Origin: Solitalea lacus
GTDB lineage: Bacteria; Bacteroidota; Bacteroidia; Sphingobacteriales; Sphingobacteriaceae
Reading direction: 5' to 3'
Assembly: GCF_022014595.1 (NCBI RefSeq)
Contig: NZ_CP091740.1
Location: 124,001-188,000 of the forward strand
Length of the DNA: 64,000 nucleotides
Shown: piece after piece, positions 1 through 64,000 of the stretch
How the letters are laid out: each line of letters starts with the position of its first letter
Position numbering within the stretch: the stretch's first letter is position 1
The notes under the pieces: model-generated
Database searches by the model: none
What the model saw: the letters and a program-made list of their open reading frames with translations, nothing else
What the model was told of the DNA's origin: nothing
Program-made: the position numbers and the translations under genes

Positions 1-246
1 GGCCGTAGAAGCTTAGAACGCCGGTTTAAAAAAGCTACTTGCAATACCGTTATTGAATACATTCAGCGGGTAAAAATTGAGGCGGCCAAAAAAGGGTTTG
101 AAACTAGCCTTAAAAACATAAACGAAGTGATGTATGAGGTTGGCTATTCTGACACCAAAGCATTCAGAAGCACTTTTAAAAAATTTACAGGTTTATCCCC
201 TATTGACTACCGAAATAAATACAATAAAGAAAAGGCAATAGCCTAG
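1..246 (+). CDS. AraC/GlxA-family transcriptional regulator, C-terminal fragment (5' end outside window)
   Basis: The frame is open from base 1 and encodes 81 residues ending in a TAG stop. They form the second half of an AraC-type DNA-binding domain: the start of a recognition helix (RRSLERRFKK), then VMYEVGYSDTKAFRSTFKKF and the terminal GLSPIDYRNKY signature. The wording of this domain, including EYIQRVKIEAAKK, is what I associate with the GlxA subgroup, which carries a DJ-1/PfpI-like sensor at the N terminus; that part is not in the window. A hairpin lies just after the stop. The regulator precedes a small HMA-like gene and a short-chain dehydrogenase on the same strand and could control them, but this is inference from position only. 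Confidence 0.9.
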   Translation, partial: GRRSLERRFKKATCNTVIEYIQRVKIEAAKKGFETSLKNINEVMYEVGYSDTKAFRSTFKKFTGLSPIDYRNKYNKEKAIA

Positions 247-251
247 TCCAA

Positions 252-282
252 TAGAAGGAGTTCATTTACTGTGCTCCTTCTA
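252..282 (+). terminator. Hairpin terminator after the AraC-type regulator
   Basis: A perfect 9-bp inverted repeat (TAGAAGGAG at 252-260, CTCCTTCTA at 274-282) with a 13-base loop sits 5 bases after the regulator stop codon and is followed by ATTTA. The T tract is weak, so termination may be partial. Confidence 0.55.
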
Positions 283-357
283 ATTTAAGGATCCCATTTG
301 TCGCAATTCCTGCCCTAAAATGCCGTTTCACACCCCTCTTTACCAATTTCTCATCTT

Positions 358-365
358 TAAATTTG
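358..365 (+). promoter_or_regulatory. Possible Bacteroidota -7 box (TAAATTTG)
   Basis: The sequence TAAATTTG matches the Bacteroidota housekeeping -7 consensus TAnnTTTG, 38 bases before the ATG of the small gene at 404. No TTG was found at the usual 17-23 base spacing upstream, so support is partial. Confidence 0.3.
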
Positions 366-403
366 TTTAAGATTAATCGAATTAAAGAATAATACAACTT
401 ACT

Positions 404-667
404 ATGGTAGAAGTCTTTAAAACGAACATTGCCAATAAGGCTCAAGCTCTACAGGTTTCAGAGCTGTTAAGTCAATCATTTGAAAACTATTATGTAAACA
501 TCGATCTGGAAGATTGTGACAAAGTTCTTCGGGTTGAATGCAAAATCGGCAATGTTGATGCCAGTAAACTTATTGCATTTCTAAAGAAATTAGGATTTGA
601 CGCAGTTGTGTTACCTGATGAAATTGAGGAATACAATGCGAATAAAGACAATCACATTCTAACTTAA
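404..667 (+). CDS. Small HMA-like (ferredoxin-fold) hypothetical protein, 87 aa
   Basis: This is an 87-residue soluble protein with no signal peptide. Its pattern of short strand, helix, strand, strand, helix, strand (FKTNI, ALQVSELLSQSF, YYVNIDLED, LRVECKI, ASKLIAFLKKLGF, DAVVLPD) resembles heavy-metal-associated domains. The metal-binding CxxC is absent; the only cysteines are in the middle strands. A role in metal transfer is therefore not supported, and regulatory or protein-binding use of the fold is equally possible. It ends 11 bases before the dehydrogenase gene and is probably cotranscribed with it. The coding call rests on the position between real genes and the plausible fold. Confidence 0.75.
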   Translation: MVEVFKTNIANKAQALQVSELLSQSFENYYVNIDLEDCDKVLRVECKIGNVDASKLIAFLKKLGFDAVVLPDEIEEYNANKDNHILT

Positions 668-678
668 GTACAGAAATC

Positions 679-1476
679 ATGCTACTAAAGAATAAAAATG
701 CTGTAATATATGGAGGAGGAGGAGCCATTGGCAGCTCCATTGCTAAGGCTTTTGCATTAGAAGGCGCCCGCGTATTTATTGCTGGTCGCAGAAAAGGACC
801 TTTGGAAGAGGTTGTTTCCACCATCAAACAATTTCACGGCTTGGTCGAATCTGCCACAGTTGACACGCTAAACGATAACGCTGTTGAATATCATCTTGCT
901 GATATTTATGACAAAGCCGGCTCAATTGACATAACAGTAAATGTCACTGGCATTTATCATGTGCAAGGAGCTCCATTAGCAGTAATGCGAATGAAAGATT
1001 TTACCCTGCCAGTTACCACATATATCAACTCCAACTTTATTACGGCTACAGCTGCAGCTCGATACATGGTAAAACAAAATTCTGGAGTGTTATTCACCAT
1101 TTCAACCCCGGGAGCATTACTGGCCGATGGCTATTCTGGAGGTTTTGGAGTTGCCTGCGCTGCAATTGAAGGCTTAACCCGTCAGCTGGCAGGCGAACTT
1201 GGCCCCTACAATATCCGCGTTATCTGCTTACGTCCTGATGCAATTCCTGAGGCAGCCCTGGCAGGCTCGCATAGCAGAGAAGTGTTTCTCAACAGGGCAA
1301 AACTTATGGGCATTACACTTGATGAGCTGCTTGCAGGTATGCCCAACGGAACATTACTACAACGCTCCCCTACGCTACAGGAAATAGCTAATGCGGCAGT
1401 CTTTCTCGCCTCGGATAAAGCAAGTGCCCTTACTGCCAGTGTCGCAAATCTAAGCTGCGGATCGGTTGTATGCTAA
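679..1476 (+). CDS. Divergent short-chain dehydrogenase/reductase lacking the YxxxK catalytic pair, 265 aa
   Basis: This is a Rossmann-fold SDR protein of normal length. The nucleotide-binding glycine motif is clear at residues 11-18 (YGGGGAIG), followed by the FIAGRR segment that normally chooses NAD or NADP. The fold continues through VNVTG (where NNAG is usual), a Ser near position 142, and the helix AAIEGLTRQLAGELGP. The active-site Tyr and Lys, expected as YxxxK, are read here as Phe156 and Cys160 (FGVAC). The residue after VICLRPDAIPE follows the usual SDR layout. I recall a subgroup of SDRs with this kind of loss, so it may be a family trait. The protein may bind nucleotide without classical oxidoreduction. 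It is probably cotranscribed with the small upstream gene. Confidence 0.85.
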   Translation: MLLKNKNAVIYGGGGAIGSSIAKAFALEGARVFIAGRRKGPLEEVVSTIKQFHGLVESATVDTLNDNAVEYHLADIYDKAGSIDITVNVTGIYHVQGAPLAVMRMKDFTLPVTTYINSNFITATAAARYMVKQNSGVLFTISTPGALLADGYSGGFGVACAAIEGLTRQLAGELGPYNIRVICLRPDAIPEAALAGSHSREVFLNRAKLMGITLDELLAGMPNGTLLQRSPTLQEIANAAVFLASDKASALTASVANLSCGSVVC

Positions 1477-1516
1477 AATATCCACTATTTACTGGCAAAG
1501 AGAATCATCGATTCCG

Positions 1517-1524
1517 TATCTTTA
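1517..1524 (+). promoter_or_regulatory. Possible -7 box (TATCTTTA) upstream of the 2H-like gene
   Basis: TATCTTTA differs from the TAnnTTTG consensus only in the last base and lies 22 bases before the ATG at 1546, giving a plausible short leader. No TTG is seen at the usual spacing. Confidence 0.3.
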
Positions 1525-1545
1525 CACACTCAATACCAGTAGGTT

Positions 1546-2142
1546 ATGAACAAAAGCCTGCAAGCATTAAATGCCACTTTGTTTGACTATTTATTAGTAA
1601 TAGTCCCTTACAATGATGTATATGCTAAGGTTGTGGATATTAAAGAAGCTTTCTGGCTGAACTATAAATGCAAATTTGCTGCAAATCTTTATCCACACAT
1701 TGCACTTTCTGAATTTGTCATTTATGACTCAATGGAGAAGCGGATTGTTCAGTTGCTTGAGAAATTCTCTAAATCTGTTGTGCCATTTCGTACTATACTT
1801 AAAGGTTTCGGCACTGTTGCCAACCATACATTTTATGTAAATGTAGCCTCTAAAGAGCCCATAATAAAGGTTGTTAAGAATATGAAATTGGCATTAGGAA
1901 ATCATCTACAATCAAACAGCCTGTTTAAGCCCCATTTCTCTACAATCCCAAACTTAACCATAGCACGGAAGATGACTAAAGAACAATTCGAAAAAGCAGA
2001 AAAGGAATGGAAAAATGAGGCGTTCGATTCCAGTTTTGAAGTTAGGTCAATGAGGCTTTTAAAGAGAGTAAACGACAAATACCATATTGTTAAAGATATT
2101 CACTTTACAGGCGACGGGGCATTTGACATTCAACCAGTCTAG
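1546..2142 (+). CDS. 2H phosphoesterase / 2'-5' RNA ligase-like protein with degenerate active site, 198 aa
   Basis: The protein has the two-lobed layout of the 2H phosphoesterase (LigT-like) superfamily. The first repeat gives YPHIALSEF (His51) and the second gives IPNLTIARKM at about residues 134-143, where the family normally has a second HxT/S. Here the second histidine is Asn136, and the first motif reads HIA rather than HxT/S. Family enzymes act on 2'-5' phosphodiester or cyclic phosphate bonds using both histidines, so catalysis by this copy is doubtful. There is no signal peptide, so it should be cytoplasmic. It stands alone between the SDR gene and a strong terminator. Confidence 0.75.
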   Translation: MNKSLQALNATLFDYLLVIVPYNDVYAKVVDIKEAFWLNYKCKFAANLYPHIALSEFVIYDSMEKRIVQLLEKFSKSVVPFRTILKGFGTVANHTFYVNVASKEPIIKVVKNMKLALGNHLQSNSLFKPHFSTIPNLTIARKMTKEQFEKAEKEWKNEAFDSSFEVRSMRLLKRVNDKYHIVKDIHFTGDGAFDIQPV

Positions 2143-2156
2143 TTTTAAAAATTTAT

Positions 2157-2199
2157 AAGCGAAAGCCGCTACAGCTAGTACCTGTAGCGGCTTTCGCTT
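2157..2199 (+). terminator. Strong Rho-independent-type terminator
   Basis: A perfect 18-bp inverted repeat (2157-2174 and 2182-2199, stem core AGCCGCTACAG) with a 7-base loop, 14 bases after the 2H-like gene. It separates that gene from the following susCD pair. Confidence 0.85.
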
Positions 2200-2423
2200 T
2201 AGTTAGATCCCTAATGTTGACAAACAATTATCCAGTATAGTCATCAGATAATCCATTGTTTCATCAAGGCAGGAATCCTTACTTGGTGTTAACAAGATTA
2301 ACCCAAAGTTAACCTAGTTCTATTTTTTAATTACTTCTGAATCGAGTTAGTTCTATACGCAAAAAACCAACTCACAGACTCATGTATTGCCTTGAATTTC
2401 AATCAATTCTAAAATAAATAAAT

Positions 2424-5400
2424 ATGAGACAAAAACTACAAGTATTTCTTTTTCTGTTCTTGTGGAGTGCAATAGTCTTTGCACAAAATAAGAAAACAGT
2501 GACAGGGGTTGTGAGTGACAAAAGCAACCAACCATTACCCGCTGTAAGTATATCATTGGTAGGGTCTACCATTGGAACTACGACAAACATTGATGGTAAA
2601 TTCAGCATTTCAGTTCCTGAAAATGCTAAATTAAGCTTTAGCTACATAGGCTTTCATACAAGGACGATTACAATTGGAAATAACACAACTATTAATGTAA
2701 CGCTCGAAGAAGATGATAAGGCATTAGGAGAAGTAGTAGTAACCGCTTTGGGTATTAAACGCGAACAAAAATCTCTCGGCTATGCCGCTCAACCAGTAAA
2801 AGGTGATGATATTACAAAAGCTGCTCCGGTAGACTTGGCCCAAGGATTAATGGGAAAAGTAGCCGGCTTGAACATTTCAACCGGCAATGGTTTAAGTGAT
2901 GCTTCTTCACGCATTGTAATTCGTGGTAACAATAGTTTGTTCGGTAACAACCAGCCTCTTATAGTAGTGGATGGGGCCATTATGGACAACAAACCGTTGG
3001 ATCAATCTAATACCAACAGTTCTGACCTTTCTACGCAAAAGGATTGGGGTAACTACCTGAGTTACTTAAATATGGACAATATCGAAAACGTATCTGTTTT
3101 AAAGGGTCCTAATGCTGCTGCTTTATATGGAGCAAGAGGTGCAAATGGTGTAATCTTAATCACCACTAAAAAAGGTGCCCCTAAAAAAGGAATGGGTATT
3201 GATTACAGTTATACCACGAACTTCACAGATGTTTACCGTTTTCAGGATTTACAAAATCAATACGGGGGAGGATCTGTAGCAGGTTTAGTTACAGCAAATC
3301 CTCAACTGCCTAAAAATAGTGCTGGAGAATACTTCTTACCTACTTTATACGGTGGCAGCAGCTATGCTACCGGAGGTTCAGGAATTCCATATTACCATGG
3401 GGTAATACCAAACACAGGCGGCAAGAATGCTTATCAAATTTTTAGCTGGTTCGGTGCGGGTGCTTCTTGGGGACCAAAGATGGAGGGCCAAATGGTTAGA
3501 TGGTGGGATGGACAAATGCGTGCTTATTCACCTCAACCAAATAACCGCGAATTCTACTATAACACAGGTTCGGAGAAAACACATAACGTAGCTTTCAATA
3601 CAGCTAACGATTTTGGAACACTTCGTTTATCGGCATCTACTTCACAAAGTGATGCGGTTATTGATAATGTAAACAATAAAAAAACCAGTTTTTCACTGGG
3701 TTCTACAGTTAAAATTTCTAAAATGCTTAGTGCTGAGCTTTCTGCTTCTTATAACCAAGCTTTTAGATTGAATACTGCTGACGTAGGAAGTAACAACTCA
3801 TGGTCGAAGTTTTCGACTTACGGAATGTCAAGAGAATACCAACCATTAGAAAAAAATGTTTTCATTAATCCTGACGGTTCTAAATTCAGTTTTCCAAACA
3901 CTTATCCTTACGCGGAATACGGTGTTGATTTGTTCTGGAATAAATATGATCAAAATCAGCGCTTATGGAGAGATGAGCTTGTTTCTACTGTTAAAGTAAA
4001 TGCAGAAATCACTCCTTGGTTAAATGCATTTGCTCGTACTTCTGGTAACTTTATCGGAAACCGTTTTGAAACTACAAACAATACAACAAGTGCTGATCAC
4101 TTAACGGGTGGAGTTTTTTCTAAAGAAGTAAACAAGAGTAAAGTCTTAAATACCGATTTAATGGCGACTTTACATAAAAATGACTTCTTATTCAAAGGGT
4201 TCAATGCAAGTTTGTCGGGAATGTACAATGAGTATTCAAATAATTTAGAAGGAGTTTATGCCTCTAATAACACCGGAAGCAATACCTTCAAAGTTCCTGA
4301 TCTTTATACACTTTCAAACTATACTGACGTAACCAAAACTAGCTTTGCCGAAAAAAGATATGATGTTCAATCGAATTCACTTTTAGGCATTTTAAACCTA
4401 AGCTATAAGGATTACTTGTTCTTAGATCTTACAGGCAGAAATGATATAAACTCTACTTTGCCTAAAAACAACAACTCTTATTTTTATCCTTCAGCCAGTG
4501 CCGCTTTTATCTTTAGTGAAGCATTTGACTTAGGTAAAGTAAAAGATGTGCTTTCTTATGGTAAATTAAGAGTTGCATACGGAAAAAGCGCTAATGCTGC
4601 CGAGCCTTATATGTTAGATGCAACCTATACTGTAGGAACATTCGGAGGACAGGCTACTAATTCATTACCTGGTACTGTCCCGCCAACAGACCTCCGTTTC
4701 CAAACCTCCAAATCAATTGAGGTTGGAACTAACTTAGGGTTCTTAAACGACAGAATAAACCTTGATTTTACCTATTATGATATTATATCTGAGCACCAGA
4801 TTATGACTTCTGCATTGTCAAGCACATCAGGATCAGCAAATATCACATTTAACTCAGGTGCATTGAGAAACAGGGGAATTGAATTTATTGTGAATGCAAA
4901 CCCTTACAAGACAAAAGACTTCACATGGAATATTTCTTTAAACGGAGCTAAAAATGACAACTTCGTTGAATCATTACCTACAGGTATTCTAAATCAAACA
5001 ATTGCTTCAGTATTTGGAAATCAAGGAGCATTTATGAAAGTTGCTGTAGGTGAAAAATACGGAACTATTTACGGTACCGATTTTAAACGCGATGCACAGG
5101 GTAATAAGTTGGTTAAAAACGAGAAAGATGTTAGCGGTAATGTAATAGGTACCACATATGTTGTAACAACCGATCCTGTAGCTATTGGTAATGCCGCACC
5201 TAAATTAACCGGAGGCATGGGTAATACGTTTAAATACAAACAATTCAGCTTGTATGGTTTAATTGACTTTAAATATGGTGGCGATATTTATTCATTTGAT
5301 CATGCTACAGCAATGGGTAACGGTCTAGCCCCTGAAACTCTTGTTGAAAGAAATGGTGGAGGTTTACCTTACACTTTCCCTGATGGAACCAAAGCGAATG

Positions 5401-5786
5401 TGGGTGTAATTTTGGAAGGTTTTAACGTGGATGACAATAAAATAAATGACCGCGTAGTTAACCCAATGTATAAATATGCAGGTAGCTATGCCGCTTGGTC
5501 TGATTTAAATAGACCAAGAAGTTTATCGGTTTTTGAAAACTCTTGGGTGAAACTTCGTGAGGTTGCCTTAACGTATGATTTGCCTCAAAATTTAATAGGC
5601 AAAACCAAATTTGTTCAAGGTTTATCTCTGTCATTGATCGGTCGTAACTTATGTTACTTATATACAACCCTTCCGGATCATTTGAACCCTGAAGCTGTAA
5701 TGGGAACAGGTAATGGTCAAGGCTTGCAGTGGTCGTCATTCCCAAGCATGAGAACTTTTGGAGTAAGTTTAAAAGCCAAATTTTAA
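2424..5786 (+). CDS. SusC/RagA-family TonB-linked outer membrane transporter, 1120 aa
   Basis: A full-length SusC-type transporter. After a signal peptide ending at VFAQN it has a carboxypeptidase-regulatory-like (CarboxypepD_reg) domain from about residues 26-100 (TGVVSDKSNQPLPAVSISL, SYIGFHTRTI). The conserved LGEVVVTALGIKR stretch leads into the plug (about 115-250; IRGNNSLFGNNQPLIVVDG, LKGPNAAALYGARGANGVILITTKKG) and then a large barrel ending in the aromatic strand TFGVSLKAKF. No STN domain is present, so it is not wired to a FecR anti-sigma factor. It imports an unknown ligand across the outer membrane using TonB energy, with the SusD partner 19 bases downstream acting as the lid. No enzyme gene accompanies the pair, so the substrate cannot be named. 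Confidence 0.95.
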   Translation: MRQKLQVFLFLFLWSAIVFAQNKKTVTGVVSDKSNQPLPAVSISLVGSTIGTTTNIDGKFSISVPENAKLSFSYIGFHTRTITIGNNTTINVTLEEDDKALGEVVVTALGIKREQKSLGYAAQPVKGDDITKAAPVDLAQGLMGKVAGLNISTGNGLSDASSRIVIRGNNSLFGNNQPLIVVDGAIMDNKPLDQSNTNSSDLSTQKDWGNYLSYLNMDNIENVSVLKGPNAAALYGARGANGVILITTKKGAPKKGMGIDYSYTTNFTDVYRFQDLQNQYGGGSVAGLVTANPQLPKNSAGEYFLPTLYGGSSYATGGSGIPYYHGVIPNTGGKNAYQIFSWFGAGASWGPKMEGQMVRWWDGQMRAYSPQPNNREFYYNTGSEKTHNVAFNTANDFGTLRLSASTSQSDAVIDNVNNKKTSFSLGSTVKISKMLSAELSASYNQAFRLNTADVGSNNSWSKFSTYGMSREYQPLEKNVFINPDGSKFSFPNTYPYAEYGVDLFWNKYDQNQRLWRDELVSTVKVNAEITPWLNAFARTSGNFIGNRFETTNNTTSADHLTGGVFSKEVNKSKVLNTDLMATLHKNDFLFKGFNASLSGMYNEYSNNLEGVYASNNTGSNTFKVPDLYTLSNYTDVTKTSFAEKRYDVQSNSLLGILNLSYKDYLFLDLTGRNDINSTLPKNNNSYFYPSASAAFIFSEAFDLGKVKDVLSYGKLRVAYGKSANAAEPYMLDATYTVGTFGGQATNSLPGTVPPTDLRFQTSKSIEVGTNLGFLNDRINLDFTYYDIISEHQIMTSALSSTSGSANITFNSGALRNRGIEFIVNANPYKTKDFTWNISLNGAKNDNFVESLPTGILNQTIASVFGNQGAFMKVAVGEKYGTIYGTDFKRDAQGNKLVKNEKDVSGNVIGTTYVVTTDPVAIGNAAPKLTGGMGNTFKYKQFSLYGLIDFKYGGDIYSFDHATAMGNGLAPETLVERNGGGLPYTFPDGTKANVGVILEGFNVDDNKINDRVVNPMYKYAGSYAAWSDLNRPRSLSVFENSWVKLREVALTYDLPQNLIGKTKFVQGLSLSLIGRNLCYLYTTLPDHLNPEAVMGTGNGQGLQWSSFPSMRTFGVSLKAKF

Positions 5787-5805
5787 TTACTAATCAGTTA
5801 ACAGT

Positions 5806-7401
5806 ATGAAATTTAATTATAAAAAGAATATAAAAGCTCCATTGATTGGTTTATCAATGGTAATCGGACTGTCTTCGTGTCAAAAAGATTTTGGAGATAT
5901 TAATAAATCATGGAATAGTACGTCATATGTTGCAACAATCCCTGCTATGTATAATAATATAGCATCGACTATGTTGGAATCAGGTCAATCTCGTACTATC
6001 GTTTCTTCATTCTTGTACCAAAACACCCAATTGGCTGCTAATTTTGCAACTTCCGGATTTCGATTGGACGATCAAGTTGGGACACTTTGGAACAATTATT
6101 ATTTCGCGTTGGCAAATGCACGAAAGTTGGAGGTAATGATTGATGAAGATATTAGAGCTCCGAAAATGACCAATGTCAAGGCCATGCTTAAAACACTAAT
6201 GGCCTATAAAGCTTTAAAAACAACCCAGCTTTTTGGAGATATGCCTTACACTCAAGCTGGAAAAGTATATAGCGGTCCTGATTTTTACCGTCCGGTTTAT
6301 GATAAACAAGCTGATATTTTCGCAGGGGCAATTGCTGATTTAAAATGGGCTATTGACAATTTTTCAACTAATGCTGATCAGGTATCTTTAGGAGCTAGTG
6401 AGAATATTTTCAATGGAGATATCGCTACTTGGATTAAGTTCGCCAACTCGTTGCGCTTAAGATACGCAATGGCTATTCGTGACAAGAACGCTACTTTGGC
6501 TGATCCTATTATTGCGGAAGCCTTAACCAAACCATTGCTAGTCCCTGGCGACAATTTGGGTATGTATCCAAGTAAAGTCACCAATTTAGTTTTGGATCGA
6601 TCGGGATCATATAGAGGTAATAATAATATTGTGCGCATGGGAAGTACCATGTGGAGCGCAATGTCGAGCTCTAATGCTACTGATGGTTCAGGTATCTATG
6701 ATTTAAGATGTAAAATTTTCTTTGAGCCAAATAAAGCTGGTCAATGGGTTCCTTATCCTCAAGCTCCAACGGGAACTACCACTCCTGAAATAAACGGAGA
6801 TGGTCCATACCAAGCATCAAGAACAACAACTTGGGTGACACCGGCTAACTATTTATATTCGCCGCTAAACTACTATTATATAGCTGATAAAACATTCCCT
6901 GATTTGTTTATCACAGCAGCTGAAGTTAGCTTCTTAAAAGCTGAGATTTATAACAGAGGTATTGCCGGTATTACTGCGAACCCTGCAACGGCAAAAGCAT
7001 TTTATGAAGAAGGTATTGCCGAATCAGTTAAGTTTTGGTATAAAACTGCCAACAGTTCTACAATTTGGGCAGTAAATAAACCCGCTGCAGCTCCAACTGC
7101 CGCTGAACTTACGGCTATGTTGACTAATCCGGCTGTAGCCTATTCAGCAACACCTGCAACGGCACTCGCACAAATTTACAAACAAAACTGGATTGCTCTT
7201 TTTCACCAGCCTTTTGAAGCATGGATGCTGCAACGCAGAACTGGAGCTACTCCAAATGTTCAACTTTCTCCAGATAGTCATGTGTTGAATATGAATAAAT
7301 TGAATTATCCGGCATCGGAAAGTTCAACTAACTTCGACAATTGGAAAGCAGTTACCGGGGGGACTAATGATATGTCTGTTAAGCCTTGGTTTATGAAATA
7401 A
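5806..7401 (+). CDS. SusD/RagB-family surface lipoprotein (SusD-like_2 type), 531 aa
   Basis: A lipoprotein signal with lipobox LSSC (Cys at about residue 25) is followed by a SusD-like fold. Segments typical of the SusD-like_2 group are visible: MKTLMAYKALKTTQLFGDMPY-type TPR helices near residues 130-150, IFNGDIATWIKFANSLRLR, and FITAAEVSFLKAEIYNRG. The C terminus has WIALFHQPFEAWMLQRRTG, then LNYPASES and KPWFM. SusD proteins sit on top of their SusC barrel and trap substrate. The gene follows susC by 19 bases and is closed by a terminator, so these two genes form a complete minimal transporter operon. Confidence 0.93.
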   Translation: MKFNYKKNIKAPLIGLSMVIGLSSCQKDFGDINKSWNSTSYVATIPAMYNNIASTMLESGQSRTIVSSFLYQNTQLAANFATSGFRLDDQVGTLWNNYYFALANARKLEVMIDEDIRAPKMTNVKAMLKTLMAYKALKTTQLFGDMPYTQAGKVYSGPDFYRPVYDKQADIFAGAIADLKWAIDNFSTNADQVSLGASENIFNGDIATWIKFANSLRLRYAMAIRDKNATLADPIIAEALTKPLLVPGDNLGMYPSKVTNLVLDRSGSYRGNNNIVRMGSTMWSAMSSSNATDGSGIYDLRCKIFFEPNKAGQWVPYPQAPTGTTTPEINGDGPYQASRTTTWVTPANYLYSPLNYYYIADKTFPDLFITAAEVSFLKAEIYNRGIAGITANPATAKAFYEEGIAESVKFWYKTANSSTIWAVNKPAAAPTAAELTAMLTNPAVAYSATPATALAQIYKQNWIALFHQPFEAWMLQRRTGATPNVQLSPDSHVLNMNKLNYPASESSTNFDNWKAVTGGTNDMSVKPWFMK

Positions 7402-7417
7402 ACAATGCTAAAACAAT

Positions 7418-7453
7418 AATAAACAGCCGCCTCAAAATGAGCGGCTGTTTATT
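7418..7453 (+). terminator. Terminator of the susCD pair
   Basis: The inverted repeat AATAAACAGCCGC / GCGGCTGTTTATT (7418-7430 and 7441-7453), extended inward by TCA/TGA around a one-base bulge, is followed by TTGTT. It lies 16 bases after the susD stop codon. Confidence 0.85.
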
Positions 7454-7654
7454 TTGTTAAAAGAATCTCCACATTTTAAATCTCTTTGTTTTCAAGCAGC
7501 TCTTGGACGGATTGAAAAGTTTCTTTCTAAATCAATCGTTTTCATGTTATCCTATAATTTATTAGAAAGTACTTTTAACAACTCCCTCAGCCCTTCAATA
7601 GAGCCCTATCCCCCCTTTGATTTTAAATCTATCCCACCTCCTACCTGATCTGAT

Positions 7655-7738
7655 TTAGCTTTTACATAAACCTACCTACCTATTCAGCTAAACTCACCTC
7701 CCTTAACCTAAACAGGCTTAGCCTTTACATAAACCTAC
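7655..7738. repeat. Two 21-bp near-identical direct repeats, 63-bp period
   Basis: TTAGCTTTTACATAAACCTA and the copy with C in place of the second T of GCTTTT recur at 7655-7675 and 7718-7738. A weaker third echo (GTTAACCTTTTCCTAAAGC) lies at about 7760. Function unknown. Confidence 0.6.
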
Positions 7739-7928
7739 TCACCCCAAAACCCAAACCGAGTTAACCTTTTCCTAAAGCAACTTCGCCTTAGAAGTGGGTA
7801 AGTTTGGGTATTTCATTATTAGGTTTGGGTGGAAAGAGGGGAAAGTTAATTTTTTCTCGCTGCAGATTGTGGACTCTTTGCAAACGAGCGCTAGCGTGGT
7901 AGCGCATTGGAGCTCCACTAGCATCTTT

Positions 7929-7963
7929 AAAAAGCAAAACCCCAAACCTAAAGTCTGGGGTAG
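7929..7963 (-). terminator. Probable terminator of the long minus-strand operon
   Basis: CCCCA...TGGGG with further A-T and C-G pairs forms an imperfect 7-8 bp hairpin. On the minus strand it is followed by TTTTGCTTTTT. It lies just downstream of the thioredoxin/TPR gene, the last gene of the run. Confidence 0.5.
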
Positions 7964-7994
7964 TTAAAACTTAAATAGTCTTTAAAATCCTTAA

Positions 7995-9362
7995 TTAATG
8001 GGCAGCAGCTTTCTTTTTCATTTTATAAGCCACGAATTTAACCCTGGCCTCATCATTCTTCATTTTCTGAAGTAAAGTTTCGGCATCGGCCAGGTATTCA
8101 TCATTATTCTTCTTCATCTCTTTGACAACGGCAGTTTGTTGTTTTATTGCCATCTTTTTATCGCCAAGGTTATACAATTCCATATTCATGGCGTTAGTAT
8201 AGTAGAAAGAAGCTGGGCTTAGATCTTGAGCTTTTTTATACAACTTTATTGCTAACTCTTTATCCTGCTTTTGATAGGAAAGCTTTAAAAGTAGAGACGC
8301 ATTGGATACACAACCCTGTGCTGCAGAAGCCGAATCGATTGATCGAACAGGTTCAGGTGCATTTTTATCGATAATAATAAAAGTACGATTTATGTTCGTA
8401 GTCTGATCAGCCGGCAAAACGAATCTGGTTATAAATTCGCGCCTTGCCTGTAAAAGTTGAATACTGTCATTTATTGCATTATAGATCTTCATTTTGGTTT
8501 CCAAAATCTTTTTATCTCTTTTCGATTCGTTCAATACAAAAGCACTCAGTTCAGCAATACACTTGTTTAACAGAACTACCTTATCAGCTTTCGACCATTT
8601 GTTACTTCCTATCAATTCGAAAGGTTTATCGAATTCTTTCATTAATTCACGGTCGAGATCAGCGGCTGAAAGACCATCCTTTTTGCACAGCAGGACATCT
8701 ATTGTTTTATAGTTTTTAACCAGGTAATCATATACCTTAACACCTCCGTTAAAGTTTTCACCTAAAAAACACAATTGATCATTTGTAGGATGCTCTGAGA
8801 TGTATTTATTCAAATACTGCTCTAAAGGCCGACTTACAGGAGACCGCTCAGCCTTTAAACGTTTTATATAGTTCTGTAGGAAGACCTCATCATAATTACC
8901 TGAATCAAATCTGGCAGTCATTTCCTTTATGCTGATTTCGGTTTTGCCTGAAAACTTTGCTAACATTTTGTCGGCTACATCTCCAAACGCTGAAGATGAC
9001 ATGGAACTTTTCGATTGCCCAATAAGGGACTCATCCGCCGGATTAATAAATAAATAGGTAGGATATGCCTTTACCTCGTATTTCTTGGCTAGGTCAATCC
9101 CTTCACCCTTTTCAGCATCTATTTTCACATTTATAAACCCTTTGTTGTATTTATCTCCAATTTCAGGTTTCGTAAACACCGTTGAAGCCATTACTTTACA
9201 GGGACCGCACCAACTGGTATAAACATCCACAAAAATGGGCTTATTTTGTTCTTTTGCCTTTTGAACAATTTCCTTCCAAGATGTATGTTCAAACTCAATG
9301 CCTTGAGCCCAAGCTCCCATTGCATTAATTATTAGTAGAAAACTTAAAATCTGTTTTTTCAT
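7995..9362 (-). CDS. Thioredoxin-fold protein with C-terminal helical (TPR-like) region, 455 aa
   Basis: A signal peptide (MKKQILSFLLIINAMGAWAQ) sends this protein to the periplasm. Residues about 22-130 form a thioredoxin domain of the Thioredoxin_7/DUF255-like kind with the redox motif WCGPC (Cys52, Cys55) and the cis-proline segment VKAYPTYLFIN. The remaining 300 residues are mostly helical and end in a TPR-like part (SYQKQDKELAIKLYKKAQDLSPASFYYTNAMN is the kind of repeat seen, here quoted only in outline by position 370-410) and a Lys-rich tail. The likely role is thiol-disulfide exchange on exported proteins. It is the last gene of the sigma/FecR-SusCD block, 24 bases after the protease gene. 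Confidence 0.88.
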   Translation of the reverse strand: MKKQILSFLLIINAMGAWAQGIEFEHTSWKEIVQKAKEQNKPIFVDVYTSWCGPCKVMASTVFTKPEIGDKYNKGFINVKIDAEKGEGIDLAKKYEVKAYPTYLFINPADESLIGQSKSSMSSSAFGDVADKMLAKFSGKTEISIKEMTARFDSGNYDEVFLQNYIKRLKAERSPVSRPLEQYLNKYISEHPTNDQLCFLGENFNGGVKVYDYLVKNYKTIDVLLCKKDGLSAADLDRELMKEFDKPFELIGSNKWSKADKVVLLNKCIAELSAFVLNESKRDKKILETKMKIYNAINDSIQLLQARREFITRFVLPADQTTNINRTFIIIDKNAPEPVRSIDSASAAQGCVSNASLLLKLSYQKQDKELAIKLYKKAQDLSPASFYYTNAMNMELYNLGDKKMAIKQQTAVVKEMKKNNDEYLADAETLLQKMKNDEARVKFVAYKMKKKAAAH

Positions 9363-9386
9363 TTTTTTAAAAAATTGATTTGCATC

Positions 9387-11093
9387 CTATAGGATTATTT
9401 TAGACTCTTTAACAAATTGTACAATTACTTTAGCCGGAATAGCAAGGCTTGTTGTACGGCTGAATCTGGCAATGTTGATTCCGTAAAACTTACCATTGGT
9501 GCCATATAAAGGCCCTCCGCAATCGGCGGGTTTTAATTTGCCATCATGAACCAAGGCCTCTTTAAAATTATCCCGTCTTTGGCTTTTTCCTTCTATAAAG
9601 TGATCAAAAGAACTGTTAGGCGCTACGTAATAATGTTTAAGAACAATATCCTTGGTGTGCGCACTGCCTGACTTTTTAGTGTATTGAAGGGAAACCGATT
9701 GATTAATATCATACTTGGATAATTCCTTTGATAAACCATCGACAGTTAGTATAGGCTCGTTATTTATACTGGTTAACACATCGCCGATCTCAATATCATT
9801 TTCACCTTCCTTAACATTTGCAGCCTTAACGTTTGTCCCTTCAGAATAAAGCGCCGTAACTACAATCTGTTGGGTATCTATATTGAAATTGACACCAACC
9901 CCTAAAAAAGCGGCTGGCGACTTCGGTATTGCTAAAAACCGGTTGCCCAGAACACTCATTATACCGTCCTTTTGCGGTCGTGGGGAAATTAAAAAGTTGC
10001 CAAACTCCGGAAAAGAAACTGAATCAGCATTAATTGGTTGAAGATCAACACCGCCCTTTATTTCCATAGAAACTCCAAGAAGAACCAAATCGTTCTTTTC
10101 ATCACGACTTATCACTTTGGCACTTACAAACTTCCCCGAAACCACTTCAATCAGCGGATGCTCACTTATTTCAGAACTTTTGCTAATGAAGAAACTTTTC
10201 CCCTTTAAATCTGACTCAGAAACTAAGCCCTTCAAATTGACCAGAGTACTCAAAATCGAAGCCTTAAGAACTGAATCCTTTACAGCAAACACTGTTTTCT
10301 GAAATTCTGAATCTTGCGTTTTAAAGCTTGAAATTAATTCAACCATTTCAGGAACAGGTTTCAACTCCGCTTTCTTATCCGGTGAAAACTTATCTTCAGG
10401 AATGAAGGCAGTATGAATTTCAGGGAACTGCAATGCTGTCCAATATTTTCTGAAAACATCTATAGGGGTTTCGAAATTATCCGCTTGGGCATCCCTGATT
10501 CGGCTATGTATGCCAATTACCCTTCCGTTCAGGTCAAAAAGTGGCCCTCCGGAATCTCCAGGCTCCATTAAGCAGGTGCTTTGGATATAACCATTTTCAT
10601 GTAGTTTGTTATAAATATATCCAAACCGCACCGTAGGATTATTGAATCCCAAACTACTGGGACAAGCTATACTAAGGCAGGGTACATTGTTTTCCAATAT
10701 TGAAGACCATCCCATATTTGCCGATGGCCACTTTCCTTTATCGGTAATGACCAGCATGGCGGCATCTACAGAGTTGGAGTTAATCACACCTAAGCCTTTG
10801 GCTCTAACTTGCCGCCCGTCAGTAAAAGTTACCAGGTAAATGGCATTGGGCGTTATAGCATGCCCTGCGGTAAGAATATGTCCCTTCCTATCCACCACCA
10901 CGCCACTGAAATGGCCACCAACTCCTTTTTGGGATTCGGTATTATACGCAATTATGCGAACTGATGCATTATAGGCCTGTTTAATGCCTTGTTTAACTTC
11001 AGCCTGCATTTGCTCGCTATTAAAACTGTTATTTTGAGCAAATGTTGGTTTAAAAATTTGCAGGCAAATTAAAAATGCAAGTAGCTTTTTCAT
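9387..11093 (-). CDS. Periplasmic trypsin-like protease with second, degenerate trypsin-like domain and nested PDZ, 568 aa
   Basis: I start at the ATG at 11093, because the open frame further upstream begins with TTG and this ATG opens a clean signal peptide (MKKLLAFLICLQIFKPTFAQ). Residues about 30-220 form an HtrA/trypsin-like domain with an intact triad: His78 in LTAGHA, Asp110 in NSVDAAM and Ser181 in PGDSGGPL. A second half at about 260-560 echoes it: NDLVLLG (Asp335) and ADCGGPLYGTNGKFYGI, where the nucleophile position is Cys525, with no matching His found. A PDZ-like segment (FLGVGVNF, GDVLTSINNEPI; about 395-485) lies between these two halves of the echo. This suggests periplasmic protein quality control or processing of an imported peptide. 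Being in an operon with four thioredoxin-fold proteins is unusual. Confidence 0.87.
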   Translation of the reverse strand: MKKLLAFLICLQIFKPTFAQNNSFNSEQMQAEVKQGIKQAYNASVRIIAYNTESQKGVGGHFSGVVVDRKGHILTAGHAITPNAIYLVTFTDGRQVRAKGLGVINSNSVDAAMLVITDKGKWPSANMGWSSILENNVPCLSIACPSSLGFNNPTVRFGYIYNKLHENGYIQSTCLMEPGDSGGPLFDLNGRVIGIHSRIRDAQADNFETPIDVFRKYWTALQFPEIHTAFIPEDKFSPDKKAELKPVPEMVELISSFKTQDSEFQKTVFAVKDSVLKASILSTLVNLKGLVSESDLKGKSFFISKSSEISEHPLIEVVSGKFVSAKVISRDEKNDLVLLGVSMEIKGGVDLQPINADSVSFPEFGNFLISPRPQKDGIMSVLGNRFLAIPKSPAAFLGVGVNFNIDTQQIVVTALYSEGTNVKAANVKEGENDIEIGDVLTSINNEPILTVDGLSKELSKYDINQSVSLQYTKKSGSAHTKDIVLKHYYVAPNSSFDHFIEGKSQRRDNFKEALVHDGKLKPADCGGPLYGTNGKFYGINIARFSRTTSLAIPAKVIVQFVKESKIIL

Positions 11094-11138
11094 GTGGTCC
11101 GTCAAAGCACAATGGTTCTTAATAATTAATATTTTACT

Positions 11139-12518
11139 CTATTTGGCCCTTAAAACGGCCTCCGGGTTTTTGCTTAATTCTGAAAGCAATAATTCTTTTA
11201 ATTTCGGATTCGAAGGACGGGGTGCATCAATAGTTACCACGTTTCCCTTTTTGTCGAATACCATGAATCTAGGAATTGCCTCGATTTTATAATCTTTAGT
11301 TATCTTGCTCCAACCGCTGGCAAAAAGTTGAACGCCATCCATTTCCTTTTCCTTAAGCATGGCTTTCCATTTTTGCTTATCCTTTTCTTCATCCAATGAA
11401 ACCGAAATAAATACTACATCCTTTCCCTGTAATTCTTTTTCGAGATTTTTAAGTGAAGGAATTTCCTGCTTACACGGGCCGCACCAGGTTGCCCAAACAT
11501 CCACCAATACCACTTTTCCTTTAAAATCGCTCAATGAAACTATCTTACCGTTTTGATCAGGATAAGTGAAATCAGCGGCAGGTTTTGCTCCGGTTTCGGC
11601 ACTGTAATATTTTGAACCAAGCTTTTCAATAGCTGCCTTTTGGTATTCAGATTGAAAATATTTGCCAAATTTTTCAACTATTTCCTGAAAGCCGGCGTAA
11701 TTTTTCACTCCCTTTATACCCAAAGGACTTCTCAAGATATATGCTCCTTTTACCTTGTCGGAATTAAAGGCGGCAATCTTGTTATCCAAGGTTGACCGGC
11801 CCGGCACGGCATAGTCTGCATACAGGTCCATAAAACGCTTGCCATAAAGGGTTAACAACACATGATCGTTGTTGAATTTATCTTTAACAACAATGGTATT
11901 GTAATATGGAATGAAATCCTCCGTTTTGGGATATTCATTACGCGGGGTACGCAAAAAGTTCAGAGCGTAAAGATCCAAATCATAAACCGTCACTTCTTTC
12001 ATCAACTCATTGAAACCGGTATTTTTGGTATTGATGGTCCTTCTGAATTCTTCAGCTTTGGTTGCAACTTTAGTAAACTCCGGAAAGAAATCACGAAAAG
12101 TGCTATTGTCTGCAAAGTGAAGAGATTTATTCTTCAGGCTTTCCGTCATTTGAGTCCATGACGACAGAATGGTATTTTCAGGAGTTTGCTTACCCACAAA
12201 CTGCATGGTTTTATTATATATTGAAACCTCGGCTTTATCTCCTTTTTTAAAATAAATCGGAAATTTACCTCTTTTAAATTCAGCCCATCCAATGACATAA
12301 AAACCCTCGTATGCAGGAGTAAACAAAAAGCCAAAAGAACCATCCTTCGCCAGATTGGTTTTAGCTACTTCAACCGGCTCACCATCCTCAATCGAGAACA
12401 AGGTAATGTCTTGATCATGATAAAAATCTGACCCTACTGTTCCCCGAATTTCATTCATTTGGGCAAACAATGTGCTGCCAAGCAACATGGCAAAGGCTAG
12501 CATCACTAATTTTTTCAT
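11139..12518 (-). CDS. TlpA-family thiol-disulfide oxidoreductase (copy 1), 459 aa
   Basis: Signal peptide MKKLVMLAFAMLLGSTLFAQ, then an N-terminal beta-rich part resembling the DUF4369 region found before many Bacteroidota TlpA domains, a helical middle, and a C-terminal AhpC/TlpA thioredoxin domain from about residue 315. The redox motif is WCGPC (Cys346, Cys349), with the cis-Pro motif IEAIPRFMVFD. Such proteins are periplasmic and usually reduce disulfides. This is the nearest relative of the copy at 12658; both share the segments GKQTPENT and FFPEFTKVA, so they arose by duplication. A hairpin with a T tract separates this gene from copy 2, so it may be partly uncoupled in expression. Confidence 0.93.
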   Translation of the reverse strand: MKKLVMLAFAMLLGSTLFAQMNEIRGTVGSDFYHDQDITLFSIEDGEPVEVAKTNLAKDGSFGFLFTPAYEGFYVIGWAEFKRGKFPIYFKKGDKAEVSIYNKTMQFVGKQTPENTILSSWTQMTESLKNKSLHFADNSTFRDFFPEFTKVATKAEEFRRTINTKNTGFNELMKEVTVYDLDLYALNFLRTPRNEYPKTEDFIPYYNTIVVKDKFNNDHVLLTLYGKRFMDLYADYAVPGRSTLDNKIAAFNSDKVKGAYILRSPLGIKGVKNYAGFQEIVEKFGKYFQSEYQKAAIEKLGSKYYSAETGAKPAADFTYPDQNGKIVSLSDFKGKVVLVDVWATWCGPCKQEIPSLKNLEKELQGKDVVFISVSLDEEKDKQKWKAMLKEKEMDGVQLFASGWSKITKDYKIEAIPRFMVFDKKGNVVTIDAPRPSNPKLKELLLSELSKNPEAVLRAK

Positions 12519-12566
12519 ATTTATTTAATGCAACCTGTGAGGTTGAGTTTAATTGATTGGCAAAAA

Positions 12567-12600
12567 CAACTACGGCCCAAGGACCGCAGTTGAAATAATG
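12567..12600 (-). terminator. Intra-operon hairpin, possible partial terminator
   Basis: CAACTACGG (12567-12575) pairs with CCGCAGTTG (12584-12592) with one mismatch. Read on the minus strand it is followed by TTTTTGCC, a usable T tract. It lies in the 139-base gap between TlpA copy 2 and copy 1. Confidence 0.5.
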
Positions 12601-12657
12601 AAAGAAATAAAGAACTATTTTGATCAAACAACCTTTAATTGCCTCTTAGACCGTTTA

Positions 12658-14007
12658 TTATAAGCTCTGTTTAGAAAGTTCTTTGAGCAATAACTCCTTT
12701 AATTCCGGTTGTGAAGGGCGAGGAGAATCCAAATTAACGATTTTACCCTCGCGATCGAACACCATAAAACGTGGAATGGTAGCGATTTGATAGAAATCCA
12801 GTAATTCATTTTGAGGGCCGCCGAACAATTGAATACCACCTAATTTCATGTCATTAATCATTTTCAACCATTTGTCCTTATCTTTTTCCTGATCCATAGT
12901 AACACTTACAAAGGCAATGTCTTTATCATGCAACTCCTCTTCCAGTTTTTTCAAGAATGGAAGCTCTTGCTTACAAGGTGCACACCAGGTTGCCCAAACA
13001 TCTACCAAAACCACTTTGCCTTTTAAATCGCTAAATGAAACCATTTTGCCATCTTTATCAGGGAAGCTGAAATTTCTAGCCTGACCGCCTGGAGTTGCCA
13101 TATATAATTTTTGGCCTAAGGCCTTTACTTCTTCTTGAAGACCCGGTGATGTTTTAAGATAGCGGTCGTATTTCTGAACAAATTCCTCGTATCCTGGGTA
13201 AGACTTTATATATGGGGTCCTACTCTTTAAAATATACACGCCTTTTTGATGGTCAGAAACAAGTAAATTCATTTTAGCCTCGTGTGTACCTTTTCCGCCA
13301 AACTCATTCACATATGAAGAAATGAATCTTTCGCCATACATGGTCGACAAAATATCATCATTGGGGTAGTTTTCCTTTTTAATGGTTTTGTAATAAGGAA
13401 TAAAATCTTCCGCTTTTGGATGGACTTTACGTGGCGTATGTCTAAAGTTAAGCGCATAAAAATCCAAATCGAAGTAAGTTACGGAGGTCATTAAACGATT
13501 AAAATTCGCATTCTTTGTTTTAATCGTTTTTCTAAACCCATCCGCCTGGGATGCAACTTTAGTAAATTCAGGGAAAAAGTCTACATAAGTACTCATTGGA
13601 GGTTCGGCAAAATAAACTGCTTTTACCTTTATTTCTTGAGTCAGGTTGATCCACGATGAAAGAACGGTATTTTCGGGAGTCTGCTTGCCGATAAACTTCA
13701 TCCTTTTACCATCAATAGCAATTTCGCTTTTATCTCCTTTTTTAAGGTACAACGGAAACTGACCTGGCATTGATTTACCACTATTACCTACCACAAAGAA
13801 ACCTTCCGCCTCCGGTTCAATCAAGAAACCAAAAGCCCCATCTTTAGATAACCTTGTACTAGCGATCAATTGCATGTCACCGTCTTCAATTTTGTAGAGG
13901 TTGATGGCTTTATCATTCGTATTTTTTGCCACCCCGCGTACTTCACTTAACTGGGCAAATGAAACTTTTGACAGCAACAGCGCGGCAAGTATTAAAACTT
14001 TTTTCAT
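12658..14007 (-). CDS. TlpA-family thiol-disulfide oxidoreductase (copy 2), 449 aa
   Basis: Same plan as its neighbour at 11139: signal peptide ending SKVSFAQ, a DUF4369-like N-terminal part, a helical middle domain and a C-terminal TlpA domain. The redox motif is WCAPC (Cys342, Cys345), followed by IATIPRFMVFD. It follows the third TlpA gene with only 7 bases between, so the two are translated from one mRNA. The CAPC versus CGPC difference from copy 1 may tune redox potential; that is inference. The substrate is unknown. Confidence 0.93.
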   Translation of the reverse strand: MKKVLILAALLLSKVSFAQLSEVRGVAKNTNDKAINLYKIEDGDMQLIASTRLSKDGAFGFLIEPEAEGFFVVGNSGKSMPGQFPLYLKKGDKSEIAIDGKRMKFIGKQTPENTVLSSWINLTQEIKVKAVYFAEPPMSTYVDFFPEFTKVASQADGFRKTIKTKNANFNRLMTSVTYFDLDFYALNFRHTPRKVHPKAEDFIPYYKTIKKENYPNDDILSTMYGERFISSYVNEFGGKGTHEAKMNLLVSDHQKGVYILKSRTPYIKSYPGYEEFVQKYDRYLKTSPGLQEEVKALGQKLYMATPGGQARNFSFPDKDGKMVSFSDLKGKVVLVDVWATWCAPCKQELPFLKKLEEELHDKDIAFVSVTMDQEKDKDKWLKMINDMKLGGIQLFGGPQNELLDFYQIATIPRFMVFDREGKIVNLDSPRPSQPELKELLLKELSKQSL

Positions 14008-14014
14008 TATTTTT

Positions 14015-15376
14015 TTATAATTTCTTACTTAATAGTTCTTTCAAATACACCTTTAGCAGTGGATTTGACGGGCGTTGGCAGCATTTAGCATTCACCATTT
14101 TTCCATCTTTGTCTATTATCAGAAAGCGAGGAATACCTGTTAAGCCCACCTGATTGAAAAACGGATTTTTTCTCATTCCCTCTTTCATGAGTAATTGCTC
14201 ACCCTTAAGATTACGTTTCGTTAAGAACTGCTTCCACAAATTGGCATCATTGTCACCTGAGAGAGAAACGAATACAATGTTTTCGCCTTGCATTTCATGC
14301 TCCAGTTTTTTAACGAAAGGAATTTCGGCTATACATGGGTGACATGAGGTGGACCAGAGATCCATGAAAATATACTTACCCTTATAATCACTAATAGCAG
14401 CAGTACTGCCATCAGGACGCACGAAGGTAAATGCACTCATATCAGTGCCAGGCAATGCGTTAATAAAATTACTTTTCGCTTTTTCAGCCTTTGCAAGGGC
14501 GGCATTTATCTTCGAAATAGTTGCAGGATCTTTTACTAAAGGCATCACTTCTTTAGCTACTTCATTGATAGTAAAAACATCCCCTTCCAATGCAGCATAA
14601 TCTAATAAAGCAACGATATAATCTTCCTTTAATTTTTGGTTTTCAATACTTTTTGCAAAGTTGGCAACCCAGGTATTTATGTTTCTGACGTTCAATTTAC
14701 CGGCATCCATTTTGGCAAACATAAGTTCGGAAATGGTTTTAGACCAGTTGTGATAGTTAACGATTCCCGGAAATAATTGAATATCCAAATCATCGAATTT
14801 AACCTTATTGATCGCGTCTGTTTCGCCAAATACTTTGGATTCCATATAAGGACCAAACACCTTATCAAAATATTCACCCTGGGTATAACCTAATAAAACT
14901 TCCCGGTTACGTACAACTTCTACATTAGTTGAAGCATTGATTTCATTTACACGGTTGTAATAAACCTGTTTTAAAGTATATTGAGGATCATTATAGTCGT
15001 ATTTGTGTGTCAGGTCAAAATAAAACTGGTTTACCTGGCTTCCATTGCCGCTAAAAACAAGTTTATTCTCCTTTACCGAAAGGCTAAGATTATCGCCCGG
15101 ATTTAAGAATACATCAAATCCTCCTTTGAAACGTGGATCAGAAGCCATCAAGTTACAAAAAACTGGCTTTGCTAAATCAGCCTCCATGGCAAAATGACCA
15201 TTTAAAACAGCAGCCTCTGCCAGAAGGATAGGTCTGGAACCCTTAATCCATACGTTAACCTGGGTACATTCTAAAGCATCTCCCTTAATTATCGTTTTAA
15301 CTCCTTCATCTGCTACAGCAGGTAAAGAACTTCCTAATCCGCAAAGTAAAGCGGCATAAACCAAAAATTTCTTCAT
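14015..15376 (-). CDS. TlpA-family protein with CHPC motif (copy 3), 453 aa
   Basis: Signal peptide MKKFLVYAALLCGLGSSLPAVADE, then a beta-rich N-terminal region, a long helical middle, and a C-terminal thioredoxin domain with the motif LWSTSCHPCIAEIPF (Cys345, Cys348). The Trp that normally precedes the first cysteine is Ser, and the dipeptide between the cysteines is His-Pro. Such dipeptides change redox potential strongly in the thioredoxin superfamily, so this copy may be more oxidising than its two neighbours; this is inference. The cis-Pro segment TGIPRFLIID is intact. Two adjacent extra cysteines occur in the C-terminal part (NAKCCQRPSNP). It is first of the three tandem TlpA genes. Confidence 0.92.
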   Translation of the reverse strand: MKKFLVYAALLCGLGSSLPAVADEGVKTIIKGDALECTQVNVWIKGSRPILLAEAAVLNGHFAMEADLAKPVFCNLMASDPRFKGGFDVFLNPGDNLSLSVKENKLVFSGNGSQVNQFYFDLTHKYDYNDPQYTLKQVYYNRVNEINASTNVEVVRNREVLLGYTQGEYFDKVFGPYMESKVFGETDAINKVKFDDLDIQLFPGIVNYHNWSKTISELMFAKMDAGKLNVRNINTWVANFAKSIENQKLKEDYIVALLDYAALEGDVFTINEVAKEVMPLVKDPATISKINAALAKAEKAKSNFINALPGTDMSAFTFVRPDGSTAAISDYKGKYIFMDLWSTSCHPCIAEIPFVKKLEHEMQGENIVFVSLSGDNDANLWKQFLTKRNLKGEQLLMKEGMRKNPFFNQVGLTGIPRFLIIDKDGKMVNAKCCQRPSNPLLKVYLKELLSKKL

Positions 15377-15406
15377 TAAAGTTTTTTAATAAATTGGTGT
15401 AAAGAA

Positions 15407-15431
15407 GCCGGAAGCCGAGATGGCTTCCGGC
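15407..15431 (-). terminator. Perfect hairpin between the PKD-like and TlpA genes
   Basis: GCCGGAAGCC (15407-15416) pairs fully with GGCTTCCGGC (15422-15431) around a 5-base loop. On the minus strand it follows the PKD-like gene stop and is trailed by TTCTTTACACC, a poor T tract. It could be a weak terminator or an mRNA-stabilising element that sets lower expression of the downstream redox genes. Confidence 0.55.
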
Positions 15432-15439
15432 GTAATTTT

Positions 15440-16975
15440 TTAGTTGCGCTCTCTGTAGTGCAAGCTTACAACCTTACCAAAACCAGTATAGGTTTTATCC
15501 ACAGTTAAAGGATCAGTAAACAGTGTAGGAACGTTGAACATTTCCATTTTACCATTTTTGTCAGCTGGCAATGCCGGATCATAACTACATACGATTAACT
15601 TATTCCCGTCTTTATATTTTATGAATCCAGTAGAGTTATGAAATGCGTGAAACTTCAAAACAGATATTTTTTGCGTCCCTTTATCAAACACAGTTGTAGT
15701 GCTTTTTGTCGGCACATCGTATTTATACACCTTTCCACCAACGTTATAAAATATAAAACCTTTGTCAGGGCTTATGGCAATTTTTTCTGCTTTATCAAAA
15801 TCGGTAGCTGGCAACAGATCGAAATAACTTTGGGTTCCAGCTGGAGTAAATCGAGCCAGCCAGTACTGATTAGACGCATTTTTCAAAATCGCAAATACTT
15901 CTTTTGCACTTGTATTATAATCCATGTAGATAAGATCCATTCCAATATTATAACTAAATTTTTTACTGGCAGCAGGTGGATCTGTGAATGTTGAAACAGT
16001 ACCATTTGAAGGGCTTATATGCTTTACAAAGCGTTTATTTACCACATCAAATGCAACACAAGATACAAAGGCGTCACTTTCATTTACTGCTATACATGGA
16101 GCGACTTTAAATAACGTTCCAGTTGAAGTTGTAAAATTAAGAGGTGTGCTATATCTAATATTAGTTGTTCGATCATAACAAAAAAGATCACCATTAGAAA
16201 CCATATATGAACGATTAGGCCCTGCACGTCTTATTACATCATAATGGAAATTTTCAGGGAAATTATATCCATATACCTCATTTTCAGCATTGTAAATAGA
16301 TGACCACTTGAAAAATTCCGGTTCAAGTCGATTGGTTTCCTGATCTGTCCCAACGTAAAGAGCATAATCCCCTGTGTTAATTCCAGGGGCAACAAAAGGA
16401 GTTGTGAGATTAAAGCCATACACAAATAAAGGTTTTCCTTTTAATGTTAAACCAGAACTAGTTTTAGCCAATAAGTCAGTAATGGTAGAAAACGTATTGT
16501 CTACCTCAAGAGAAAGCATATCTAACTGCGCCTTACCATTTACATCAGTCATTAACATCCAACCTTCATTAATTTCATTTCTAACAGTTAATGTAAAAGG
16601 TTTATCAAACGTAACTCCTGTTTCTTTATCTGTAATTCGATAAAAGAAAGTATAAGAATTTGCCTTTAATGGAACACCTTGAAACTCCAGATCTTTGGTA
16701 GTAGCTAATACATGAATTTTTCTATCGGCAGGATCAACATACCTCCATTCATAACTATAACGTGAAGGATCACCTTTGACATCCATCGTATAAGACACCT
16801 CTGGTTTAATTGTCAATGGCTTTCCATAAACGGCATTAACTACCCCCAATTCGCCAAATTCCGAAAATGTAACCTTATTAATATCATGATATTCATAGTT
16901 ACCAATATCTTTTTTGCAAGAGCTTGCAACTACTATTGAAGCGGCTATTAAATAAGAATATATCCTTTTTTTCAT
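15440..16975 (-). CDS. PKD-like family surface lipoprotein, 511 aa
   Basis: A lipoprotein signal peptide with lipobox VASSC (Cys20) opens the protein. The N-terminal 130 residues have the Ig/PKD-like look of the PKD-like lipoprotein family that commonly accompanies SusCD and DUF4843 genes (YEWRYVDPADRK, YTFFYRITDKETGVTF). The remaining 380 residues show repeated short beta stretches that fit a propeller-like domain (MLMTDVNGKAQLDML, FIFYNVGGKVYKYDV). It probably sits on the cell surface next to the SusCD complex and helps bind the ligand. It lies 27 bases after the DUF4843 gene and before a perfect hairpin. Confidence 0.85.
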   Translation of the reverse strand: MKKRIYSYLIAASIVVASSCKKDIGNYEYHDINKVTFSEFGELGVVNAVYGKPLTIKPEVSYTMDVKGDPSRYSYEWRYVDPADRKIHVLATTKDLEFQGVPLKANSYTFFYRITDKETGVTFDKPFTLTVRNEINEGWMLMTDVNGKAQLDMLSLEVDNTFSTITDLLAKTSSGLTLKGKPLFVYGFNLTTPFVAPGINTGDYALYVGTDQETNRLEPEFFKWSSIYNAENEVYGYNFPENFHYDVIRRAGPNRSYMVSNGDLFCYDRTTNIRYSTPLNFTTSTGTLFKVAPCIAVNESDAFVSCVAFDVVNKRFVKHISPSNGTVSTFTDPPAASKKFSYNIGMDLIYMDYNTSAKEVFAILKNASNQYWLARFTPAGTQSYFDLLPATDFDKAEKIAISPDKGFIFYNVGGKVYKYDVPTKSTTTVFDKGTQKISVLKFHAFHNSTGFIKYKDGNKLIVCSYDPALPADKNGKMEMFNVPTLFTDPLTVDKTYTGFGKVVSLHYRERN

Positions 16976-17002
16976 GTTTTCTTTTATTAAAATAAACGTT
17001 CA

Positions 17003-17749
17003 TTACTGAGCGGCTGCCGCCATCTTCATTACCGTTACACCATCCGCTTCATAAATAATATTACCCAAGGCTTTTTGCTCATTCAGGTAGCGTTGAGTAA
17101 CTTTAGCATAAATCAGGGCTTCCGAAGTTAACATTGTCTCCATGTATAGTGGAGTTATACTGTTAAGTTGACAGACCAAAAACATTTTTTTTCTGGAGAA
17201 TGGACCATAAAAATTAACATTCATACCCTTTGGCTGCAGCAGCACATCAGTAACCGTAAGCTTTTTAGTTATACATTTCACTACTTTATTAGTTTTTGAA
17301 TTCAAGCGCTGTTTCATATCAGTCTTAAAGTTCTCGTTAGGTAGTAAATTGAAAATGATGCTAAACGTGTTATTTAGCATATCCTGAGTGCGAATCAATC
17401 TAACAGGAATAGTATCCTTAAGGGCATTTTTCTTCATGACAAAAGTTGTAGGCAATTCAAAATGTGTCCCTAAAACAGCCGTTGAACTTGGGTCAATTTC
17501 CAGCTTATACTCCCGATCGTAATTAACCGGAGCACCCACCACTGATACTATCACCTTGTGAACAGAGTCGGTATTTGTGACCTGGGCAAATGATATTGCC
17601 GTCGAATCAATTGCAACTCTAGGGTCCATTGAACCAGCTTCAGTAAAATAAATAGTAGACTCTCCTTCATAAGTCATTAAACCCTTTTCACAAGAGATCA
17701 ATGATCCAACGAACAATAACGCACTAAGTTGATATAATAATTTCTTCAT
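17003..17749 (-). CDS. DUF4843-type lipoprotein, 248 aa
   Basis: The signal peptide ends in the lipobox LISC (Cys20), followed by EKGLMTYEGESTIYFTEAGS, the opening typical of DUF4843 proteins. The middle has beta-sandwich character (HKVIVSVVGAPVNYDREYKL, KDTIPVRLIRTQDML). DUF4843 genes are regularly found between susD and PKD-like genes in Bacteroidota, which is exactly the position here; the molecular function is unknown. It is 11 bases after susD and almost certainly cotranscribed. Confidence 0.88.
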   Translation of the reverse strand: MKKLLYQLSALLFVGSLISCEKGLMTYEGESTIYFTEAGSMDPRVAIDSTAISFAQVTNTDSVHKVIVSVVGAPVNYDREYKLEIDPSSTAVLGTHFELPTTFVMKKNALKDTIPVRLIRTQDMLNNTFSIIFNLLPNENFKTDMKQRLNSKTNKVVKCITKKLTVTDVLLQPKGMNVNFYGPFSRKKMFLVCQLNSITPLYMETMLTSEALIYAKVTQRYLNEQKALGNIIYEADGVTVMKMAAAAQ

Positions 17750-17760
17750 GATTTAAACGA

Positions 17761-19203
17761 TTAATGAAATTGAGATTCAGAAAGAGGAAGAGGAACTACA
17801 TATTTGCTTGCATCCATTGTATATGCTGGAGCACCATCTACACCTGATGGGATAGAGGCTGTATTTGTTCTTTTATAGTAATAGAACAACTGACCCTCTC
17901 CAAAAAACTCCTTTTTATATTCTTTCAATAATTCATTCTTAAAATTAGCAGTTGAGCCAAGGTTAATTAATCCCCTATTGTTCCTTACAGTATTTAAATA
18001 AGCCAGTGCCTGATTTTGATCAAGTTCACACTCAGCAGCGATATAGTACATTTCAGAGATCTTTAACAACGGAATAGTGTTCCTAAAACCTAACTTTTTC
18101 TCTATATCAGCATATTTCTTAAATGTTCGAAAAGTTTTACTAGAATTTGCAGGAACCTCCCAGTGCGGATCATATCTATAATCAGCTGATAATCCACTTG
18201 CATCTGTCTCAAACACACTTGTCAAACTAGCAGTACTTGGCGCAAGGATTACGATATTATCCAATGATGCACCATCAAACAAAGCATTTTGCGTTTTGTA
18301 GAGTTGATCCGTATACGTACCCAATATCATCTCCGTACTGAAAATTCGGTCGGGATTTACTCTTTCATTTTTGTTTGCAAGTGTTGTCCAAGGAAATTTT
18401 GAAGCGTTTTGAATGACAACCTTAGCCGCTGCCAAAGCAATCGCTTTATCTCCTCTGTATAAATTAACCCTGGCTTGTAAGGCTTTAACCGCAAAATAAT
18501 TGAAGCGATAATTTCTATTCACCATAAAATCACTAGAAGTCGACGACATTACACCATTGGTTATTACGGGATCTTTCTCTAATAATTTTTCAGCATTGTT
18601 CAAATCTGTTACAATGTTTTTCATTACCTCATTAGCAGGCAGCAAAGGTCTGGCGACCGAGGACACTGTTTTATCATAAAATGGGATAGAAATTTGTGTC
18701 GAATCAACAGTGCTGTACATCGGACCAAATAAGCGCAGCATGTCAAAGTGAAGCATAGCACGCATAGCTATTGCCTCACCTCTATAAATCGAATCCGTTT
18801 TCGCATCTAAAAGGCCGGGTTTAGCATCCAGGTTTTGTAAAAAGCTATTGATGTTCATAATGGTAGAGTAGGAAGTTCTCCATATGTCCTCCATTTTAGA
18901 CTTCACACCAGCGTCACCATAACTATATATAGAGGTTGGATAATACGCTGTATTTTGGCTGTTTAGGCTATATCGCTGCCCCATCACGTCCACAGTACTT
19001 AATGTAAGGTTCTGTCCATACAAGGAATTACTACCAATTCTGACATACAACCCATTTAAAGCCAGGTTTACACCTTGTTTATTAGCAAAAACAGTTTGTT
19101 CCAACATTTTATCTTCAGGCTGCACATCTAAAAAATTTTGACATGAAGCAAGGCCCAGTAATGCAGCAACCGATATTAATAAGTTTATATAATTTCTTTT
19201 CAT
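17761..19203 (-). CDS. SusD/RagB-family lipoprotein, 480 aa
   Basis: Lipobox LASC (Cys22), then QNFLDVQPEDKMLEQTVFAN, the classic SusD/RagB start. TPR helices include YRGEAIAMRAMLHFDMLRLF and FAVKALQARVNLYRGDKA. The C-terminal part has RNTIPLLKISEMYYIAAE and YLNTVRNNRG. This is of the standard RagB type (SusD-like_3 plus SusD_RagB), different from the SusD-like_2 type used by the other five pairs in the window. It is the substrate-binding lid of the STN-bearing SusC encoded 12 bases upstream. Confidence 0.94.
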   Translation of the reverse strand: MKRNYINLLISVAALLGLASCQNFLDVQPEDKMLEQTVFANKQGVNLALNGLYVRIGSNSLYGQNLTLSTVDVMGQRYSLNSQNTAYYPTSIYSYGDAGVKSKMEDIWRTSYSTIMNINSFLQNLDAKPGLLDAKTDSIYRGEAIAMRAMLHFDMLRLFGPMYSTVDSTQISIPFYDKTVSSVARPLLPANEVMKNIVTDLNNAEKLLEKDPVITNGVMSSTSSDFMVNRNYRFNYFAVKALQARVNLYRGDKAIALAAAKVVIQNASKFPWTTLANKNERVNPDRIFSTEMILGTYTDQLYKTQNALFDGASLDNIVILAPSTASLTSVFETDASGLSADYRYDPHWEVPANSSKTFRTFKKYADIEKKLGFRNTIPLLKISEMYYIAAECELDQNQALAYLNTVRNNRGLINLGSTANFKNELLKEYKKEFFGEGQLFYYYKRTNTASIPSGVDGAPAYTMDASKYVVPLPLSESQFH

Positions 19204-19215
19204 TATTCTTAGATT

Positions 19216-22200
19216 TTAGAATGAGGCCCTTAAACTGAATGAAACTGAACGGGCAAACGGATATTCTATACCTCTTTCACGTTTAACGGTAGAAATTCTA
19301 ACGATATCATTGGTATATGCAGAGAAATTCAAACTACTCATCCCAATGTTCTTAACCCATTTTGCATTTTCGAAGGTGTAGCCTGCACTGATCGATTCGA
19401 AAGAAAAAACATTTTCCTGCTGTACAAATCGCGACGACATTTCAGTTGCGTCTGTTAAGGAAATGCCCTTAAACTGTGTTATATCACCCGACTGTTGCCA
19501 ACGATCATAAAGGGCTCTTTTATCCTGGTTTAAAGAAAGTTGAGCATAAGAAATGTTTTCAACTTTATTAAATAAGGCTGTATTAATGATATCTGCTCTT
19601 TGACTATATCTCATAGACATATTGACATTGAACCCTTTGATTCTAATCGCGTTAGTAATGATCCCTTGAATAAGAGGATCTGTATTTCCAATACGTTGGA
19701 TGGCGGCCTTATTATAATCGAACGTATATTCACCGGTTGATGTTAGGAACATTTCACGGCCTGTTCCGGGATCAATACCCAAAGACTTTGCAGCCCAGAT
19801 ATCCGAAGGACTGTATCCATCCTGGAAACGGAGATAAGTTTTATTCGCCTCTTGGGTCTTATTCAAAGAAGCCAATGAGTTGCCAAACCCGCCGTAACTG
19901 CTATGTGTATGGCTTCCTGTTAAACTTATCGTCCAATTGATTCGGCTCTTAAGGTCCCTGATTACATTATAAGCAATCCTCGTCTCAATACCATTGGTTA
20001 TAAGATGGCCTAAATTTTCCTGGTGATTAACAAGACCTGTTGAAGAAGCATTGTTAACATTAACAACAAGATTTTCTGTGTATTTATTATAAAACTGAAA
20101 ATAACCACTAAACCTATTATTAAACAAACCGAAATTAATACCGGTACTCAGCTGATAGGTCTTCTGTGCTTTAATATCAGGATTTGCAACCGAAGCTATA
20201 TTTACTGCTCCCCCGAATTTGTTATAGCTTGAATTATAATTATAAACAGTTGATGAAGCAACGCTTCCAAAGTTTTGATTACCCGTAGCTCCAAAATTCG
20301 AATGAATCTTTAAGTTATCTAACCAGGAAATACCTTTAATGAACTTTTCATTGGAAAGATTCCATCCTATACCGGCTGCATAATAAGGCGACATCCTTTG
20401 GTTAGTACCATAAGAGGTTGAACCATCTAAACGATACGATGCATCAAAAAGAAATCGTCTATCATAAGAATAGTTAGCAGATACCAATGTGTTAGCAGTT
20501 CGATATACAGTTTGTGCTGCTGATGGTTTATTTAAATTATCATACCCAAAAGCAAATCGGGGGTTTCCGTTAGTTCCTGATGGGAAACCCACGAAAACGG
20601 TACCTAAAGAGTTGTTAATACGGTGACTCAATTCAGTACGGGCATTCGCAGTAATAGAATGCTTACCTAATACTTTTCCAAAACTTAATAATGCATTCCC
20701 TGTATATGAAAGGCTTTCTGATTTATTATTTTGAGACCTTCCTTTAAGGGTAAAATCAACATTTTCGTACTTTGTATTGTCAGGGGAGGTAAATACTGTA
20801 GAAGAACTTTGTCCTTTAGCTATTTGAAAACCTCCGTCTAAGCGTAATTCCGGCAATATTTCATACCTAACATTCATATTGTTTGAAAGATCTAAACCTT
20901 TGCCTGTATCATATGAGCTTAGCAAAGCATTATATAAAGGATTGCCAACGTTCAGAGTGATAATTTGAGCTGCATTTAGACCAGGGGCTTTGGATTGCTC
21001 AAGCCAGCGGGCGTTCGGATCCTTTGTATAATAAGGATTTAGGCTTGCATAGGTAGAGAAATCACCGTAAGGTGATTCTGCACTAGAAGTACCGCTTACA
21101 GAAAAATTATTGGTGATAGAAAACTTTGATTTGCGATAAACTAAATTCATATTTCCGCCCCAGGCATCACGACCCGACCCTTTCATTACCCCGTCTTGCT
21201 TTCTGTAATTAAATCCAACACCATATTGAAGATTTTGATCGCCACCGCTCACTGAAAGTGAATTATTATCAGTAAATGCAGTACGAACAGGTTCGTTTAA
21301 CCAATAAGTATCCACACCTTGTTTAACTGTAATAAGATGGGTATTGTACAATTGATCCAAATAAATCTGATCTGCAGCATCAAGAGGAGCTGTATATCTT
21401 CCTGAAAGCTTTTCGAACTGGAGTTTTTCAGTTGAATTCATTAGGTTATATACTGTCAAATCAGGAGCCGCTACGCTTAAGTCATTGCTATAGGAAAACC
21501 GGAGTTTACCTTCTTTAGGTTTTACTGTTTCAACAACCACCACGCCATTGGCCGCTTTTGATCCGTATAAAGCCGTAGAGGCCGCATCTTTCAGGATGAC
21601 TACTGATTGTATACGGTTCATATCCAAATCAATAATTCTTTGAAGGGTGGTTTCAAAACCATCTAAAATGAATAATGGTTGATTGGGATCCGAGGCAAAT
21701 TGATCTTGTAAAGTCAAGCCTGATGCTCCGGTTTTACCGCGTATTTCAATTACTGGTGTGCTGTTCGGATCCGATCCTTTTAAATTATTTTCAACAACGA
21801 TAAAAGCAGGATCTAATGCTTTTAAGCTTTGTATTAAATTGCTGTTCCCGATGGCTTTTAATTGTTCACCGGTATAAGTAGCTGTAGCACCGGTAAAAGT
21901 TTTTGCATCACGGTTGATACCGGTACCTGTTACTACAACTTCATTAATCTTAAGCTGGTTCGGCTCAAGCTTAACCGTCATTTTAGCTTTCGCAGGAACT
22001 TGCTGGCTGCGATAACCGATAAATGAAAAAGAAAGCACCGCATTTTCTGGTACATTCTTCAAGATAAACTGACCTTTTGCGTCGGTTTGAGTTGCAATGT
22101 TGGAACCTTTAACTACGATGTTAACACCAAGCATTGGTGCTCCTGTTTCGTCAATTACCTTGCCGATAATATCCTGGCTGGGGCGTTGTGTCTCATTAGA

Positions 22201-22572
22201 GTTAATTGAAGAACCTGCCTCTTTTGAGGTTTTAATGAGAATGTATTTATCATTAACCTCAAATTGAAGGCTTTTGCCTTTTAATACCAGCTTCATCACT
22301 CCTTCAACTTCTTCACGATTAAAATCAACAGAAATTTTTTCCTGATCATTCAATACATTGTTGTTGTAAAAGGCGACCAAGCCTGTTTGTTTTTTAACTT
22401 CCGCAAGCACTTTTGCAATGCTGATGTTATTTGCTTTAAATGTTACCAATGCTTTAGGTTGATAAGCAAGGGCATTCATCGAATTACAAATAAGAAACAG
22501 CAAAGCTAGCAGAGCAGCTAAACGTCGACTACCTCGTAAGCCTTTCATTAATTGTAAAGTTTCTCCATTCAT
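19216..22572 (-). CDS. SusC/RagA-family TonB-linked transporter with N-terminal STN signalling domain, 1118 aa
   Basis: Domains in order: a signal peptide (about 1-36), an STN (secretin/TonB short N-terminal) domain at about 40-115 (ISIAKVLAEVKKQTGLVAFY, KYILIKTSKEA), a CarboxypepD_reg domain at about 133-215 (GKVIDETGAPMLGVNIVVKG), the plug (KINEVVVTGTGINRD, LKDAASTALYGSKAANGVVV) and a barrel ending SVSFSLRASF. The STN domain is the hallmark of transporters that signal through a FecR-type anti-sigma factor. A fecR-like and an ECF sigma gene lie directly upstream on the same strand, so this transporter is the probable sensor of that pathway. It is the first gene of a run of nine. Among the six SusC proteins here it is the only one with STN. 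Confidence 0.95.
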   Translation of the reverse strand: MNGETLQLMKGLRGSRRLAALLALLFLICNSMNALAYQPKALVTFKANNISIAKVLAEVKKQTGLVAFYNNNVLNDQEKISVDFNREEVEGVMKLVLKGKSLQFEVNDKYILIKTSKEAGSSINSNETQRPSQDIIGKVIDETGAPMLGVNIVVKGSNIATQTDAKGQFILKNVPENAVLSFSFIGYRSQQVPAKAKMTVKLEPNQLKINEVVVTGTGINRDAKTFTGATATYTGEQLKAIGNSNLIQSLKALDPAFIVVENNLKGSDPNSTPVIEIRGKTGASGLTLQDQFASDPNQPLFILDGFETTLQRIIDLDMNRIQSVVILKDAASTALYGSKAANGVVVVETVKPKEGKLRFSYSNDLSVAAPDLTVYNLMNSTEKLQFEKLSGRYTAPLDAADQIYLDQLYNTHLITVKQGVDTYWLNEPVRTAFTDNNSLSVSGGDQNLQYGVGFNYRKQDGVMKGSGRDAWGGNMNLVYRKSKFSITNNFSVSGTSSAESPYGDFSTYASLNPYYTKDPNARWLEQSKAPGLNAAQIITLNVGNPLYNALLSSYDTGKGLDLSNNMNVRYEILPELRLDGGFQIAKGQSSSTVFTSPDNTKYENVDFTLKGRSQNNKSESLSYTGNALLSFGKVLGKHSITANARTELSHRINNSLGTVFVGFPSGTNGNPRFAFGYDNLNKPSAAQTVYRTANTLVSANYSYDRRFLFDASYRLDGSTSYGTNQRMSPYYAAGIGWNLSNEKFIKGISWLDNLKIHSNFGATGNQNFGSVASSTVYNYNSSYNKFGGAVNIASVANPDIKAQKTYQLSTGINFGLFNNRFSGYFQFYNKYTENLVVNVNNASSTGLVNHQENLGHLITNGIETRIAYNVIRDLKSRINWTISLTGSHTHSSYGGFGNSLASLNKTQEANKTYLRFQDGYSPSDIWAAKSLGIDPGTGREMFLTSTGEYTFDYNKAAIQRIGNTDPLIQGIITNAIRIKGFNVNMSMRYSQRADIINTALFNKVENISYAQLSLNQDKRALYDRWQQSGDITQFKGISLTDATEMSSRFVQQENVFSFESISAGYTFENAKWVKNIGMSSLNFSAYTNDIVRISTVKRERGIEYPFARSVSFSLRASF

Positions 22573-22775
22573 AAATAATAGTTAGGTTAAATTTTGCTTG
22601 ATTTGAATTCAAGACAATAAAATTTTGAAAACGGGTGACAACAACTTTTTTTTTCAGATAAAAATTTCTCAATTAGCTATAAATCAAAACTAAACACTGA
22701 AAATTTCATCTTAACCCATTGTCAACTAAATCATTAACATCTATTTGACAATACTAATTAAGATTAGCGGAGAAC

Positions 22776-22811
22776 AGCATGGACTAAAAATGGAATAGCA
22801 TGGACTAAAAA
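22776..22811. repeat. Two 15-bp direct repeats spaced by two helical turns
   Basis: AGCATGGACTAAAAA occurs at 22776-22790 and again at 22797-22811, start to start 21 bases. This puts both copies on the same face of the DNA about 200 bases upstream of the STN-susC start. It is a candidate operator or ECF-promoter element. Confidence 0.7.
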
Positions 22812-22889
22812 ATAAAAAGACCCCAATGACCGGAGTCTTTAAATTAAGATTAAAGAATTACGAATTCTCTTTAAGAATAATTTCATAAA

Positions 22890-22922
22890 ACACAGAGAGC
22901 CCCAAGAAGGGGCTCTCTGTGT
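22890..22922 (-). terminator. Terminator after fecR-like gene
   Basis: A perfect 14-bp stem (ACACAGAGAGCCCC with GGGGCTCTCTGTGT) and a 5-base loop. On the minus strand it is followed by TTTATGAAATT. It lies 27 bases downstream of the fecR-like stop codon and separates the regulators from the transporter operon. Confidence 0.88.
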
Positions 22923-22949
22923 TAAGGTTAAAACTAATTATGAAAATCT

Positions 22950-24119
22950 TTATCTCTGTTTACTAAGCACAACAGTATTATTATCGTTTATTGTGTATTG
23001 AAGCCTTGAGGTGATGGTTAAATTTTCCAAGAATTGCTTTAATGGTTTATCTTTTTCAATAGCTCCTGAAATTTTAACACTTTGAACGCTTGAATCGGCA
23101 ATCTCTATTCTCACATCATACCAACGCTGAACAATTTCAGCAATTTCTTTAATGTCAGCATTATTAAAAAAGTAAATGCCATTCATCCATGAAAGCTCTT
23201 GTTGATCATCAAACCAATTTTGAGTGAACCCGATCCCGGTTGTATAAGTTGCCATTAGCCCAGGTTTCAGCAAGGACTCTTCACCGTGAGCATTCAACTT
23301 TACTGATCCTTCTACCAACGCCACCTTCAAGGCTTCTTTAAAATAGCTATTTACATTAAATGAAGTACCCAACACCTGAACATCCACGTCATTCACTTTT
23401 ACAATAAAAGGTTTTTCCGCATTCTTCGTTACTTTAAAATAAGCTTCTCCTTTTAAGTAAACTATACGATTCTCGTCTCCAAATTCGAGGGGGAATTTTA
23501 ATTCCGAATCAGAGTTGAGCCAAACTTCAGTGCCATCAGAAAGCTTTATTTTATAATCTTTTGTACGGGGGACTATTAAAGTATTATAATTCAATGCATG
23601 CTGTTGACCCTTCGATTCATATTTTAAAGCGCCTTGCTCATTATGCAAAACAGCAGTAGCAGTGTTTAACGTTTTATTTTGGGCGATTTGATCTAAGGCA
23701 ACTGATTCACCAGTGGTCAATATCAGTTTTACGTTGTCTTTATTTTGAGCAAATTGAAACTGCTGATCTTTTGAGAAATAGTTTCTTAATACGAAAACAG
23801 TAACGATTGCAAGTGGTAATAAAACCGATGCGGCCACCAACCATCTTTTTAAATTTATGAACTTGACCGTTTTCGGCATTTCAACTTCTGGAGTCATTAC
23901 CGAATTGATTTTGTTCCAGGCAGCATTCTGATCTATCTTGCTTAAAAAGGTGGCAGCTTTGGCTCCGCGGAATGATTCGGCATAGTCGCCATAAAGCTCC
24001 TTTACCTCTTCATCCTCGTTTATAAATCTAATCAACAACTCGCTATCCTCCGAAGAGATTTCGCCCGTTAGCTGATCGATGATCAATTGTTCAATATCTT
24101 CTTTATAATTTCTTTCCAT
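22950..24119 (-). CDS. FecR-family anti-sigma factor, 389 aa
   Basis: The N-terminal cytoplasmic part (about 1-80) should bind the sigma factor. A single membrane helix follows at about 91-110 (WLVAASVLLPLAIVTVFVL). The periplasmic part contains the FecR domain: YNTLIVPRTKDYKIKLSDG, EVWLNSDSELKFPLEF, VYLKGEAYFKVTKN and VNDVDVQVLGTSFNVNSY. The C-terminal end is a DUF4974-type domain (FFNNADIKEIAEIVQRWYDV) that resembles an STN fold and is thought to meet the transporter's STN domain. It would hold the ECF factor inactive until the SusC reports ligand. It sits 61 bases after the sigma gene. Confidence 0.94.
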   Translation of the reverse strand: MERNYKEDIEQLIIDQLTGEISSEDSELLIRFINEDEEVKELYGDYAESFRGAKAATFLSKIDQNAAWNKINSVMTPEVEMPKTVKFINLKRWLVAASVLLPLAIVTVFVLRNYFSKDQQFQFAQNKDNVKLILTTGESVALDQIAQNKTLNTATAVLHNEQGALKYESKGQQHALNYNTLIVPRTKDYKIKLSDGTEVWLNSDSELKFPLEFGDENRIVYLKGEAYFKVTKNAEKPFIVKVNDVDVQVLGTSFNVNSYFKEALKVALVEGSVKLNAHGEESLLKPGLMATYTTGIGFTQNWFDDQQELSWMNGIYFFNNADIKEIAEIVQRWYDVRIEIADSSVQSVKISGAIEKDKPLKQFLENLTITSRLQYTINDNNTVVLSKQR

Positions 24120-24180
24120 CCTAGTTATTTGGTAGACATTTTTTTTTAACTAATGGGTGACAAAAAATAATACTATTTTT

Positions 24181-24711
24181 CTATTTAAAACTAGCCATCT
24201 GTTCCCTCATTTTGGAAAAAGCCCTTTTTAATTGAGTCTTAATGGTATTAATGCTAACCCCTATTTCATCTGCAGCTTCCTGATATTTTTTATTTTCTAA
24301 AGCAACAATAGTGAAAACCAACCTACATTGATCAGGCAATGTTGAAAGAGCCTTGTCAATGCGGTATTGCAATTCTTTATTTTCTAATACTTTATCTGAA
24401 TTTTCATCTGCAACAAAATCAGCATCTTCAAGTGCCAATTCAACATAGGTTTTTCTTTGTTTAATACGATTTAAACAGATATTTCTAATTGCAGATTTTA
24501 AATACGATTTTAAAGAGGTTTCGATCTGGAAATATTGCTTTTCCTGCCATAATTTAAGAAAAAAAGCTTGTACGACATCCTCAGCCTCTTCGCTATTATT
24601 TAATAAGAAAAAAGCTTGCAAACAAAGCTGCTTATAATATTTATCAAATAAATTCTTGAACCCTGCGGCTTCATCAGCCTTTAATTGTTCAAGTATCAAA
24701 ATATCATCCAT
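24181..24711 (-). CDS. ECF RNA polymerase sigma factor (FecI/RpoE-like), 176 aa
   Basis: Standard two-domain ECF sigma factor. Region 2 is visible at about residues 10-80 (FKNLFDKYYKQLCLQAFFLL, AEDVVQAFFLKLWQ, LKSYLKSAIRNICLNRIKQR) and region 4 at about 110-170 (LPDQCRLVFTIVALENKKYQ, AADEIGVSINTIKTQLKRAF). It should direct transcription of the STN-susC operon when released by the FecR-like protein encoded next to it. Two 13-bp direct repeats lie 58-109 bases upstream and may be part of its control. Confidence 0.95.
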   Translation of the reverse strand: MDDILILEQLKADEAAGFKNLFDKYYKQLCLQAFFLLNNSEEAEDVVQAFFLKLWQEKQYFQIETSLKSYLKSAIRNICLNRIKQRKTYVELALEDADFVADENSDKVLENKELQYRIDKALSTLPDQCRLVFTIVALENKKYQEAADEIGVSINTIKTQLKRAFSKMREQMASFK

Positions 24712-24768
24712 GCAATTTCCGATAAATACTTCTCATATTATGAGGGGGGGAGTAAGATACTTAACTTT

Positions 24769-24820
24769 TCTGGTCAAACATCTATATTAACTAGATAAAT
24801 AGTCATTTCTAGTCAAACAT
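24769..24820. repeat. Two 13-bp direct repeats upstream of the ECF sigma gene
   Basis: TCTGGTCAAACAT (24769-24781) and TCTAGTCAAACAT (24808-24820) differ at one base and are 39 bases apart. On the minus strand the first reads GATGTTTG at its edge, close to the -7 consensus TAnnTTTG, so one copy could be promoter and both could be operators. Confidence 0.55.
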
Positions 24821-24850
24821 TCTAAATAGCACCTATTAAAATAAATAAAT

Positions 24851-24882
24851 AAAGTGGGTTTTTGCAGCGAAAAACCCACTTT
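24851..24882 (-). terminator. Terminator of the tRNA-Arg pair
   Basis: A perfect 13-bp stem (AAAGTGGGTTTTT with AAAAACCCACTTT) around the loop GCAGCG. On the minus strand it is followed by ATTTATTTATTT. It is 5 bases beyond the second tRNA. Confidence 0.85.
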
Positions 24883-24887
24883 ATTAG

Positions 24888-24959
24888 TGGTCCCTACAGG
24901 AATCGAACCTGTACCCTGAGAACCGGAATCTCATATTCTATCCATTAAACTAAAGGACC
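24888..24959 (-). tRNA. tRNA-Arg (anticodon CCG)
   Basis: Read on the minus strand it folds as a cloverleaf: acceptor GGTCCTT/AGGGACC with one G-U, D arm GTTT...GAAT, anticodon stem TGAGA/TCTCA with loop TTCCGGT (anticodon CCG, codon CGG), T arm with GGTTCGATTC, discriminator A. The CCA end is not encoded (CTA follows). Confidence 0.93.
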
Positions 24960-24963
24960 AATG

Positions 24964-25038
24964 TGGTAGCCCGGACGGGAATCGAACCCATATCTAAAGT
25001 TTAGGAAACTTCTATTCTATCCATTGAACTACCGGGCC
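24964..25038 (-). tRNA. tRNA-Arg (anticodon CCT), CCA end encoded
   Basis: Minus-strand cloverleaf with acceptor GGCCCGG/CCGGGCT, D arm GTTC...GAAT, anticodon stem GAAGT/ACTTT with loop TTCCTAA (anticodon CCT, codon AGG), T arm with GGTTCGATTC and discriminator A followed by a genomic CCA. It lies 4 bases upstream of the second tRNA, so both are processed from one transcript. Confidence 0.93.
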
Positions 25039-25159
25039 AACTCTTAAAAGCTTTCTTATCAAGCATCTTTGAGCGAGGGGCAAATTTAGTACTTTATTCC
25101 AAATAATCTCTTTTTATCATTGATTGAACCGGTTATTTCTCAATTGGCATTATAAAACC

Positions 25160-25193
25160 AAGGCCCTCAGTTCGGTAATCTACTGAGGGCCTT
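25160..25193 (-). terminator. Terminator of the TonB-dependent receptor gene
   Basis: AAGGCCCTCAG (25160-25170) pairs perfectly with CTGAGGGCCTT (25183-25193) around a 12-base loop. It is 60 bases beyond the receptor stop; the minus-strand exit reads GGTTTTATAA. Confidence 0.75.
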
Positions 25194-25252
25194 AAAGGTC
25201 TGCCATTTAGGAATGTATCTATTAATGACTTAAACCTAATCAGTAATCATTA

Positions 25253-27613
25253 TTAAAATTCAATCTTAAATCCGAATACTGGTATTAATCCTAACTGATA
25301 TTCCGTTTTTATGTTATTTGCTGCTTTATTATACGTTTGCTCAAAGGGGTTTTGGGTGTTAAACACATTTTGGGCTGCCACTAACCACTCTTGAGAGACT
25401 TTTAGCCCATTTATCCTAAGAGAAACTTTAACATCTGTGCGAAAATAATCCTTAAGCTTCCTCGAGTACATCTGATTATCATCATACACTGCGGCATGAG
25501 CCTGCTCAGATAATGACATGTTCAATGGGCTATATCGTTTCCCTCCTGCATAGGTAATTTTAACATCCATTGCCAATTTCTTGTTTCCCCTAGCTCCTAT
25601 TAGTGCTTCATAACCGCCTAAAGCATTAAATATATAGTTCCCATTAAATACGGTGCTCCTCTCTTTTCCATCACTTGGTGTATATAACGAATTATATAAT
25701 GATGATGTAAACAGAAAATAAACGTTTTTATTGTAGATTTTCTCAAGAGAAAGCTCAACTCCATAATTTCTTCCTGTTCCGGTGTTTTTCAGGCTTTCCT
25801 CAAAATCAAACACACCCTTTTCTCCTTGATTTATTAAAGAAAAAGCAGGGAACTTACTGTGCACTGGAATTTGATATAAATGTTGATAATAACTTTCGGC
25901 TTTCATCCGCCAATTTCGGCTCAATGACCAATCATAGCCAATAACCATATGTAGGCTTTTGTTAAAATCAAGATTTCGATTAGTCATACGTTCAGTATTG
26001 ACAATTTTGCGGAAGTACACCATCATTGGCTGCATTTGACTATGAAGTCCCACTCCTAGGCTTAGTGCGCTATTGCTATTTACACCCCATATCACAGAAA
26101 TTCTGGGCTCGATAGAAAGGTTATTATTCAGGAAAAGTTGTTGCCAATGCCCTCCATAAATAAATGTTAATCGCTCAGTAGGCTTGTGCTTCAATTCTAA
26201 AAAAGCCTGCATAAAATAGGTTTGAGCATTAGAGTTATATGTTCTTGCATATGCGACTCCATCGTTTTTATAAAGCTTGTTATTGGCTTTAAAATCAATT
26301 CTGCTTGCAACAACTCCTGTTCGTGCGCTCCAGTGGCTATTCCACTTTTTGCTCCAGCTACCCTGCAAGCTTGTCCGCATTTCTTGTGAAGCAAAATATT
26401 CGTCATGAAAGGGAACTAAACTAGAGCTCACCGAATCGATCGAGTAATCGGGTCTTTGAATGGTTGAAGATAAACTGAGTCGCATGCAACTGTTGTTCTG
26501 AAAGCTTTTTAGGTACACTAAGCCCAGTGCACCCATCTTAAACCCATAATACAAGTCCTCCCCCGAAGTTTGAATTGTTTTATTGCTTCCTGTCTGTGGT
26601 TTACTATCTAACATGGACAAATCACTACTCCCCCCTATTCCAAATACAGAAACCGATGAAGTTGAGTTAACTGGAAAATGCAGTTTAAAAGACACATCCT
26701 GATACTTAGGAATGGCAGCAACACCAAACTTTAAGCCTAATGAGTTCAATGCATCTAATGTTGAATACCTATAATTAAGTAGAAATGATGATTTGTTTTT
26801 CTTACTTATCGGCCCCTCTATCCCTGCTTCTAAGCCTGTAAATCCTACCTGACTTATGAATTCATACTTTTCATCATTCCCATTTCTCATTTTCAAATCA
26901 AAAACACTTGATGTAGCATTTCCAAATTCAGCCGAGAATGCACCTGTATAAAAGCTGGAGTTTGCCAGTACATTTGTATTAAGTATACTAATACCCCCGC
27001 CATTGGTCACACCTCCTAAATGATTCGGATTAGGAATATCCACGCCATCCAATCTCCAAAGCAAGCCCATTGGCGAATTCCCTCTAACCGAAATATCATT
27101 CCTTTTATCTTCAAGCCCCACTACTCCAGGGTTATTGGTTATCATCCGAACTGGATCTCCTAAACTTCCGGCAAACTTGTTCACTTCTTGTACATTAAAT
27201 TCATGTGAACTGAGTGGAGTAGCCTCACCCATGGATGACATCCGGTTATCCTTTCTCCATTTTTCAGCAGTAACAGTTGTTTCATCTAAGTCAATCACTT
27301 TTTGCTCCATTTCAACTTGAAGTACTACTTCTTTGCTCGAATTAACAATAATATCGGGCATTACAACAGATTTATATCCTACAGAACTAACTTTTAAAGT
27401 ATACCGTCCAAGTGGAACTGCTGAGAATCTGAAGCTTCCGTCAGCAGCTGTTACAGTTGTCAGCTGGGCATTTACTAATTGTACTATTAGATTTGACAAA
27501 GGATCTTGCAACTCTTTTCCAACTACTTTCCCCCTAACGCTTTGAGTAAGTTGCTGACCAAGCACATACTGACTAATGAATAGTAAAGTATAAATCAGTA
27601 AAACGCGTTTCAT
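25253..27613 (-). CDS. TonB-dependent receptor with carboxypeptidase-like regulatory domain, 786 aa
   Basis: Signal peptide ending QYVLGQQ, then a CarboxypepD_reg-like domain at about 26-105 (VRGKVVGKELQDPLSNLIVQ, GRYTLKVSSVGYKSVV). A TonB-box-like stretch (DETTVTAEKW) leads to the plug (DISVRGNSPMGLLWRLDGVD, TGAFSAEFGNATSSVFDLKM) and a barrel ending IPVFGFKIEF. At 786 residues it is shorter than the SusC proteins and has no SusD partner. The close plug sequence is typical of Bacteroidota TonB-dependent receptors of unknown ligand. It is a single-gene unit between the tRNAs and metG. Confidence 0.93.
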   Translation of the reverse strand: MKRVLLIYTLLFISQYVLGQQLTQSVRGKVVGKELQDPLSNLIVQLVNAQLTTVTAADGSFRFSAVPLGRYTLKVSSVGYKSVVMPDIIVNSSKEVVLQVEMEQKVIDLDETTVTAEKWRKDNRMSSMGEATPLSSHEFNVQEVNKFAGSLGDPVRMITNNPGVVGLEDKRNDISVRGNSPMGLLWRLDGVDIPNPNHLGGVTNGGGISILNTNVLANSSFYTGAFSAEFGNATSSVFDLKMRNGNDEKYEFISQVGFTGLEAGIEGPISKKNKSSFLLNYRYSTLDALNSLGLKFGVAAIPKYQDVSFKLHFPVNSTSSVSVFGIGGSSDLSMLDSKPQTGSNKTIQTSGEDLYYGFKMGALGLVYLKSFQNNSCMRLSLSSTIQRPDYSIDSVSSSLVPFHDEYFASQEMRTSLQGSWSKKWNSHWSARTGVVASRIDFKANNKLYKNDGVAYARTYNSNAQTYFMQAFLELKHKPTERLTFIYGGHWQQLFLNNNLSIEPRISVIWGVNSNSALSLGVGLHSQMQPMMVYFRKIVNTERMTNRNLDFNKSLHMVIGYDWSLSRNWRMKAESYYQHLYQIPVHSKFPAFSLINQGEKGVFDFEESLKNTGTGRNYGVELSLEKIYNKNVYFLFTSSLYNSLYTPSDGKERSTVFNGNYIFNALGGYEALIGARGNKKLAMDVKITYAGGKRYSPLNMSLSEQAHAAVYDDNQMYSRKLKDYFRTDVKVSLRINGLKVSQEWLVAAQNVFNTQNPFEQTYNKAANNIKTEYQLGLIPVFGFKIEF

Positions 27614-27960
27614 ATGTTAGCTTTTTTAGGTAGTGAACTATAACATTTCAATGCTAATCACATGAATCAACTCTCCCGCAATAGAGCCTGCAACAGAGTA
27701 ATAAAGAGCTAAGCAACTATTAAACTGTAGGATTCAGAGAATAGCAATCCAGGGTCATTTATTATTGAGTAATAATTGACCGCGAAACATTCTGGAAATA
27801 AGATTGAACAATATGAGATGGTAGGAAAGCCGCTTAATGATCTAGCATTAGTCCTTGTTATTTTTCATTTACAGACCAATGAAAGGTGTTGCGTTTGTAC
27901 ATTAATTATGCATTCGTAAGAACATAATTATAATTAGCCGGCATTTTTTAATAGGAATGA
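27614..27960. other. A+T-rich upstream region of the TonB-dependent receptor gene
   Basis: No gene, RNA or clear promoter box was recognised in this stretch. The metG terminator begins at its right edge. Confidence 0.5.
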
Positions 27961-27963
27961 CAA

Positions 27964-28000
27964 AAAAGATGCCGAACCATTAAAATGATTCGGCATCTTC
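27964..28000 (-). terminator. Terminator of metG
   Basis: The hairpin GATGCCGAA(C)CAT / ATG(A)TTCGGCATC has one internal mismatch. On the minus strand it is followed by TTTTTTG. It lies 81 bases beyond the metG stop codon. Confidence 0.8.
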
Positions 28001-28080
28001 AAATTTGTATTCAAAAACAATACTTTAAAATAGTTACTTATACTAAAACTCAGTAAACTACGTGTTATATTGATGAAAAT

Positions 28081-30192
28081 TTAGGACACTTTACTACCTT
28101 CCTTAACCTTGGCAGAAGGATTAATAAAACACAGTTTCCCATCAGCATTTTCGGCCATTAAAATCATGCCTTGCGATTCAATCCCTTTGATCTCTCTTGG
28201 GGCCAAATTCACCAAAATACTTACCTGTTGCCCAATAATATTTTCAGGTTCAAAGTGTTCAGCGATACCCGAAACAACTGTACGTTGATCAATACCCGTG
28301 TCAATTGTAAGTTTTAACAACTTTTTGGTTTTGGCAACTTTCTCAGCTGTTAAAATAGTTCCTACCCGAATATCCATTTTAGAAAACTCATCAAACGTAA
28401 TGTTTTCCTTAGCAGGAGTTACTGGTTGTGCAGCTGCCGCATTAGCCGTTTTTGACGCCTCTAACTTTTGCAGTTGTTGTTCAATTACAATATCCTCTAC
28501 CTTTTCAAACAGTAGTGTAGCTTCTGCAATCTGATGCCCTTCAACCAATAAATCAACACCTCCAGTTTTATCCCAGGCTGTTTCAGTAAGATTAAGCATT
28601 GCGGCCAACTTTTTAGCACTAAATGGAATAAACGGTTCAGCCAAAACCGCAAGGTTAGCAGCTATCTGTAAACCAATGTTCATGATCGTCTTAACACGCT
28701 CTTCATCAGTTTTAATTAATTTCCATGGTTCTGTATCAGCTAAATACTTATTTCCAAGTCGGGCAAGATTCATAAACTCTTGCAAGGCCTCACGGAAACG
28801 ATATGCTTCAACAGAAGCGCCGATTTTGGCAGGATAACTTTTCAGCTCTTCAATAACCTCCTTATCAAAATCAGTCAAAGCCCCCAAAGCAGGAACCTTA
28901 CCACCATAATACTTATGTGTTAATACCGCAACACGGTTAATAAAGTTTCCGAAAATGGCTACCAATTCATTGTTATTGCGCGCTTGGTAATCTTTCCAAG
29001 TGAAGTCATTGTCTTTAGTTTCAGGGAATGTTGAACACAACACATAACGCAATACATCCTGCTTGTCTTTAAAGTCAACCAAGTAATCATTTAACCAAAC
29101 AGCCCAATTGCGAGAGGTTGAAATTTTATTGTTTTCCAAATTCAAGAACTCATTAGCCGGAACATCTTCAGCTAAAGTATAAGTTCCATCAGCCATTAAC
29201 ATAGCAGGGAAAATTAAACAATGAAACACAATATTATCTTTCCCAATAAAGTGAACCAATTTAGTATCTTCAGACTTCCAATGTTCCTCCCAGTCTGTTG
29301 CTCCAGATTGCGGTTTACGAACATTCAGGTAATATTCTTCCTTTTTAGCCTCAGGATAACTAGCCTCTTTCGATTTAAACAACTCTTTTGTAGCTGAGAT
29401 ATACCCAATAGGAGCATCAAACCATACATATAACACTTTCCCTTCTGCTCCTTCTACCGGAACAGGTACTCCCCATTCCAAATCACGTGTTACTGCACGT
29501 GGTTGCAAGCCTTGAGCCAACCATGATTTACATTGCCCAAACACATTGGGTTTCCAATTCTGGTGGTCTTCCAAAATGTATTTTTCCAATTGTGGTTGAT
29601 ATTTATCCAGCGGTAAGTACCAGTGTTTGGTTGATTTTAAAACCGGAGGCTCACCACTTAAGGTAGATTTTGGATTAACAAGCTCATTAGCATTTAGTGT
29701 TGATCCGCAGCTTTCACATTGATCTCCATATGCCTTATCGTAACCGCATTTAGGACAAGAACCCGTAATGTAACGATCTGCCAAAAACTGTTGTGCTTTC
29801 TCATCAAAGTACTGCTCAGTTTCTTCCACAATAAACTCACCTTTGTCATAGAGTTTTTTAAAGAAATCTGCAGAGGTCTCATGATGAGTTTGTGAAGAAG
29901 TGCGGTGATAGATATCGAAAGAAATACCAAAGTCACGGAATGAATCACCAATAATCTTATGATACTTATCAACTACTTGCTGAGGGGTAACACCTTCAGC
30001 TTTCGCCTTAATAGTAATTGGCACTCCATGCTCATCTGATCCGCAAATGAAAACCACTTCTTTCCCCTTTGAACGCAGATAACGTACGTAAATATCCGCT
30101 GGCAAATACGCTCCGGCTAAGTGACCAATATGAACAGGACCATTAGTATATGGTAAAGCTGATGTAACCGTATATCTTTTGAATTCTTTCAT
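28081..30192 (-). CDS. metG: Methionyl-tRNA synthetase with C-terminal tRNA-binding domain, 703 aa
   Basis: Charges initiator and elongator tRNA-Met in the cytoplasm. I start at the ATG at 30192 ([15 protein letters not shown]); the open frame runs 17 codons further upstream but that part is unlike the family and lies over the leader. The HIGH motif is at residues 21-24 (VHIGHLAG). A zinc knuckle is visible ([18 protein letters not shown], about 140-160), and the KMSKS position reads KISTSRN near residue 340. The C-terminal 110 residues form a Trbp111/EMAP-type tRNA-binding domain ([40 protein letters not shown]). A perfect -7 box lies 72 bases upstream. Confidence 0.97.
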
Positions 30193-30263
30193 TCTATAGA
30201 TTTGAGAAATGAGATTTGAGATTGAGAAAATGTGACATTCCACTTTCTCATAAATTTAAGCGG

Positions 30264-30271
30264 CAAAGATA
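30264..30271 (-). promoter_or_regulatory. Likely -7 box of metG (TATCTTTG)
   Basis: On the minus strand TATCTTTG matches TAnnTTTG exactly and would start transcription about 65 bases before the metG ATG. No TTG at the expected 17-23 base spacing was found. Confidence 0.4.
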
Positions 30272-30350
30272 ATATATCTGGCTCCAAATTAGTAATGAAC
30301 AAATGGAGAAGAATATCACAGGCCGTAAATAACATCTCAACACTATTTTA

Positions 30351-30358
30351 CATCTTTG
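30351..30358 (+). promoter_or_regulatory. Possible -7 box (CATCTTTG) immediately before the LD-carboxypeptidase ATG
   Basis: CATCTTTG differs from TAnnTTTG in one base. The ATG begins 5 bases after its last G, the same spacing as for the PadR gene, so the mRNA might be leaderless. Confidence 0.3.
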
Positions 30359-30362
30359 CCTC

Positions 30363-31268
30363 ATGAACAAAATTCCACCGTATTTACAACCTGGCGACAC
30401 TGTTGGCATTTTATGTACAGCCCGTTATGTAAACACTGAACAACTGCAGCCAGCTATTAACCTATTTGAAAGCTGGGGGCTAAAAGTAAAACTAGGAGCT
30501 ACTGTGGGCCAGGAATGGCATATTTTCGGTGGAAATGATGACTTAAGAGCACAAAACCTTAGCGATTTTTTCAATGATCCTGAAATAAAAGCCATTGTTT
30601 GTGCACGGGGAGGCTATGGCACTGTTCGCATGATTGACAAAATAGACTTTTCTGGGCTTGAAAGAACCCCTAAATGGCTGGTTGGCTTTAGCGATGTAAC
30701 TGTCCTACATTCGCACATTAACAGCATGTTCGAAATCCCGACCCTGCACGCATCCATGCCGGTTGTTATTGATAATAAAACACCAGAAGCTATTGATTCC
30801 TTGCGAAAGGCCTTATTTGGAGAAGAAATCAGCTACTCCTTTAAAATTGATTCACCATTTACGCGCAAAGGAAGCGCCGAGGCGGTGGTCGTGGGGGGCA
30901 ATCTTTCTTTATTGTATGCTATTCAAAATTCAGTTTCTGAGATTGATGTTTATGGCAAGATTTTGTTTATAGAAGAAGTTGAAGAATGGTTATATAATAT
31001 TGATCGTATGTTTTGGAACCTAAAGCGATCGGGCAAATTACAACATTTGGCAGGATTAATTATTGGCGGATTTACTCAACTACAGGATAATGAAATTCCG
31101 TTTGGGATGAGCTATGAAGAAATTGTATGGGAGAAAGTAAAAGATTATGATTATCCGGTTTGTTTCGGTTTTCCTGCAGGGCACTTTGCAGACAATCGCG
31201 CCATTAAATTGGGTGAAAAGGCAATACTAAGGGTTGGAGAACACGTAAGCTTTATGCAAAGAGCATAA
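30363..31268 (+). CDS. LD-carboxypeptidase (LdcA/MccF-like, S66 family), 301 aa
   Basis: Members of this family cut the L,D-bond of tetrapeptides released from peptidoglycan during recycling; MccF relatives inactivate peptide-nucleotide antibiotics. The S66 triad can be seen: Ser110 in VGFSDVT, Glu at about 204-205 in FIEEVEEWLYNIDR, and His274 in FPAGHFADNRAIKLG. The N-terminal nucleophile region is typical (LQPGDTVGILCTA, ICARGGYGTVRMID with CARGGYG). There is no signal peptide, so it is cytoplasmic, which fits muropeptide recycling. It is divergent from metG. Confidence 0.93.
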   Translation: MNKIPPYLQPGDTVGILCTARYVNTEQLQPAINLFESWGLKVKLGATVGQEWHIFGGNDDLRAQNLSDFFNDPEIKAIVCARGGYGTVRMIDKIDFSGLERTPKWLVGFSDVTVLHSHINSMFEIPTLHASMPVVIDNKTPEAIDSLRKALFGEEISYSFKIDSPFTRKGSAEAVVVGGNLSLLYAIQNSVSEIDVYGKILFIEEVEEWLYNIDRMFWNLKRSGKLQHLAGLIIGGFTQLQDNEIPFGMSYEEIVWEKVKDYDYPVCFGFPAGHFADNRAIKLGEKAILRVGEHVSFMQRA

Positions 31269-31269
31269 A

Positions 31270-31315
31270 GAGGCTGTCTCCTACATTTGACAATGCAAAC
31301 ACAGGAGACAGCCTC
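31270..31315. terminator. Shared terminator between convergent genes
   Basis: A perfect 13-bp stem (GAGGCTGTCTCCT with AGGAGACAGCCTC, 31270-31282 and 31303-31315). It lies 1 base after the LD-carboxypeptidase stop and 20 bases beyond the end of the minus-strand Lipid_bd gene, so it probably serves both directions. Confidence 0.8.
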
Positions 31316-31334
31316 CTTGCTTTATAAGAAACTC

Positions 31335-31874
31335 TTAATGATCATCTTCCGAGAAACGAGTTCTTGCATAGCCGGAGAGAATGTAAATAGTTCCCGGATC
31401 ATCAGAGAACTCTGCCTTAAAATAAATTGAATCTGTTTGCTTTCCGGTAACCGGTCCCTTTGTTCCTCCCTTTATTATCTTTCCTTCAGTAATTGTAAAA
31501 GTGATTGGGACACTCGGAAAACCAGGGCGAGGTCTTGTAACAAAAGCAGGATCATCGCTAGATATATTAGCTCCAGAAAATGTTAGATCACTTATATTAA
31601 TATTTACTTTTCCTTTCATTGCAGAACCATTAAACGACCAAAAAGTCCCCTGATCATCGAGCCACATTTCAGATGAACTATTAGCCGATGTATTATAGGT
31701 TGCAAAATGAAAATAAACCCCCGGCAATCCATCCCATTGCACCCACCACTCTCCAGCCATGTTTTCTGTTGCAGTGCCTCCCGGATCAGGATTATCCCGC
31801 TCACAAGAGCTAAATAGCATTGTGATCATGATCACAAGTAGCACTTTATTATATAATAACTTAAATGTTTTCAT
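31335..31874 (-). CDS. Lipid_bd-type (lipid-binding putative hydrolase family) lipoprotein, cassette 1, 179 aa
   Basis: Lipobox LFSSC (Cys24) and then a short beta-barrel-like domain with the phrases MAGEWWVQWDG, FATYNTSANSSSEMWL, SIYFKAEFSDDPGTIYILSG and the terminal RTRFSEDDH. The same phrases recur in the proteins at 37851 and 43995, so these three are paralogues. I assign them to the Lipid_bd family from memory of its typical sequence; the family's biochemical role is not established. It is the last gene of the first of four susCD cassettes, 11 bases after the Ig-like lipoprotein gene. Confidence 0.78.
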   Translation of the reverse strand: MKTFKLLYNKVLLVIMITMLFSSCERDNPDPGGTATENMAGEWWVQWDGLPGVYFHFATYNTSANSSSEMWLDDQGTFWSFNGSAMKGKVNINISDLTFSGANISSDDPAFVTRPRPGFPSVPITFTITEGKIIKGGTKGPVTGKQTDSIYFKAEFSDDPGTIYILSGYARTRFSEDDH

Positions 31875-31885
31875 TTTTCTGTGGA

Positions 31886-32542
31886 TTAAATTTTAGTAAA
31901 TGTTCTAGGTGCGGTTCCATAGCCCGGATTAACAATAACCCATGTGTAATTTGCAGGTGTTGCATTCATGTTGGAGGTTTCATCCGCAGAGCTGGTTGGG
32001 GATCCATCACTGGCGGCTTGCGGAGGAATCTCCACATTAAACCCTGTTGTGTTCCAAGCAACAACTGTTAAATTGGTTCCGGGAGCTCCTCCTGGATTAA
32101 ATACAGTATAAACACCTGGTGCAATCTTTGTCCAAACAGCTACAGATGCATTGGTTGACCTTGCATAACGTCCAGAAAAATCATTATTAATAGCACTGGC
32201 ATCAACTGTGGCCACAACAACAGTTCTGTTTATTGAAGCTGAAAATCCATCACTATTTACAGCTGTATAAGTAAGCGTGTAAACTCCAGGTTTTGAAGGG
32301 TCAACCGTTCCTGAAACAGTGACAGGCACATCTTGACCTCCCTCCGTAGCAGTTGCCCCGGGATCAGTAAAGGTTCCTCCGTTAACCAGAGCCACGTACC
32401 TATCTCCGTTTAATGTAAGAATCGGATATGAAGTTACCTTAGAGCTGCCAACATATCCTTCCGGATAGTTTGTATCGTATTCCTTACATGAAGAGACACA
32501 AATGCAAGCAATAAATACGATTAAGTTTATATATCTTTTCAT
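31886..32542 (-). CDS. Ig-like (DUF5011-type) surface lipoprotein, 218 aa
   Basis: Lipobox VSSC (Cys19). Residues about 40-112 form a bacterial Ig-like domain of the DUF5011/HYR kind: YVALVNGGTFTDPGATATEG, VSGTVDPSKPGVYTLTYTAV, INRTVVVAT. The second half is rich in Gly, Thr and Asn and ends PGYGTAPRTFTKI. It is placed between susD and the Lipid_bd gene, and only this cassette of the four has it. A role as an accessory surface binder on the SusCD complex is inferred from position. Confidence 0.82.
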   Translation of the reverse strand: MKRYINLIVFIACICVSSCKEYDTNYPEGYVGSSKVTSYPILTLNGDRYVALVNGGTFTDPGATATEGGQDVPVTVSGTVDPSKPGVYTLTYTAVNSDGFSASINRTVVVATVDASAINNDFSGRYARSTNASVAVWTKIAPGVYTVFNPGGAPGTNLTVVAWNTTGFNVEIPPQAASDGSPTSSADETSNMNATPANYTWVIVNPGYGTAPRTFTKI

Positions 32543-32553
32543 AATATACCAAA

Positions 32554-34059
32554 TTATTTAGCCCACCATACGTTAGTTGTAATAGGAACCTCAGCAGGTG
32601 TATTGACATTACGCGTTTGTTCATAATCAGGAAAAACGAAACGCTTAGGAAACCTGCCTTGAGTAAACCCATTTTTAGCATATACCCACTGTCCGGGAAT
32701 ATAGTCTTCATTAAGGCCTGTTCCTCCTCCAGGAATTGCTGAATAAACTGGACTAATTTTTGGGTACCCTGTCCTGTTCTGTTCAAAAAATGCCTCCAGT
32801 GCATGGGATCCTGGGAAGGAAGCCCATTTTTGCACTATAATAGCCTCTAATTTCTGCTCAAAATTACCTGTAGGATACACATAAGGCCCTGTAGTGATAA
32901 AATTACCTGGAGAAAGACCAAACTGCGCGAATGCCGCGGTTACTCCTGCATCATATTTTCCTTTGGCGCCGGCTCCTCCAAAGTAACGTTCGAGAGCCTC
33001 GGCTTGCATAAAGTTTGATTCGGCGAGTGAAATAAACCATACCGGATCGGTGGCAGCTTGACGGAATACAGTAGCATTGTTATAGCTTGGTTGCTGCTGT
33101 TGGGTAGCGTTAAAGTCACCTTGATGAATCCCAATGGGACTCATTGTGCCGAAGTAAGAAAGCGAACGAGGATCGTTATTTAAAATTAACCAACTTGCAA
33201 ATGTCATACTTGCTCTTATATTGGTGGTTGTATTTAACCTTCGGATGTTATATTCATAAAATGGATTACTTCTATCCGGTTGATTAACGAAAGCCGTTAC
33301 TCCTGCACTTTCAGCAAGGAAGTTACCTCCTGTCTGGTACAAGGCTCTGATGCCTGCTTCAGCCTCGGCAGGTTTAGCGTTTACCATGCGTAAATACATT
33401 TTTAATTTTAGCGTATTGGCAAACTGTTCCCATTTATTCATGTTCCCGTGGAAAATAAAATCTGTACTTTGTTGACTGGCATCTAAAGGGTGGCTTTTAT
33501 AATCCTGCGATAGTGCGTCGTCAATTTCGGCTAATAGGGCTTTGTAAATAGTGTAACCATCTTCAAACTTAGGCTGCAAATTACCCGCTCCTTGGAAAGA
33601 TTCTGAAAAAGGTACCTGGTCAAACAAGTCGACTAATACCTGATAGGTATAGGCCTTCATTACCACAGCCATTAAATTATAGCGCCAGTCTTGCCGCTCA
33701 CGTGCCTTTTGTATGGCCAAATGGTAGTCGGCCAGAGCTCCAGCCATTAATTCTTCATAAGGAAGATTAACTTCCTCATTTATACGGGTTAGGTTATATG
33801 AATCAATTTCTTTGTATTGATTAGAGAACGCTGACTGAGCCCAATACTGTGACCAGATGCCACCAACAATGGTTAATTGCCCCCCTATCATTCCGGCACT
33901 CGACATTACAGCAGCCGGGAAAAGCACCTCCGGAGTAGCCTGATCTATACTCGGGTTGTTGGGATCTTCATTAACGTCGAGTATACTGTCGCAACTCACC
34001 AGAAAGAAAGTGGCTACAGCAACAAGTAGATACTTATAATTGACAATTATACTTTTCAT
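32554..34059 (-). CDS. SusD-like_2 family lipoprotein, cassette 1, 501 aa
   Basis: Lipobox LVSC (Cys23) followed by DSILDVNEDPNNPSIDQATP, the start typical of SusD-like_2 proteins. Further landmarks are GGIWSQYWAQSAFSNQYKEI, FANTLKLKMYLRMVNAKPAE, SLAESNFMQAEALERYF and QKWASFPGSHALEAFFEQNR. It is the surface lid of the SusC encoded 17 bases upstream and shares these landmarks with the SusD proteins of cassettes 2 and 3. Confidence 0.94.
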   Translation of the reverse strand: MKSIIVNYKYLLVAVATFFLVSCDSILDVNEDPNNPSIDQATPEVLFPAAVMSSAGMIGGQLTIVGGIWSQYWAQSAFSNQYKEIDSYNLTRINEEVNLPYEELMAGALADYHLAIQKARERQDWRYNLMAVVMKAYTYQVLVDLFDQVPFSESFQGAGNLQPKFEDGYTIYKALLAEIDDALSQDYKSHPLDASQQSTDFIFHGNMNKWEQFANTLKLKMYLRMVNAKPAEAEAGIRALYQTGGNFLAESAGVTAFVNQPDRSNPFYEYNIRRLNTTTNIRASMTFASWLILNNDPRSLSYFGTMSPIGIHQGDFNATQQQQPSYNNATVFRQAATDPVWFISLAESNFMQAEALERYFGGAGAKGKYDAGVTAAFAQFGLSPGNFITTGPYVYPTGNFEQKLEAIIVQKWASFPGSHALEAFFEQNRTGYPKISPVYSAIPGGGTGLNEDYIPGQWVYAKNGFTQGRFPKRFVFPDYEQTRNVNTPAEVPITTNVWWAK

Positions 34060-34076
34060 GGTTTTTCATATTAAAG

Positions 34077-37000
34077 TTAGAACGACACTTTTAAGGAAGC
34101 ACCAAACGTGCGGGTTGATGGACCGGTTCTAAACTCGCCAAATTCACTGGTTAAATCATTTCCAAAGTTCGACACCTCAGGGTCAATTGTCCTGTTTTCT
34201 TCCGGCAACCACATCCAAAGATTGCGACCAAATACCGAAATAGAAGCGCCGGAAGCTTTAATTGACCCCAACCATTTAGCAGGAAGTTGATACGAAAGTG
34301 TTACCTCACGTAGTTTAATAAAAGACCTGTCAAAAATACGGCTGTAATACGCCAATGCCTTATTACTGGTATGGTAGTAATAATCATCCACGTTATTTTC
34401 CGTTATAGGAGTTGTGTTTTCGACATAACTGAATGTTCCGTTACCATTATCTATTTCATTAACAGAATTAGGAATTATAAACGGCTTGCGTTCATTATAA
34501 GTGGTATGATAGGCATTCCCCGTAAAAGTTAACAAATCGGCAGTTCCTGAGTAAAACACGCCTCCTTTACGCCAATCAAACACAAAGCCCAAAGTGAAGC
34601 CTTTATAAGATAGACTATTGGTTAATCCCATGGTAAAATCACGTTGGGTGGTACCAAACTCACCATCGGTTTGATTAGGTACAGCATAACCGTTATCAGC
34701 GTTTACAATAATCCGCCCCTCAGGATCCAGCTTTGGAACTGAGGCAGTAATTACACCTAATGGTTTACCCACTTTTGCTAACAACTTGGCATCATATGCA
34801 TCCTCCAGCTCAATTTGGGTTAATCCTTCAGGCAATTCTAACACTTCATTCCGGTTCTGAGCAAATGTATAGCCTATATCCCAATTAAAGTCCTTAGTTC
34901 TCACCGGTGTACCATTTACGGCCAATTCTATACCGCGATTTCTCAACTTACCGAAGTTTACAATCCTTAACTTATAGCCTGAAGAAGGAGACGCATCAAT
35001 TGGCAGAATTTGATCCTTACTAACTTTGTTGTAATAAGTAAAATCAAACCCTAAGCGATTATCTAAAAATTTCATTTCGGCTCCCAACTCTGTTTCTGTG
35101 CTAATTTCAGGTTTCAGTTGGGGGTTTCGTAAGGTGTTGTCAATGCTAAAACCTGGAACACCTGCAATTGGAAATGTAATAAGGGTCCCTCCTCCACGAA
35201 CAGGAATATTTGCTGATCGCAAAATATTATTTATCGAATAAGGAGCTGCATCATTACCTGTTTGACCCCAACTGGCTCGTATTTTAAGGAAATTGATATT
35301 AGTCTTTGATAAATCCGTCATATCTGACACCACCAATGCTCCGCTTATGCTTGGGTAGAAAAAGCTGTTGTCGCCTTCGGGTAAGGTAGAACTCCAGTCA
35401 TTTCGGGCACTAAGGGTTAAATATGCAAAGTTCTTATAAGCCAAAGTTGCTGATCCATACAAACCTATTAAACGTCGGTGGCTTTCGCGTTCTGTACTTA
35501 CCGGAGGGTTTAAGGAGTTGGAAACATCATAAAAATTCGGAATGGTAAGGTTTTCAACGGAAGTATATAAAGTTCTGAATCCTCTGTCATTATAGGCCAG
35601 ACCGACCAATCCACTAATGCCCAAATCAGTATTAATGGCCCTTTCAAAATTGGCATGCAGTTTAGAATCATATTCAAAATATTTTTCTGACCCTTCCATC
35701 ACATTACCCACGTCGGCTTGACGCTGTGCACCTTCCGGATTGGCCCCATCATTCCAGCTTCCTGGTGATGGCGCATTTTTAGCATGCCAAATTTTATTGG
35801 TAGCATTTGTAATATCGGCTCCTTGTTGAAACATTAAACTAAGCCAGTTGGTGGCTTGGTATTCGAGTTTAATATCCCCATAAATCCTATTGCTTTTAAA
35901 GTTGGAACTGTTTTCGGCTAAAGGATAATAAGGGTTCTCTGCAAATGGAGTAAAATAGTTATCTACATTCATGTAGGTATTCTTATAATCCTGTAACTCT
36001 TCAATAGGTATATCTACAGGAATTTGCAGAATTTCTTCATAGAAACTACCTCCTATACCTCCTTGAGACTGACCTATTTCAACAAACTTTTGGTTCTTAC
36101 CCACATAATTAAAGCCTGCACCAGCTTTAAATTTTTTAAATTTGGTTGAACCGTTCAATGAAAAATTATTCCGTTTGTACGAATCGTTATCACCGGGTAA
36201 CATGCCATTACTGGCTATGTTACCATAAGAAAGATAAAAAGTAGCATTTTCCCCTCCACCTGATAATGAAATTGTGTTATTAAATTCTCCTCCAGTATCA
36301 AATGCATTTCTAAAGTTGTCTTCAACAAAAGAGAAAGGTTTAATCATTTGGGTATTATCTACTACGGCTCCCCAAGGGCGAACAACTCCATCCATGGTAG
36401 GTCCCCAGCTTCCGTTTTCAGAAACGATGAATGTACCATCCCATCCTTGTCCGTAATTCTTTTGCACTGCCGGAACATAAGATATTTGTGTAAATGAAGC
36501 GGCAGAAGTAAAATCAACTTTAAGGGCTCCGGATTTGCCTTTTTTGGTGGTAATAACAACAACTCCATTAGCCCCCCTTGAACCATACAGCGACGATGCT
36601 GCTGTACCTTTAAGGATATTTACACTCTCAATATCATTAGGGTTGATGTCATTCATTCCGTTTCCGAAATCATAGTTTTGCGTCAATGTTGTGGAAGTTC
36701 CACCCGCACGGGTATTATTGACAGGAACACCATCAATAACAAACAAGGGCTGGTTGTTCCCAGTAATGGAAGAAAAACCCCTTAACACCACCTTGCTTGA
36801 ACCTCCTGGGGCTCCCCCGGTAGAAGAAATATCAACGCCTGCCACTTTTCCCTGCAAACCACTCATAACGTTTACCGGAGCAGCCTTGTTAATTTCTTCA
36901 GAGGAAACCTTAGTAGCTGAATAGCCCAATGATTTCTTTTCTCGACCGACGCCCAAAGCAGTTACCACTACCTCTCCTAACTGCTTAGAATCTTGTTCCA

Positions 37001-37283
37001 TAGCAATATTATACACACTTCCCGATCCTAACGTTACTTCTCTCGTTCTGTAACCGATGTAAGAAAACTGGATTGTTTTTGTTGCGGTAGGTATTGATAG
37101 TGAAAATTTACCATCAATGTTTGTTTGAGTTCCAAGTGTTGTGCCTTTAACTATTACACTTGCGCCGGGGATGGGTTGCCCATCAAGTTTGTCCGTAACC
37201 GTACCGGTGATAGTACGGTTTTGCGCCACACTAACTATGGAATACATCAATAGCCAGGCGACTAAGAGTAGACTTTTCTTCAT
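34077..37283 (-). CDS. SusC/RagA-family TonB-linked transporter, cassette 1, 1068 aa
   Basis: Signal peptide ending VSVAQN, a CarboxypepD_reg domain at about 22-100 (RTITGTVTDKLDGQPIPGAS), LGEVVVTALGVGREKKSLGY, the plug (VVLRGFSSITGNNQPLFVID, LKGTAASSLYGSRGANGVVV) and a barrel ending TFGASLKVSF. No STN domain. It is the same length as the cassette 2 SusC and shares many barrel phrases with it, such as TLSARNDWSSTLPEGDNSFF. It is the first gene of cassette 1 (susC, susD, Ig-like, Lipid_bd). Confidence 0.95.
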   Translation of the reverse strand: MKKSLLLVAWLLMYSIVSVAQNRTITGTVTDKLDGQPIPGASVIVKGTTLGTQTNIDGKFSLSIPTATKTIQFSYIGYRTREVTLGSGSVYNIAMEQDSKQLGEVVVTALGVGREKKSLGYSATKVSSEEINKAAPVNVMSGLQGKVAGVDISSTGGAPGGSSKVVLRGFSSITGNNQPLFVIDGVPVNNTRAGGTSTTLTQNYDFGNGMNDINPNDIESVNILKGTAASSLYGSRGANGVVVITTKKGKSGALKVDFTSAASFTQISYVPAVQKNYGQGWDGTFIVSENGSWGPTMDGVVRPWGAVVDNTQMIKPFSFVEDNFRNAFDTGGEFNNTISLSGGGENATFYLSYGNIASNGMLPGDNDSYKRNNFSLNGSTKFKKFKAGAGFNYVGKNQKFVEIGQSQGGIGGSFYEEILQIPVDIPIEELQDYKNTYMNVDNYFTPFAENPYYPLAENSSNFKSNRIYGDIKLEYQATNWLSLMFQQGADITNATNKIWHAKNAPSPGSWNDGANPEGAQRQADVGNVMEGSEKYFEYDSKLHANFERAINTDLGISGLVGLAYNDRGFRTLYTSVENLTIPNFYDVSNSLNPPVSTERESHRRLIGLYGSATLAYKNFAYLTLSARNDWSSTLPEGDNSFFYPSISGALVVSDMTDLSKTNINFLKIRASWGQTGNDAAPYSINNILRSANIPVRGGGTLITFPIAGVPGFSIDNTLRNPQLKPEISTETELGAEMKFLDNRLGFDFTYYNKVSKDQILPIDASPSSGYKLRIVNFGKLRNRGIELAVNGTPVRTKDFNWDIGYTFAQNRNEVLELPEGLTQIELEDAYDAKLLAKVGKPLGVITASVPKLDPEGRIIVNADNGYAVPNQTDGEFGTTQRDFTMGLTNSLSYKGFTLGFVFDWRKGGVFYSGTADLLTFTGNAYHTTYNERKPFIIPNSVNEIDNGNGTFSYVENTTPITENNVDDYYYHTSNKALAYYSRIFDRSFIKLREVTLSYQLPAKWLGSIKASGASISVFGRNLWMWLPEENRTIDPEVSNFGNDLTSEFGEFRTGPSTRTFGASLKVSF

Positions 37284-37569
37284 AAGAGTATAATTTAGAT
37301 ATACCCAATTTAATAAAAAAAAATCTCTTATTTATTCAAATTGTTACAGCATTATTATTTATTCTTATTTTATTTAAGTAGAATTTGTTGGTTGAACAAT
37401 AAAATCGCCTTTCCGTATCTTTTTAACTCATTTTCATAACTTAGAATGTAATCACTGCAAGTTTTCAACCTCAAAAAAGTTACATTAACTCCTCTCATTT
37501 ACAATAAGTTAAGAATAGAATGATTGATGTGAGTTATATAAAGTAAACGAAAGATGTTTTCATCCATCA

Positions 37570-37676
37570 AGAATACTTCCTTTTAGAGGATGCTCGGGGA
37601 TTGAGCTTCCGTTTATTTGTCAGCGATTGTACTAATCATTGTCCTACTTAGCAACTAATAGTAGATTTTTCTTCAT
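37570..37676 (-). pseudogene. Decayed 5' end of a susC gene
   Basis: On the minus strand it begins MKKNLLLVAK and then hits stops. The nucleotide sequence follows the start of the intact susC at 43176: TCCTTTTA.AGGATGCTC, GGGGATTG.G, CCGT.T, TTGTCAG and TTTTTCTTCAT occur in the same order and spacing with small gaps (compare 37578-37676 with about 43033-43176). The pieces match the Gly-rich IPGAS-LVKGS stretch of the CarboxypepD_reg domain. It has three in-frame stops and no body, so it is the remnant of a deleted cassette. Confidence 0.6.
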
Positions 37677-37754
37677 TAAAATCGCTATTCCAGCTTTATA
37701 AATAGAATGAGGTTAAACATCTGCAGCATTCAAAAACAGTACTTCGTGATACAT

Positions 37755-37791
37755 AAAAAAGTCCTTGCCAATATAAAACTGACAAGGACTG
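37755..37791 (-). terminator. Terminator of cassette 2
   Basis: AGTCCTTG (37760-37767) pairs with CAAGGACT (37783-37790). Minus-strand exit reads TTTTTTATG. A closely similar hairpin lies at 43795-43832 downstream of cassette 3. Confidence 0.75.
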
Positions 37792-37850
37792 CTTTGATCT
37801 TTTAAAAATTGTCATCCAATTTCTGGACGCTTCATTGTTCAAATATCCTA

Positions 37851-38420
37851 TTAATATTTAGGCTCATCGGCAGGATATCCACTACGCTGATGACCTGATA
37901 AGATATACGTTTTACCTGGGAAATTAGAGTATTGAACTTCCATGTAAATACTATCTACAGTATTCCCAGCAAATGACTTACCTTGACCTGATAAAACTTT
38001 TGCCTTAAGTATAGTTATAGTATTTGTGGCTCCAGACACTATGTTTTTACCCGCTGCAATACTGAACCCCATTGTTTCAGGAGTTGCAATAGTTTTTACT
38101 TTCGCTGCTTTTGTTGCAAAAGTTGTAGGGTAAGACAATTTATCGGCAGGGTTTGTATAACTGATATTGATTGTTTGAATCCATAAGGAATCACTCTTAC
38201 TTACATCATTAAAAGTCATAAGCTTAGCATATGGCTTAACGCCAGTTAATGCATTAGCTCCGGCATCATCACGTAAGGTAACAAACCACTCGCCTGCTAG
38301 TTTACCTGCTGGAGATATGTACTCAAATGCATCACTCTCAGCTTTTTCACAAGAAGTGATGGCTACTGCGGCTGAAAGCAACAGGGCCATATTTATTATT
38401 GACTTAAATTTCTTCAACAT
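37851..38420 (-). CDS. Lipid_bd-type lipoprotein, cassette 2, 189 aa
   Basis: Lipobox ITSC (Cys24) and the family pattern seen in its paralogues: LAGEWFVTLRDDAG, SDSLWIQTINISYTNP, SIYMEVQYSNFPGKTYILSG and a C terminus RSGYPADEPKY. The last 30 residues are the source-like sequence of the truncated relic at 43888-43980. It follows susD by 17 bases and closes cassette 2. Function unknown; probably a surface or periplasm-facing accessory of the SusCD pair. Confidence 0.78.
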   Translation of the reverse strand: MLKKFKSIINMALLLSAAVAITSCEKAESDAFEYISPAGKLAGEWFVTLRDDAGANALTGVKPYAKLMTFNDVSKSDSLWIQTINISYTNPADKLSYPTTFATKAAKVKTIATPETMGFSIAAGKNIVSGATNTITILKAKVLSGQGKSFAGNTVDSIYMEVQYSNFPGKTYILSGHQRSGYPADEPKY

Positions 38421-38437
38421 TTTTTTGTCTCCTAATA

Positions 38438-39958
38438 TTATTTAACATCCCACCATACTTTGGTTGTAACCGGAACCATTGCCGGTACATTAGGGTTACG
38501 CTGACGATCACGGTCAGAGAATACCAAACGTTTAGCAAATAGTCCTTGTGTTACACCTTCTTTAGGATACACGAATTGTCCCGGTACATAAGCAGCGTTA
38601 TCTGAATAAACTGTACTTGTTTTAGGGTAACCGGTACGATTTTTTTCAAAGAAAGCTTCAATAGCATGAGAACCCGGCATTGACGCCCATTTCTGAGTAA
38701 TGATAGCTTCCAATTTCTGCTCAAAAGTACCAGCAGTAGGATATTCATACTTACCACCTGCAACAATAAAGCTTGATCCATCAAGGTTATACTGTGCAAA
38801 TGCTGCTTTCACACCATTATCATATGCTTGTTTCGCTTTTATATCTCCAGGAGTTAAACGCTCAATCGCTTCAGCTTGTAGGAAATATGACTCTGCAGCT
38901 GAGATGAAATGAACCGGAGCCAATGGTGTAGTGTAAGCAATTGAAATGGCATTTCTTATTGCAGTGCTCTGAAGGTTGTTAAAATCACCTTGATTCAATG
39001 AAGAATAGGTTGTAATTGCTGGAGCTCCAGCAGCTGCAGTTCCAAACTTATAAACACTAGCGATACGAGGATCATTATTTGCTTTCAACCAAGACATGAA
39101 TGTAGTACTTGCACGCAAGTTGGTAGTAGTATTCAAACGACGATTGTTATACTCAAACAAAGGATTTGACTTATCTGGAGCATCCTGGAAATTTGAGGCC
39201 CCCATTGCAGCATCGCTTGTTAGGAAAGCAACACCGTCAGCGTATAACTTAGCGATTCCGGCTTGTGCTTCAGCAGGTTTAGCATTGATCATGCGCAAAT
39301 ACATCTTAAGTTTTAATGTCTTTGCAAAAGCTTTCCATTTATCAACACTACCACTAAATACAATATCACGCACTCCAGGAGTAGAGTTTGTTGCTGCTGT
39401 GAAATCTTTTGATAACGCATTATCCAATTCAGCAATCAAACCTGCATAAACTTTATCCCCGTCATCATACTTAGGTGTTAAGTTATCCAACCCTTTAAAT
39501 GCTTCTGAATATGGAACTTTATCATAAAGGTCAACCATTACCTGCAAAGTGTAGGCTTTCATTACCGTAGCAGCTAAATAATAAAACCAGTCGCCCGTAG
39601 CTTCAGATTTATTAATAACGAATTGATAATCATTCAATGCACCAGAATATACTTCATCAAAAGAAGGATTCAAGCTTGACGCAGTTAAGTTGAATGAATC
39701 GATATCTTTAAACTGATTCGCTACAGCACTTTGAGTCCAATATTGACTCCAAATACCACCCACGATAGCATATTGAGCTCCCACAGTTCCTGCTGTAGAA
39801 GCAACTGCAGCCGGGAACACTGAAACAGGTTGTCCTTGACTAACTTCTGGATTACTAGGATCCTTATTTACATCCAGAAAATCCTGGCAAGAAGTTGTAG
39901 AAAGCAATACTGCTGTCGACAACAATAAGGTTGATTTATATAAAAATCTTTTCTTCAT
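38438..39958 (-). CDS. SusD-like_2 family lipoprotein, cassette 2, 506 aa
   Basis: Lipobox STTSC (Cys24), then QDFLDVNKDPSNPEVSQGQP. It shares with cassette 1 the phrases GGIWSQYWTQSAVANQFKDI, FAKTLKLKMYLRMINAKPAE, SAAESYFLQAEAIERLTPG, WASMPGSHAIEAFFEKNRTG and the terminal TKVWWD. It is the lid of the SusC encoded 11 bases upstream. The strong similarity to cassette 1 SusD shows that both were duplicated together with their SusC. Confidence 0.94.
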   Translation of the reverse strand: MKKRFLYKSTLLLSTAVLLSTTSCQDFLDVNKDPSNPEVSQGQPVSVFPAAVASTAGTVGAQYAIVGGIWSQYWTQSAVANQFKDIDSFNLTASSLNPSFDEVYSGALNDYQFVINKSEATGDWFYYLAATVMKAYTLQVMVDLYDKVPYSEAFKGLDNLTPKYDDGDKVYAGLIAELDNALSKDFTAATNSTPGVRDIVFSGSVDKWKAFAKTLKLKMYLRMINAKPAEAQAGIAKLYADGVAFLTSDAAMGASNFQDAPDKSNPLFEYNNRRLNTTTNLRASTTFMSWLKANNDPRIASVYKFGTAAAGAPAITTYSSLNQGDFNNLQSTAIRNAISIAYTTPLAPVHFISAAESYFLQAEAIERLTPGDIKAKQAYDNGVKAAFAQYNLDGSSFIVAGGKYEYPTAGTFEQKLEAIITQKWASMPGSHAIEAFFEKNRTGYPKTSTVYSDNAAYVPGQFVYPKEGVTQGLFAKRLVFSDRDRQRNPNVPAMVPVTTKVWWDVK

Positions 39959-39969
39959 GTTTATCTAAA

Positions 39970-42900
39970 TTAAAAACCAACTTTTAATGACACACCAAAC
40001 GAACGTACGCTTGGTCCACCTCCAAACTCACCAAATTCACCCGCTAAGTCATTGCTAAAGGTCGAAACCTCTGGATCAATGAATGAGTTTTCCTTTGGAA
40101 CCCATACAAATAAATTACGTCCAAATACAGAAAGAGAAGCATTATCAGCTTTAATTGCACCTACTAATGATTTAGGGAATTGGTAGCTTAATGTGATATC
40201 ACGCATTTTGATAAATGATTTATCAATTACCTGCTCTCTTGACATGCTGTTATTATTAGTTTGGTTAAAGTAGTCACCAATATTTGCCATATTAACCGCA
40301 GTAGTGTTTTCTACGTAACCGCTAACTTTACCATCTGCCCCGATCACTTCATTTACCGAGTTTGGAACCAAGAACGGACGACGGTCATTAAACGTTGTAC
40401 GTACTGAGTTTCCTACGAAATCATTCAAACGAGACGTGTAAGAGTACATTAAACCTCCTTTACGGAAATCGAATGAAAATCCAAGTGCCCAGTTATCATA
40501 AGTAAATCTGTTAACCAAGCCCATAGAGAATTTACGGTTGATATCGCCGTAAGCCACTTTATCTTGAGCAACCAAAGGAAGACCTGTAGTTGGATTAACA
40601 ATTACTTGACCTTTATCATTGGTTTTAGCTGCATGACCTTTAATTACACCCAACGGTTGACCTACAATCGCAACCATATCAACACCGTAAGCAGTATTCA
40701 ACACAACCTCTTTTAAGCTATTAGGCAATTCTAAAACCTTATTGTTGTTTTTTGAATAAGTGTAAGTTGCATCCCAAGTAAAGTGTTGACCTTTGATCGG
40801 CGTAATATTCAATGCAACCTCTATACCTTTATTTTGAATTTTACCGAAGTTGGTGATTCTTGAAGTATAACCACTTCCTGCAGAAATAGGAACAGCAAGG
40901 ATTTGATCTTTTGTAGTCTTATCGTAGTATGCAAGATCCACTCCTAGGCGATTATTGATGAAACGTAAATCAGCTCCTAATTCAATTTCTGTTGTTAATT
41001 CCGGACGTAAAGTAGGATTGCCAATTACATTGCTAACTTCAAATGAACCAACACCGTTCATAGGGAAGGTCAATTGACCAAAACCTAATGCCGCACTACC
41101 AGCAGTCAAATAATTGCTGATTGAATAAGGTCCAGCGTCATTACCGGTTTTACCAATACTTGCACGAACTTTTGCAAATGAAAGTGCAGGTCCTTGCAAA
41201 CTCTTAAATGCATCAGTAATTACAAAACCTAAGTTTGCACCAGGATAAAAGAATGAGTTATTGTCTTTTGGTAATGTTGATGACCAATCGTTACGGGCAT
41301 TAATTGTCAAATACAAATAATCCTTAAATGACAAGTTAGCCTGAGCATATGCACCTACCATACGACGTTTAGAATAAAACGATGTAGCTGCTGGAGCATT
41401 GGCCGAGTTCGAAAGATCATAGAAACCGTCAAGAATCAAGCCTTCGATACGGGTATTAACCACACGAGCATCACGCTGATTCACGTTGAAACCCACTAAA
41501 CCATTAAGAGAGAAGTTTGTGCTTAATTTTTGATCAAAGTTCAACATCAAGTCTGTGTTGATTTCTTTACGATAATCATTGTTCTCCTGAACTCCCCCAA
41601 CAAAAGGTTTTTTACTTGCATTAGCAGACCCTACCTTTGGAGCAGCCACCGCTTGCCAGTCCTTCAACTTAGAATTGGTAACATCTAAACCTAACTTCCA
41701 GGTAGCTGATAACCAGTTAGCAAATTTGTAATCTAAACCCGTATTTCCATAAAAACGTTCTGAAGAGAAATCATTACCATTTTCATTAATGGTGAAATAT
41801 GGGTTTTGAGCATATGGAGTAAAGTAGCTATTCACATCATTATAAGGGTTAGTGTAATCCTTAATTGAATTGATGTTTATGTCTACCGGAATTTGGATCA
41901 ACTCCTGGAACAAAGTAGCACCAGTATTTGTTCCCTGACCGGTACTTACTGCTTTAGCTCCACGGTTAACGTAGTTTAATGATGCAGTAGCCTTTAATCC
42001 TCCCAACATGGTTGATCCTCTTAAAGCAACTGTATTGCGATTATATGAATCAACATCTGTTGGAATAATACCGTCGCTGCCAATATTACCATATGACAGG
42101 TAAAAAGAGTTTTTCTCAGTTCCACCACTAATTGCAATTGAGTTATTTAGCTCATGACCAGTAGTATAAAAATCTCTAAAACGATTTGTGTTTGCTGAGA
42201 AAGGTTTGCTTAAACGAACTCCTCCTACGGTATTTCCCCAAGGACGATTTAATCCATCCAATTTAGGCCCCCAAGAACCGTTTTCTTGGCTATCGAATGA
42301 ACCATCCCAGCCTTGTCCATATAGAGATTGCAGGGTAGGAGTAAATAATACATCAGTGAAGGTTGATGAGGACGTAAAGTCAACTTTGGTTTTACCAGCT
42401 TTACCACTTTTAGTAGTAATAATGATTACACCAGACGCTGCACGTGAACCATAAAGTGAAGTTGCAGCTGCCCCTTTAAGAATTGACATTGATTCAATAT
42501 CATTAGGGTTGATATCATTAGAGCCGTTACCAAAGTCAGTTGTACGTGAAACAGAAGTGCTGGTAGAAGAGCCCGCAGCAACGCCCAAAGCACTCGATGA
42601 AGCGCTGTTATTAATAGGAACACCGTCAACAACATAAAGAGGCTGATTATTGCCGGTTAATGAGGCATAGCCACGAAGCACAACTTTTGATGAAGCTCCA
42701 GGCGCACCAGACTGTGATGAAATTTCAGCACCAGCAACTTTGCCTTGCAGTCCATCCATCATACTCACAGGAGCTGCTTTGGTTAACTCCTCCTTTGAAA
42801 TGGAGTTTGCCGAATAACCTAAGGCTTTCTTATCACGAGAAATACCTAAAGCCGTTACAACAACTTCTCCTAATTGTTTAGAATCTTGCTCAAGAGACAC

Positions 42901-43176
42901 GTTAACAGTGGTACTTGCACCAACAGTAACCTCTTTTGTAGTGTAACCAACAAATTTGAATACCAAAGTACTTCCTTGTGGAATTGCAATAGAGTACTTA
43001 CCTTCAATATTGGTCTGTGCACCAATAGAGCTTCCTTTTACAAGGATGCTCGCTCCGGGGATTGGGCCCCCGTCTGTTTTGTCAGTAACCGTACCGGTAA
43101 TTGTACGATTCTGTGCCACGGCCGCATTTGCTACAAGTAGCAATACTGCCATGAAATAGAGTAACCTTTTCTTCAT
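39970..43176 (-). CDS. SusC/RagA-family TonB-linked transporter, cassette 2, 1068 aa
   Basis: Signal peptide ending AAVAQN, then the CarboxypepD_reg domain (RTITGTVTDKTDGGPIPGAS), LGEVVVTALGISRDKKALGY, the plug (VVLRGYASLTGNNQPLYVVD, LKGAAATSLYGSRAASGVII) and a barrel ending SFGVSLKVGF. No STN domain. The first 110 residues and the DNA just upstream are nearly the same as in cassette 3, while the barrel shares more with cassette 1, which fits recombination between cassettes. Ligand unknown. Confidence 0.95.
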   Translation of the reverse strand: MKKRLLYFMAVLLLVANAAVAQNRTITGTVTDKTDGGPIPGASILVKGSSIGAQTNIEGKYSIAIPQGSTLVFKFVGYTTKEVTVGASTTVNVSLEQDSKQLGEVVVTALGISRDKKALGYSANSISKEELTKAAPVSMMDGLQGKVAGAEISSQSGAPGASSKVVLRGYASLTGNNQPLYVVDGVPINNSASSSALGVAAGSSTSTSVSRTTDFGNGSNDINPNDIESMSILKGAAATSLYGSRAASGVIIITTKSGKAGKTKVDFTSSSTFTDVLFTPTLQSLYGQGWDGSFDSQENGSWGPKLDGLNRPWGNTVGGVRLSKPFSANTNRFRDFYTTGHELNNSIAISGGTEKNSFYLSYGNIGSDGIIPTDVDSYNRNTVALRGSTMLGGLKATASLNYVNRGAKAVSTGQGTNTGATLFQELIQIPVDININSIKDYTNPYNDVNSYFTPYAQNPYFTINENGNDFSSERFYGNTGLDYKFANWLSATWKLGLDVTNSKLKDWQAVAAPKVGSANASKKPFVGGVQENNDYRKEINTDLMLNFDQKLSTNFSLNGLVGFNVNQRDARVVNTRIEGLILDGFYDLSNSANAPAATSFYSKRRMVGAYAQANLSFKDYLYLTINARNDWSSTLPKDNNSFFYPGANLGFVITDAFKSLQGPALSFAKVRASIGKTGNDAGPYSISNYLTAGSAALGFGQLTFPMNGVGSFEVSNVIGNPTLRPELTTEIELGADLRFINNRLGVDLAYYDKTTKDQILAVPISAGSGYTSRITNFGKIQNKGIEVALNITPIKGQHFTWDATYTYSKNNNKVLELPNSLKEVVLNTAYGVDMVAIVGQPLGVIKGHAAKTNDKGQVIVNPTTGLPLVAQDKVAYGDINRKFSMGLVNRFTYDNWALGFSFDFRKGGLMYSYTSRLNDFVGNSVRTTFNDRRPFLVPNSVNEVIGADGKVSGYVENTTAVNMANIGDYFNQTNNNSMSREQVIDKSFIKMRDITLSYQFPKSLVGAIKADNASLSVFGRNLFVWVPKENSFIDPEVSTFSNDLAGEFGEFGGGPSVRSFGVSLKVGF

Positions 43177-43880
43177 AATTTAAATTTTAAGGCCACTAAA
43201 CTATCTGTAACTTTTAAAGATTCAAAATCAATTGAGACAAATTTGTTACAATTGAAATATAGCTAAAAAACCAAATATTATTTTACACCAGCTCTATCAA
43301 ACAGCAATAAAACCAACATAAATAGGTTTTTATCTCATATTCAAAATGAAATTTATATATGTATAAACATCAAATAATGATTTTTCATGTCTAATTTGTT
43401 ACCAACAAAAACGGATTGTATCTTTTTTTTTACAATAAACGCTTGCTTTTTATAAATAAACATTACTTAAAAGAATATTTATTTCTATTTAGGAAAAAAT
43501 ACTGAATTTGATTTTTGTAAAAGGATGGTAAAATTGGTTGTTAGTGTACAATTAGGTGCGAAAAATTAGCGTACCAAGCATTGTCGACTCCTAATTTTGA
43601 GAAATAAGTGAAAATATTTGAACTTACTGACAACTTTCTCCAGAATATTGAGCTCTCAAAAACCTAATTCCTCCACTTTAATTTTAAAACAAGCGAAACA
43701 ACCAGCCTTACTCCAGGTGGTATTAATAATGGACTTTTGTAGGATCTGAAAATACTTTCATCTATTACCGAAGCAGCATATTCATTAAAAACAAAAATAG
43801 TCCTTGCCAATATAAACTGACAAGGACTATTTCGATCTATAAAAAGTGTCATCCAATCCAGGATGTTTCAACATTCAAAT
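43177..43880. other. Intercassette region upstream of cassette 2 susC
   Basis: Bases 43177-43290 resemble the leader of cassette 3 susC (49225-49340): AAATTTTAAGGCC versus AAATTTTAATGCC, and a shared TTTGTTACA and ATTATTTT. Bases 43300-43660 are A+T-rich with nothing recognised. A 62-codon minus-strand frame at 43664-43852 ends with an alternating hydrophobic stretch like the last strand of a barrel but cannot be assigned. The terminator at 43795-43832 follows. Confidence 0.5.
43795..43832 (-). terminator. Terminator of cassette 3
   Basis: A perfect 12-bp stem AAATAGTCCTTG (43795-43806) with CAAGGACTATTT (43821-43832); minus-strand exit TTTTGTTTTT. It is homologous to the cassette 2 terminator, including the loop sequence CCAATATAAACTGA. 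Confidence 0.82.
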
Positions 43881-43887
43881 ATCCTAT

Positions 43888-43980
43888 TAATATTTAGGTT
43901 CATCGGCAGGAGCATCTACTGCGCTGATGACCAAAAAGATATAAGTTTTATCAGGAAGATTAGAATATTGAATTTCCATA
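43888..43980 (-). pseudogene. Truncated 3' end of a cassette 2-type Lipid_bd gene
   Basis: Read from 43980 it gives MEIQYSNLPDKTYI, then nine unlike residues, then PADEPKY and a stop. The cassette 2 protein ends MEVQYSNFPGKTYI...PADEPKY over the same 30 codons. Base-by-base comparison shows one base lost before GGTCATCAG and one gained near GATGCTCCT, a pair of frameshifts that restores the frame. Homology starts about 10 bases after the stop of the intact cassette 3 gene and continues through the downstream spacer and terminator (to about 43790). Confidence 0.8.
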
Positions 43981-43994
43981 AAATGATCTAATGA

Positions 43995-44495
43995 CTATTC
44001 GTCTTCAGAAAAACCAGTTCTTCTATAACCAGTAGCAATATAAACTTTAGTTATTCCTGCTTTACTGGTTACCTGATAACGCATGTAAACACTATCTGTA
44101 ACTGATTCGCTTGGAACTTTTGCCATACCAGGCAAAACTTTTCCTTCTAAAACACTGAACTTATCCGAGTTAGCATTGGCCACGTTAATACCGTTTTGAA
44201 CGGAAAATGTTTTAGCAGTTACATTACAAGCAGATTTTCCTAGCAATGCATATCCTTGCGAAGTTCCCACTCTTACCCATACAGAGTCAGTGGAGTTTGC
44301 AGAAGTATTATACGTACGCAAGATAGTTAAACCGGAACTTGTTCCCACTGCTTCATCTTTAATTTTTACTTTCCACTCCCCAGCGATTGGCCATACCGGC
44401 GAATACTTCACTTCTGGCTCAGGTAGAGTCTCGCAGGCAGTTGCCCCAAGGGTAACTACCGCCAAAAATATATATATAGTTTTCTTAATATTCAT
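43995..44495 (-). CDS. Lipid_bd-type lipoprotein, cassette 3, 166 aa
   Basis: Lipobox ATAC (Cys21), then IAGEWKVKIKDEAVG, TYNTSANSTDSVWVRVGTSQ, SVTDSVYMRYQVTSKAGITK and the end RRTGFSEDE. The C terminus resembles cassette 1 (RFSEDDH), not cassette 2, although the tail of a cassette 2-type copy lies right behind it. It is 35 bases after its susD gene and closes cassette 3. Function unknown. Confidence 0.78.
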   Translation of the reverse strand: MNIKKTIYIFLAVVTLGATACETLPEPEVKYSPVWPIAGEWKVKIKDEAVGTSSGLTILRTYNTSANSTDSVWVRVGTSQGYALLGKSACNVTAKTFSVQNGINVANANSDKFSVLEGKVLPGMAKVPSESVTDSVYMRYQVTSKAGITKVYIATGYRRTGFSEDE

Positions 44496-44530
44496 AACTT
44501 TTTAGCTTACCAATTTGTATATACATCCAA

Positions 44531-46015
44531 TTATTTATGCCACCACATTTTTTGATTAATTGGAAGCACTGTCGGAGTATTAGGGTTGAAGTCAGAAGAT
44601 GATTTGGGAAATGCCAAACGACGAGGTATTTCACCTGCAACCAAACTGCTGTTTACCGAAACCGTCCACTGTCCTTTTACATAACCATTAGCACCGGTAG
44701 CATCAAAATGAACCGGACTTAATTTAGGGATACCGGTACGACCTTGATCAAAGAATGAATCCCAAGCCTGGCAACGCGTAGCAGCAATCCATTTTTGAGT
44801 TAATATCAGCTCTAACTTCTGATCTTGAGTTCCTGGCTTGAATTCATATTTGCCGCCGGCAGCAACAAACGAAGAACCATCATGCGCCCAACGCGCAAAA
44901 GCTAATTTAACAGCATTATCATAAGCTGCTTTCGCCTTTACATCATCATTTAAGCGCACCCATGCTTCCGCCTGAAGAAACGCAGATTCGGCAGCAGAGA
45001 TAAAATAAACAGCATCAGTAGCCGCCAGCTTAACTATTGAAGTTGCATATCCCTTAACCTCTTCAGTAAGAAAATCACCCTGGTCTAATCCCGCCAGCTC
45101 ACCACCAGGATAGTTATCACCCTCTGATGGATCGGTTAAATTATAAAAAGCCGTAGCACGAGGATCGTTATTTTCCTTTAGATAAGCCAACAACGTATTA
45201 CTAGCTTTTAAGTTATTACCGGTATTTAATTGACGGCGATCATTCTCATAAAGTGGGTTTGACTTGTTTGGTGAGTCGGCAAATACATCCATTTTAGCAT
45301 CAATTGTTAACAAATCACCTTCTTGCAATAAGGCAGTGATAGCCGCACTATTTACATTAAAATCTCTCATGAAGATTTTTAGTTTCAACGTCTTCGCAAA
45401 CTTAACCCATTGATCAATATCACCATTAAATAAATAATCAATCTTACCCATTGATGCCACTTTTTTAGCATCAGCAGCCTTTGCAATTGCTTCGTCTAAT
45501 TGAATAATAAGATATTTATTCACCTCCTTGCTATCGTCCCATTTTGGCTGCGGAATCGTTCCCGCCTGTAATCCTTCTTTGTAAGGAATAGCTCCATAAA
45601 AATCAGACAAAACATGATAATCAAAAGCTGCTAAAATTGAGGCCGCCATATAGTAGTTTACTTTGCCTGAAGCCTGCGCTTTTTGTTTTGTTAAACTCAA
45701 ATCTTTTAAAGCACCTGACCAAAAAGTAGACCACAGTCCATTATAGTCATTCCTATTCAGTGAATAAGAGTCAATATTTTTATACTGATTAGAGGTATTA
45801 TTTTGGGTATAATGCTGCGACCAAATACTTCCGATCAGTTGTAAGTCACCGCCTAACCGTGCCGCAGATGCAGCAACAGCCGATGGAAATAAGCTTTCCT
45901 CTGATGCATTAACCGGGTAGTTAGGATCTTGGTTTATATCTAAAGCGCTCTCACATGAGGTAGCCCCCATAAGTAGCGATGATAGCATAAAACCGTATAT
46001 AATTACTTTTTTCAT
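44531..46015 (-). CDS. SusD-like_2 family lipoprotein, cassette 3, 494 aa
   Basis: Lipobox ATSC (Cys21) followed by ESALDINQDPNYPVNASEES. Landmarks shared with cassettes 1 and 2 are GSIWSQHYTQNNTSNQYKNI, FAKTLKLKIFMRDFN, SAAESAFLQAEAWVRLNDDV and QKWIAATRCQAWDSFFDQGR. It is the lid for the SusC encoded 23 bases upstream. Confidence 0.94.
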   Translation of the reverse strand: MKKVIIYGFMLSSLLMGATSCESALDINQDPNYPVNASEESLFPSAVAASAARLGGDLQLIGSIWSQHYTQNNTSNQYKNIDSYSLNRNDYNGLWSTFWSGALKDLSLTKQKAQASGKVNYYMAASILAAFDYHVLSDFYGAIPYKEGLQAGTIPQPKWDDSKEVNKYLIIQLDEAIAKAADAKKVASMGKIDYLFNGDIDQWVKFAKTLKLKIFMRDFNVNSAAITALLQEGDLLTIDAKMDVFADSPNKSNPLYENDRRQLNTGNNLKASNTLLAYLKENNDPRATAFYNLTDPSEGDNYPGGELAGLDQGDFLTEEVKGYATSIVKLAATDAVYFISAAESAFLQAEAWVRLNDDVKAKAAYDNAVKLAFARWAHDGSSFVAAGGKYEFKPGTQDQKLELILTQKWIAATRCQAWDSFFDQGRTGIPKLSPVHFDATGANGYVKGQWTVSVNSSLVAGEIPRRLAFPKSSSDFNPNTPTVLPINQKMWWHK

Positions 46016-46038
46016 GTTATAATTAACTTAAATCATTA

Positions 46039-49000
46039 TTAAAATGTCACTTTCACACTCGCTCCAAAAGTTCTCATACTTGGACCTGAAGCAAATTCAC
46101 CAAACTCAGATGTAATATCATTCCCATAATTGGTGTTTTCCGGGTCAACAAAGTTATTTGAGCTTGGAGTCCACATTAGCAGGTTGCGTCCGATAACACT
46201 TAAATCAACGCCACCTACAGGAGTTCCAGATAACCATTTTTTAGGCAACGAATAACTAAATACAACTTCTCTCAGTTTAATATTCGTTTTATCAAGCACA
46301 GTGTTTTCAAACATGGCAGGATTATCATTTGTATACCAGTATTGATAGTTACCAGTGAAAGTGATAGGAATGTTGTTTTCAACATAGCCGGTAGAACCAT
46401 CTATTAATTTCACCTCTTTAACAGAATTTGGCACCATAAAAGGCTGGCGATCGTTGAATGTTGTTTCTGTAGATGCACCCACGAAATTGCTTAACTGAGA
46501 AGTGTAGGAATAGAATTTACCACCTTGTCTCCAATCAATAGCAGCGCTTAAGCTAAAGTTCTTGTATTTAAAACTGTTAGTAAAGCCCATTACGAAATCG
46601 GCAGCGGAAGTACCAACGGTTTTTAAACCATTTGCATCAATTTTAGGACGGCCGTTAGCTTGCACAATCATTTTTCCTTTATGCGGACCTTCTTTTACAA
46701 ATTCAGCTTGCGGAACGGTAAACACACCAACAGGCTCACCAACTTTTGCAATATAGTTTACAGAATATGCATTATACAATTGAAACTCATCAGCTCCATT
46801 GTATAATGATTTAACCTCACTATAGTTTTTGGTAAAGTTAGTAGCAAATTCCCATTGGAAATTAGAGGTTTTAACCGGAATAATTGACAAACGAGCTTCA
46901 ATACCTCGGTTTGCAATATTACCGATATTAAGTGTTTGACGGGTATAACCTGTTTCAGGAGATAAGTTAGCGCTAACAATCTGATCTTTAGTTAAACGAT
47001 TATAATAGGCAAAGTCTAATCCCACACGGTTGCTAAATAAACGAACATCTGTACCCAACTCCCACTCAGTGGTAATTTCAGGGCGCAGATTTTGGTTACC
47101 CAATGTGTTAAATTCAGTTAAACCGGCTACGCCACCAAGAGGCAAGTATAGATTACCAAAGCCGATTGCAATCTGGGTTGGATCGTAACGATTGTTGGTT
47201 CTATAAACATCGGCGTCGTTACCCGTTTGTCCCCATGCTGCACGAACTTTAAGGAAGTTCAACTGCTCACTTTGCAGCTCTTTAAACATCTCGGTTACAA
47301 TTACCGAACTATTGATACCTCCATAAAAGAAGCTGTTCTTACCTTTTGGCAAAGTTGAAGACCAGTCGTTACGCAATGAAACATTGGTAAACAAGTAATC
47401 TTTAAAACCAAACTCTAATTGGCCGTAGGCCGCCATCAAACGACGACGAGACAATTCTGATTCAGTAACTGGCAAATCATTTGAGTTGTTCAGGTTATAC
47501 CAGTTAGCAACATTTAAGCCTGATACATATGAATCAAGAAAAGTAGTTGTACGCTGATTATAGTTGTAACCTACAATTGCATTAAGCGTTAAATCAGCTG
47601 ATAATTTATAATCTCCTTGTAAAAAAAGATTGGCATCGAGCTGATTGTTTTTTGTATAATTCTCAGCATAACGGCCTGCAATAGCTTGCTTATGATAAAC
47701 TTCTGACAGACTACCAGGAGAATAGTTAACAATTGCACCCCAATTTTTTATGGTTGAGTTAGAAAAGTCAGTACCTACACGACCTACTGCTTTTAGCTGT
47801 TTGGTTAATGCATAGGTTAATTCTACCTTTCCAAATACACGGTCATCCTGAAACTTATTACCATTTTCATTAAGTACAAAATATGGGTTTTGTGCATAAG
47901 CGGTAAAATAGTTATCAGAATTATTGTACTTATTGTTGTAATCCTTCAATAATGCGATATCAATACTTCCAGGAATCTGAATAATTTCCTGATATAAAGT
48001 AGCTCCACCATCAGATGTACCCTGTCCTGCAGGAATTGCGCTCATATCACGGCGAACGTAGTTAACCGCATAGTCAGCGCTGAACTTGTCATATCTGGTT
48101 GTTCCTCTGAATGAAAAGTTATTTCTGTTTAAATTATCAGCATCACCCGGAGCAACCCCATTTTGTTTAGAGTTAGCGTAAGAGAAAACAAATGCGCTGT
48201 GTTCACTACCCCCTGAAACACTCAATGAATTTGTGTACTCATTACCTGCCTCATAAAAATTGCGAACGTTATCTTTTACATAAGTAAAAGGTCTAGTTTG
48301 ACGCTTACCATCTACCTCCGTTCCCCATTCACGAACTTTTCCATCATATTTTGGCCCCCAGTTACCATTTTCTTCAAAAGCGAATGTTCCCCATCCTTGT
48401 CCAAACACCTTTTGTGTTTGAGGGGTGCGTAAAATGTTGCTTGCATTAAATGACCCTGAATAGCTGATGCTTAGCTTTTGGTTCTGCTTAGCACTTTTGG
48501 TCGTAATCATAATTACCCCATGCGCCGCACGTGAGCCATACAATGCTGTAGCCGAAGCTCCTTTTAATACAGTAACCGTTTCAACGTCATCCGGGTTGAT
48601 ATCATTGGCTTGATTACCAAAATCAACAGATGCATCATCAGTCTTATTCCCTTTAAAGCCATTGTTAATTGGCACGCCATCAACAATATACAATGGTTGA
48701 TTGCCTCCCGTAAACGATGAAACACCACGTATAATTACTTTGGTAGAACCACCTGGACCACCGGCGTTTGAGACCGCCACACCAGCAACTTTGCCAGTTA
48801 AACCGCTCATAACCGTTTGGTTTCGTGCCGCAGTTATTTCATCCGATTTTAAAGTAGTAGCAGAATAACCTAATGATTTCTCTGCACGTTTAATACCTAA
48901 AGCCGTAACAACAACTTCGCCTAATTGCTTATTGTCCTGGTCTAAAGAAACGTTTACAGTAGAACTAGTTCCAACTGTCACTTCTTTAGTTGTGTAACCT

Positions 49001-49224
49001 ACAAATTTGAACACTAAAATAGCGCCTTGCTGAACTGCAATTGAGTACTTACCCTCAACATTAGTTTGAGCACCTACTGAGGTGCCTTTTACAATGACGC
49101 TCACGCCGGGGATTGGGCCCCCGTCGGCTTTGTCAGTAACCGTACCAGTAATAGTACGATTCTGCGCCAAGGCCGTATTAACTAAAAGTAATACCGCCAT
49201 TAAATAGAGTAACCTTTTCTTCAT
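46039..49224 (-). CDS. SusC/RagA-family TonB-linked transporter, cassette 3, 1061 aa
   Basis: Signal peptide ending NTALAQN, CarboxypepD_reg domain (RTITGTVTDKADGGPIPGVS), LGEVVVTALGIKRAEKSLGY, plug (VIIRGVSSFTGGNQPLYIVD, LKGASATALYGSRAAHGVIM) and a barrel ending TFGASVKVTF. No STN domain. Its signal and CarboxypepD_reg region is close at DNA level to cassette 2. It opens cassette 3 (susC, susD, Lipid_bd). Confidence 0.95.
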   Translation of the reverse strand: MKKRLLYLMAVLLLVNTALAQNRTITGTVTDKADGGPIPGVSVIVKGTSVGAQTNVEGKYSIAVQQGAILVFKFVGYTTKEVTVGTSSTVNVSLDQDNKQLGEVVVTALGIKRAEKSLGYSATTLKSDEITAARNQTVMSGLTGKVAGVAVSNAGGPGGSTKVIIRGVSSFTGGNQPLYIVDGVPINNGFKGNKTDDASVDFGNQANDINPDDVETVTVLKGASATALYGSRAAHGVIMITTKSAKQNQKLSISYSGSFNASNILRTPQTQKVFGQGWGTFAFEENGNWGPKYDGKVREWGTEVDGKRQTRPFTYVKDNVRNFYEAGNEYTNSLSVSGGSEHSAFVFSYANSKQNGVAPGDADNLNRNNFSFRGTTRYDKFSADYAVNYVRRDMSAIPAGQGTSDGGATLYQEIIQIPGSIDIALLKDYNNKYNNSDNYFTAYAQNPYFVLNENGNKFQDDRVFGKVELTYALTKQLKAVGRVGTDFSNSTIKNWGAIVNYSPGSLSEVYHKQAIAGRYAENYTKNNQLDANLFLQGDYKLSADLTLNAIVGYNYNQRTTTFLDSYVSGLNVANWYNLNNSNDLPVTESELSRRRLMAAYGQLEFGFKDYLFTNVSLRNDWSSTLPKGKNSFFYGGINSSVIVTEMFKELQSEQLNFLKVRAAWGQTGNDADVYRTNNRYDPTQIAIGFGNLYLPLGGVAGLTEFNTLGNQNLRPEITTEWELGTDVRLFSNRVGLDFAYYNRLTKDQIVSANLSPETGYTRQTLNIGNIANRGIEARLSIIPVKTSNFQWEFATNFTKNYSEVKSLYNGADEFQLYNAYSVNYIAKVGEPVGVFTVPQAEFVKEGPHKGKMIVQANGRPKIDANGLKTVGTSAADFVMGFTNSFKYKNFSLSAAIDWRQGGKFYSYTSQLSNFVGASTETTFNDRQPFMVPNSVKEVKLIDGSTGYVENNIPITFTGNYQYWYTNDNPAMFENTVLDKTNIKLREVVFSYSLPKKWLSGTPVGGVDLSVIGRNLLMWTPSSNNFVDPENTNYGNDITSEFGEFASGPSMRTFGASVKVTF

Positions 49225-49646
49225 ATAACTAAATTTTAATGCCCCTAAGCTATCTCTATGTTTTTAAGTTTCAAAACCAACTGAAACAGATTTGTTACAT
49301 TCTGACATTTGCCAAACATCAAAACATTATTTTGTATACAATGGAAAATGGATAATAAAACACGATAAATTATTGCTTATTGGTGCTTTACAAAATTTAG
49401 TTTGACATTAAAAACTAGAAAAAACAACACCTATTTAAATGTTATTGTTACGATGTTTTCTAATTTGTCATATTTTTTTTACTTTAAGGATAGTATTTTG
49501 AAGCAGAATACTTGAAAAATCCATTGCAGTTAGTAAATATTCTTAATAAGAAAGCAGTTAAAAACATCAAATGCACGCATAGAACTAGTCATTTATTTTT
49601 CTGAAAACCGACAAAAGTGACCCATAACAAGTGCTTCATTATTCAA
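49225..49646. other. A+T-rich leader region of cassette 3 susC
   Basis: Bases 49225-49340 match the cassette 2 leader (43177-43290) with scattered changes. The rest, to the terminator at 49647, holds nothing I recognise. Confidence 0.5.
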
Positions 49647-49686
49647 AAAAAATAGGGGATTAGCCAATGCTTACCCCCTATTTTTT
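49647..49686 (-). terminator. Terminator of cassette 4
   Basis: AAAAAATAGGGG (49647-49658) pairs perfectly with CCCCTATTTTTT (49675-49686). Minus-strand exit is T-rich. It lies 20 bases beyond the susD stop, so cassette 4 ends after susD and has no Lipid_bd gene. Confidence 0.85.
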
Positions 49687-49705
49687 AAACTAATAAACGT
49701 ACAAA

Positions 49706-51241
49706 TTATTTATCCCACCATACTCTGCTTGTTAGAGCGTCGCCTCCTGGTAAGGCAGCAACAGCAGCCTGATAATTTGCTGCATTAACCGAAGCTTCAC
49801 CTGTTGGATAAGTAAATCTTCTGGGTATTGCAGCCCCAATTACGGAGGTTGGATAATCTGTTGGGATTAGAACAGGAAAACCGGTTCGTCTCCAATTGGA
49901 ATAGGATTCATAGAAATTATAAGTACCACCACAAGCGGCCCATAATTGCTCATTAATATCCCTTAGTTCATTCCCCCCTGTTAAGGCAAGACTATTTCCA
50001 TAAGCATCAGCGTTTGCTATATTAACTGCAATTCCATAGTGAATAAACGATTTAATAGCTAAAGCAACTCCTTTTTTAAAGTAGGCATTTGCATCCCCGG
50101 CTACATAACCCCTTAAAACTGCCTCTGAAGCCAAAAGCTGAGCCTCTGCTGCTGTCATAAAAAACGTAGGGCTCTTAAATTCAATCGTTTTAGTTGCGGG
50201 CTGCACATAGCCATTCAAAGACCCTGGATAACCTGGCGCAGTTTCAATACTCTTCACTCCTCCTAAATCATATCCATTTGGCATCCCTATTGAAGCATTG
50301 GTAGCAGGAGCAGCAGTTGCTGGATCTTCAGCATAATAAGCTAATCGCGGATCATTTTTACTTTTAAACCAATTAACAAAAGTTGCCGAAATTCTGTCAG
50401 CACTTCTCTCATAGCCTTGCAATATAACCTGAGCATTCCTATTCTTAGTTAACCGATCTTGTTCTTCGGAACCAAACACCTTGGCATCTTGTGTTTCAGA
50501 ATCAAAAACACCCCTTCCTATAGCTCTCGCAGCATAATCCTTGGCCTTTGCGGGATCAACTTTTACTAATCTCATTGCTAACCTTAATTGTATTGAGTTA
50601 GCAAACCTCTTCCAATTAGCAATTGAACCATTATAAATCAAATCATTCTTAAGAACATCTTTTGAGGGATCCAGAGCCTGTGAAGCTTCATCAAGTTCAT
50701 TTAACATATCAGCATAAATATCCTGCTGTTTATCATATTTAGGAGTTAAAATTTGATTATAGTAACCCAAACCAGCTTCTGTATAAGGAACATCTCCATA
50801 CAAATCAGTGATACGATGAAATATAAGGGCCCTCATGATTCTGGCCGTATTATATAAATTGCTATACTGTGGCTTATCTTTTGTTAAAGTCATTAAATCA
50901 ACCACAATCTTTACCTGTTCGTTAAATGCTCTTTCCCAATACGCAAACAGATACCCATCATTCCGTCTTGATTTATCCCCTACCCAATAGCTATTAACAG
51001 ATGACAATTGTTGCATCATGGTCGAACAATAAATTAGATTAGCACGCCAGGTTTCGTATGAGAAATCGGTAGAACCAGTATAAACCAACTCAACATTCGA
51101 GAGCAAAATATTGGGATCAATATCGGAACCTGAAGCTCCTGTTGGGTCTGTATTTATAGACTCAAAGTCTTCTGTACAGGAAACACTAAAAACCAATGAC
51201 AATGTCATCAGTACTAGTATTTTTTTATATATATTTTTCAT
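49706..51241 (-). CDS. SusD-like_2 family lipoprotein, cassette 4, 511 aa
   Basis: Lipobox SVSC (Cys22) followed by TEDFESINTDPTGASGSDID. Further marks are ARIMRALIFHRITDLYGDVP, NGSIANWKRFANSIQLRLAM, FMTAAEAQLLASEAVLRGYV and the end SRVWWDK. Compared with cassettes 1-3 it is more distant and is nearer in layout to the susD at 5806 (LYGDVPYTEAG, PKYDKQQDIYADMLNELDEA). It is 29 bases after its susC. Confidence 0.94.
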   Translation of the reverse strand: MKNIYKKILVLMTLSLVFSVSCTEDFESINTDPTGASGSDIDPNILLSNVELVYTGSTDFSYETWRANLIYCSTMMQQLSSVNSYWVGDKSRRNDGYLFAYWERAFNEQVKIVVDLMTLTKDKPQYSNLYNTARIMRALIFHRITDLYGDVPYTEAGLGYYNQILTPKYDKQQDIYADMLNELDEASQALDPSKDVLKNDLIYNGSIANWKRFANSIQLRLAMRLVKVDPAKAKDYAARAIGRGVFDSETQDAKVFGSEEQDRLTKNRNAQVILQGYERSADRISATFVNWFKSKNDPRLAYYAEDPATAAPATNASIGMPNGYDLGGVKSIETAPGYPGSLNGYVQPATKTIEFKSPTFFMTAAEAQLLASEAVLRGYVAGDANAYFKKGVALAIKSFIHYGIAVNIANADAYGNSLALTGGNELRDINEQLWAACGGTYNFYESYSNWRRTGFPVLIPTDYPTSVIGAAIPRRFTYPTGEASVNAANYQAAVAALPGGDALTSRVWWDK

Positions 51242-51270
51242 AATAATATCTGAATTAATAATCCAAGTAA

Positions 51271-54200
51271 CTAGAATTTAACACTCAAATTGAGACCGAA
51301 ACTTTTTGTTGGCGGCACTCCTGCTAATTCTAAACCCTGAGCTGCTGAGTTGTTATAATTCGACTCCGGATCAACGTTCTCGGTTTTCTTCATCAGAATA
51401 GCAAGATTTCGTGCAACAAAACTCAGTTTCAAACTCTGAATTCTATTGTTAAAGAGTGAACTTGGAAATGTGTAACCTAGTAAGACCTGACGAAGCTTGA
51501 TAAAGCTTGCATCTTCAACGAATTGACCGGAAACATTATTGGCAAAATTTGTATAATAAGACTGTGAGTCGAAACCTGCCCTGTCTCTGTCAGTCAATGT
51601 TCTTTTTTCTAAGCCTGCCTGAGTTGCATAAAAATTGGTAGCTGAGAAAATTTTAGCATCCCATTTCCCATCAATCAGGAACGAGAAATTCCAATTTTTA
51701 TAAAAGAATTCATTGTTTAATCCTGTATTATACTTATACAATCCAGATCCATAAGGAATCAGGTTTCCTTTTACTGGAACTCCATTAGCGTCAACAATCA
51801 CTTGTCCATTAGCGTCACGACTATAGTCAAAGGCCATCACCTGAGAAGCTGGTTTTCCAACAACCTGTTGAATAAACGCATTACCGGTTCTAGAAATCCC
51901 AACTTGTATGCTGGAGAGATTATTTGAAAGGCTAACAACCTCACTATTATTAACTGAGCCATTAAATGAAACATTCCATGTAAATCCGCTAGGAGCCTTT
52001 ACAGGTGTACCTGTCAACATCAGCTCAACACCTGTATTTTTAAGCTTACCAACATTTAGAAACGCAGATGCATAACCTGTAGAAAATGAGGTAGTAACAG
52101 GTATGATATCATTATTAATTTGTTTGTTGTAATAAGTAAAATCTATTCCAAAGCGACTATCAAAGAACTTTAATTCCGTTCCAGCCTCGAATTCTTTAAT
52201 TGCCCTTGGCTCAAGCTGTGGATTAGGAATTTCCTGATTTACAATTTGACCAATAGGTACTCCGTTAATTGAACCGGCAATATTATAACTTAAGGTAGTT
52301 TTATATGGCTGATCTCCTCCGCCGCCAACTTCTGCATATCCTACCCTAACTTTTCCATAAGTTAGTGCTTTAGGCTTCCAAACCTCGCTAAAAATAAAGG
52401 AAGAACTAACGGCTGGATATAAATAGGATAACTTATCTGCAGTAGGAGATGCTAAAGTAGAGTACCAATCATTGCGCAGAGACAGATTTAGATATAACAT
52501 TCCTTTATAGCCAATATCTGCAGTAGCATAAATTGAATTTATCCGTGAATTGAAATCGTAATACCTGTTATTTTTTGATTCTGTATTGGGAATGGTATAT
52601 AGAAATGGAATTACGAAAGAACTACCGAAAATATTCGTTAATTCAACATCCCTTTTCAGACCGTTAGCGCCAAGCGTTGCACCTAATGTAAAATCCTTAG
52701 ACAAATCCTTATTTAACCCGAAAAGTACATCCATATTCAATTCAGAGTAGCGGGTACTATTATCATTCATGCTTCCATCAGGAAGATAGGCTGTACCGTT
52801 TGGGGTAACATTTTTGAACCTATCGTTATATGCATCCTGAACCACTCGCCCTTGAACATATAACCAGTCAAGAATATTATATTTTAAACTAAAATTGGCA
52901 ATAATCCTATTCCTGTGTGTATCATTAATAAACCGATTGGCTGCGAAATACGGATTGGTAACGAATGTATTTGCATTAAATTGAATCTCACTGCCATCAG
53001 CATTATAGCCTGGAGAAAGCGTTTGTTGTGCATTCAAACTAGTAGGAAGGAATGCAATGCCGAAATTTGAGTTTCCTGGTGAGTCAGAAAGAGCAGGTCG
53101 GTTATTGGCTTCTTCAACAATATAATTCACTATCGCCGCCGCAGAAAGTTTCTTACTAAGTTTGGCATTAGAATTCAGGTTAAAACTCCATCTGTTCAAA
53201 TCTGAATTGGGGATTACAGCCTTGTTATCTGTATTACTTGCAGAAAATCTAAAAGCTGCAGTCTCCGTTCCTCCACTAAAAGCAAGGGTATTGATAAATG
53301 TTCCCCCTGTTCGATAGAAGTCTTTCATATTCCCAGTATTAGCAGAATAGGGACGAGCAACTCCATCAAACTGTATTACATTTGAGCCATCTAGTTTAGC
53401 TCCCCAGCTTAATAATCCTGCTGCTTTTGCTTCAGAAACATTCACAGGTTTTCGACCTTGTTGACCGGAACCGTAAACGTATTGATAGTCTGTTAAATCT
53501 GTTATTTCATCAATCTGATAAGTCGTATTATATTCAACTCCAATTCCTTTCTGAGCTTTACCTGATTTTGTGGTTATCATAATTACACCTGCACCCGCCC
53601 TTGAGCCATATAAAGCGGCCGCCGCGGCCCCTTTCAACACGCTAATGGACTCAATATCATCGGGATTAATATTGGCAATACCGTCCCCTAAATCCACACC
53701 TCCATATTGTCCGGCAGATCCTTCGCCAATTGCCGTTCCCGAGTTACTATTGTCCATTGGAACTCCATTTAATACGTAAAGAGGCTGAGATGACCCCGTT
53801 AAAGAAGAAGATCCTCTAATTATTACATTAGCTGCGCCTCCTGGGCCTGAAGCAGGAGAGGAAACGCTAACACCTGCAACCTTACCAGATAATGAGTTAG
53901 CCACGTTTACCTCTCTAGCCTGTGTAAGATCATCCCCTTTAACAGTACCTGTAGCATAGCCTAAACTTTTCTTCTCCTTTGAAATACCCAATGCAGTAAC
54001 AACAACTTCACCTAATTGGCGAGAATCTACTGTCAAAGCAATGTTAACCACATTGGAACTTCCCAGTTTAACCTCTCGGCTTAAATAGCCTATGTAGGAA
54101 AACACCAATGTTGCCTCATTAGCCGCTTTAATGCTGTATTTTCCATCCAAATCTGTCTGTGTTGCTGTGCTAGTTCCCTTAATTAAAACGGTAACCGAGG

Positions 54201-54321
54201 GGAGAGGCTGGTTATCGTCAGCAGATGTTACCTTTCCGGTAATAGTGCGCTGCTGCGCTAATGCTGTAGCTGATAATCCAAACATGAATACCACCAGCAA
54301 GTAGTGTAAATAATTTTTCAT
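51271..54321 (-). CDS. SusC/RagA-family TonB-linked transporter, cassette 4, 1016 aa
   Basis: Signal peptide ending ATALAQQ, CarboxypepD_reg domain (RTITGKVTSADDNQPLPSVT), LGEVVVTALGISKEKKSLGY, plug (VIIRGSSSLTGSSQPLYVLN, LKGAAAAALYGSRAGAGVIM) and barrel ending SFGLNLSVKF. No STN domain. It is the shortest and most divergent SusC of the array and heads a two-gene cassette. A 14-bp perfect palindrome lies 11 bases upstream of its start codon. Confidence 0.95.
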   Translation of the reverse strand: MKNYLHYLLVVFMFGLSATALAQQRTITGKVTSADDNQPLPSVTVLIKGTSTATQTDLDGKYSIKAANEATLVFSYIGYLSREVKLGSSNVVNIALTVDSRQLGEVVVTALGISKEKKSLGYATGTVKGDDLTQAREVNVANSLSGKVAGVSVSSPASGPGGAANVIIRGSSSLTGSSQPLYVLNGVPMDNSNSGTAIGEGSAGQYGGVDLGDGIANINPDDIESISVLKGAAAAALYGSRAGAGVIMITTKSGKAQKGIGVEYNTTYQIDEITDLTDYQYVYGSGQQGRKPVNVSEAKAAGLLSWGAKLDGSNVIQFDGVARPYSANTGNMKDFYRTGGTFINTLAFSGGTETAAFRFSASNTDNKAVIPNSDLNRWSFNLNSNAKLSKKLSAAAIVNYIVEEANNRPALSDSPGNSNFGIAFLPTSLNAQQTLSPGYNADGSEIQFNANTFVTNPYFAANRFINDTHRNRIIANFSLKYNILDWLYVQGRVVQDAYNDRFKNVTPNGTAYLPDGSMNDNSTRYSELNMDVLFGLNKDLSKDFTLGATLGANGLKRDVELTNIFGSSFVIPFLYTIPNTESKNNRYYDFNSRINSIYATADIGYKGMLYLNLSLRNDWYSTLASPTADKLSYLYPAVSSSFIFSEVWKPKALTYGKVRVGYAEVGGGGDQPYKTTLSYNIAGSINGVPIGQIVNQEIPNPQLEPRAIKEFEAGTELKFFDSRFGIDFTYYNKQINNDIIPVTTSFSTGYASAFLNVGKLKNTGVELMLTGTPVKAPSGFTWNVSFNGSVNNSEVVSLSNNLSSIQVGISRTGNAFIQQVVGKPASQVMAFDYSRDANGQVIVDANGVPVKGNLIPYGSGLYKYNTGLNNEFFYKNWNFSFLIDGKWDAKIFSATNFYATQAGLEKRTLTDRDRAGFDSQSYYTNFANNVSGQFVEDASFIKLRQVLLGYTFPSSLFNNRIQSLKLSFVARNLAILMKKTENVDPESNYNNSAAQGLELAGVPPTKSFGLNLSVKF

Positions 54322-54721
54322 ATAGAGAGCATTTAGATATATCTAATTTAACATTATTATCTGATTTTCAAAATTTTAAACCCTAGCAATAGCTTCAAAC
54401 TCTCCTTGTCTTTTATGCCATTCACAAGCATTCTCATTGCAAGATTCTTCACAAGATTTTAGAATCATTATCAGTATAATAATTCACCGACCAGAATTGA
54501 TGTTCAATTTTTATATCATTCACGTCTATTTATTTTCAGCTTTATTTATTATTAAATATCTACGTTTAATGAATAATCAATAATTATTCTGCAATAATTG
54601 CTTGTAAATATTTCATTTTCAACAACAAACAAACCTGTTTTCCGAAATTGATTATCAAATTTATATGTAAAATACCTATTACATTTAGTACTATGCATTA
54701 CATGGTATTATGAAAAACATA
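54322..54721. other. Divergent intergenic region between cassette 4 and padR
   Basis: Very A+T-rich. It contains the palindrome TTAGATATATCTAA at 54333-54346, and on the minus strand a perfect -7 box TAAATTTG at 54656-54663 which would give cassette 4 a leader of over 300 bases. No small gene was recognised. Confidence 0.45.
54333..54346. promoter_or_regulatory. 14-bp perfect palindrome upstream of cassette 4 susC
   Basis: TTAGATATATCTAA is its own reverse complement. The corresponding place upstream of cassette 1 susC reads TTAGATATACCCAA (37294-37307), a decayed version. Candidate operator or RNA element near the ribosome binding region. Confidence 0.4.
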
Positions 54722-54729
54722 TATCTTTG
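54722..54729 (+). promoter_or_regulatory. -7 box (TATCTTTG) directly before the PadR-family ATG
   Basis: A perfect TAnnTTTG match whose last base is 5 bases before the ATG at 54734. Since Bacteroidota transcripts start a few bases after this box, the mRNA would begin at or near the ATG. No TTG is found at the usual spacing. Confidence 0.45.
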
Positions 54730-54733
54730 TAAT

Positions 54734-55135
54734 ATGATAATCGAAAACACGCAAACCCAAATGAGGAAAGGAATACTTGAGTACTGTATTCTTTCTATAA
54801 TTTCCCGAGGGGAAATATATGCCTCTGATATTATGGAGGAATTGCGTAATGCCCGGCTGCTTGTTGTGGAGGGCACACTCTATCCTCTGTTAACACGCTT
54901 AAAAAATAATGGACTTTTGGTTTACAACTGGGTAGAATCAGCTTCAGGACCTCCTAGAAAATATTATAGGCTTTCTGATGACGGAAAGAAAGTTTTGGAG
55001 CAATTGAACATTACCTGGCAAGAGTTAGTTTATGCCGTAACCACCACAACTTCAAATAATAATACCGATGTAATTACGGTTGAAACAACTCGCCCCAACA
55101 CCACACCTGAAACAAACGACACAAACAACGAATAA
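54734..55135 (+). CDS. PadR-family transcriptional regulator, 133 aa
   Basis: I start at 54734 (MIIENTQTQMRKGILEYCIL), because relatives open with a similar IENTQ.QMRKG phrase; the frame is open 8 codons further upstream but those codons overlap the -7 box. The winged-helix core is clear: LSIISRGEIYASDIMEELRN, VVEGTLYPLLTRLKNNGLLV and SGPPRKYYRLSDDGKKVL. The C-terminal tail is Thr/Asn-rich. PadR regulators repress genes until a small ligand or stress signal arrives. It precedes the PspC gene by 25 bases, a pairing common in Bacteroidota, so it probably autoregulates this operon. Confidence 0.92.
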   Translation: MIIENTQTQMRKGILEYCILSIISRGEIYASDIMEELRNARLLVVEGTLYPLLTRLKNNGLLVYNWVESASGPPRKYYRLSDDGKKVLEQLNITWQELVYAVTTTTSNNNTDVITVETTRPNTTPETNDTNNE

Positions 55136-55160
55136 CTGAACAACCAATAACGCTACTAAA

Positions 55161-57041
55161 ATGAACAAGACAATAATAATTAATATAAGTGGTATCATCT
55201 TTCATATCGAAGAAGATGCTTACGATGTACTTAAGTCGTATATGAATGACATTAAGCGACACTTTTCAGCCTCAACAGACAGCTTCGAAATCATTACTGA
55301 TATAGAAAACCGTATTGCTGAATTATTCACAGAAAGATTAACCTCTGATAACAAACAGGTTATCTTTTTAGCCGATGTTGAGGAAGTGATTAATAAAATG
55401 GGTAAAGTAAGTGATTTTGATCCTGACACTGAAACCACTCAAACACCAAATGGCTCTACAAGTATGTTTTCGGAGGATTTCCCTAAAGTTAAACGCCGTC
55501 TTTTCAGAGATACCGACAACCAGATAATTGGCGGGGTTTGTTCGGGTGTTGCAAATTATATGGAGATTGACCCTACCTGGGTGCGCCTAATTTGGGCCTT
55601 GTTAACTATAACCTGGGGTTTCGGTCTGATTATTTACATCATCCTATGGCTTGCCGTGCCTGAAGCAAAGACCGTTGCTGATAAGATGGCCATGAAAGGA
55701 GAAGCTGCAACCCTGGCATCAATAAAAAAAGCGGCCAATGATAAAATCAATGAAGTTAAAAGTAATTCAGGTTTAAAGTCATTTTTTAACAGCTTTTTCG
55801 AAGTGCTCGGCAGTATACTAAAATGGGGACTGAAAGCATTTGTGATCTTTATTGGAGTAGTTATTATACTTTCTGCAATAGCCGCCTTGCTGGCTATTTT
55901 TACAGGTTCAACTGCACTGGTTTTTTCAGAATCCTTTGGCCTTGGAAACTTTCCGCCATTAAACTTTATTGCCCCTGCTTACCGTATCCCTCTTTGGCTC
56001 TCTGTTTTTTTCCTGGTATTGGTTCCTTCTATTTTCATCATTTGGCTTGGTGTTAAGGTAATTTTTAACAGAAGCTTTCTCAATAAAACTGTAGGTTTTT
56101 CTATGTTGGCCATTTGGGTGATTGCTTTATTTGCCTTTGCTGTTTACGCAGGCAAATCGGCTGCAAGCTTTAAAGAAGAAGCTTCTATTCGTCAAACAAT
56201 TGACCTAACCCCTGTAAAAAACAATACTTGGTATTTGCTTGCAGATGATAAAAAATGGCTAACCTCTAATGACAGTATTAAATTTAATATCACCCTTAAA
56301 AGCGGAAAGTCTATCGCCCACTACAGTGATGATTTTGATTTCGATGAAGTAAACCTGAAAATAGAACGCAGTCCGGATAATAAGCCACATCTGATTAAAA
56401 TTTACAAATCAAAAGGCAAAAACTTTGACAACGCAATTGAGAACTCGCAAAACATTTTATACAACTACTTACAAAAAGATTCAACCTTAACTTTCAACCG
56501 CCATTATGAACTTAAAAACAATGGTTTATGGAGAGTTCAAGAAGTTGAATTAATTCTTCAGCTACCATTGAATAGCAAAATAATAGCTGATCAAAAAATG
56601 AGTTCAATTATGCGTGACCCATATTTTTATGAATGTGAAGATGACAATTCACACCATGATCACGAAGATGAATCCTCAACCAAAACCTGGATTGTAACAG
56701 AAAATGGCATTCGTTGCAGTAACTACACTGTCTCGAACTCATTTGAGCGCAACCCTGACCTTGACGAAACTCTAAAAGGTATGGCTCGTGACGAAATCAA
56801 CTCTAAATTCAGTCTAGAAGATGAAAACGGCACTTTTGATATTTATAATCAAAATGTTGAGGAGGTGGAAAAAGGAACATTTAGAGTTATCTCCGAAGCA
56901 AGAATTCGCAAGTCGGATGGAAATGATGAGAAACGTACGTACAGTATAACTTTCCAAAGAAAAAAGGACGCTCAAGATCCTAACGATAATGACAGCTGGT
57001 GGGTAAAGGATGCAACAACTAAATCAATAGAACTGCGTTAA
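55161..57041 (+). CDS. PspC-domain membrane protein, 626 aa
   Basis: An N-terminal cytoplasmic region (about 1-105; MNKTIIINISGIIFHIEEDA, YDVLKSYMNDIKRHFSASTD, DIENRIAELFTERL) precedes a PspC domain at about 110-172 (RLFRDTDNQIIGGVCSGVAN, YMEIDPTWVRLIWALLTI). Membrane helices follow at about 225-250, 275-300 and 308-335. The rest is a soluble beta-rich region with a His/Asp/Glu-rich loop (ECEDDNSHHDHEDESSTKTW). PspC proteins take part in envelope stress responses. Cotranscribed with the PadR gene. Confidence 0.9.
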   Translation: MNKTIIINISGIIFHIEEDAYDVLKSYMNDIKRHFSASTDSFEIITDIENRIAELFTERLTSDNKQVIFLADVEEVINKMGKVSDFDPDTETTQTPNGSTSMFSEDFPKVKRRLFRDTDNQIIGGVCSGVANYMEIDPTWVRLIWALLTITWGFGLIIYIILWLAVPEAKTVADKMAMKGEAATLASIKKAANDKINEVKSNSGLKSFFNSFFEVLGSILKWGLKAFVIFIGVVIILSAIAALLAIFTGSTALVFSESFGLGNFPPLNFIAPAYRIPLWLSVFFLVLVPSIFIIWLGVKVIFNRSFLNKTVGFSMLAIWVIALFAFAVYAGKSAASFKEEASIRQTIDLTPVKNNTWYLLADDKKWLTSNDSIKFNITLKSGKSIAHYSDDFDFDEVNLKIERSPDNKPHLIKIYKSKGKNFDNAIENSQNILYNYLQKDSTLTFNRHYELKNNGLWRVQEVELILQLPLNSKIIADQKMSSIMRDPYFYECEDDNSHHDHEDESSTKTWIVTENGIRCSNYTVSNSFERNPDLDETLKGMARDEINSKFSLEDENGTFDIYNQNVEEVEKGTFRVISEARIRKSDGNDEKRTYSITFQRKKDAQDPNDNDSWWVKDATTKSIELR

Positions 57042-57056
57042 CTATCACTATAACCA

Positions 57057-57100
57057 ATGGCCGTTAGAGGTTACTTGTTCACTCTGCGGCCATATTTTAA
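57057..57100 (+). terminator. Probable terminator of the padR-pspC operon
   Basis: ATGGCCG (57057-57063) pairs with CGGCCAT (57087-57093), with an inner AGAG/CTCT pairing, followed by ATTTTAAATTT. Confidence 0.55.
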
Positions 57101-57214
57101 ATTTATTATCCTAAAAGTGCAACATTAACATTAAGCAATGCGTCATAGTTGAAAGAGTTAACAAGATGATATACAATCAAAACTAAACTGGTTAAACTTT
57201 AAAGCTAGCACCTC

Positions 57215-57577
57215 ATGAAAACCTATCTATTATACAAGCTCTCTTACTTGATGATGGTATTCATCATGGGAATGTTTTTAAACGGCCAAAATCAGTCCGT
57301 TAAACTCAAAAACCCAATGTCTGCAGAATCTTCTGCCAAAACTATAGCACAGAAGTACACAATGGATAAGCTGAAGCCTTATACCACAAAGCTGGAAGTA
57401 CCCATTGAAAGAATGATTGTAAGAAACTTAGGAAACGGATATTACAAAATCACTGAACTAGTACACATTGCGTACAATTCAATTCCTGAGAAACTGTTTT
57501 ACGAAGTTACTATTCATTATACCGACAAAGATTTTACCAGCTCGGTGATAGACAGTTTCAAACGCATTGAAAAGTAA
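57215..57577 (+). CDS. Small exported hypothetical protein, 120 aa
   Basis: A signal peptide or N-terminal membrane helix (LSYLMMVFIMGMFLNGQNQS, about 10-27) is followed by about 95 polar residues with a mixed helix/strand pattern (LEVPIERMIVRNLGNGYYKI, LFYEVTIHYTDKDFTSSVID). I do not recognise a family. It has its own 170-base upstream gap and a terminator, so it is probably a single-gene unit. No function can be proposed. Confidence 0.65.
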   Translation: MKTYLLYKLSYLMMVFIMGMFLNGQNQSVKLKNPMSAESSAKTIAQKYTMDKLKPYTTKLEVPIERMIVRNLGNGYYKITELVHIAYNSIPEKLFYEVTIHYTDKDFTSSVIDSFKRIEK

Positions 57578-57604
57578 ACTTCTCTTTATTCATATTTACA
57601 ATTC

Positions 57605-57631
57605 AAGGGGTAAGCGAAAGCTCCCCCTTAT
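57605..57631. terminator. Terminator between convergent genes
   Basis: AAGGGG pairs with CCCCTT and AGC with GCT around a GAAA tetraloop, with a small bulge between. It sits between the small exported protein gene and the M14 peptidase gene. Confidence 0.55.
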
Positions 57632-57643
57632 TCATTTATTATT

Positions 57644-60163
57644 CTATTCTTGTCCAACTAAGAAAACTGCATTACTGAACAACAGCTTACCATTCTCCCA
57701 AAAACTTCGAAACAACGGATTATCGGCCATATAAATAACTCGGCCGCTTCCAACATCTTCAACTCCGAAAACCAGTGTATTCTTTAATTTGGCTTTTGCT
57801 TTGTATCCAACAAAACCACTTACCAAACCATTTTCTCCAATTACGCCTACGTTCCAATTTCCTTTTGGTAAGAGCTGATACGTATTCACATCTTGACGCA
57901 ATGAGAAATATACATTTCCGAAGCCAAAACCAAGTGGATGCGAATTATCCAGCTTAAGCTTATAGATACTGCCTATACTATTTTCAGAAAGGTCGTTTCT
58001 TGATCGACTGCTATACAAATGAATACTAGATTCATTCGCAGATTCGTCTCCCGGCTCTACTTTTGGCTTCAAAACAAGGCCGGATTTACCAGCTAGTTGG
58101 GCAACGGCATTTTCCATTGCAATCAAACGCCCTCCATTTTTTAGCCATTCTCTAATTTTCCCTAAATCTTTATCAGCCGACAAAAATGAGTAGTTACCAT
58201 TAGGCAAAATCAAAACTGAGTAATCGTTCAATTTTAATTTATCAAAATTGCTGGCTTCAATGGCATCAATAGGGTAGTTCAGCTGCTGATCAAAGAAATG
58301 CCAAACTTCTCCATACGCATTCTCAGAAATTTCACTGCCGGTTAGAACGGCAATTCGAGGAGCTTTTATAAGATGAACCGATGATGACCCAAAATCAGCA
58401 CCTTTGCTTACGAAACTTGTTAAAGTCCTATCAAGATTTATCCCAACATCGGCAGCTGCTGTTTTCACAACTTGGTCAAAGTTATATCCTATACCGTTGT
58501 TACCAGACCTGGTTATAATTAAAGTTCCGGGAGCATAGGTTTTATTGTTTATTTCAAATGTAGTCTCAGCAAATCGTACATTCACTTTCTTTTGCAACAA
58601 ATTAGCCAGCAATTTAGCAGATGCCAAACTTTTCCACTCGGCAATGTAAGCAACCGGTTGAACAGTTAAACTTAATGTATGTTCATTTTCAATATTCTTA
58701 GATGCAGGCTTAATCACGGCTCCACTTGCATAGCTCTGTAAACCCCAAGCATAAGGCAACGCCCAAGAAGTTAAATCATACGTAATGGAATCAGCCAGTT
58801 TAGGGCGAGGTTCAAACAAAACGTTTAATAGCACTGATTTGGGTTGATAAGCAGTTATAACTAGATCGTTCCTTTCTATTGCAAACGATTCATTTTTACC
58901 AGTGAAATAATTAAACCCAGTAGCTGATTTTACAGATGATCCATAGCCATACTCAACACCGTTCCTCTCAAGCATTGCGGCAAAATCTTTGATTTTAGCT
59001 GCATTTTCTCCTTTAATCACATATGACTTATAAATACCCTTAGGATTGGTTCTGGATGAGGCATAATAGTTCCCAAACTCCTTCACTGCATATTCCGCAT
59101 TTAATGAAGCCGCCTCAATTGTGGATATACTTGTTGTAAAATGATGGTCAATCCTATCATTTAGTGTTAATGTATCCGCTTCACGAGTGATTACTCCCAA
59201 ACCAGCCCTCCCGGAGCCACCTTGCTCATACGTCATTCCAATTGCTCCATTAAACATTGGGTAAGTATCTCCATAACTCGGATAAAATAAATCGAAAACC
59301 TCCTTGGTAAAATACAACCAGTTATTTTGATCAAAATAGCTTGCGTTATTCTTGCCTATCTTAGTTTGAAATTCACGTTGCCATGGCGTCAATGCTTCGT
59401 GGTATGGATCTGCCGCTGGCGCAAAAAAATAAGGTTCATTCATCCCCATCTCATGAAAATCAACATGGATTTGAGGCAACCATTTATTGAACAAAGCCAC
59501 ACGGTACTGTGTTTCTTTTTGGGTTTGCCATGCCCAATCCCGATTTAAGTCAAACAAGTAATGGTTGGAACGGCCTCCAGGCCAAGGCTCTTGATGCTCA
59601 CGCGTAATTGCATTCAAATTGGGATTCCTTCCTACCCTTTCGGTGTAAAAATTAACGTAACGCTCTCGTCCATCAGGATTTAAGCATGGATCAATAATTA
59701 CAACAGTATTTTTCAACCATTGCTTGGTTTTATAATTGGCCGGATTAACCAACTCGTACAAGACTTTCATCGCTACTTCGGTAGATACTGCTTCATTACC
59801 GTGTACATTGTAGCTTAGCCACACAATAATTGGCTGGTTAGGCAAAGCGGCTCCCGGCACCACTCCAGCTAGCTTCAAATTATTTAAACGAATGCTTTCA
59901 AGCTTTTCACTATTCTCAGGTGAAGCAACAATAGCAACAGTCAACTCACGATGTTCATATGTTTCACCATATGGCTGTAGTTTAACTGTAGCGCATACTT
60001 TTGAAATATAATCAAAGTATGCAAGCACTTTATAGTGAGGGGTAAATCTGCTACCCAGTTTATACCCCAAAAATTCATCTGGAGATTTTAGTGCCTGAGC
60101 CTTTGCAAAAAACACAAAAAAAATCAGAGCAAATCCGCACCAAATCCGCTTATTCATAACCAT
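57644..60163 (-). CDS. M14-family zinc carboxypeptidase, exported, 839 aa
   Basis: A signal peptide (KRIWCGFALIFFVFFAKAQA) precedes a carboxypeptidase A-like domain at about 40-380. The zinc ligands HGNE (His121, Glu124) and a later His in IHVDFHEMG (His233 or His237), the substrate-binding DLNRDW and the catalytic Glu313 in MTYEQGGSG are all present, so it should be active. The C-terminal half has a glutamine-amidotransferase-like fold (LLPNGNYSFLSADKDLGKIR, REWLKNGGRLIAMENAVAQL) found in relatives. It removes residues from peptides in the periplasm or outside. The start could also be the ATG 6 bases in. No partner gene is adjacent. Confidence 0.92.
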   Translation of the reverse strand: MVMNKRIWCGFALIFFVFFAKAQALKSPDEFLGYKLGSRFTPHYKVLAYFDYISKVCATVKLQPYGETYEHRELTVAIVASPENSEKLESIRLNNLKLAGVVPGAALPNQPIIVWLSYNVHGNEAVSTEVAMKVLYELVNPANYKTKQWLKNTVVIIDPCLNPDGRERYVNFYTERVGRNPNLNAITREHQEPWPGGRSNHYLFDLNRDWAWQTQKETQYRVALFNKWLPQIHVDFHEMGMNEPYFFAPAADPYHEALTPWQREFQTKIGKNNASYFDQNNWLYFTKEVFDLFYPSYGDTYPMFNGAIGMTYEQGGSGRAGLGVITREADTLTLNDRIDHHFTTSISTIEAASLNAEYAVKEFGNYYASSRTNPKGIYKSYVIKGENAAKIKDFAAMLERNGVEYGYGSSVKSATGFNYFTGKNESFAIERNDLVITAYQPKSVLLNVLFEPRPKLADSITYDLTSWALPYAWGLQSYASGAVIKPASKNIENEHTLSLTVQPVAYIAEWKSLASAKLLANLLQKKVNVRFAETTFEINNKTYAPGTLIITRSGNNGIGYNFDQVVKTAAADVGINLDRTLTSFVSKGADFGSSSVHLIKAPRIAVLTGSEISENAYGEVWHFFDQQLNYPIDAIEASNFDKLKLNDYSVLILPNGNYSFLSADKDLGKIREWLKNGGRLIAMENAVAQLAGKSGLVLKPKVEPGDESANESSIHLYSSRSRNDLSENSIGSIYKLKLDNSHPLGFGFGNVYFSLRQDVNTYQLLPKGNWNVGVIGENGLVSGFVGYKAKAKLKNTLVFGVEDVGSGRVIYMADNPLFRSFWENGKLLFSNAVFLVGQE

Positions 60164-60319
60164 TTATATTGAAATTGAAAAATAAGAAAAATAAAGAATC
60201 CATAAAACAAATAATGCTGCTCACTTTGAGAGAGTTAAACTTAATTCACATGGCCGACAAGCAATAAAAAAACCCGCTGAAGCTCATTCAACGGGTTCAA
60301 TATTTAAAATATTGCTATT
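60164..60319. terminator. Gap carrying the BCCP terminator (hairpin at 60271-60298)
   Basis: AACCCGCTGA (60271-60280) pairs with TCAACGGGTT (60289-60298), one wobble. On the minus strand it is followed by TTTTTTATTGC. It ends the biotin carrier gene. Confidence 0.75.
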
Positions 60320-60823
60320 CTATTTAAATGTTATCAACACCTGATTCTTCTCGCAAGTGTCCTTCTCCTTAACCTTTATTGTCTTGATTACCCCCTCTGC
60401 AGAAGCTTTGATAATGTTTTCCATTTTCATCGCTTCCAATACCAATAAGGCATCATCCTTTTTAATCTCATCTCCTTCTTTAACCAAAACCTTGAGTACC
60501 AAACCTGGCATAGGAGCCTTTAAATCATTCATTTTATGAGTCCCGGCCACATCCATACCTAAGCTATGCAATAACTCATCATATTTATCCTTTAACTCAA
60601 CGGTGTATTTATTACCATTTACTACAACGATAGCAGTCTTATGAGCAGGATCTACATCAAGAATCTCGGCATTAAATGATTTACCGTCAATGTTTAGTAC
60701 ATGAAAACTATCTTCAGAAAGCTCTTTAACGTCGGCAGTAACAGGAACATTATTTATCAACAAACGTCCTTTTTCCAGGGAAATAGTTAACGTTTGCTTT
60801 TTATTAATATTGGCTTTGTACAT
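60320..60823 (-). CDS. Biotin carboxyl carrier protein (biotinyl domain), 167 aa
   Basis: The C-terminal 75 residues form a biotinyl/lipoyl domain: MNDLKAPMPGLVLKVLVKEG and the biotin-attachment motif EAMKMEN with Lys133. The N-terminal 90 residues are beta-rich and unlike AccB. It carries CO2 for an acyl-CoA carboxylase such as a propionyl- or acetyl-CoA type; the biotin carboxylase and carboxyltransferase subunits are not in the window. A promoter-like pair sits directly upstream, so it is probably expressed alone. Confidence 0.9.
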   Translation of the reverse strand: MYKANINKKQTLTISLEKGRLLINNVPVTADVKELSEDSFHVLNIDGKSFNAEILDVDPAHKTAIVVVNGNKYTVELKDKYDELLHSLGMDVAGTHKMNDLKAPMPGLVLKVLVKEGDEIKKDDALLVLEAMKMENIIKASAEGVIKTIKVKEKDTCEKNQVLITFK

Positions 60824-60848
60824 CTTAAGGTTTTAATGATATAGATGC

Positions 60849-60881
60849 CAAACTTAGTTAAAATTATGCTAAAGTGATCAA
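60849..60881 (-). promoter_or_regulatory. Probable promoter of the biotin carrier gene
   Basis: On the minus strand TTG (60881-60879) is followed after 22 bases by TAAGTTTG (60856-60849), a full match to the TTG-N17-23-TAnnTTTG pattern, about 26 bases before the ATG. It overlaps the last codons of the DUF4159 gene. This is the best-supported promoter in the window. Confidence 0.5.
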
Positions 60882-61597
60882 TTGTTTAAAGCGTATTGAA
60901 CAAGGTTTGCTCCCATTTGTAATGCTTTTTGATGAATCTCTTGTGAATCTCCAGGATAAACTCCAACGTCTTCCCATCCATTGCCCAAGTCCGCTTCGTA
61001 ATCATAAAAACAAACGATTCTTCCTTGATAGATTAGTGCAAAAGCTTGCGGGCGCTTTCCATCATGTTCATGAACTTTAGGTAAGCCATTCTGAAATTTA
61101 TACTTCTGTTGGAATATCGTGTGGCTCGGAGGTAGCTCTATAAAGTCAAGCTCAGGAAACACCTTTTTCATTTCCAGTCTGATAAACTTATCAAACCCGT
61201 AGTTATCACAAATATGCAAGAACCCTCCTCCAATTAAGTAGTTGCGCAAATTAGTCGCCTCCTGCTGGGAGAAAATAATATTGCCATGCCCCGTAACAAA
61301 GACGAACGGATAATTGAAGAGTTCTCCACTCCCTGGTTCCACTATTGCTTCTTCAGGATAAAAGCTAGTTCCAATATTTTCATTGCAAAATCTGGCAAGG
61401 TTAATTAATGCGGTCCTGTCTCCATACCAATCCCCTCCACCATTGTACTTTAATCGTGCTAATTTATAAGAAGGAGGGATGAATGAAGTGTGGAGTATGA
61501 GCAAAAGAAGTAATACAAAAGAAATAGAATGACCCAAAAAATAAGAACCGGTAAAACGATTATATTGTCTAAGTACTTTTTTTGCGTTTGCTAACAT
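60878..61597 (-). CDS. DUF4159-domain protein, 239 aa
   Basis: One N-terminal membrane helix or uncleaved signal (SFVLLLLLILHTSFI, about 27-41) is followed by a DUF4159 domain: RLKYNGGGDWYGDRTALINL, FPFVFVTGHGNI-type strand (YPFVFVTGHGNIIFSQQEAT), LIGGGFLHICDNYGFDKFIR and FPELDFIELPPSHTIF. The fold resembles amidotransferase-like or ThuA-like domains. Function unknown; in other Bacteroidota it often accompanies gliding or stress operons, which I cannot confirm here. It follows rsmE by 77 bases. Confidence 0.88.
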   Translation of the reverse strand: MLANAKKVLRQYNRFTGSYFLGHSISFVLLLLLILHTSFIPPSYKLARLKYNGGGDWYGDRTALINLARFCNENIGTSFYPEEAIVEPGSGELFNYPFVFVTGHGNIIFSQQEATNLRNYLIGGGFLHICDNYGFDKFIRLEMKKVFPELDFIELPPSHTIFQQKYKFQNGLPKVHEHDGKRPQAFALIYQGRIVCFYDYEADLGNGWEDVGVYPGDSQEIHQKALQMGANLVQYALNN

Positions 61598-61674
61598 ACT
61601 TTAACTACTTATTGAGCTATAAATATAGGAATAAGTAATATATAGGTAGAAGATGTGTAATTTTTTAAAAATTC

Positions 61675-62376
61675 TTATTCATTCAAAAAATTCAGTTGTG
61701 CACAAGCCACTAAACCGGCTGTTTCTGTACGCAAACGACTTTCGCCTAAAGTTACCGGCTTAAAATCGTTTTGTAATGCAAAATTTATTTCCTCTTCAGA
61801 AAAATCGCCTTCCGGACCTACAAGCACAAGGACTTCCTGTCCTTTATGGTACGTTTGACCCAAAGATTTGCGATCAGATTCAATACAATGGGCTATTAAC
61901 TTGCATTTTTCGGATCGTTGAACTATAAAACGCTTAAAATCGACACTTTCATTTAGTTTTGGTTGGAAAGCTTTTAAACTTTGCTTCATTGCTGAAACGA
62001 TGATTTTATTCAGGCGCTCAGTCTTTACTTCTTTTCGCTCTGAACGTTGGCAAATGATTGGAGTAATCTCATCAATTCCTATTTCAGTTGCTTTTTCCAA
62101 AAACCACTCTATTCGCTCAATATTTTTAGTGGGAGCAATGGCTACATGTAAGTAGAAATTTCTCTTGCCATAGTTTTCAATATGCTCTAAAACATGTAAT
62201 GCGCATCTTTTAGGATGCGCATCTATAATTTCAGTCTTATAAAAACCTCCCCTACCGTCAATAAGATATATTATATCTCCGGTAGTTAGGCGCAATACTC
62301 TAACACAATGTTTACTTTCCTCTTCATTAAGCTGGTATGAACTTCCTGCAATATCAGGTGTGTAAAACAAATGCAT
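61675..62376 (-). CDS. rsmE: 16S rRNA m3U1498 methyltransferase RsmE, 233 aa
   Basis: This SPOUT-family enzyme methylates N3 of U1498 in 16S rRNA. I start at the ATG at 62376 (MHLFYTPDIAGSSYQLNEEE), as relatives begin in this way; the frame is open 12 codons upstream but with no family likeness. The S-adenosylmethionine knot region is clear at the C terminus: LVLVGPEGDFSEEEINFALQ and LGESRLRTETAGLVACAQLN. The PUA-like N-terminal part carries HCVRVLRLTTGDIIYLIDGR. It follows the CorC-type gene by 70 bases. Confidence 0.94.
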   Translation of the reverse strand: MHLFYTPDIAGSSYQLNEEESKHCVRVLRLTTGDIIYLIDGRGGFYKTEIIDAHPKRCALHVLEHIENYGKRNFYLHVAIAPTKNIERIEWFLEKATEIGIDEITPIICQRSERKEVKTERLNKIIVSAMKQSLKAFQPKLNESVDFKRFIVQRSEKCKLIAHCIESDRKSLGQTYHKGQEVLVLVGPEGDFSEEEINFALQNDFKPVTLGESRLRTETAGLVACAQLNFLNE

Positions 62377-62446
62377 GTGAAAACTATTGAATCTTGAATT
62401 AATTTCTCCCAACGCTGAGCTAATCGGAGATGTTAAGTATCGGTAG

Positions 62447-63787
62447 TTAAATTTCCGGCTCTCCTGGCTCCATGCTTAACATTACAATTCGAACAGATTC
62501 AATCATTCGATTTGATTTCTTAAGAATGGTAAAATTATAGCCATATGCATCCATACTGTCACCAACATCAGGAATACGTTCGAAAATAACATTCATCAAT
62601 CCTGCAACAGAATCATAATCATCATCTTCAGGAAGTTCAGATGGCAGGAATTCATTTACATCTGTAATAGGGGCAGATGCATTGACAATCCATTCATTAT
62701 CAGCAACTTCTTCCACAACAGGGGCTTCTTCATCGTACTCATCTTGTATCTCCCCAACCAATTCTTCAACTATATCTTCAAGAGTTACCATGCCGGCAGT
62801 CCCTCCAAATTCGTCAAGTACTATGGCCATAATAGGCTTCCGCTGCTGACGAAGTTCGGTTAGCAAATCACTGATCTTCTTTGATTCAGGAGTATATAAT
62901 GGCTCTCGAAGCATCTCTTTTAAAACGATAGATTGCTTGTTTGCAACACGAGCCAAAATATCCTTTGCATGCAAAATACCGATAATGTTATCGATAGTCT
63001 TATCATACACAGGAATTCGTGTATACCCTTCATGAACTATCGTTTTTATAACATCATCAGGAGCTGTATTAATATCGATAGCTGCAATTTGCGTACGTGG
63101 AATCATAATGTTCTTCACAATACGCTCTTGAAAATCAAACACATTTTGAATTAAATCGTGCTCAGATTCTTCAAGTGCCCCACTCTGTTTGCCTTGTTCC
63201 AAAATTAGCTGCAACTCTTCCGAACTATGTGCTTCATGCCCATGAGCAGGTTCTATACCCACAGCTTTAAGAATAAGGTTAGCCATGCCGTTCAACAACC
63301 AAATAAATGGTCTAAATACTAAATAAAAGAAATGCAAAGGATAAGCTATTCCAATGGTGGTTGAAATCGGCCGTTGAATGGCGAATGACTTTGGAGCCAA
63401 CTCACCGAAAACAATATGCAAAATGGTAATTACCGTAAAGGCTATTGATGCAGCAATGGTATGACTTACAAGTTCAGGATTAGTCAGCTGAACATTAAGC
63501 AAATCAAATAAATTAATAATCAAGGCAGAAACAGTCCGTTCACCAAACCAACCTAAACCAAGACTGGCTAAGGTGATGCCTAACTGTGTGGCAGCAAGAT
63601 ATCCATCAAGATGCCTGACAATGTGTTTGGCCATTTTAGCAGCAGCGCTGCCTTCTTTGGCCTTAAGGTCAATTTGTGAAGAACGGACTTTCACAATTGC
63701 AAACTCTGCTGCAACGAAAAATCCGTTCAGAAATACTAAAAATAGAATAAGAAAAATATCGAAAACCGTGACGGAATCTGTTGCCAT
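62447..63787 (-). CDS. HlyC/CorC (CNNM)-family membrane protein with CBS domains, 446 aa
   Basis: Domains in order: a DUF21 transmembrane region (about 1-195; VFDIFLILFLVFLNGFFVAA, LAATQLGITLASLGLGWFGE), two CBS domains (about 215-335; NIMIPRTQIAAIDINTAPDD, MAIVLDEFGGTAGMVTLEDI) and a C-terminal CorC_HlyC domain (about 355-440; EWIVNASAPITDVNEFLP). The family is linked to divalent cation (Mg/Co) transport or homeostasis; the CBS domains bind nucleotides. I do not assign gldE, because the sequence is closer to the general family. It begins 5 bases after the pyrophosphatase stop, so both are in one operon. Confidence 0.93.
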   Translation of the reverse strand: MATDSVTVFDIFLILFLVFLNGFFVAAEFAIVKVRSSQIDLKAKEGSAAAKMAKHIVRHLDGYLAATQLGITLASLGLGWFGERTVSALIINLFDLLNVQLTNPELVSHTIAASIAFTVITILHIVFGELAPKSFAIQRPISTTIGIAYPLHFFYLVFRPFIWLLNGMANLILKAVGIEPAHGHEAHSSEELQLILEQGKQSGALEESEHDLIQNVFDFQERIVKNIMIPRTQIAAIDINTAPDDVIKTIVHEGYTRIPVYDKTIDNIIGILHAKDILARVANKQSIVLKEMLREPLYTPESKKISDLLTELRQQRKPIMAIVLDEFGGTAGMVTLEDIVEELVGEIQDEYDEEAPVVEEVADNEWIVNASAPITDVNEFLPSELPEDDDYDSVAGLMNVIFERIPDVGDSMDAYGYNFTILKKSNRMIESVRIVMLSMEPGEPEI

Positions 63788-63792
63788 ATAGC

Positions 63793-64000
63793 TTAGTTCT
63801 TATTCCTGAATGTCTTATCGTAAAGCTCTATTGCCTCATTAATCACTTTATAAGCATAACGCTTACCTAAAAAATGCTCTACTTTAACGTCTTTGTGTTC
63901 TAATGCCTTATAATCTGAGAAGAAACGCGCAATCTCTTTTTCAGTATGCGGAGGCAGTTCAGATAAATCATTGATGTGATTTACAGACATATCATTATTG
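63793..64000 (-). CDS. ppa: Inorganic pyrophosphatase, C-terminal part (gene continues beyond window)
   Basis: On the minus strand the frame is open from the window edge to the stop at 63793. It encodes about 69 residues with the C-terminal signature of family I pyrophosphatases: HINDLSELPPHTEKEIARFF, SDYKALEHKDVKVEHFLGKR and YKVINEAIELYDKTF. The first in-window Met is not the true start, since the codons before it continue the frame (NND). It is a soluble enzyme that hydrolyses PPi. The catalytic Asp residues lie in the missing part. Confidence 0.88.
   Translation of the reverse strand, partial: NNDMSVNHINDLSELPPHTEKEIARFFSDYKALEHKDVKVEHFLGKRYAYKVINEAIELYDKTFRNKN

Follow-up and report, generated by a model that had tools for sequence, protein, structure and literature searches.

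Gene content of the locus

The window analysed here is a 64,000-nt stretch of the Solitalea lacus genome. Between positions 7995 and 24711 it carries eleven ORFs, which are open and intact and all located on the minus strand. According to family searches they encode an ECF sigma factor, a FecR-type anti-sigma factor, a SusC transporter with an STN domain, SusD, a DUF4843 lipoprotein, a PKD_2 lipoprotein, three TlpA-like proteins, an HtrA-like trypsin/PDZ protease (TRYP) and a thioredoxin. Gene list, common strand and coordinates given in an earlier note on this DNA agree with our ORF check and the family matches. The note described the SusCD genes as fused to a protease and to thioredoxin-fold proteins; the genes are separate and adjoining, and none of them is fused. 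The family searches identified no carbohydrate-active enzyme among the eleven genes of the locus.

The surface module

All features described below are located on the minus strand. The SusC/RagA-type TonB-dependent transporter (19216-22572) matches TIGR04056 with 521.9 bits (cut-off 368.25) and STN with 36.6 bits, and its top PDB sequence match is RagA (6sli, E 9.9e-52). Only 12 bases separate its gene from the one for the SusD-type lid lipoprotein (17761-19203; SusD-like_3 57.6 bits, SusD_RagB 33.8 bits; lipobox by eye), which is the adjacent arrangement of RagAB-type uptake systems. The next two genes code for the DUF4843 lipoprotein (17003-17749; 74.7 bits) and the PKD_2 lipoprotein (15440-16975; 84.9 bits). 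Neither single-sequence nor profile searches revealed a significant PDB sequence relative for these two proteins.

The structure model of PKD_2 (pLDDT 86.5) shows an N-terminal PKD-like domain and a beta-propeller. Residues 136-511 resemble BtuG1 (Z 23.2, rmsd 3.7, 297 residues aligned), and the B12-capture lipoproteins BtuG1-3 and BtuK1 are the nearest structures to the propeller (Z 20.6-23.2, identity 8-10%). As with BtuG, a gene for a beta-propeller lipoprotein thus lies beside an outer-membrane transporter gene; unlike BtuG, PKD_2 has the additional PKD domain, shares about 9-10% identity and has SusCD instead of BtuB as partner.

SusC and SusD contain one and two cysteines, respectively, and DUF4843 and PKD_2 have some beyond the lipobox. 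In up to 53 cassettes the distances of SusC, SusD, DUF4843 and PKD_2 correlate with r 0.98-0.99 (raw distances, in which kinship is not separated out), as for the subunits of one putative complex. TRYP and TlpA distances follow the surface module less closely (r 0.59-0.87).

The periplasmic tail

The three TlpA-like proteins are encoded at 14015-15376 (TlpA1, motif CHPC, signal peptide by eye), 12658-14007 (TlpA2, CAPC) and 11139-12518 (TlpA3, CGPC). All match Redoxin, AhpC-TSA and Thioredoxin_8, and together with the CxxC motifs this places them with the thioredoxin-fold proteins of the TlpA/ResA type. Their genes are spaced by 7 and 139 bases, exactly as reported before. The TlpA2 and TlpA3 copies of S. 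agri and S. longa each match the other one of the window (TlpA3 and TlpA2, respectively; 49-51%).

TRYP (9387-11093) consists of a protease part, a PDZ-like part and a long C-terminus. The called start is a TTG at 11105; the ATG at 11093 is the likelier one. Trypsin_2 is matched with 83.4 bits, which agrees with the earlier trypsin/PDZ assignment; for its PDZ half, the PDZ_2 match of 25.6 bits (E 1.5e-5) stays below the Pfam cut-off of 27, and some structure alignments reach residue 489 with rmsd 16-18. The catalytic triad H82/D114/S185 (numbered from the TTG) is intact, and it is present in 81 of 81 TRYP sequences, where the residues directly before the serine belonged to the pattern used for selection. 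Structure comparison yielded a Z of 24.8 to HtrA1, Rv0983 and AlgW, and DegP, DegQ and DegS were found as well. Fold and triad are thus shared with the HtrA/Deg proteases, from which TRYP differs by its long additional C-terminal part. In this part the catalytic-serine loop recurs in degenerate form, with CGGP instead of DSGGP; the two halves of the protein match over just 31 columns at this loop (E 3e-5, probability 73), and a global alignment of the halves gave nothing. Four candidate relatives of the protease part were scored in the same genome, three of which match, one being full-length TRYP itself.

The last gene (7995-9362) encodes a periplasmic thioredoxin with a CGPC motif (Thioredoxin_7 54.7 bits). 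The TPR part of its former thioredoxin/TPR assignment was not recovered by any TPR family at E ≤ 0.001. The genome encodes one DsbD_TM protein. An accessory-protein cluster from the TRYP cassettes has a C-terminal DsbD_N domain in the single member scanned.

Regulators and transcript structure

The ECF sigma factor (24181-24711; TIGR02985 135.8 bits, cut-off 126.4) shares 75-78% identity with its S. longa and S. agri counterparts. It is followed by the FecR gene (22950-24119; FecR 67 bits, FecR_C 59.9 bits), so that all components of FecI/FecR cell-surface signalling are present: the STN domain on the transporter, FecR and the sigma factor. An ECF-type promoter-like motif, TTGTCACCC-N17-GTCT, is located 5′ of fecR (24134-24163) and 5′ of susC (22612-22641), and these are the only two exact copies in the whole 4.4 Mb genome. 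The copy at susC is exact in both S. agri and S. longa; the one at fecR is exact in S. agri and has two changes with unchanged spacing in S. longa. The motif is thus consistent with the signalling chain from STN-SusC via FecR to the sigma factor that had been proposed for this locus. Two sibling loci of the same genome have it 5′ of fecR, and it was not found there 5′ of susC. With up to two mismatches the genome contains 47 sites compared with 58 for the reversed control, and therefore a wider regulon cannot be read from the motif; three of the eight one-mismatch sites are copies of one repeat.

A scan for sigma-70 promoters was uninformative (58 sites, 57.8 expected), and 19 terminator-like sites were obtained where 13.6 were expected. 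Terminator-like hairpins are located 3′ of fecR (22816-22840), in the PKD_2/TlpA1 gap (15407-15431), in the TlpA2/TlpA3 gap (12567-12592) and at the end of the locus (7939-7961). The two hairpins in the gaps are conserved in two other species. At PKD_2/TlpA1, 10/10 pairs are kept across the three species, two of them altered on both sides; 111 of 500 shuffles did equally well, so that three sequences lend covariation no statistical support. The conserved hairpins speak against a single uniform transcript, which the earlier note had put forward for checking with nine genes, and speak for a putative punctuated operon.

Recurrence in other genomes

The locus is present with identical gene order and unrelated flanks in S. 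agri and S. longa, and a fourth Solitalea genome has a version with a TRYP that is 33% identical. Selection by TRYP alone kept 80 of 99 loci from relatives, and TRYP could be oriented in 78 of these (all except L089 and L104). SusD, DUF4843, PKD_2 and TlpA/Trx are located upstream of TRYP in 52 of the 80 loci, counted strictly as DUF4843 and PKD_2 upstream of TRYP within the same-strand run. Such loci occur in Pedobacter, Mucilaginibacter, Flavobacterium and Chitinophagaceae. One to five TlpA/Trx genes lie between PKD_2 and TRYP in all 52, and TlpA is immediately 5′ of TRYP in 49. FecR precedes SusC in 25 of the 29 cassettes with a complete SusC; in the remaining four SusC begins at most 609 bases from the start of the fetched stretch. 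The tail co-segregates with the SusCD module in two genomes that have two cassettes each. Together with the 52 loci this bears out the linkage of the redox/protease tail to the SusCD genes, and the co-occurrence of the locus genes is beyond chance.

The earlier note had named as evidence against this linkage that TlpA-protease genes occur apart from SusCD genes in related genomes. This is the case in a minority: in 22 of the 78 oriented loci the same-strand run of TRYP does not include DUF4843 and PKD_2, and the majority (56) are linked. The 56 comprise the 52 strict cases, L046 (same order, lost to the position filter) and L088, L094 and L105, in which DUF4843/PKD_2 come after TRYP. In 24 of the 80 loci both genes are missing from the fetched stretch; SusC is present in eight of these and TlpA in eight. 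Several Chitinophaga copies of TRYP are solitary.

Sibling loci in the same genome

The S. lacus genome contains five DUF4843/PKD_2 SusCD loci, each with TlpA genes and a different type of peptidase: trypsin (S1), S46, DPP IV (S9), a retropepsin-like peptidase and a Met-zincin. TlpA and peptidase occur together in all five and in none of the 27 other SusD regions (Fisher p 5e-6; 6e-6 with 26 controls, since L179 and L181 share one tail). Seven control regions have no gene in the immediate run. In the others the first five genes were considered, and the 40 unlabelled ones were scanned with Pfam, except for one frame of 101 residues and the tail that occurs twice. The scanned tails contain glycosidases, phosphatases, binding modules, ABC genes, unrelated genes and two peptidases. 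TlpA/Trx genes follow SusD in seven of the 27 controls and no peptidase was detected there, which shows that TlpA is not specific to proteolysis; TlpA genes that are more distant or lie beyond opposite-strand genes (L177, L183, L184, L186) were not counted. In two of the five loci (L151, L154) FecR was not seen 5′ of SusC in the stretches read, and the FecR/sigma switch is thus not universal.

Altogether, 21 of 31 places with DUF4843 were read (the window and 20 others), and the orthologues in S. agri and S. longa account for another two. Peptidases of the M16, Met-zincin or Asp type are found in further loci. Nine of the 21 have a tail without a peptidase, some with ABC, GH2 or GH18-like genes.

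A putative peptide utilisation locus

Gene content, conserved order, the promoter-like motif at fecR and susC, the intact catalytic residues and the recurrence with exchanged peptidases are direct observations. We consider it somewhat probable that the locus is a self-regulated peptide or protein utilisation locus for import, reduction and cleavage, analogous to the polysaccharide loci. A cystine-containing peptide or protein that is reduced and cut had been proposed as ligand; the other peptidases in the sibling tails favour the peptide or protein part of this proposal. Points against a peptide utilisation locus are the nine of 21 DUF4843 tails that have no peptidase, the 22 oriented TRYP loci outside a DUF4843/PKD_2 run, the TlpA/Trx genes in control regions, the looser tracking of TRYP and TlpA with the surface module, the sibling loci in which FecR or the motif was not found 5′ of susC, and the likeness of the propeller to B12-capture proteins.

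A peptide or small protein would bind to a surface complex of SusC, SusD, DUF4843 and PKD_2. Occupancy might be relayed from the STN domain of SusC to FecR, which would free the sigma factor for the promoters of fecR and susC. SusC, powered by TonB, would import the ligand. In the periplasm the TlpA proteins and thioredoxin may reduce disulfides of the ligand, maintain the cysteine state of the protease, or both, with electrons presumably supplied by the DsbD-type membrane protein of the genome, and TRYP would cut the ligand. Owing to the hairpins 3′ of PKD_2 and TlpA2, the periplasmic genes are probably expressed at a lower level than those of the surface complex.

The tail might instead serve envelope quality control, with TRYP and the TlpA/thioredoxin proteins folding, repairing or clearing the surface lipoproteins and SusC of the locus itself, and the ligand would then not have to be a peptide. 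The HtrA fold of TRYP (Z 24.8 to HtrA1, Rv0983 and AlgW), TlpA/Trx genes 3′ of SusD in DUF4843-free regions (7/27) and the extra cysteines of DUF4843 and PKD_2 are in line with this, but SusC and SusD are nearly cysteine-free and the sibling tails hold S46 and DPP IV exopeptidases and Met-zincins, which to our knowledge are not folding factors; we regard it as unlikely. The sibling loci also bear on the idea that the ligand is a cofactor, metallophore or peptidic natural product rather than a nutrient peptide, which the tail strips or releases after uptake. STN-FecR-sigma chains such as the one present here are classic for metallophores, and the propeller of PKD_2 is nearest to BtuG1-3 and BtuK1. 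However, propellers are a generic fold, the identity is 8-10%, and general peptide use accounts better for the unlike peptidase types that recur in sibling loci; we regard such a ligand as unlikely too, by a shade the more so.

It is very improbable that TRYP acts on FecR as a DegS-like site-1 protease and activates the sigma factor by this cleavage. The fold of TRYP is DegS/AlgW-like with a PDZ-like part, and in 25 of the 29 cassettes that allow the check FecR lies before SusC. This role is weakened by at least four other sigma-FecR-SusC loci read in the same genome, in which TRYP was not seen, and the fetched stretch of 20 of the 24 TRYP loci without DUF4843/PKD_2 contains no FecR gene. In addition, the signal peptide of TRYP looks cleavable and its gene lies towards the distal end of the locus.

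Comparison with known systems

The peptide utilisation reading has precedents in the peptide SusCDs RagAB and BT2261-64 (excerpt of PMC7782687) and in periplasmic S46/S9 dipeptidyl peptidases (excerpt of PMC8048996). RagAB of Porphyromonas gingivalis and BT2261-64 of Bacteroides thetaiotaomicron share the SusC/SusD pair with our locus, and RagA is the top PDB match of its SusC. Oligopeptides are reported as their ligands (excerpts of PMC7782687 and PMC8048996); the Solitalea locus, with a putative peptide ligand, additionally encodes STN, FecR, the sigma factor, a protease, thiol reductases and two further surface lipoproteins. Polysaccharide utilisation loci (PULs) likewise combine regulator, SusCD, accessory surface lipoproteins and periplasmic enzymes in a single locus, but the enzymes encoded here comprise one protease together with thiol reductases, and none of the eleven genes encodes a carbohydrate enzyme. 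The PusCD phosphate systems of Flavobacterium also have SusCD with FecR/ECF regulators and enzymes that reveal a non-glycan substrate class, in their case phosphatases instead of peptidase and TlpA (excerpt of PMC8115612). The mucin locus BT4240-50 has a peptidase inside a SusCD locus as well; it is a surface M60 mucinase accompanied by glycosidases, in contrast to the periplasmic protease and reductases of the glycosidase-free Solitalea locus (excerpt of PMC11992087).

The literature searched, mostly by title and beginning of the abstract, contained no description of loci of such composition or of disulfide reduction tied to nutrient uptake, as this reading implies. Matches for DUF4843 were unrelated as judged by their listing, and for TlpA/SusC/ECF/FecR the excerpt of PMC10434189 was not relevant.

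Tentatively, the locus might represent a modular Bacteroidota class of PUL-like peptide utilisation loci, with a co-evolving SusC-SusD-DUF4843-PKD_2 module, mostly its own FecR/ECF switch, built-in thiol reduction and a peptidase that may be exchanged for one of any clan. One genome would thus possess a panel of them, each tuned to different proteins, and in the TRYP branch the reductases might also gate the protease via conserved cysteines. No substrate has been assigned to most of the many SusCD pairs of environmental Bacteroidota, which are usually presumed to be glycan importers. If DUF4843/PKD_2 marks SusCDs that are fed by peptides or proteins, gene content could tell the substrate class, and protein use by the bacteria could be tested locus by locus.

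Gene content of the locus

Positions 7995-24711 are occupied by eleven genes, all on the minus strand. Family searches gave the order ECF sigma factor, FecR, STN-SusC, SusD, DUF4843, PKD_2, three TlpA-like proteins (TlpA1-3), an HtrA-like trypsin/PDZ protein (TRYP) and a thioredoxin (Trx). The earlier note had identified these genes correctly; the fusion that it described did not hold, the PDZ match is below threshold and TPR repeats were not detected. As judged by eye from the N-termini, SusD, DUF4843 and PKD_2 carry lipoboxes, whereas ordinary signal peptides are seen in the TlpA proteins, TRYP and Trx; a surface module thus precedes a periplasmic one. The active-site motifs of the TlpA proteins and Trx are CHPC, CAPC, CGPC and CGPC, in this order. 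Two tRNA-Arg genes (ccg and cct, 24887-25038) lie immediately upstream of the sigma gene, and several tandem SusC-SusD pairs with small genes in between are located on the minus strand at 31886-54321.

The first approximately 230 residues of TRYP show an HtrA protease fold in the predicted model (pLDDT 86; Z 24.8 against HtrA1 and Rv0983). The triad H82, D114, S185 is present in 81/81 sequences. Cysteines C143 and C529 are conserved in 78/81 and 75/81; C178 is found in 81/81, a figure that is biased because the scan pattern included this region. The C-terminal end contains a degenerate repeat of the catalytic-serine loop, with CGGP for DSGGP (31 columns, E 3e-5). For DUF4843, single-sequence and profile searches of the PDB found no solved relative.

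Distribution of the cassette

Solitalea agri and S. longa have the full gene set in identical order, with a per-gene identity of 63-84% and the thioredoxin gene in two copies in S. longa. The genes flanking the cassette in both species differ on both sides from those in the window, and a mobile history is therefore possible. A fourth Solitalea genome encodes a version with a TRYP of 33% identity together with FecR, SusC, SusD, DUF4843 and TlpA; PKD_2 has a match where expected, and the nearest sigma gene is oppositely oriented. In the same genome a SusC-like gene (region G002, fetched stretch L037, 13556-16863) appears split into two overlapping open frames, perhaps due to a frameshift or sequencing error.

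The TRYP alignment was used to scan one genome per species (84,980 species), irrespective of neighbouring genes, and yielded 99 relatives. The best 80 of these 99 were analysed; they come predominantly from Pedobacter, followed by Mucilaginibacter, Chitinophaga, Flavobacterium and a few others. In 78 of them TRYP could be oriented, and here the same-strand run includes SusC in 58, SusD in 60, DUF4843 in 56, PKD_2 in 56 and TlpA in 60. By a strict count, DUF4843 and PKD_2 are located upstream of TRYP in 52 loci. All of these have SusD (52/52), and the interval from PKD_2 to TRYP contains one to five TlpA/Trx genes (52/52); TlpA is immediately 5′ of TRYP in 49/52. In the family sample, TRYP relatives (E <= 1e-20) occur in 70/301 genomes and 6/25 genera, the window's own genome included.

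In some Pedobacter cassettes with TRYP, a protein of approximately 620 residues adjoins the TlpA genes (L070, L072, L073, L075, L076, L078, L080, L086). In the one member scanned, a DsbD_N domain is found at the C-terminal end and the first 500 residues gave no Pfam match. The window's genome encodes one DsbD_TM protein, which could plausibly supply electrons. An additional gene of approximately 470 residues adjoins TRYP or TlpA in L064, L080, L086 and L116; the L080 member, the only one scanned, encodes an alpha-L-fucosidase, compatible with substrates of the glycopeptide type.

Exchangeable peptidases in DUF4843/PKD_2 loci

The window's genome contains five DUF4843/PKD_2 loci, and SusC, SusD and TlpA genes are found in 5/5. 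The tail peptidase differs: trypsin/PDZ in the window locus and, in the sibling loci, an S46 peptidase with a transglutaminase-like protein (L151), DPP IV S9 (L152), a retropepsin-like protease (L153) and two Met-zincins (L154). FecR precedes SusC in 3/5 (window, L152/L198, L153/L199); none was seen before SusC in L151 or L154/L201. The 27 other SusD regions of this genome served as controls. TlpA/Trx genes are in the immediate run in 7/27 and a peptidase in 2/27 (M60 in L172, Mx1 in L176), and no control (0/27, 40 tail genes Pfam-scanned) has both, compared with 5/5 DUF4843 loci (Fisher p 5e-6; 6e-6 with 26 controls, because two regions have one tail in common). The other scanned control tails encode glycosidases, phosphatases, sugar-binding modules, ABC genes and unrelated genes.

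We analysed DUF4843 loci at 21 of 31 places. A peptidase is in the tail of 12/21, several of them orthologues within Solitalea (window, L151-L154, L156-L159, L161, L167, L168), and was not detected in 9/21, with genes partly scanned and L169 stopping at a contig edge (L155, L160, L162-L166, L169, L170). The peptidase-free tails include ABC-type genes and glycosidases, thus peptide use need not apply to all members. ABC transporter genes with an ABC_transp_aux domain, which we take to be of the gliding type, were seen in the tails of DUF4843 loci L162, L165 (by eye) and L168, there together with an M16 peptidase, and in control L186.

Divergence of surface and periplasmic proteins

Pairwise distances were compared for as many as 53 cassettes, of which 39 have a complete SusC; all r values are uncorrected for the species tree. 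The distances of SusC, SusD, DUF4843 and PKD_2 are mutually correlated with r 0.98-0.99; the surface proteins correlate with TRYP at r 0.74-0.80 and with TlpA at r 0.59-0.87, and TlpA with TRYP at r 0.60. Two Pedobacter genomes have two cassettes each (L058/L080, L060/L086), and SusD, DUF4843, PKD_2, TlpA and TRYP group by cassette, not by genome. In this comparison TRYP is 77 and 82% and TlpA 86 and 84% identical, whereas PKD_2 reaches just 35 and 50% and DUF4843 30 and 53%. The surface proteins appear to diverge rapidly and the periplasmic enzymes to be retained, a pattern that diversifying ligand recognition with a common processing step would produce.

Proposed function

On balance we lean towards a role in peptide utilisation. 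A peptide or small protein would be captured at the surface and imported via SusCD, with the STN-FecR-sigma chain providing autoregulation; in the periplasm the ligand would be reduced by TlpA/Trx and cleaved by TRYP. Precedents are the oligopeptide SusCDs RagAB and BT2261-64 (PMC7782687) and, in P. gingivalis, periplasmic dipeptidyl peptidases of the S46 and S9 families (PMC8048996); the PusCD phosphate loci show that a SusCD locus with FecR/ECF genes may be devoted to a non-glycan substrate (PMC8115612).

Against this reading, TRYP occurs in other settings too, since 22/78 oriented TRYP loci have no DUF4843/PKD_2 in the run and Chitinophaga includes lone TRYP copies. An alternative role of the cassette in envelope quality control is unlikely. 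Residues 133-511 of PKD_2 form a beta-propeller in the predicted model that most resembles BtuG1-3, lipoproteins that capture B12 (Z up to 23.2, identity 8-10%), and a cofactor or natural product as ligand has a slightly smaller chance still. FecR precedes SusC in 25/29 strict loci with complete SusC, and in the other four SusC starts <=609 bases from the beginning of the fetched stretch; TRYP acting as the protease that cleaves FecR seems very improbable. As a SusCD utilisation locus, the cassette is of a kind already known. The variant seen here, with the surface module linked to thiol reductases and to exchangeable peptidases, was not found in open-access full texts, a scope outside which most subscription journals lie.

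Promoter-like motif and hairpins

The motif TTGTCACCC-N17-GTCT, first spotted by eye, is located upstream of both fecR and susC. These two are the only exact copies in 4.4 Mb with spacers of 15-18 bases allowed (reversed-pattern control 0), and 0.01 matches of a shorter form are expected in the window. S. agri has the exact motif at both sites, S. longa before susC; before its fecR two positions are changed and the spacing is kept. At the fecR start of two sibling loci we found TTGTCACCC-N17-GACT and CAATCACCC-N17-GACT, the latter almost identical in S. longa; no motif of this type was found upstream of susC in these two loci. The pattern suggests a common -35 and a sigma-specific -10 element, and we infer that the sites depend on the sigma factor. 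A further TTGTCACCC-N17-GACT copy lies at L198 position 1381 (genome position 1205880), approximately 360 bases upstream of the sigma gene in a sibling DUF4843 locus, and no target gene was recognised there.

Terminator-like hairpins follow fecR and PKD_2; others separate TlpA2 from TlpA3 and close the locus. The two inner ones (after PKD_2 and TlpA2/TlpA3) are conserved in all three species, with covariation not above chance for three sequences. The genome-wide motif scan gave no copies before the TlpA genes, which are therefore probably expressed by read-through at a lower level or from an unrecognised promoter. Unlike Solitalea, the Pedobacter and Mucilaginibacter cassettes (L067, L077, L083, L092, L103 and similar) have, by eye, a common fecR-susC leader with two hairpins, a GC-rich one and then one of the GCAGC...GCTGC type ahead of an A/T run, perhaps tandem terminators or a leader RNA subject to regulation.
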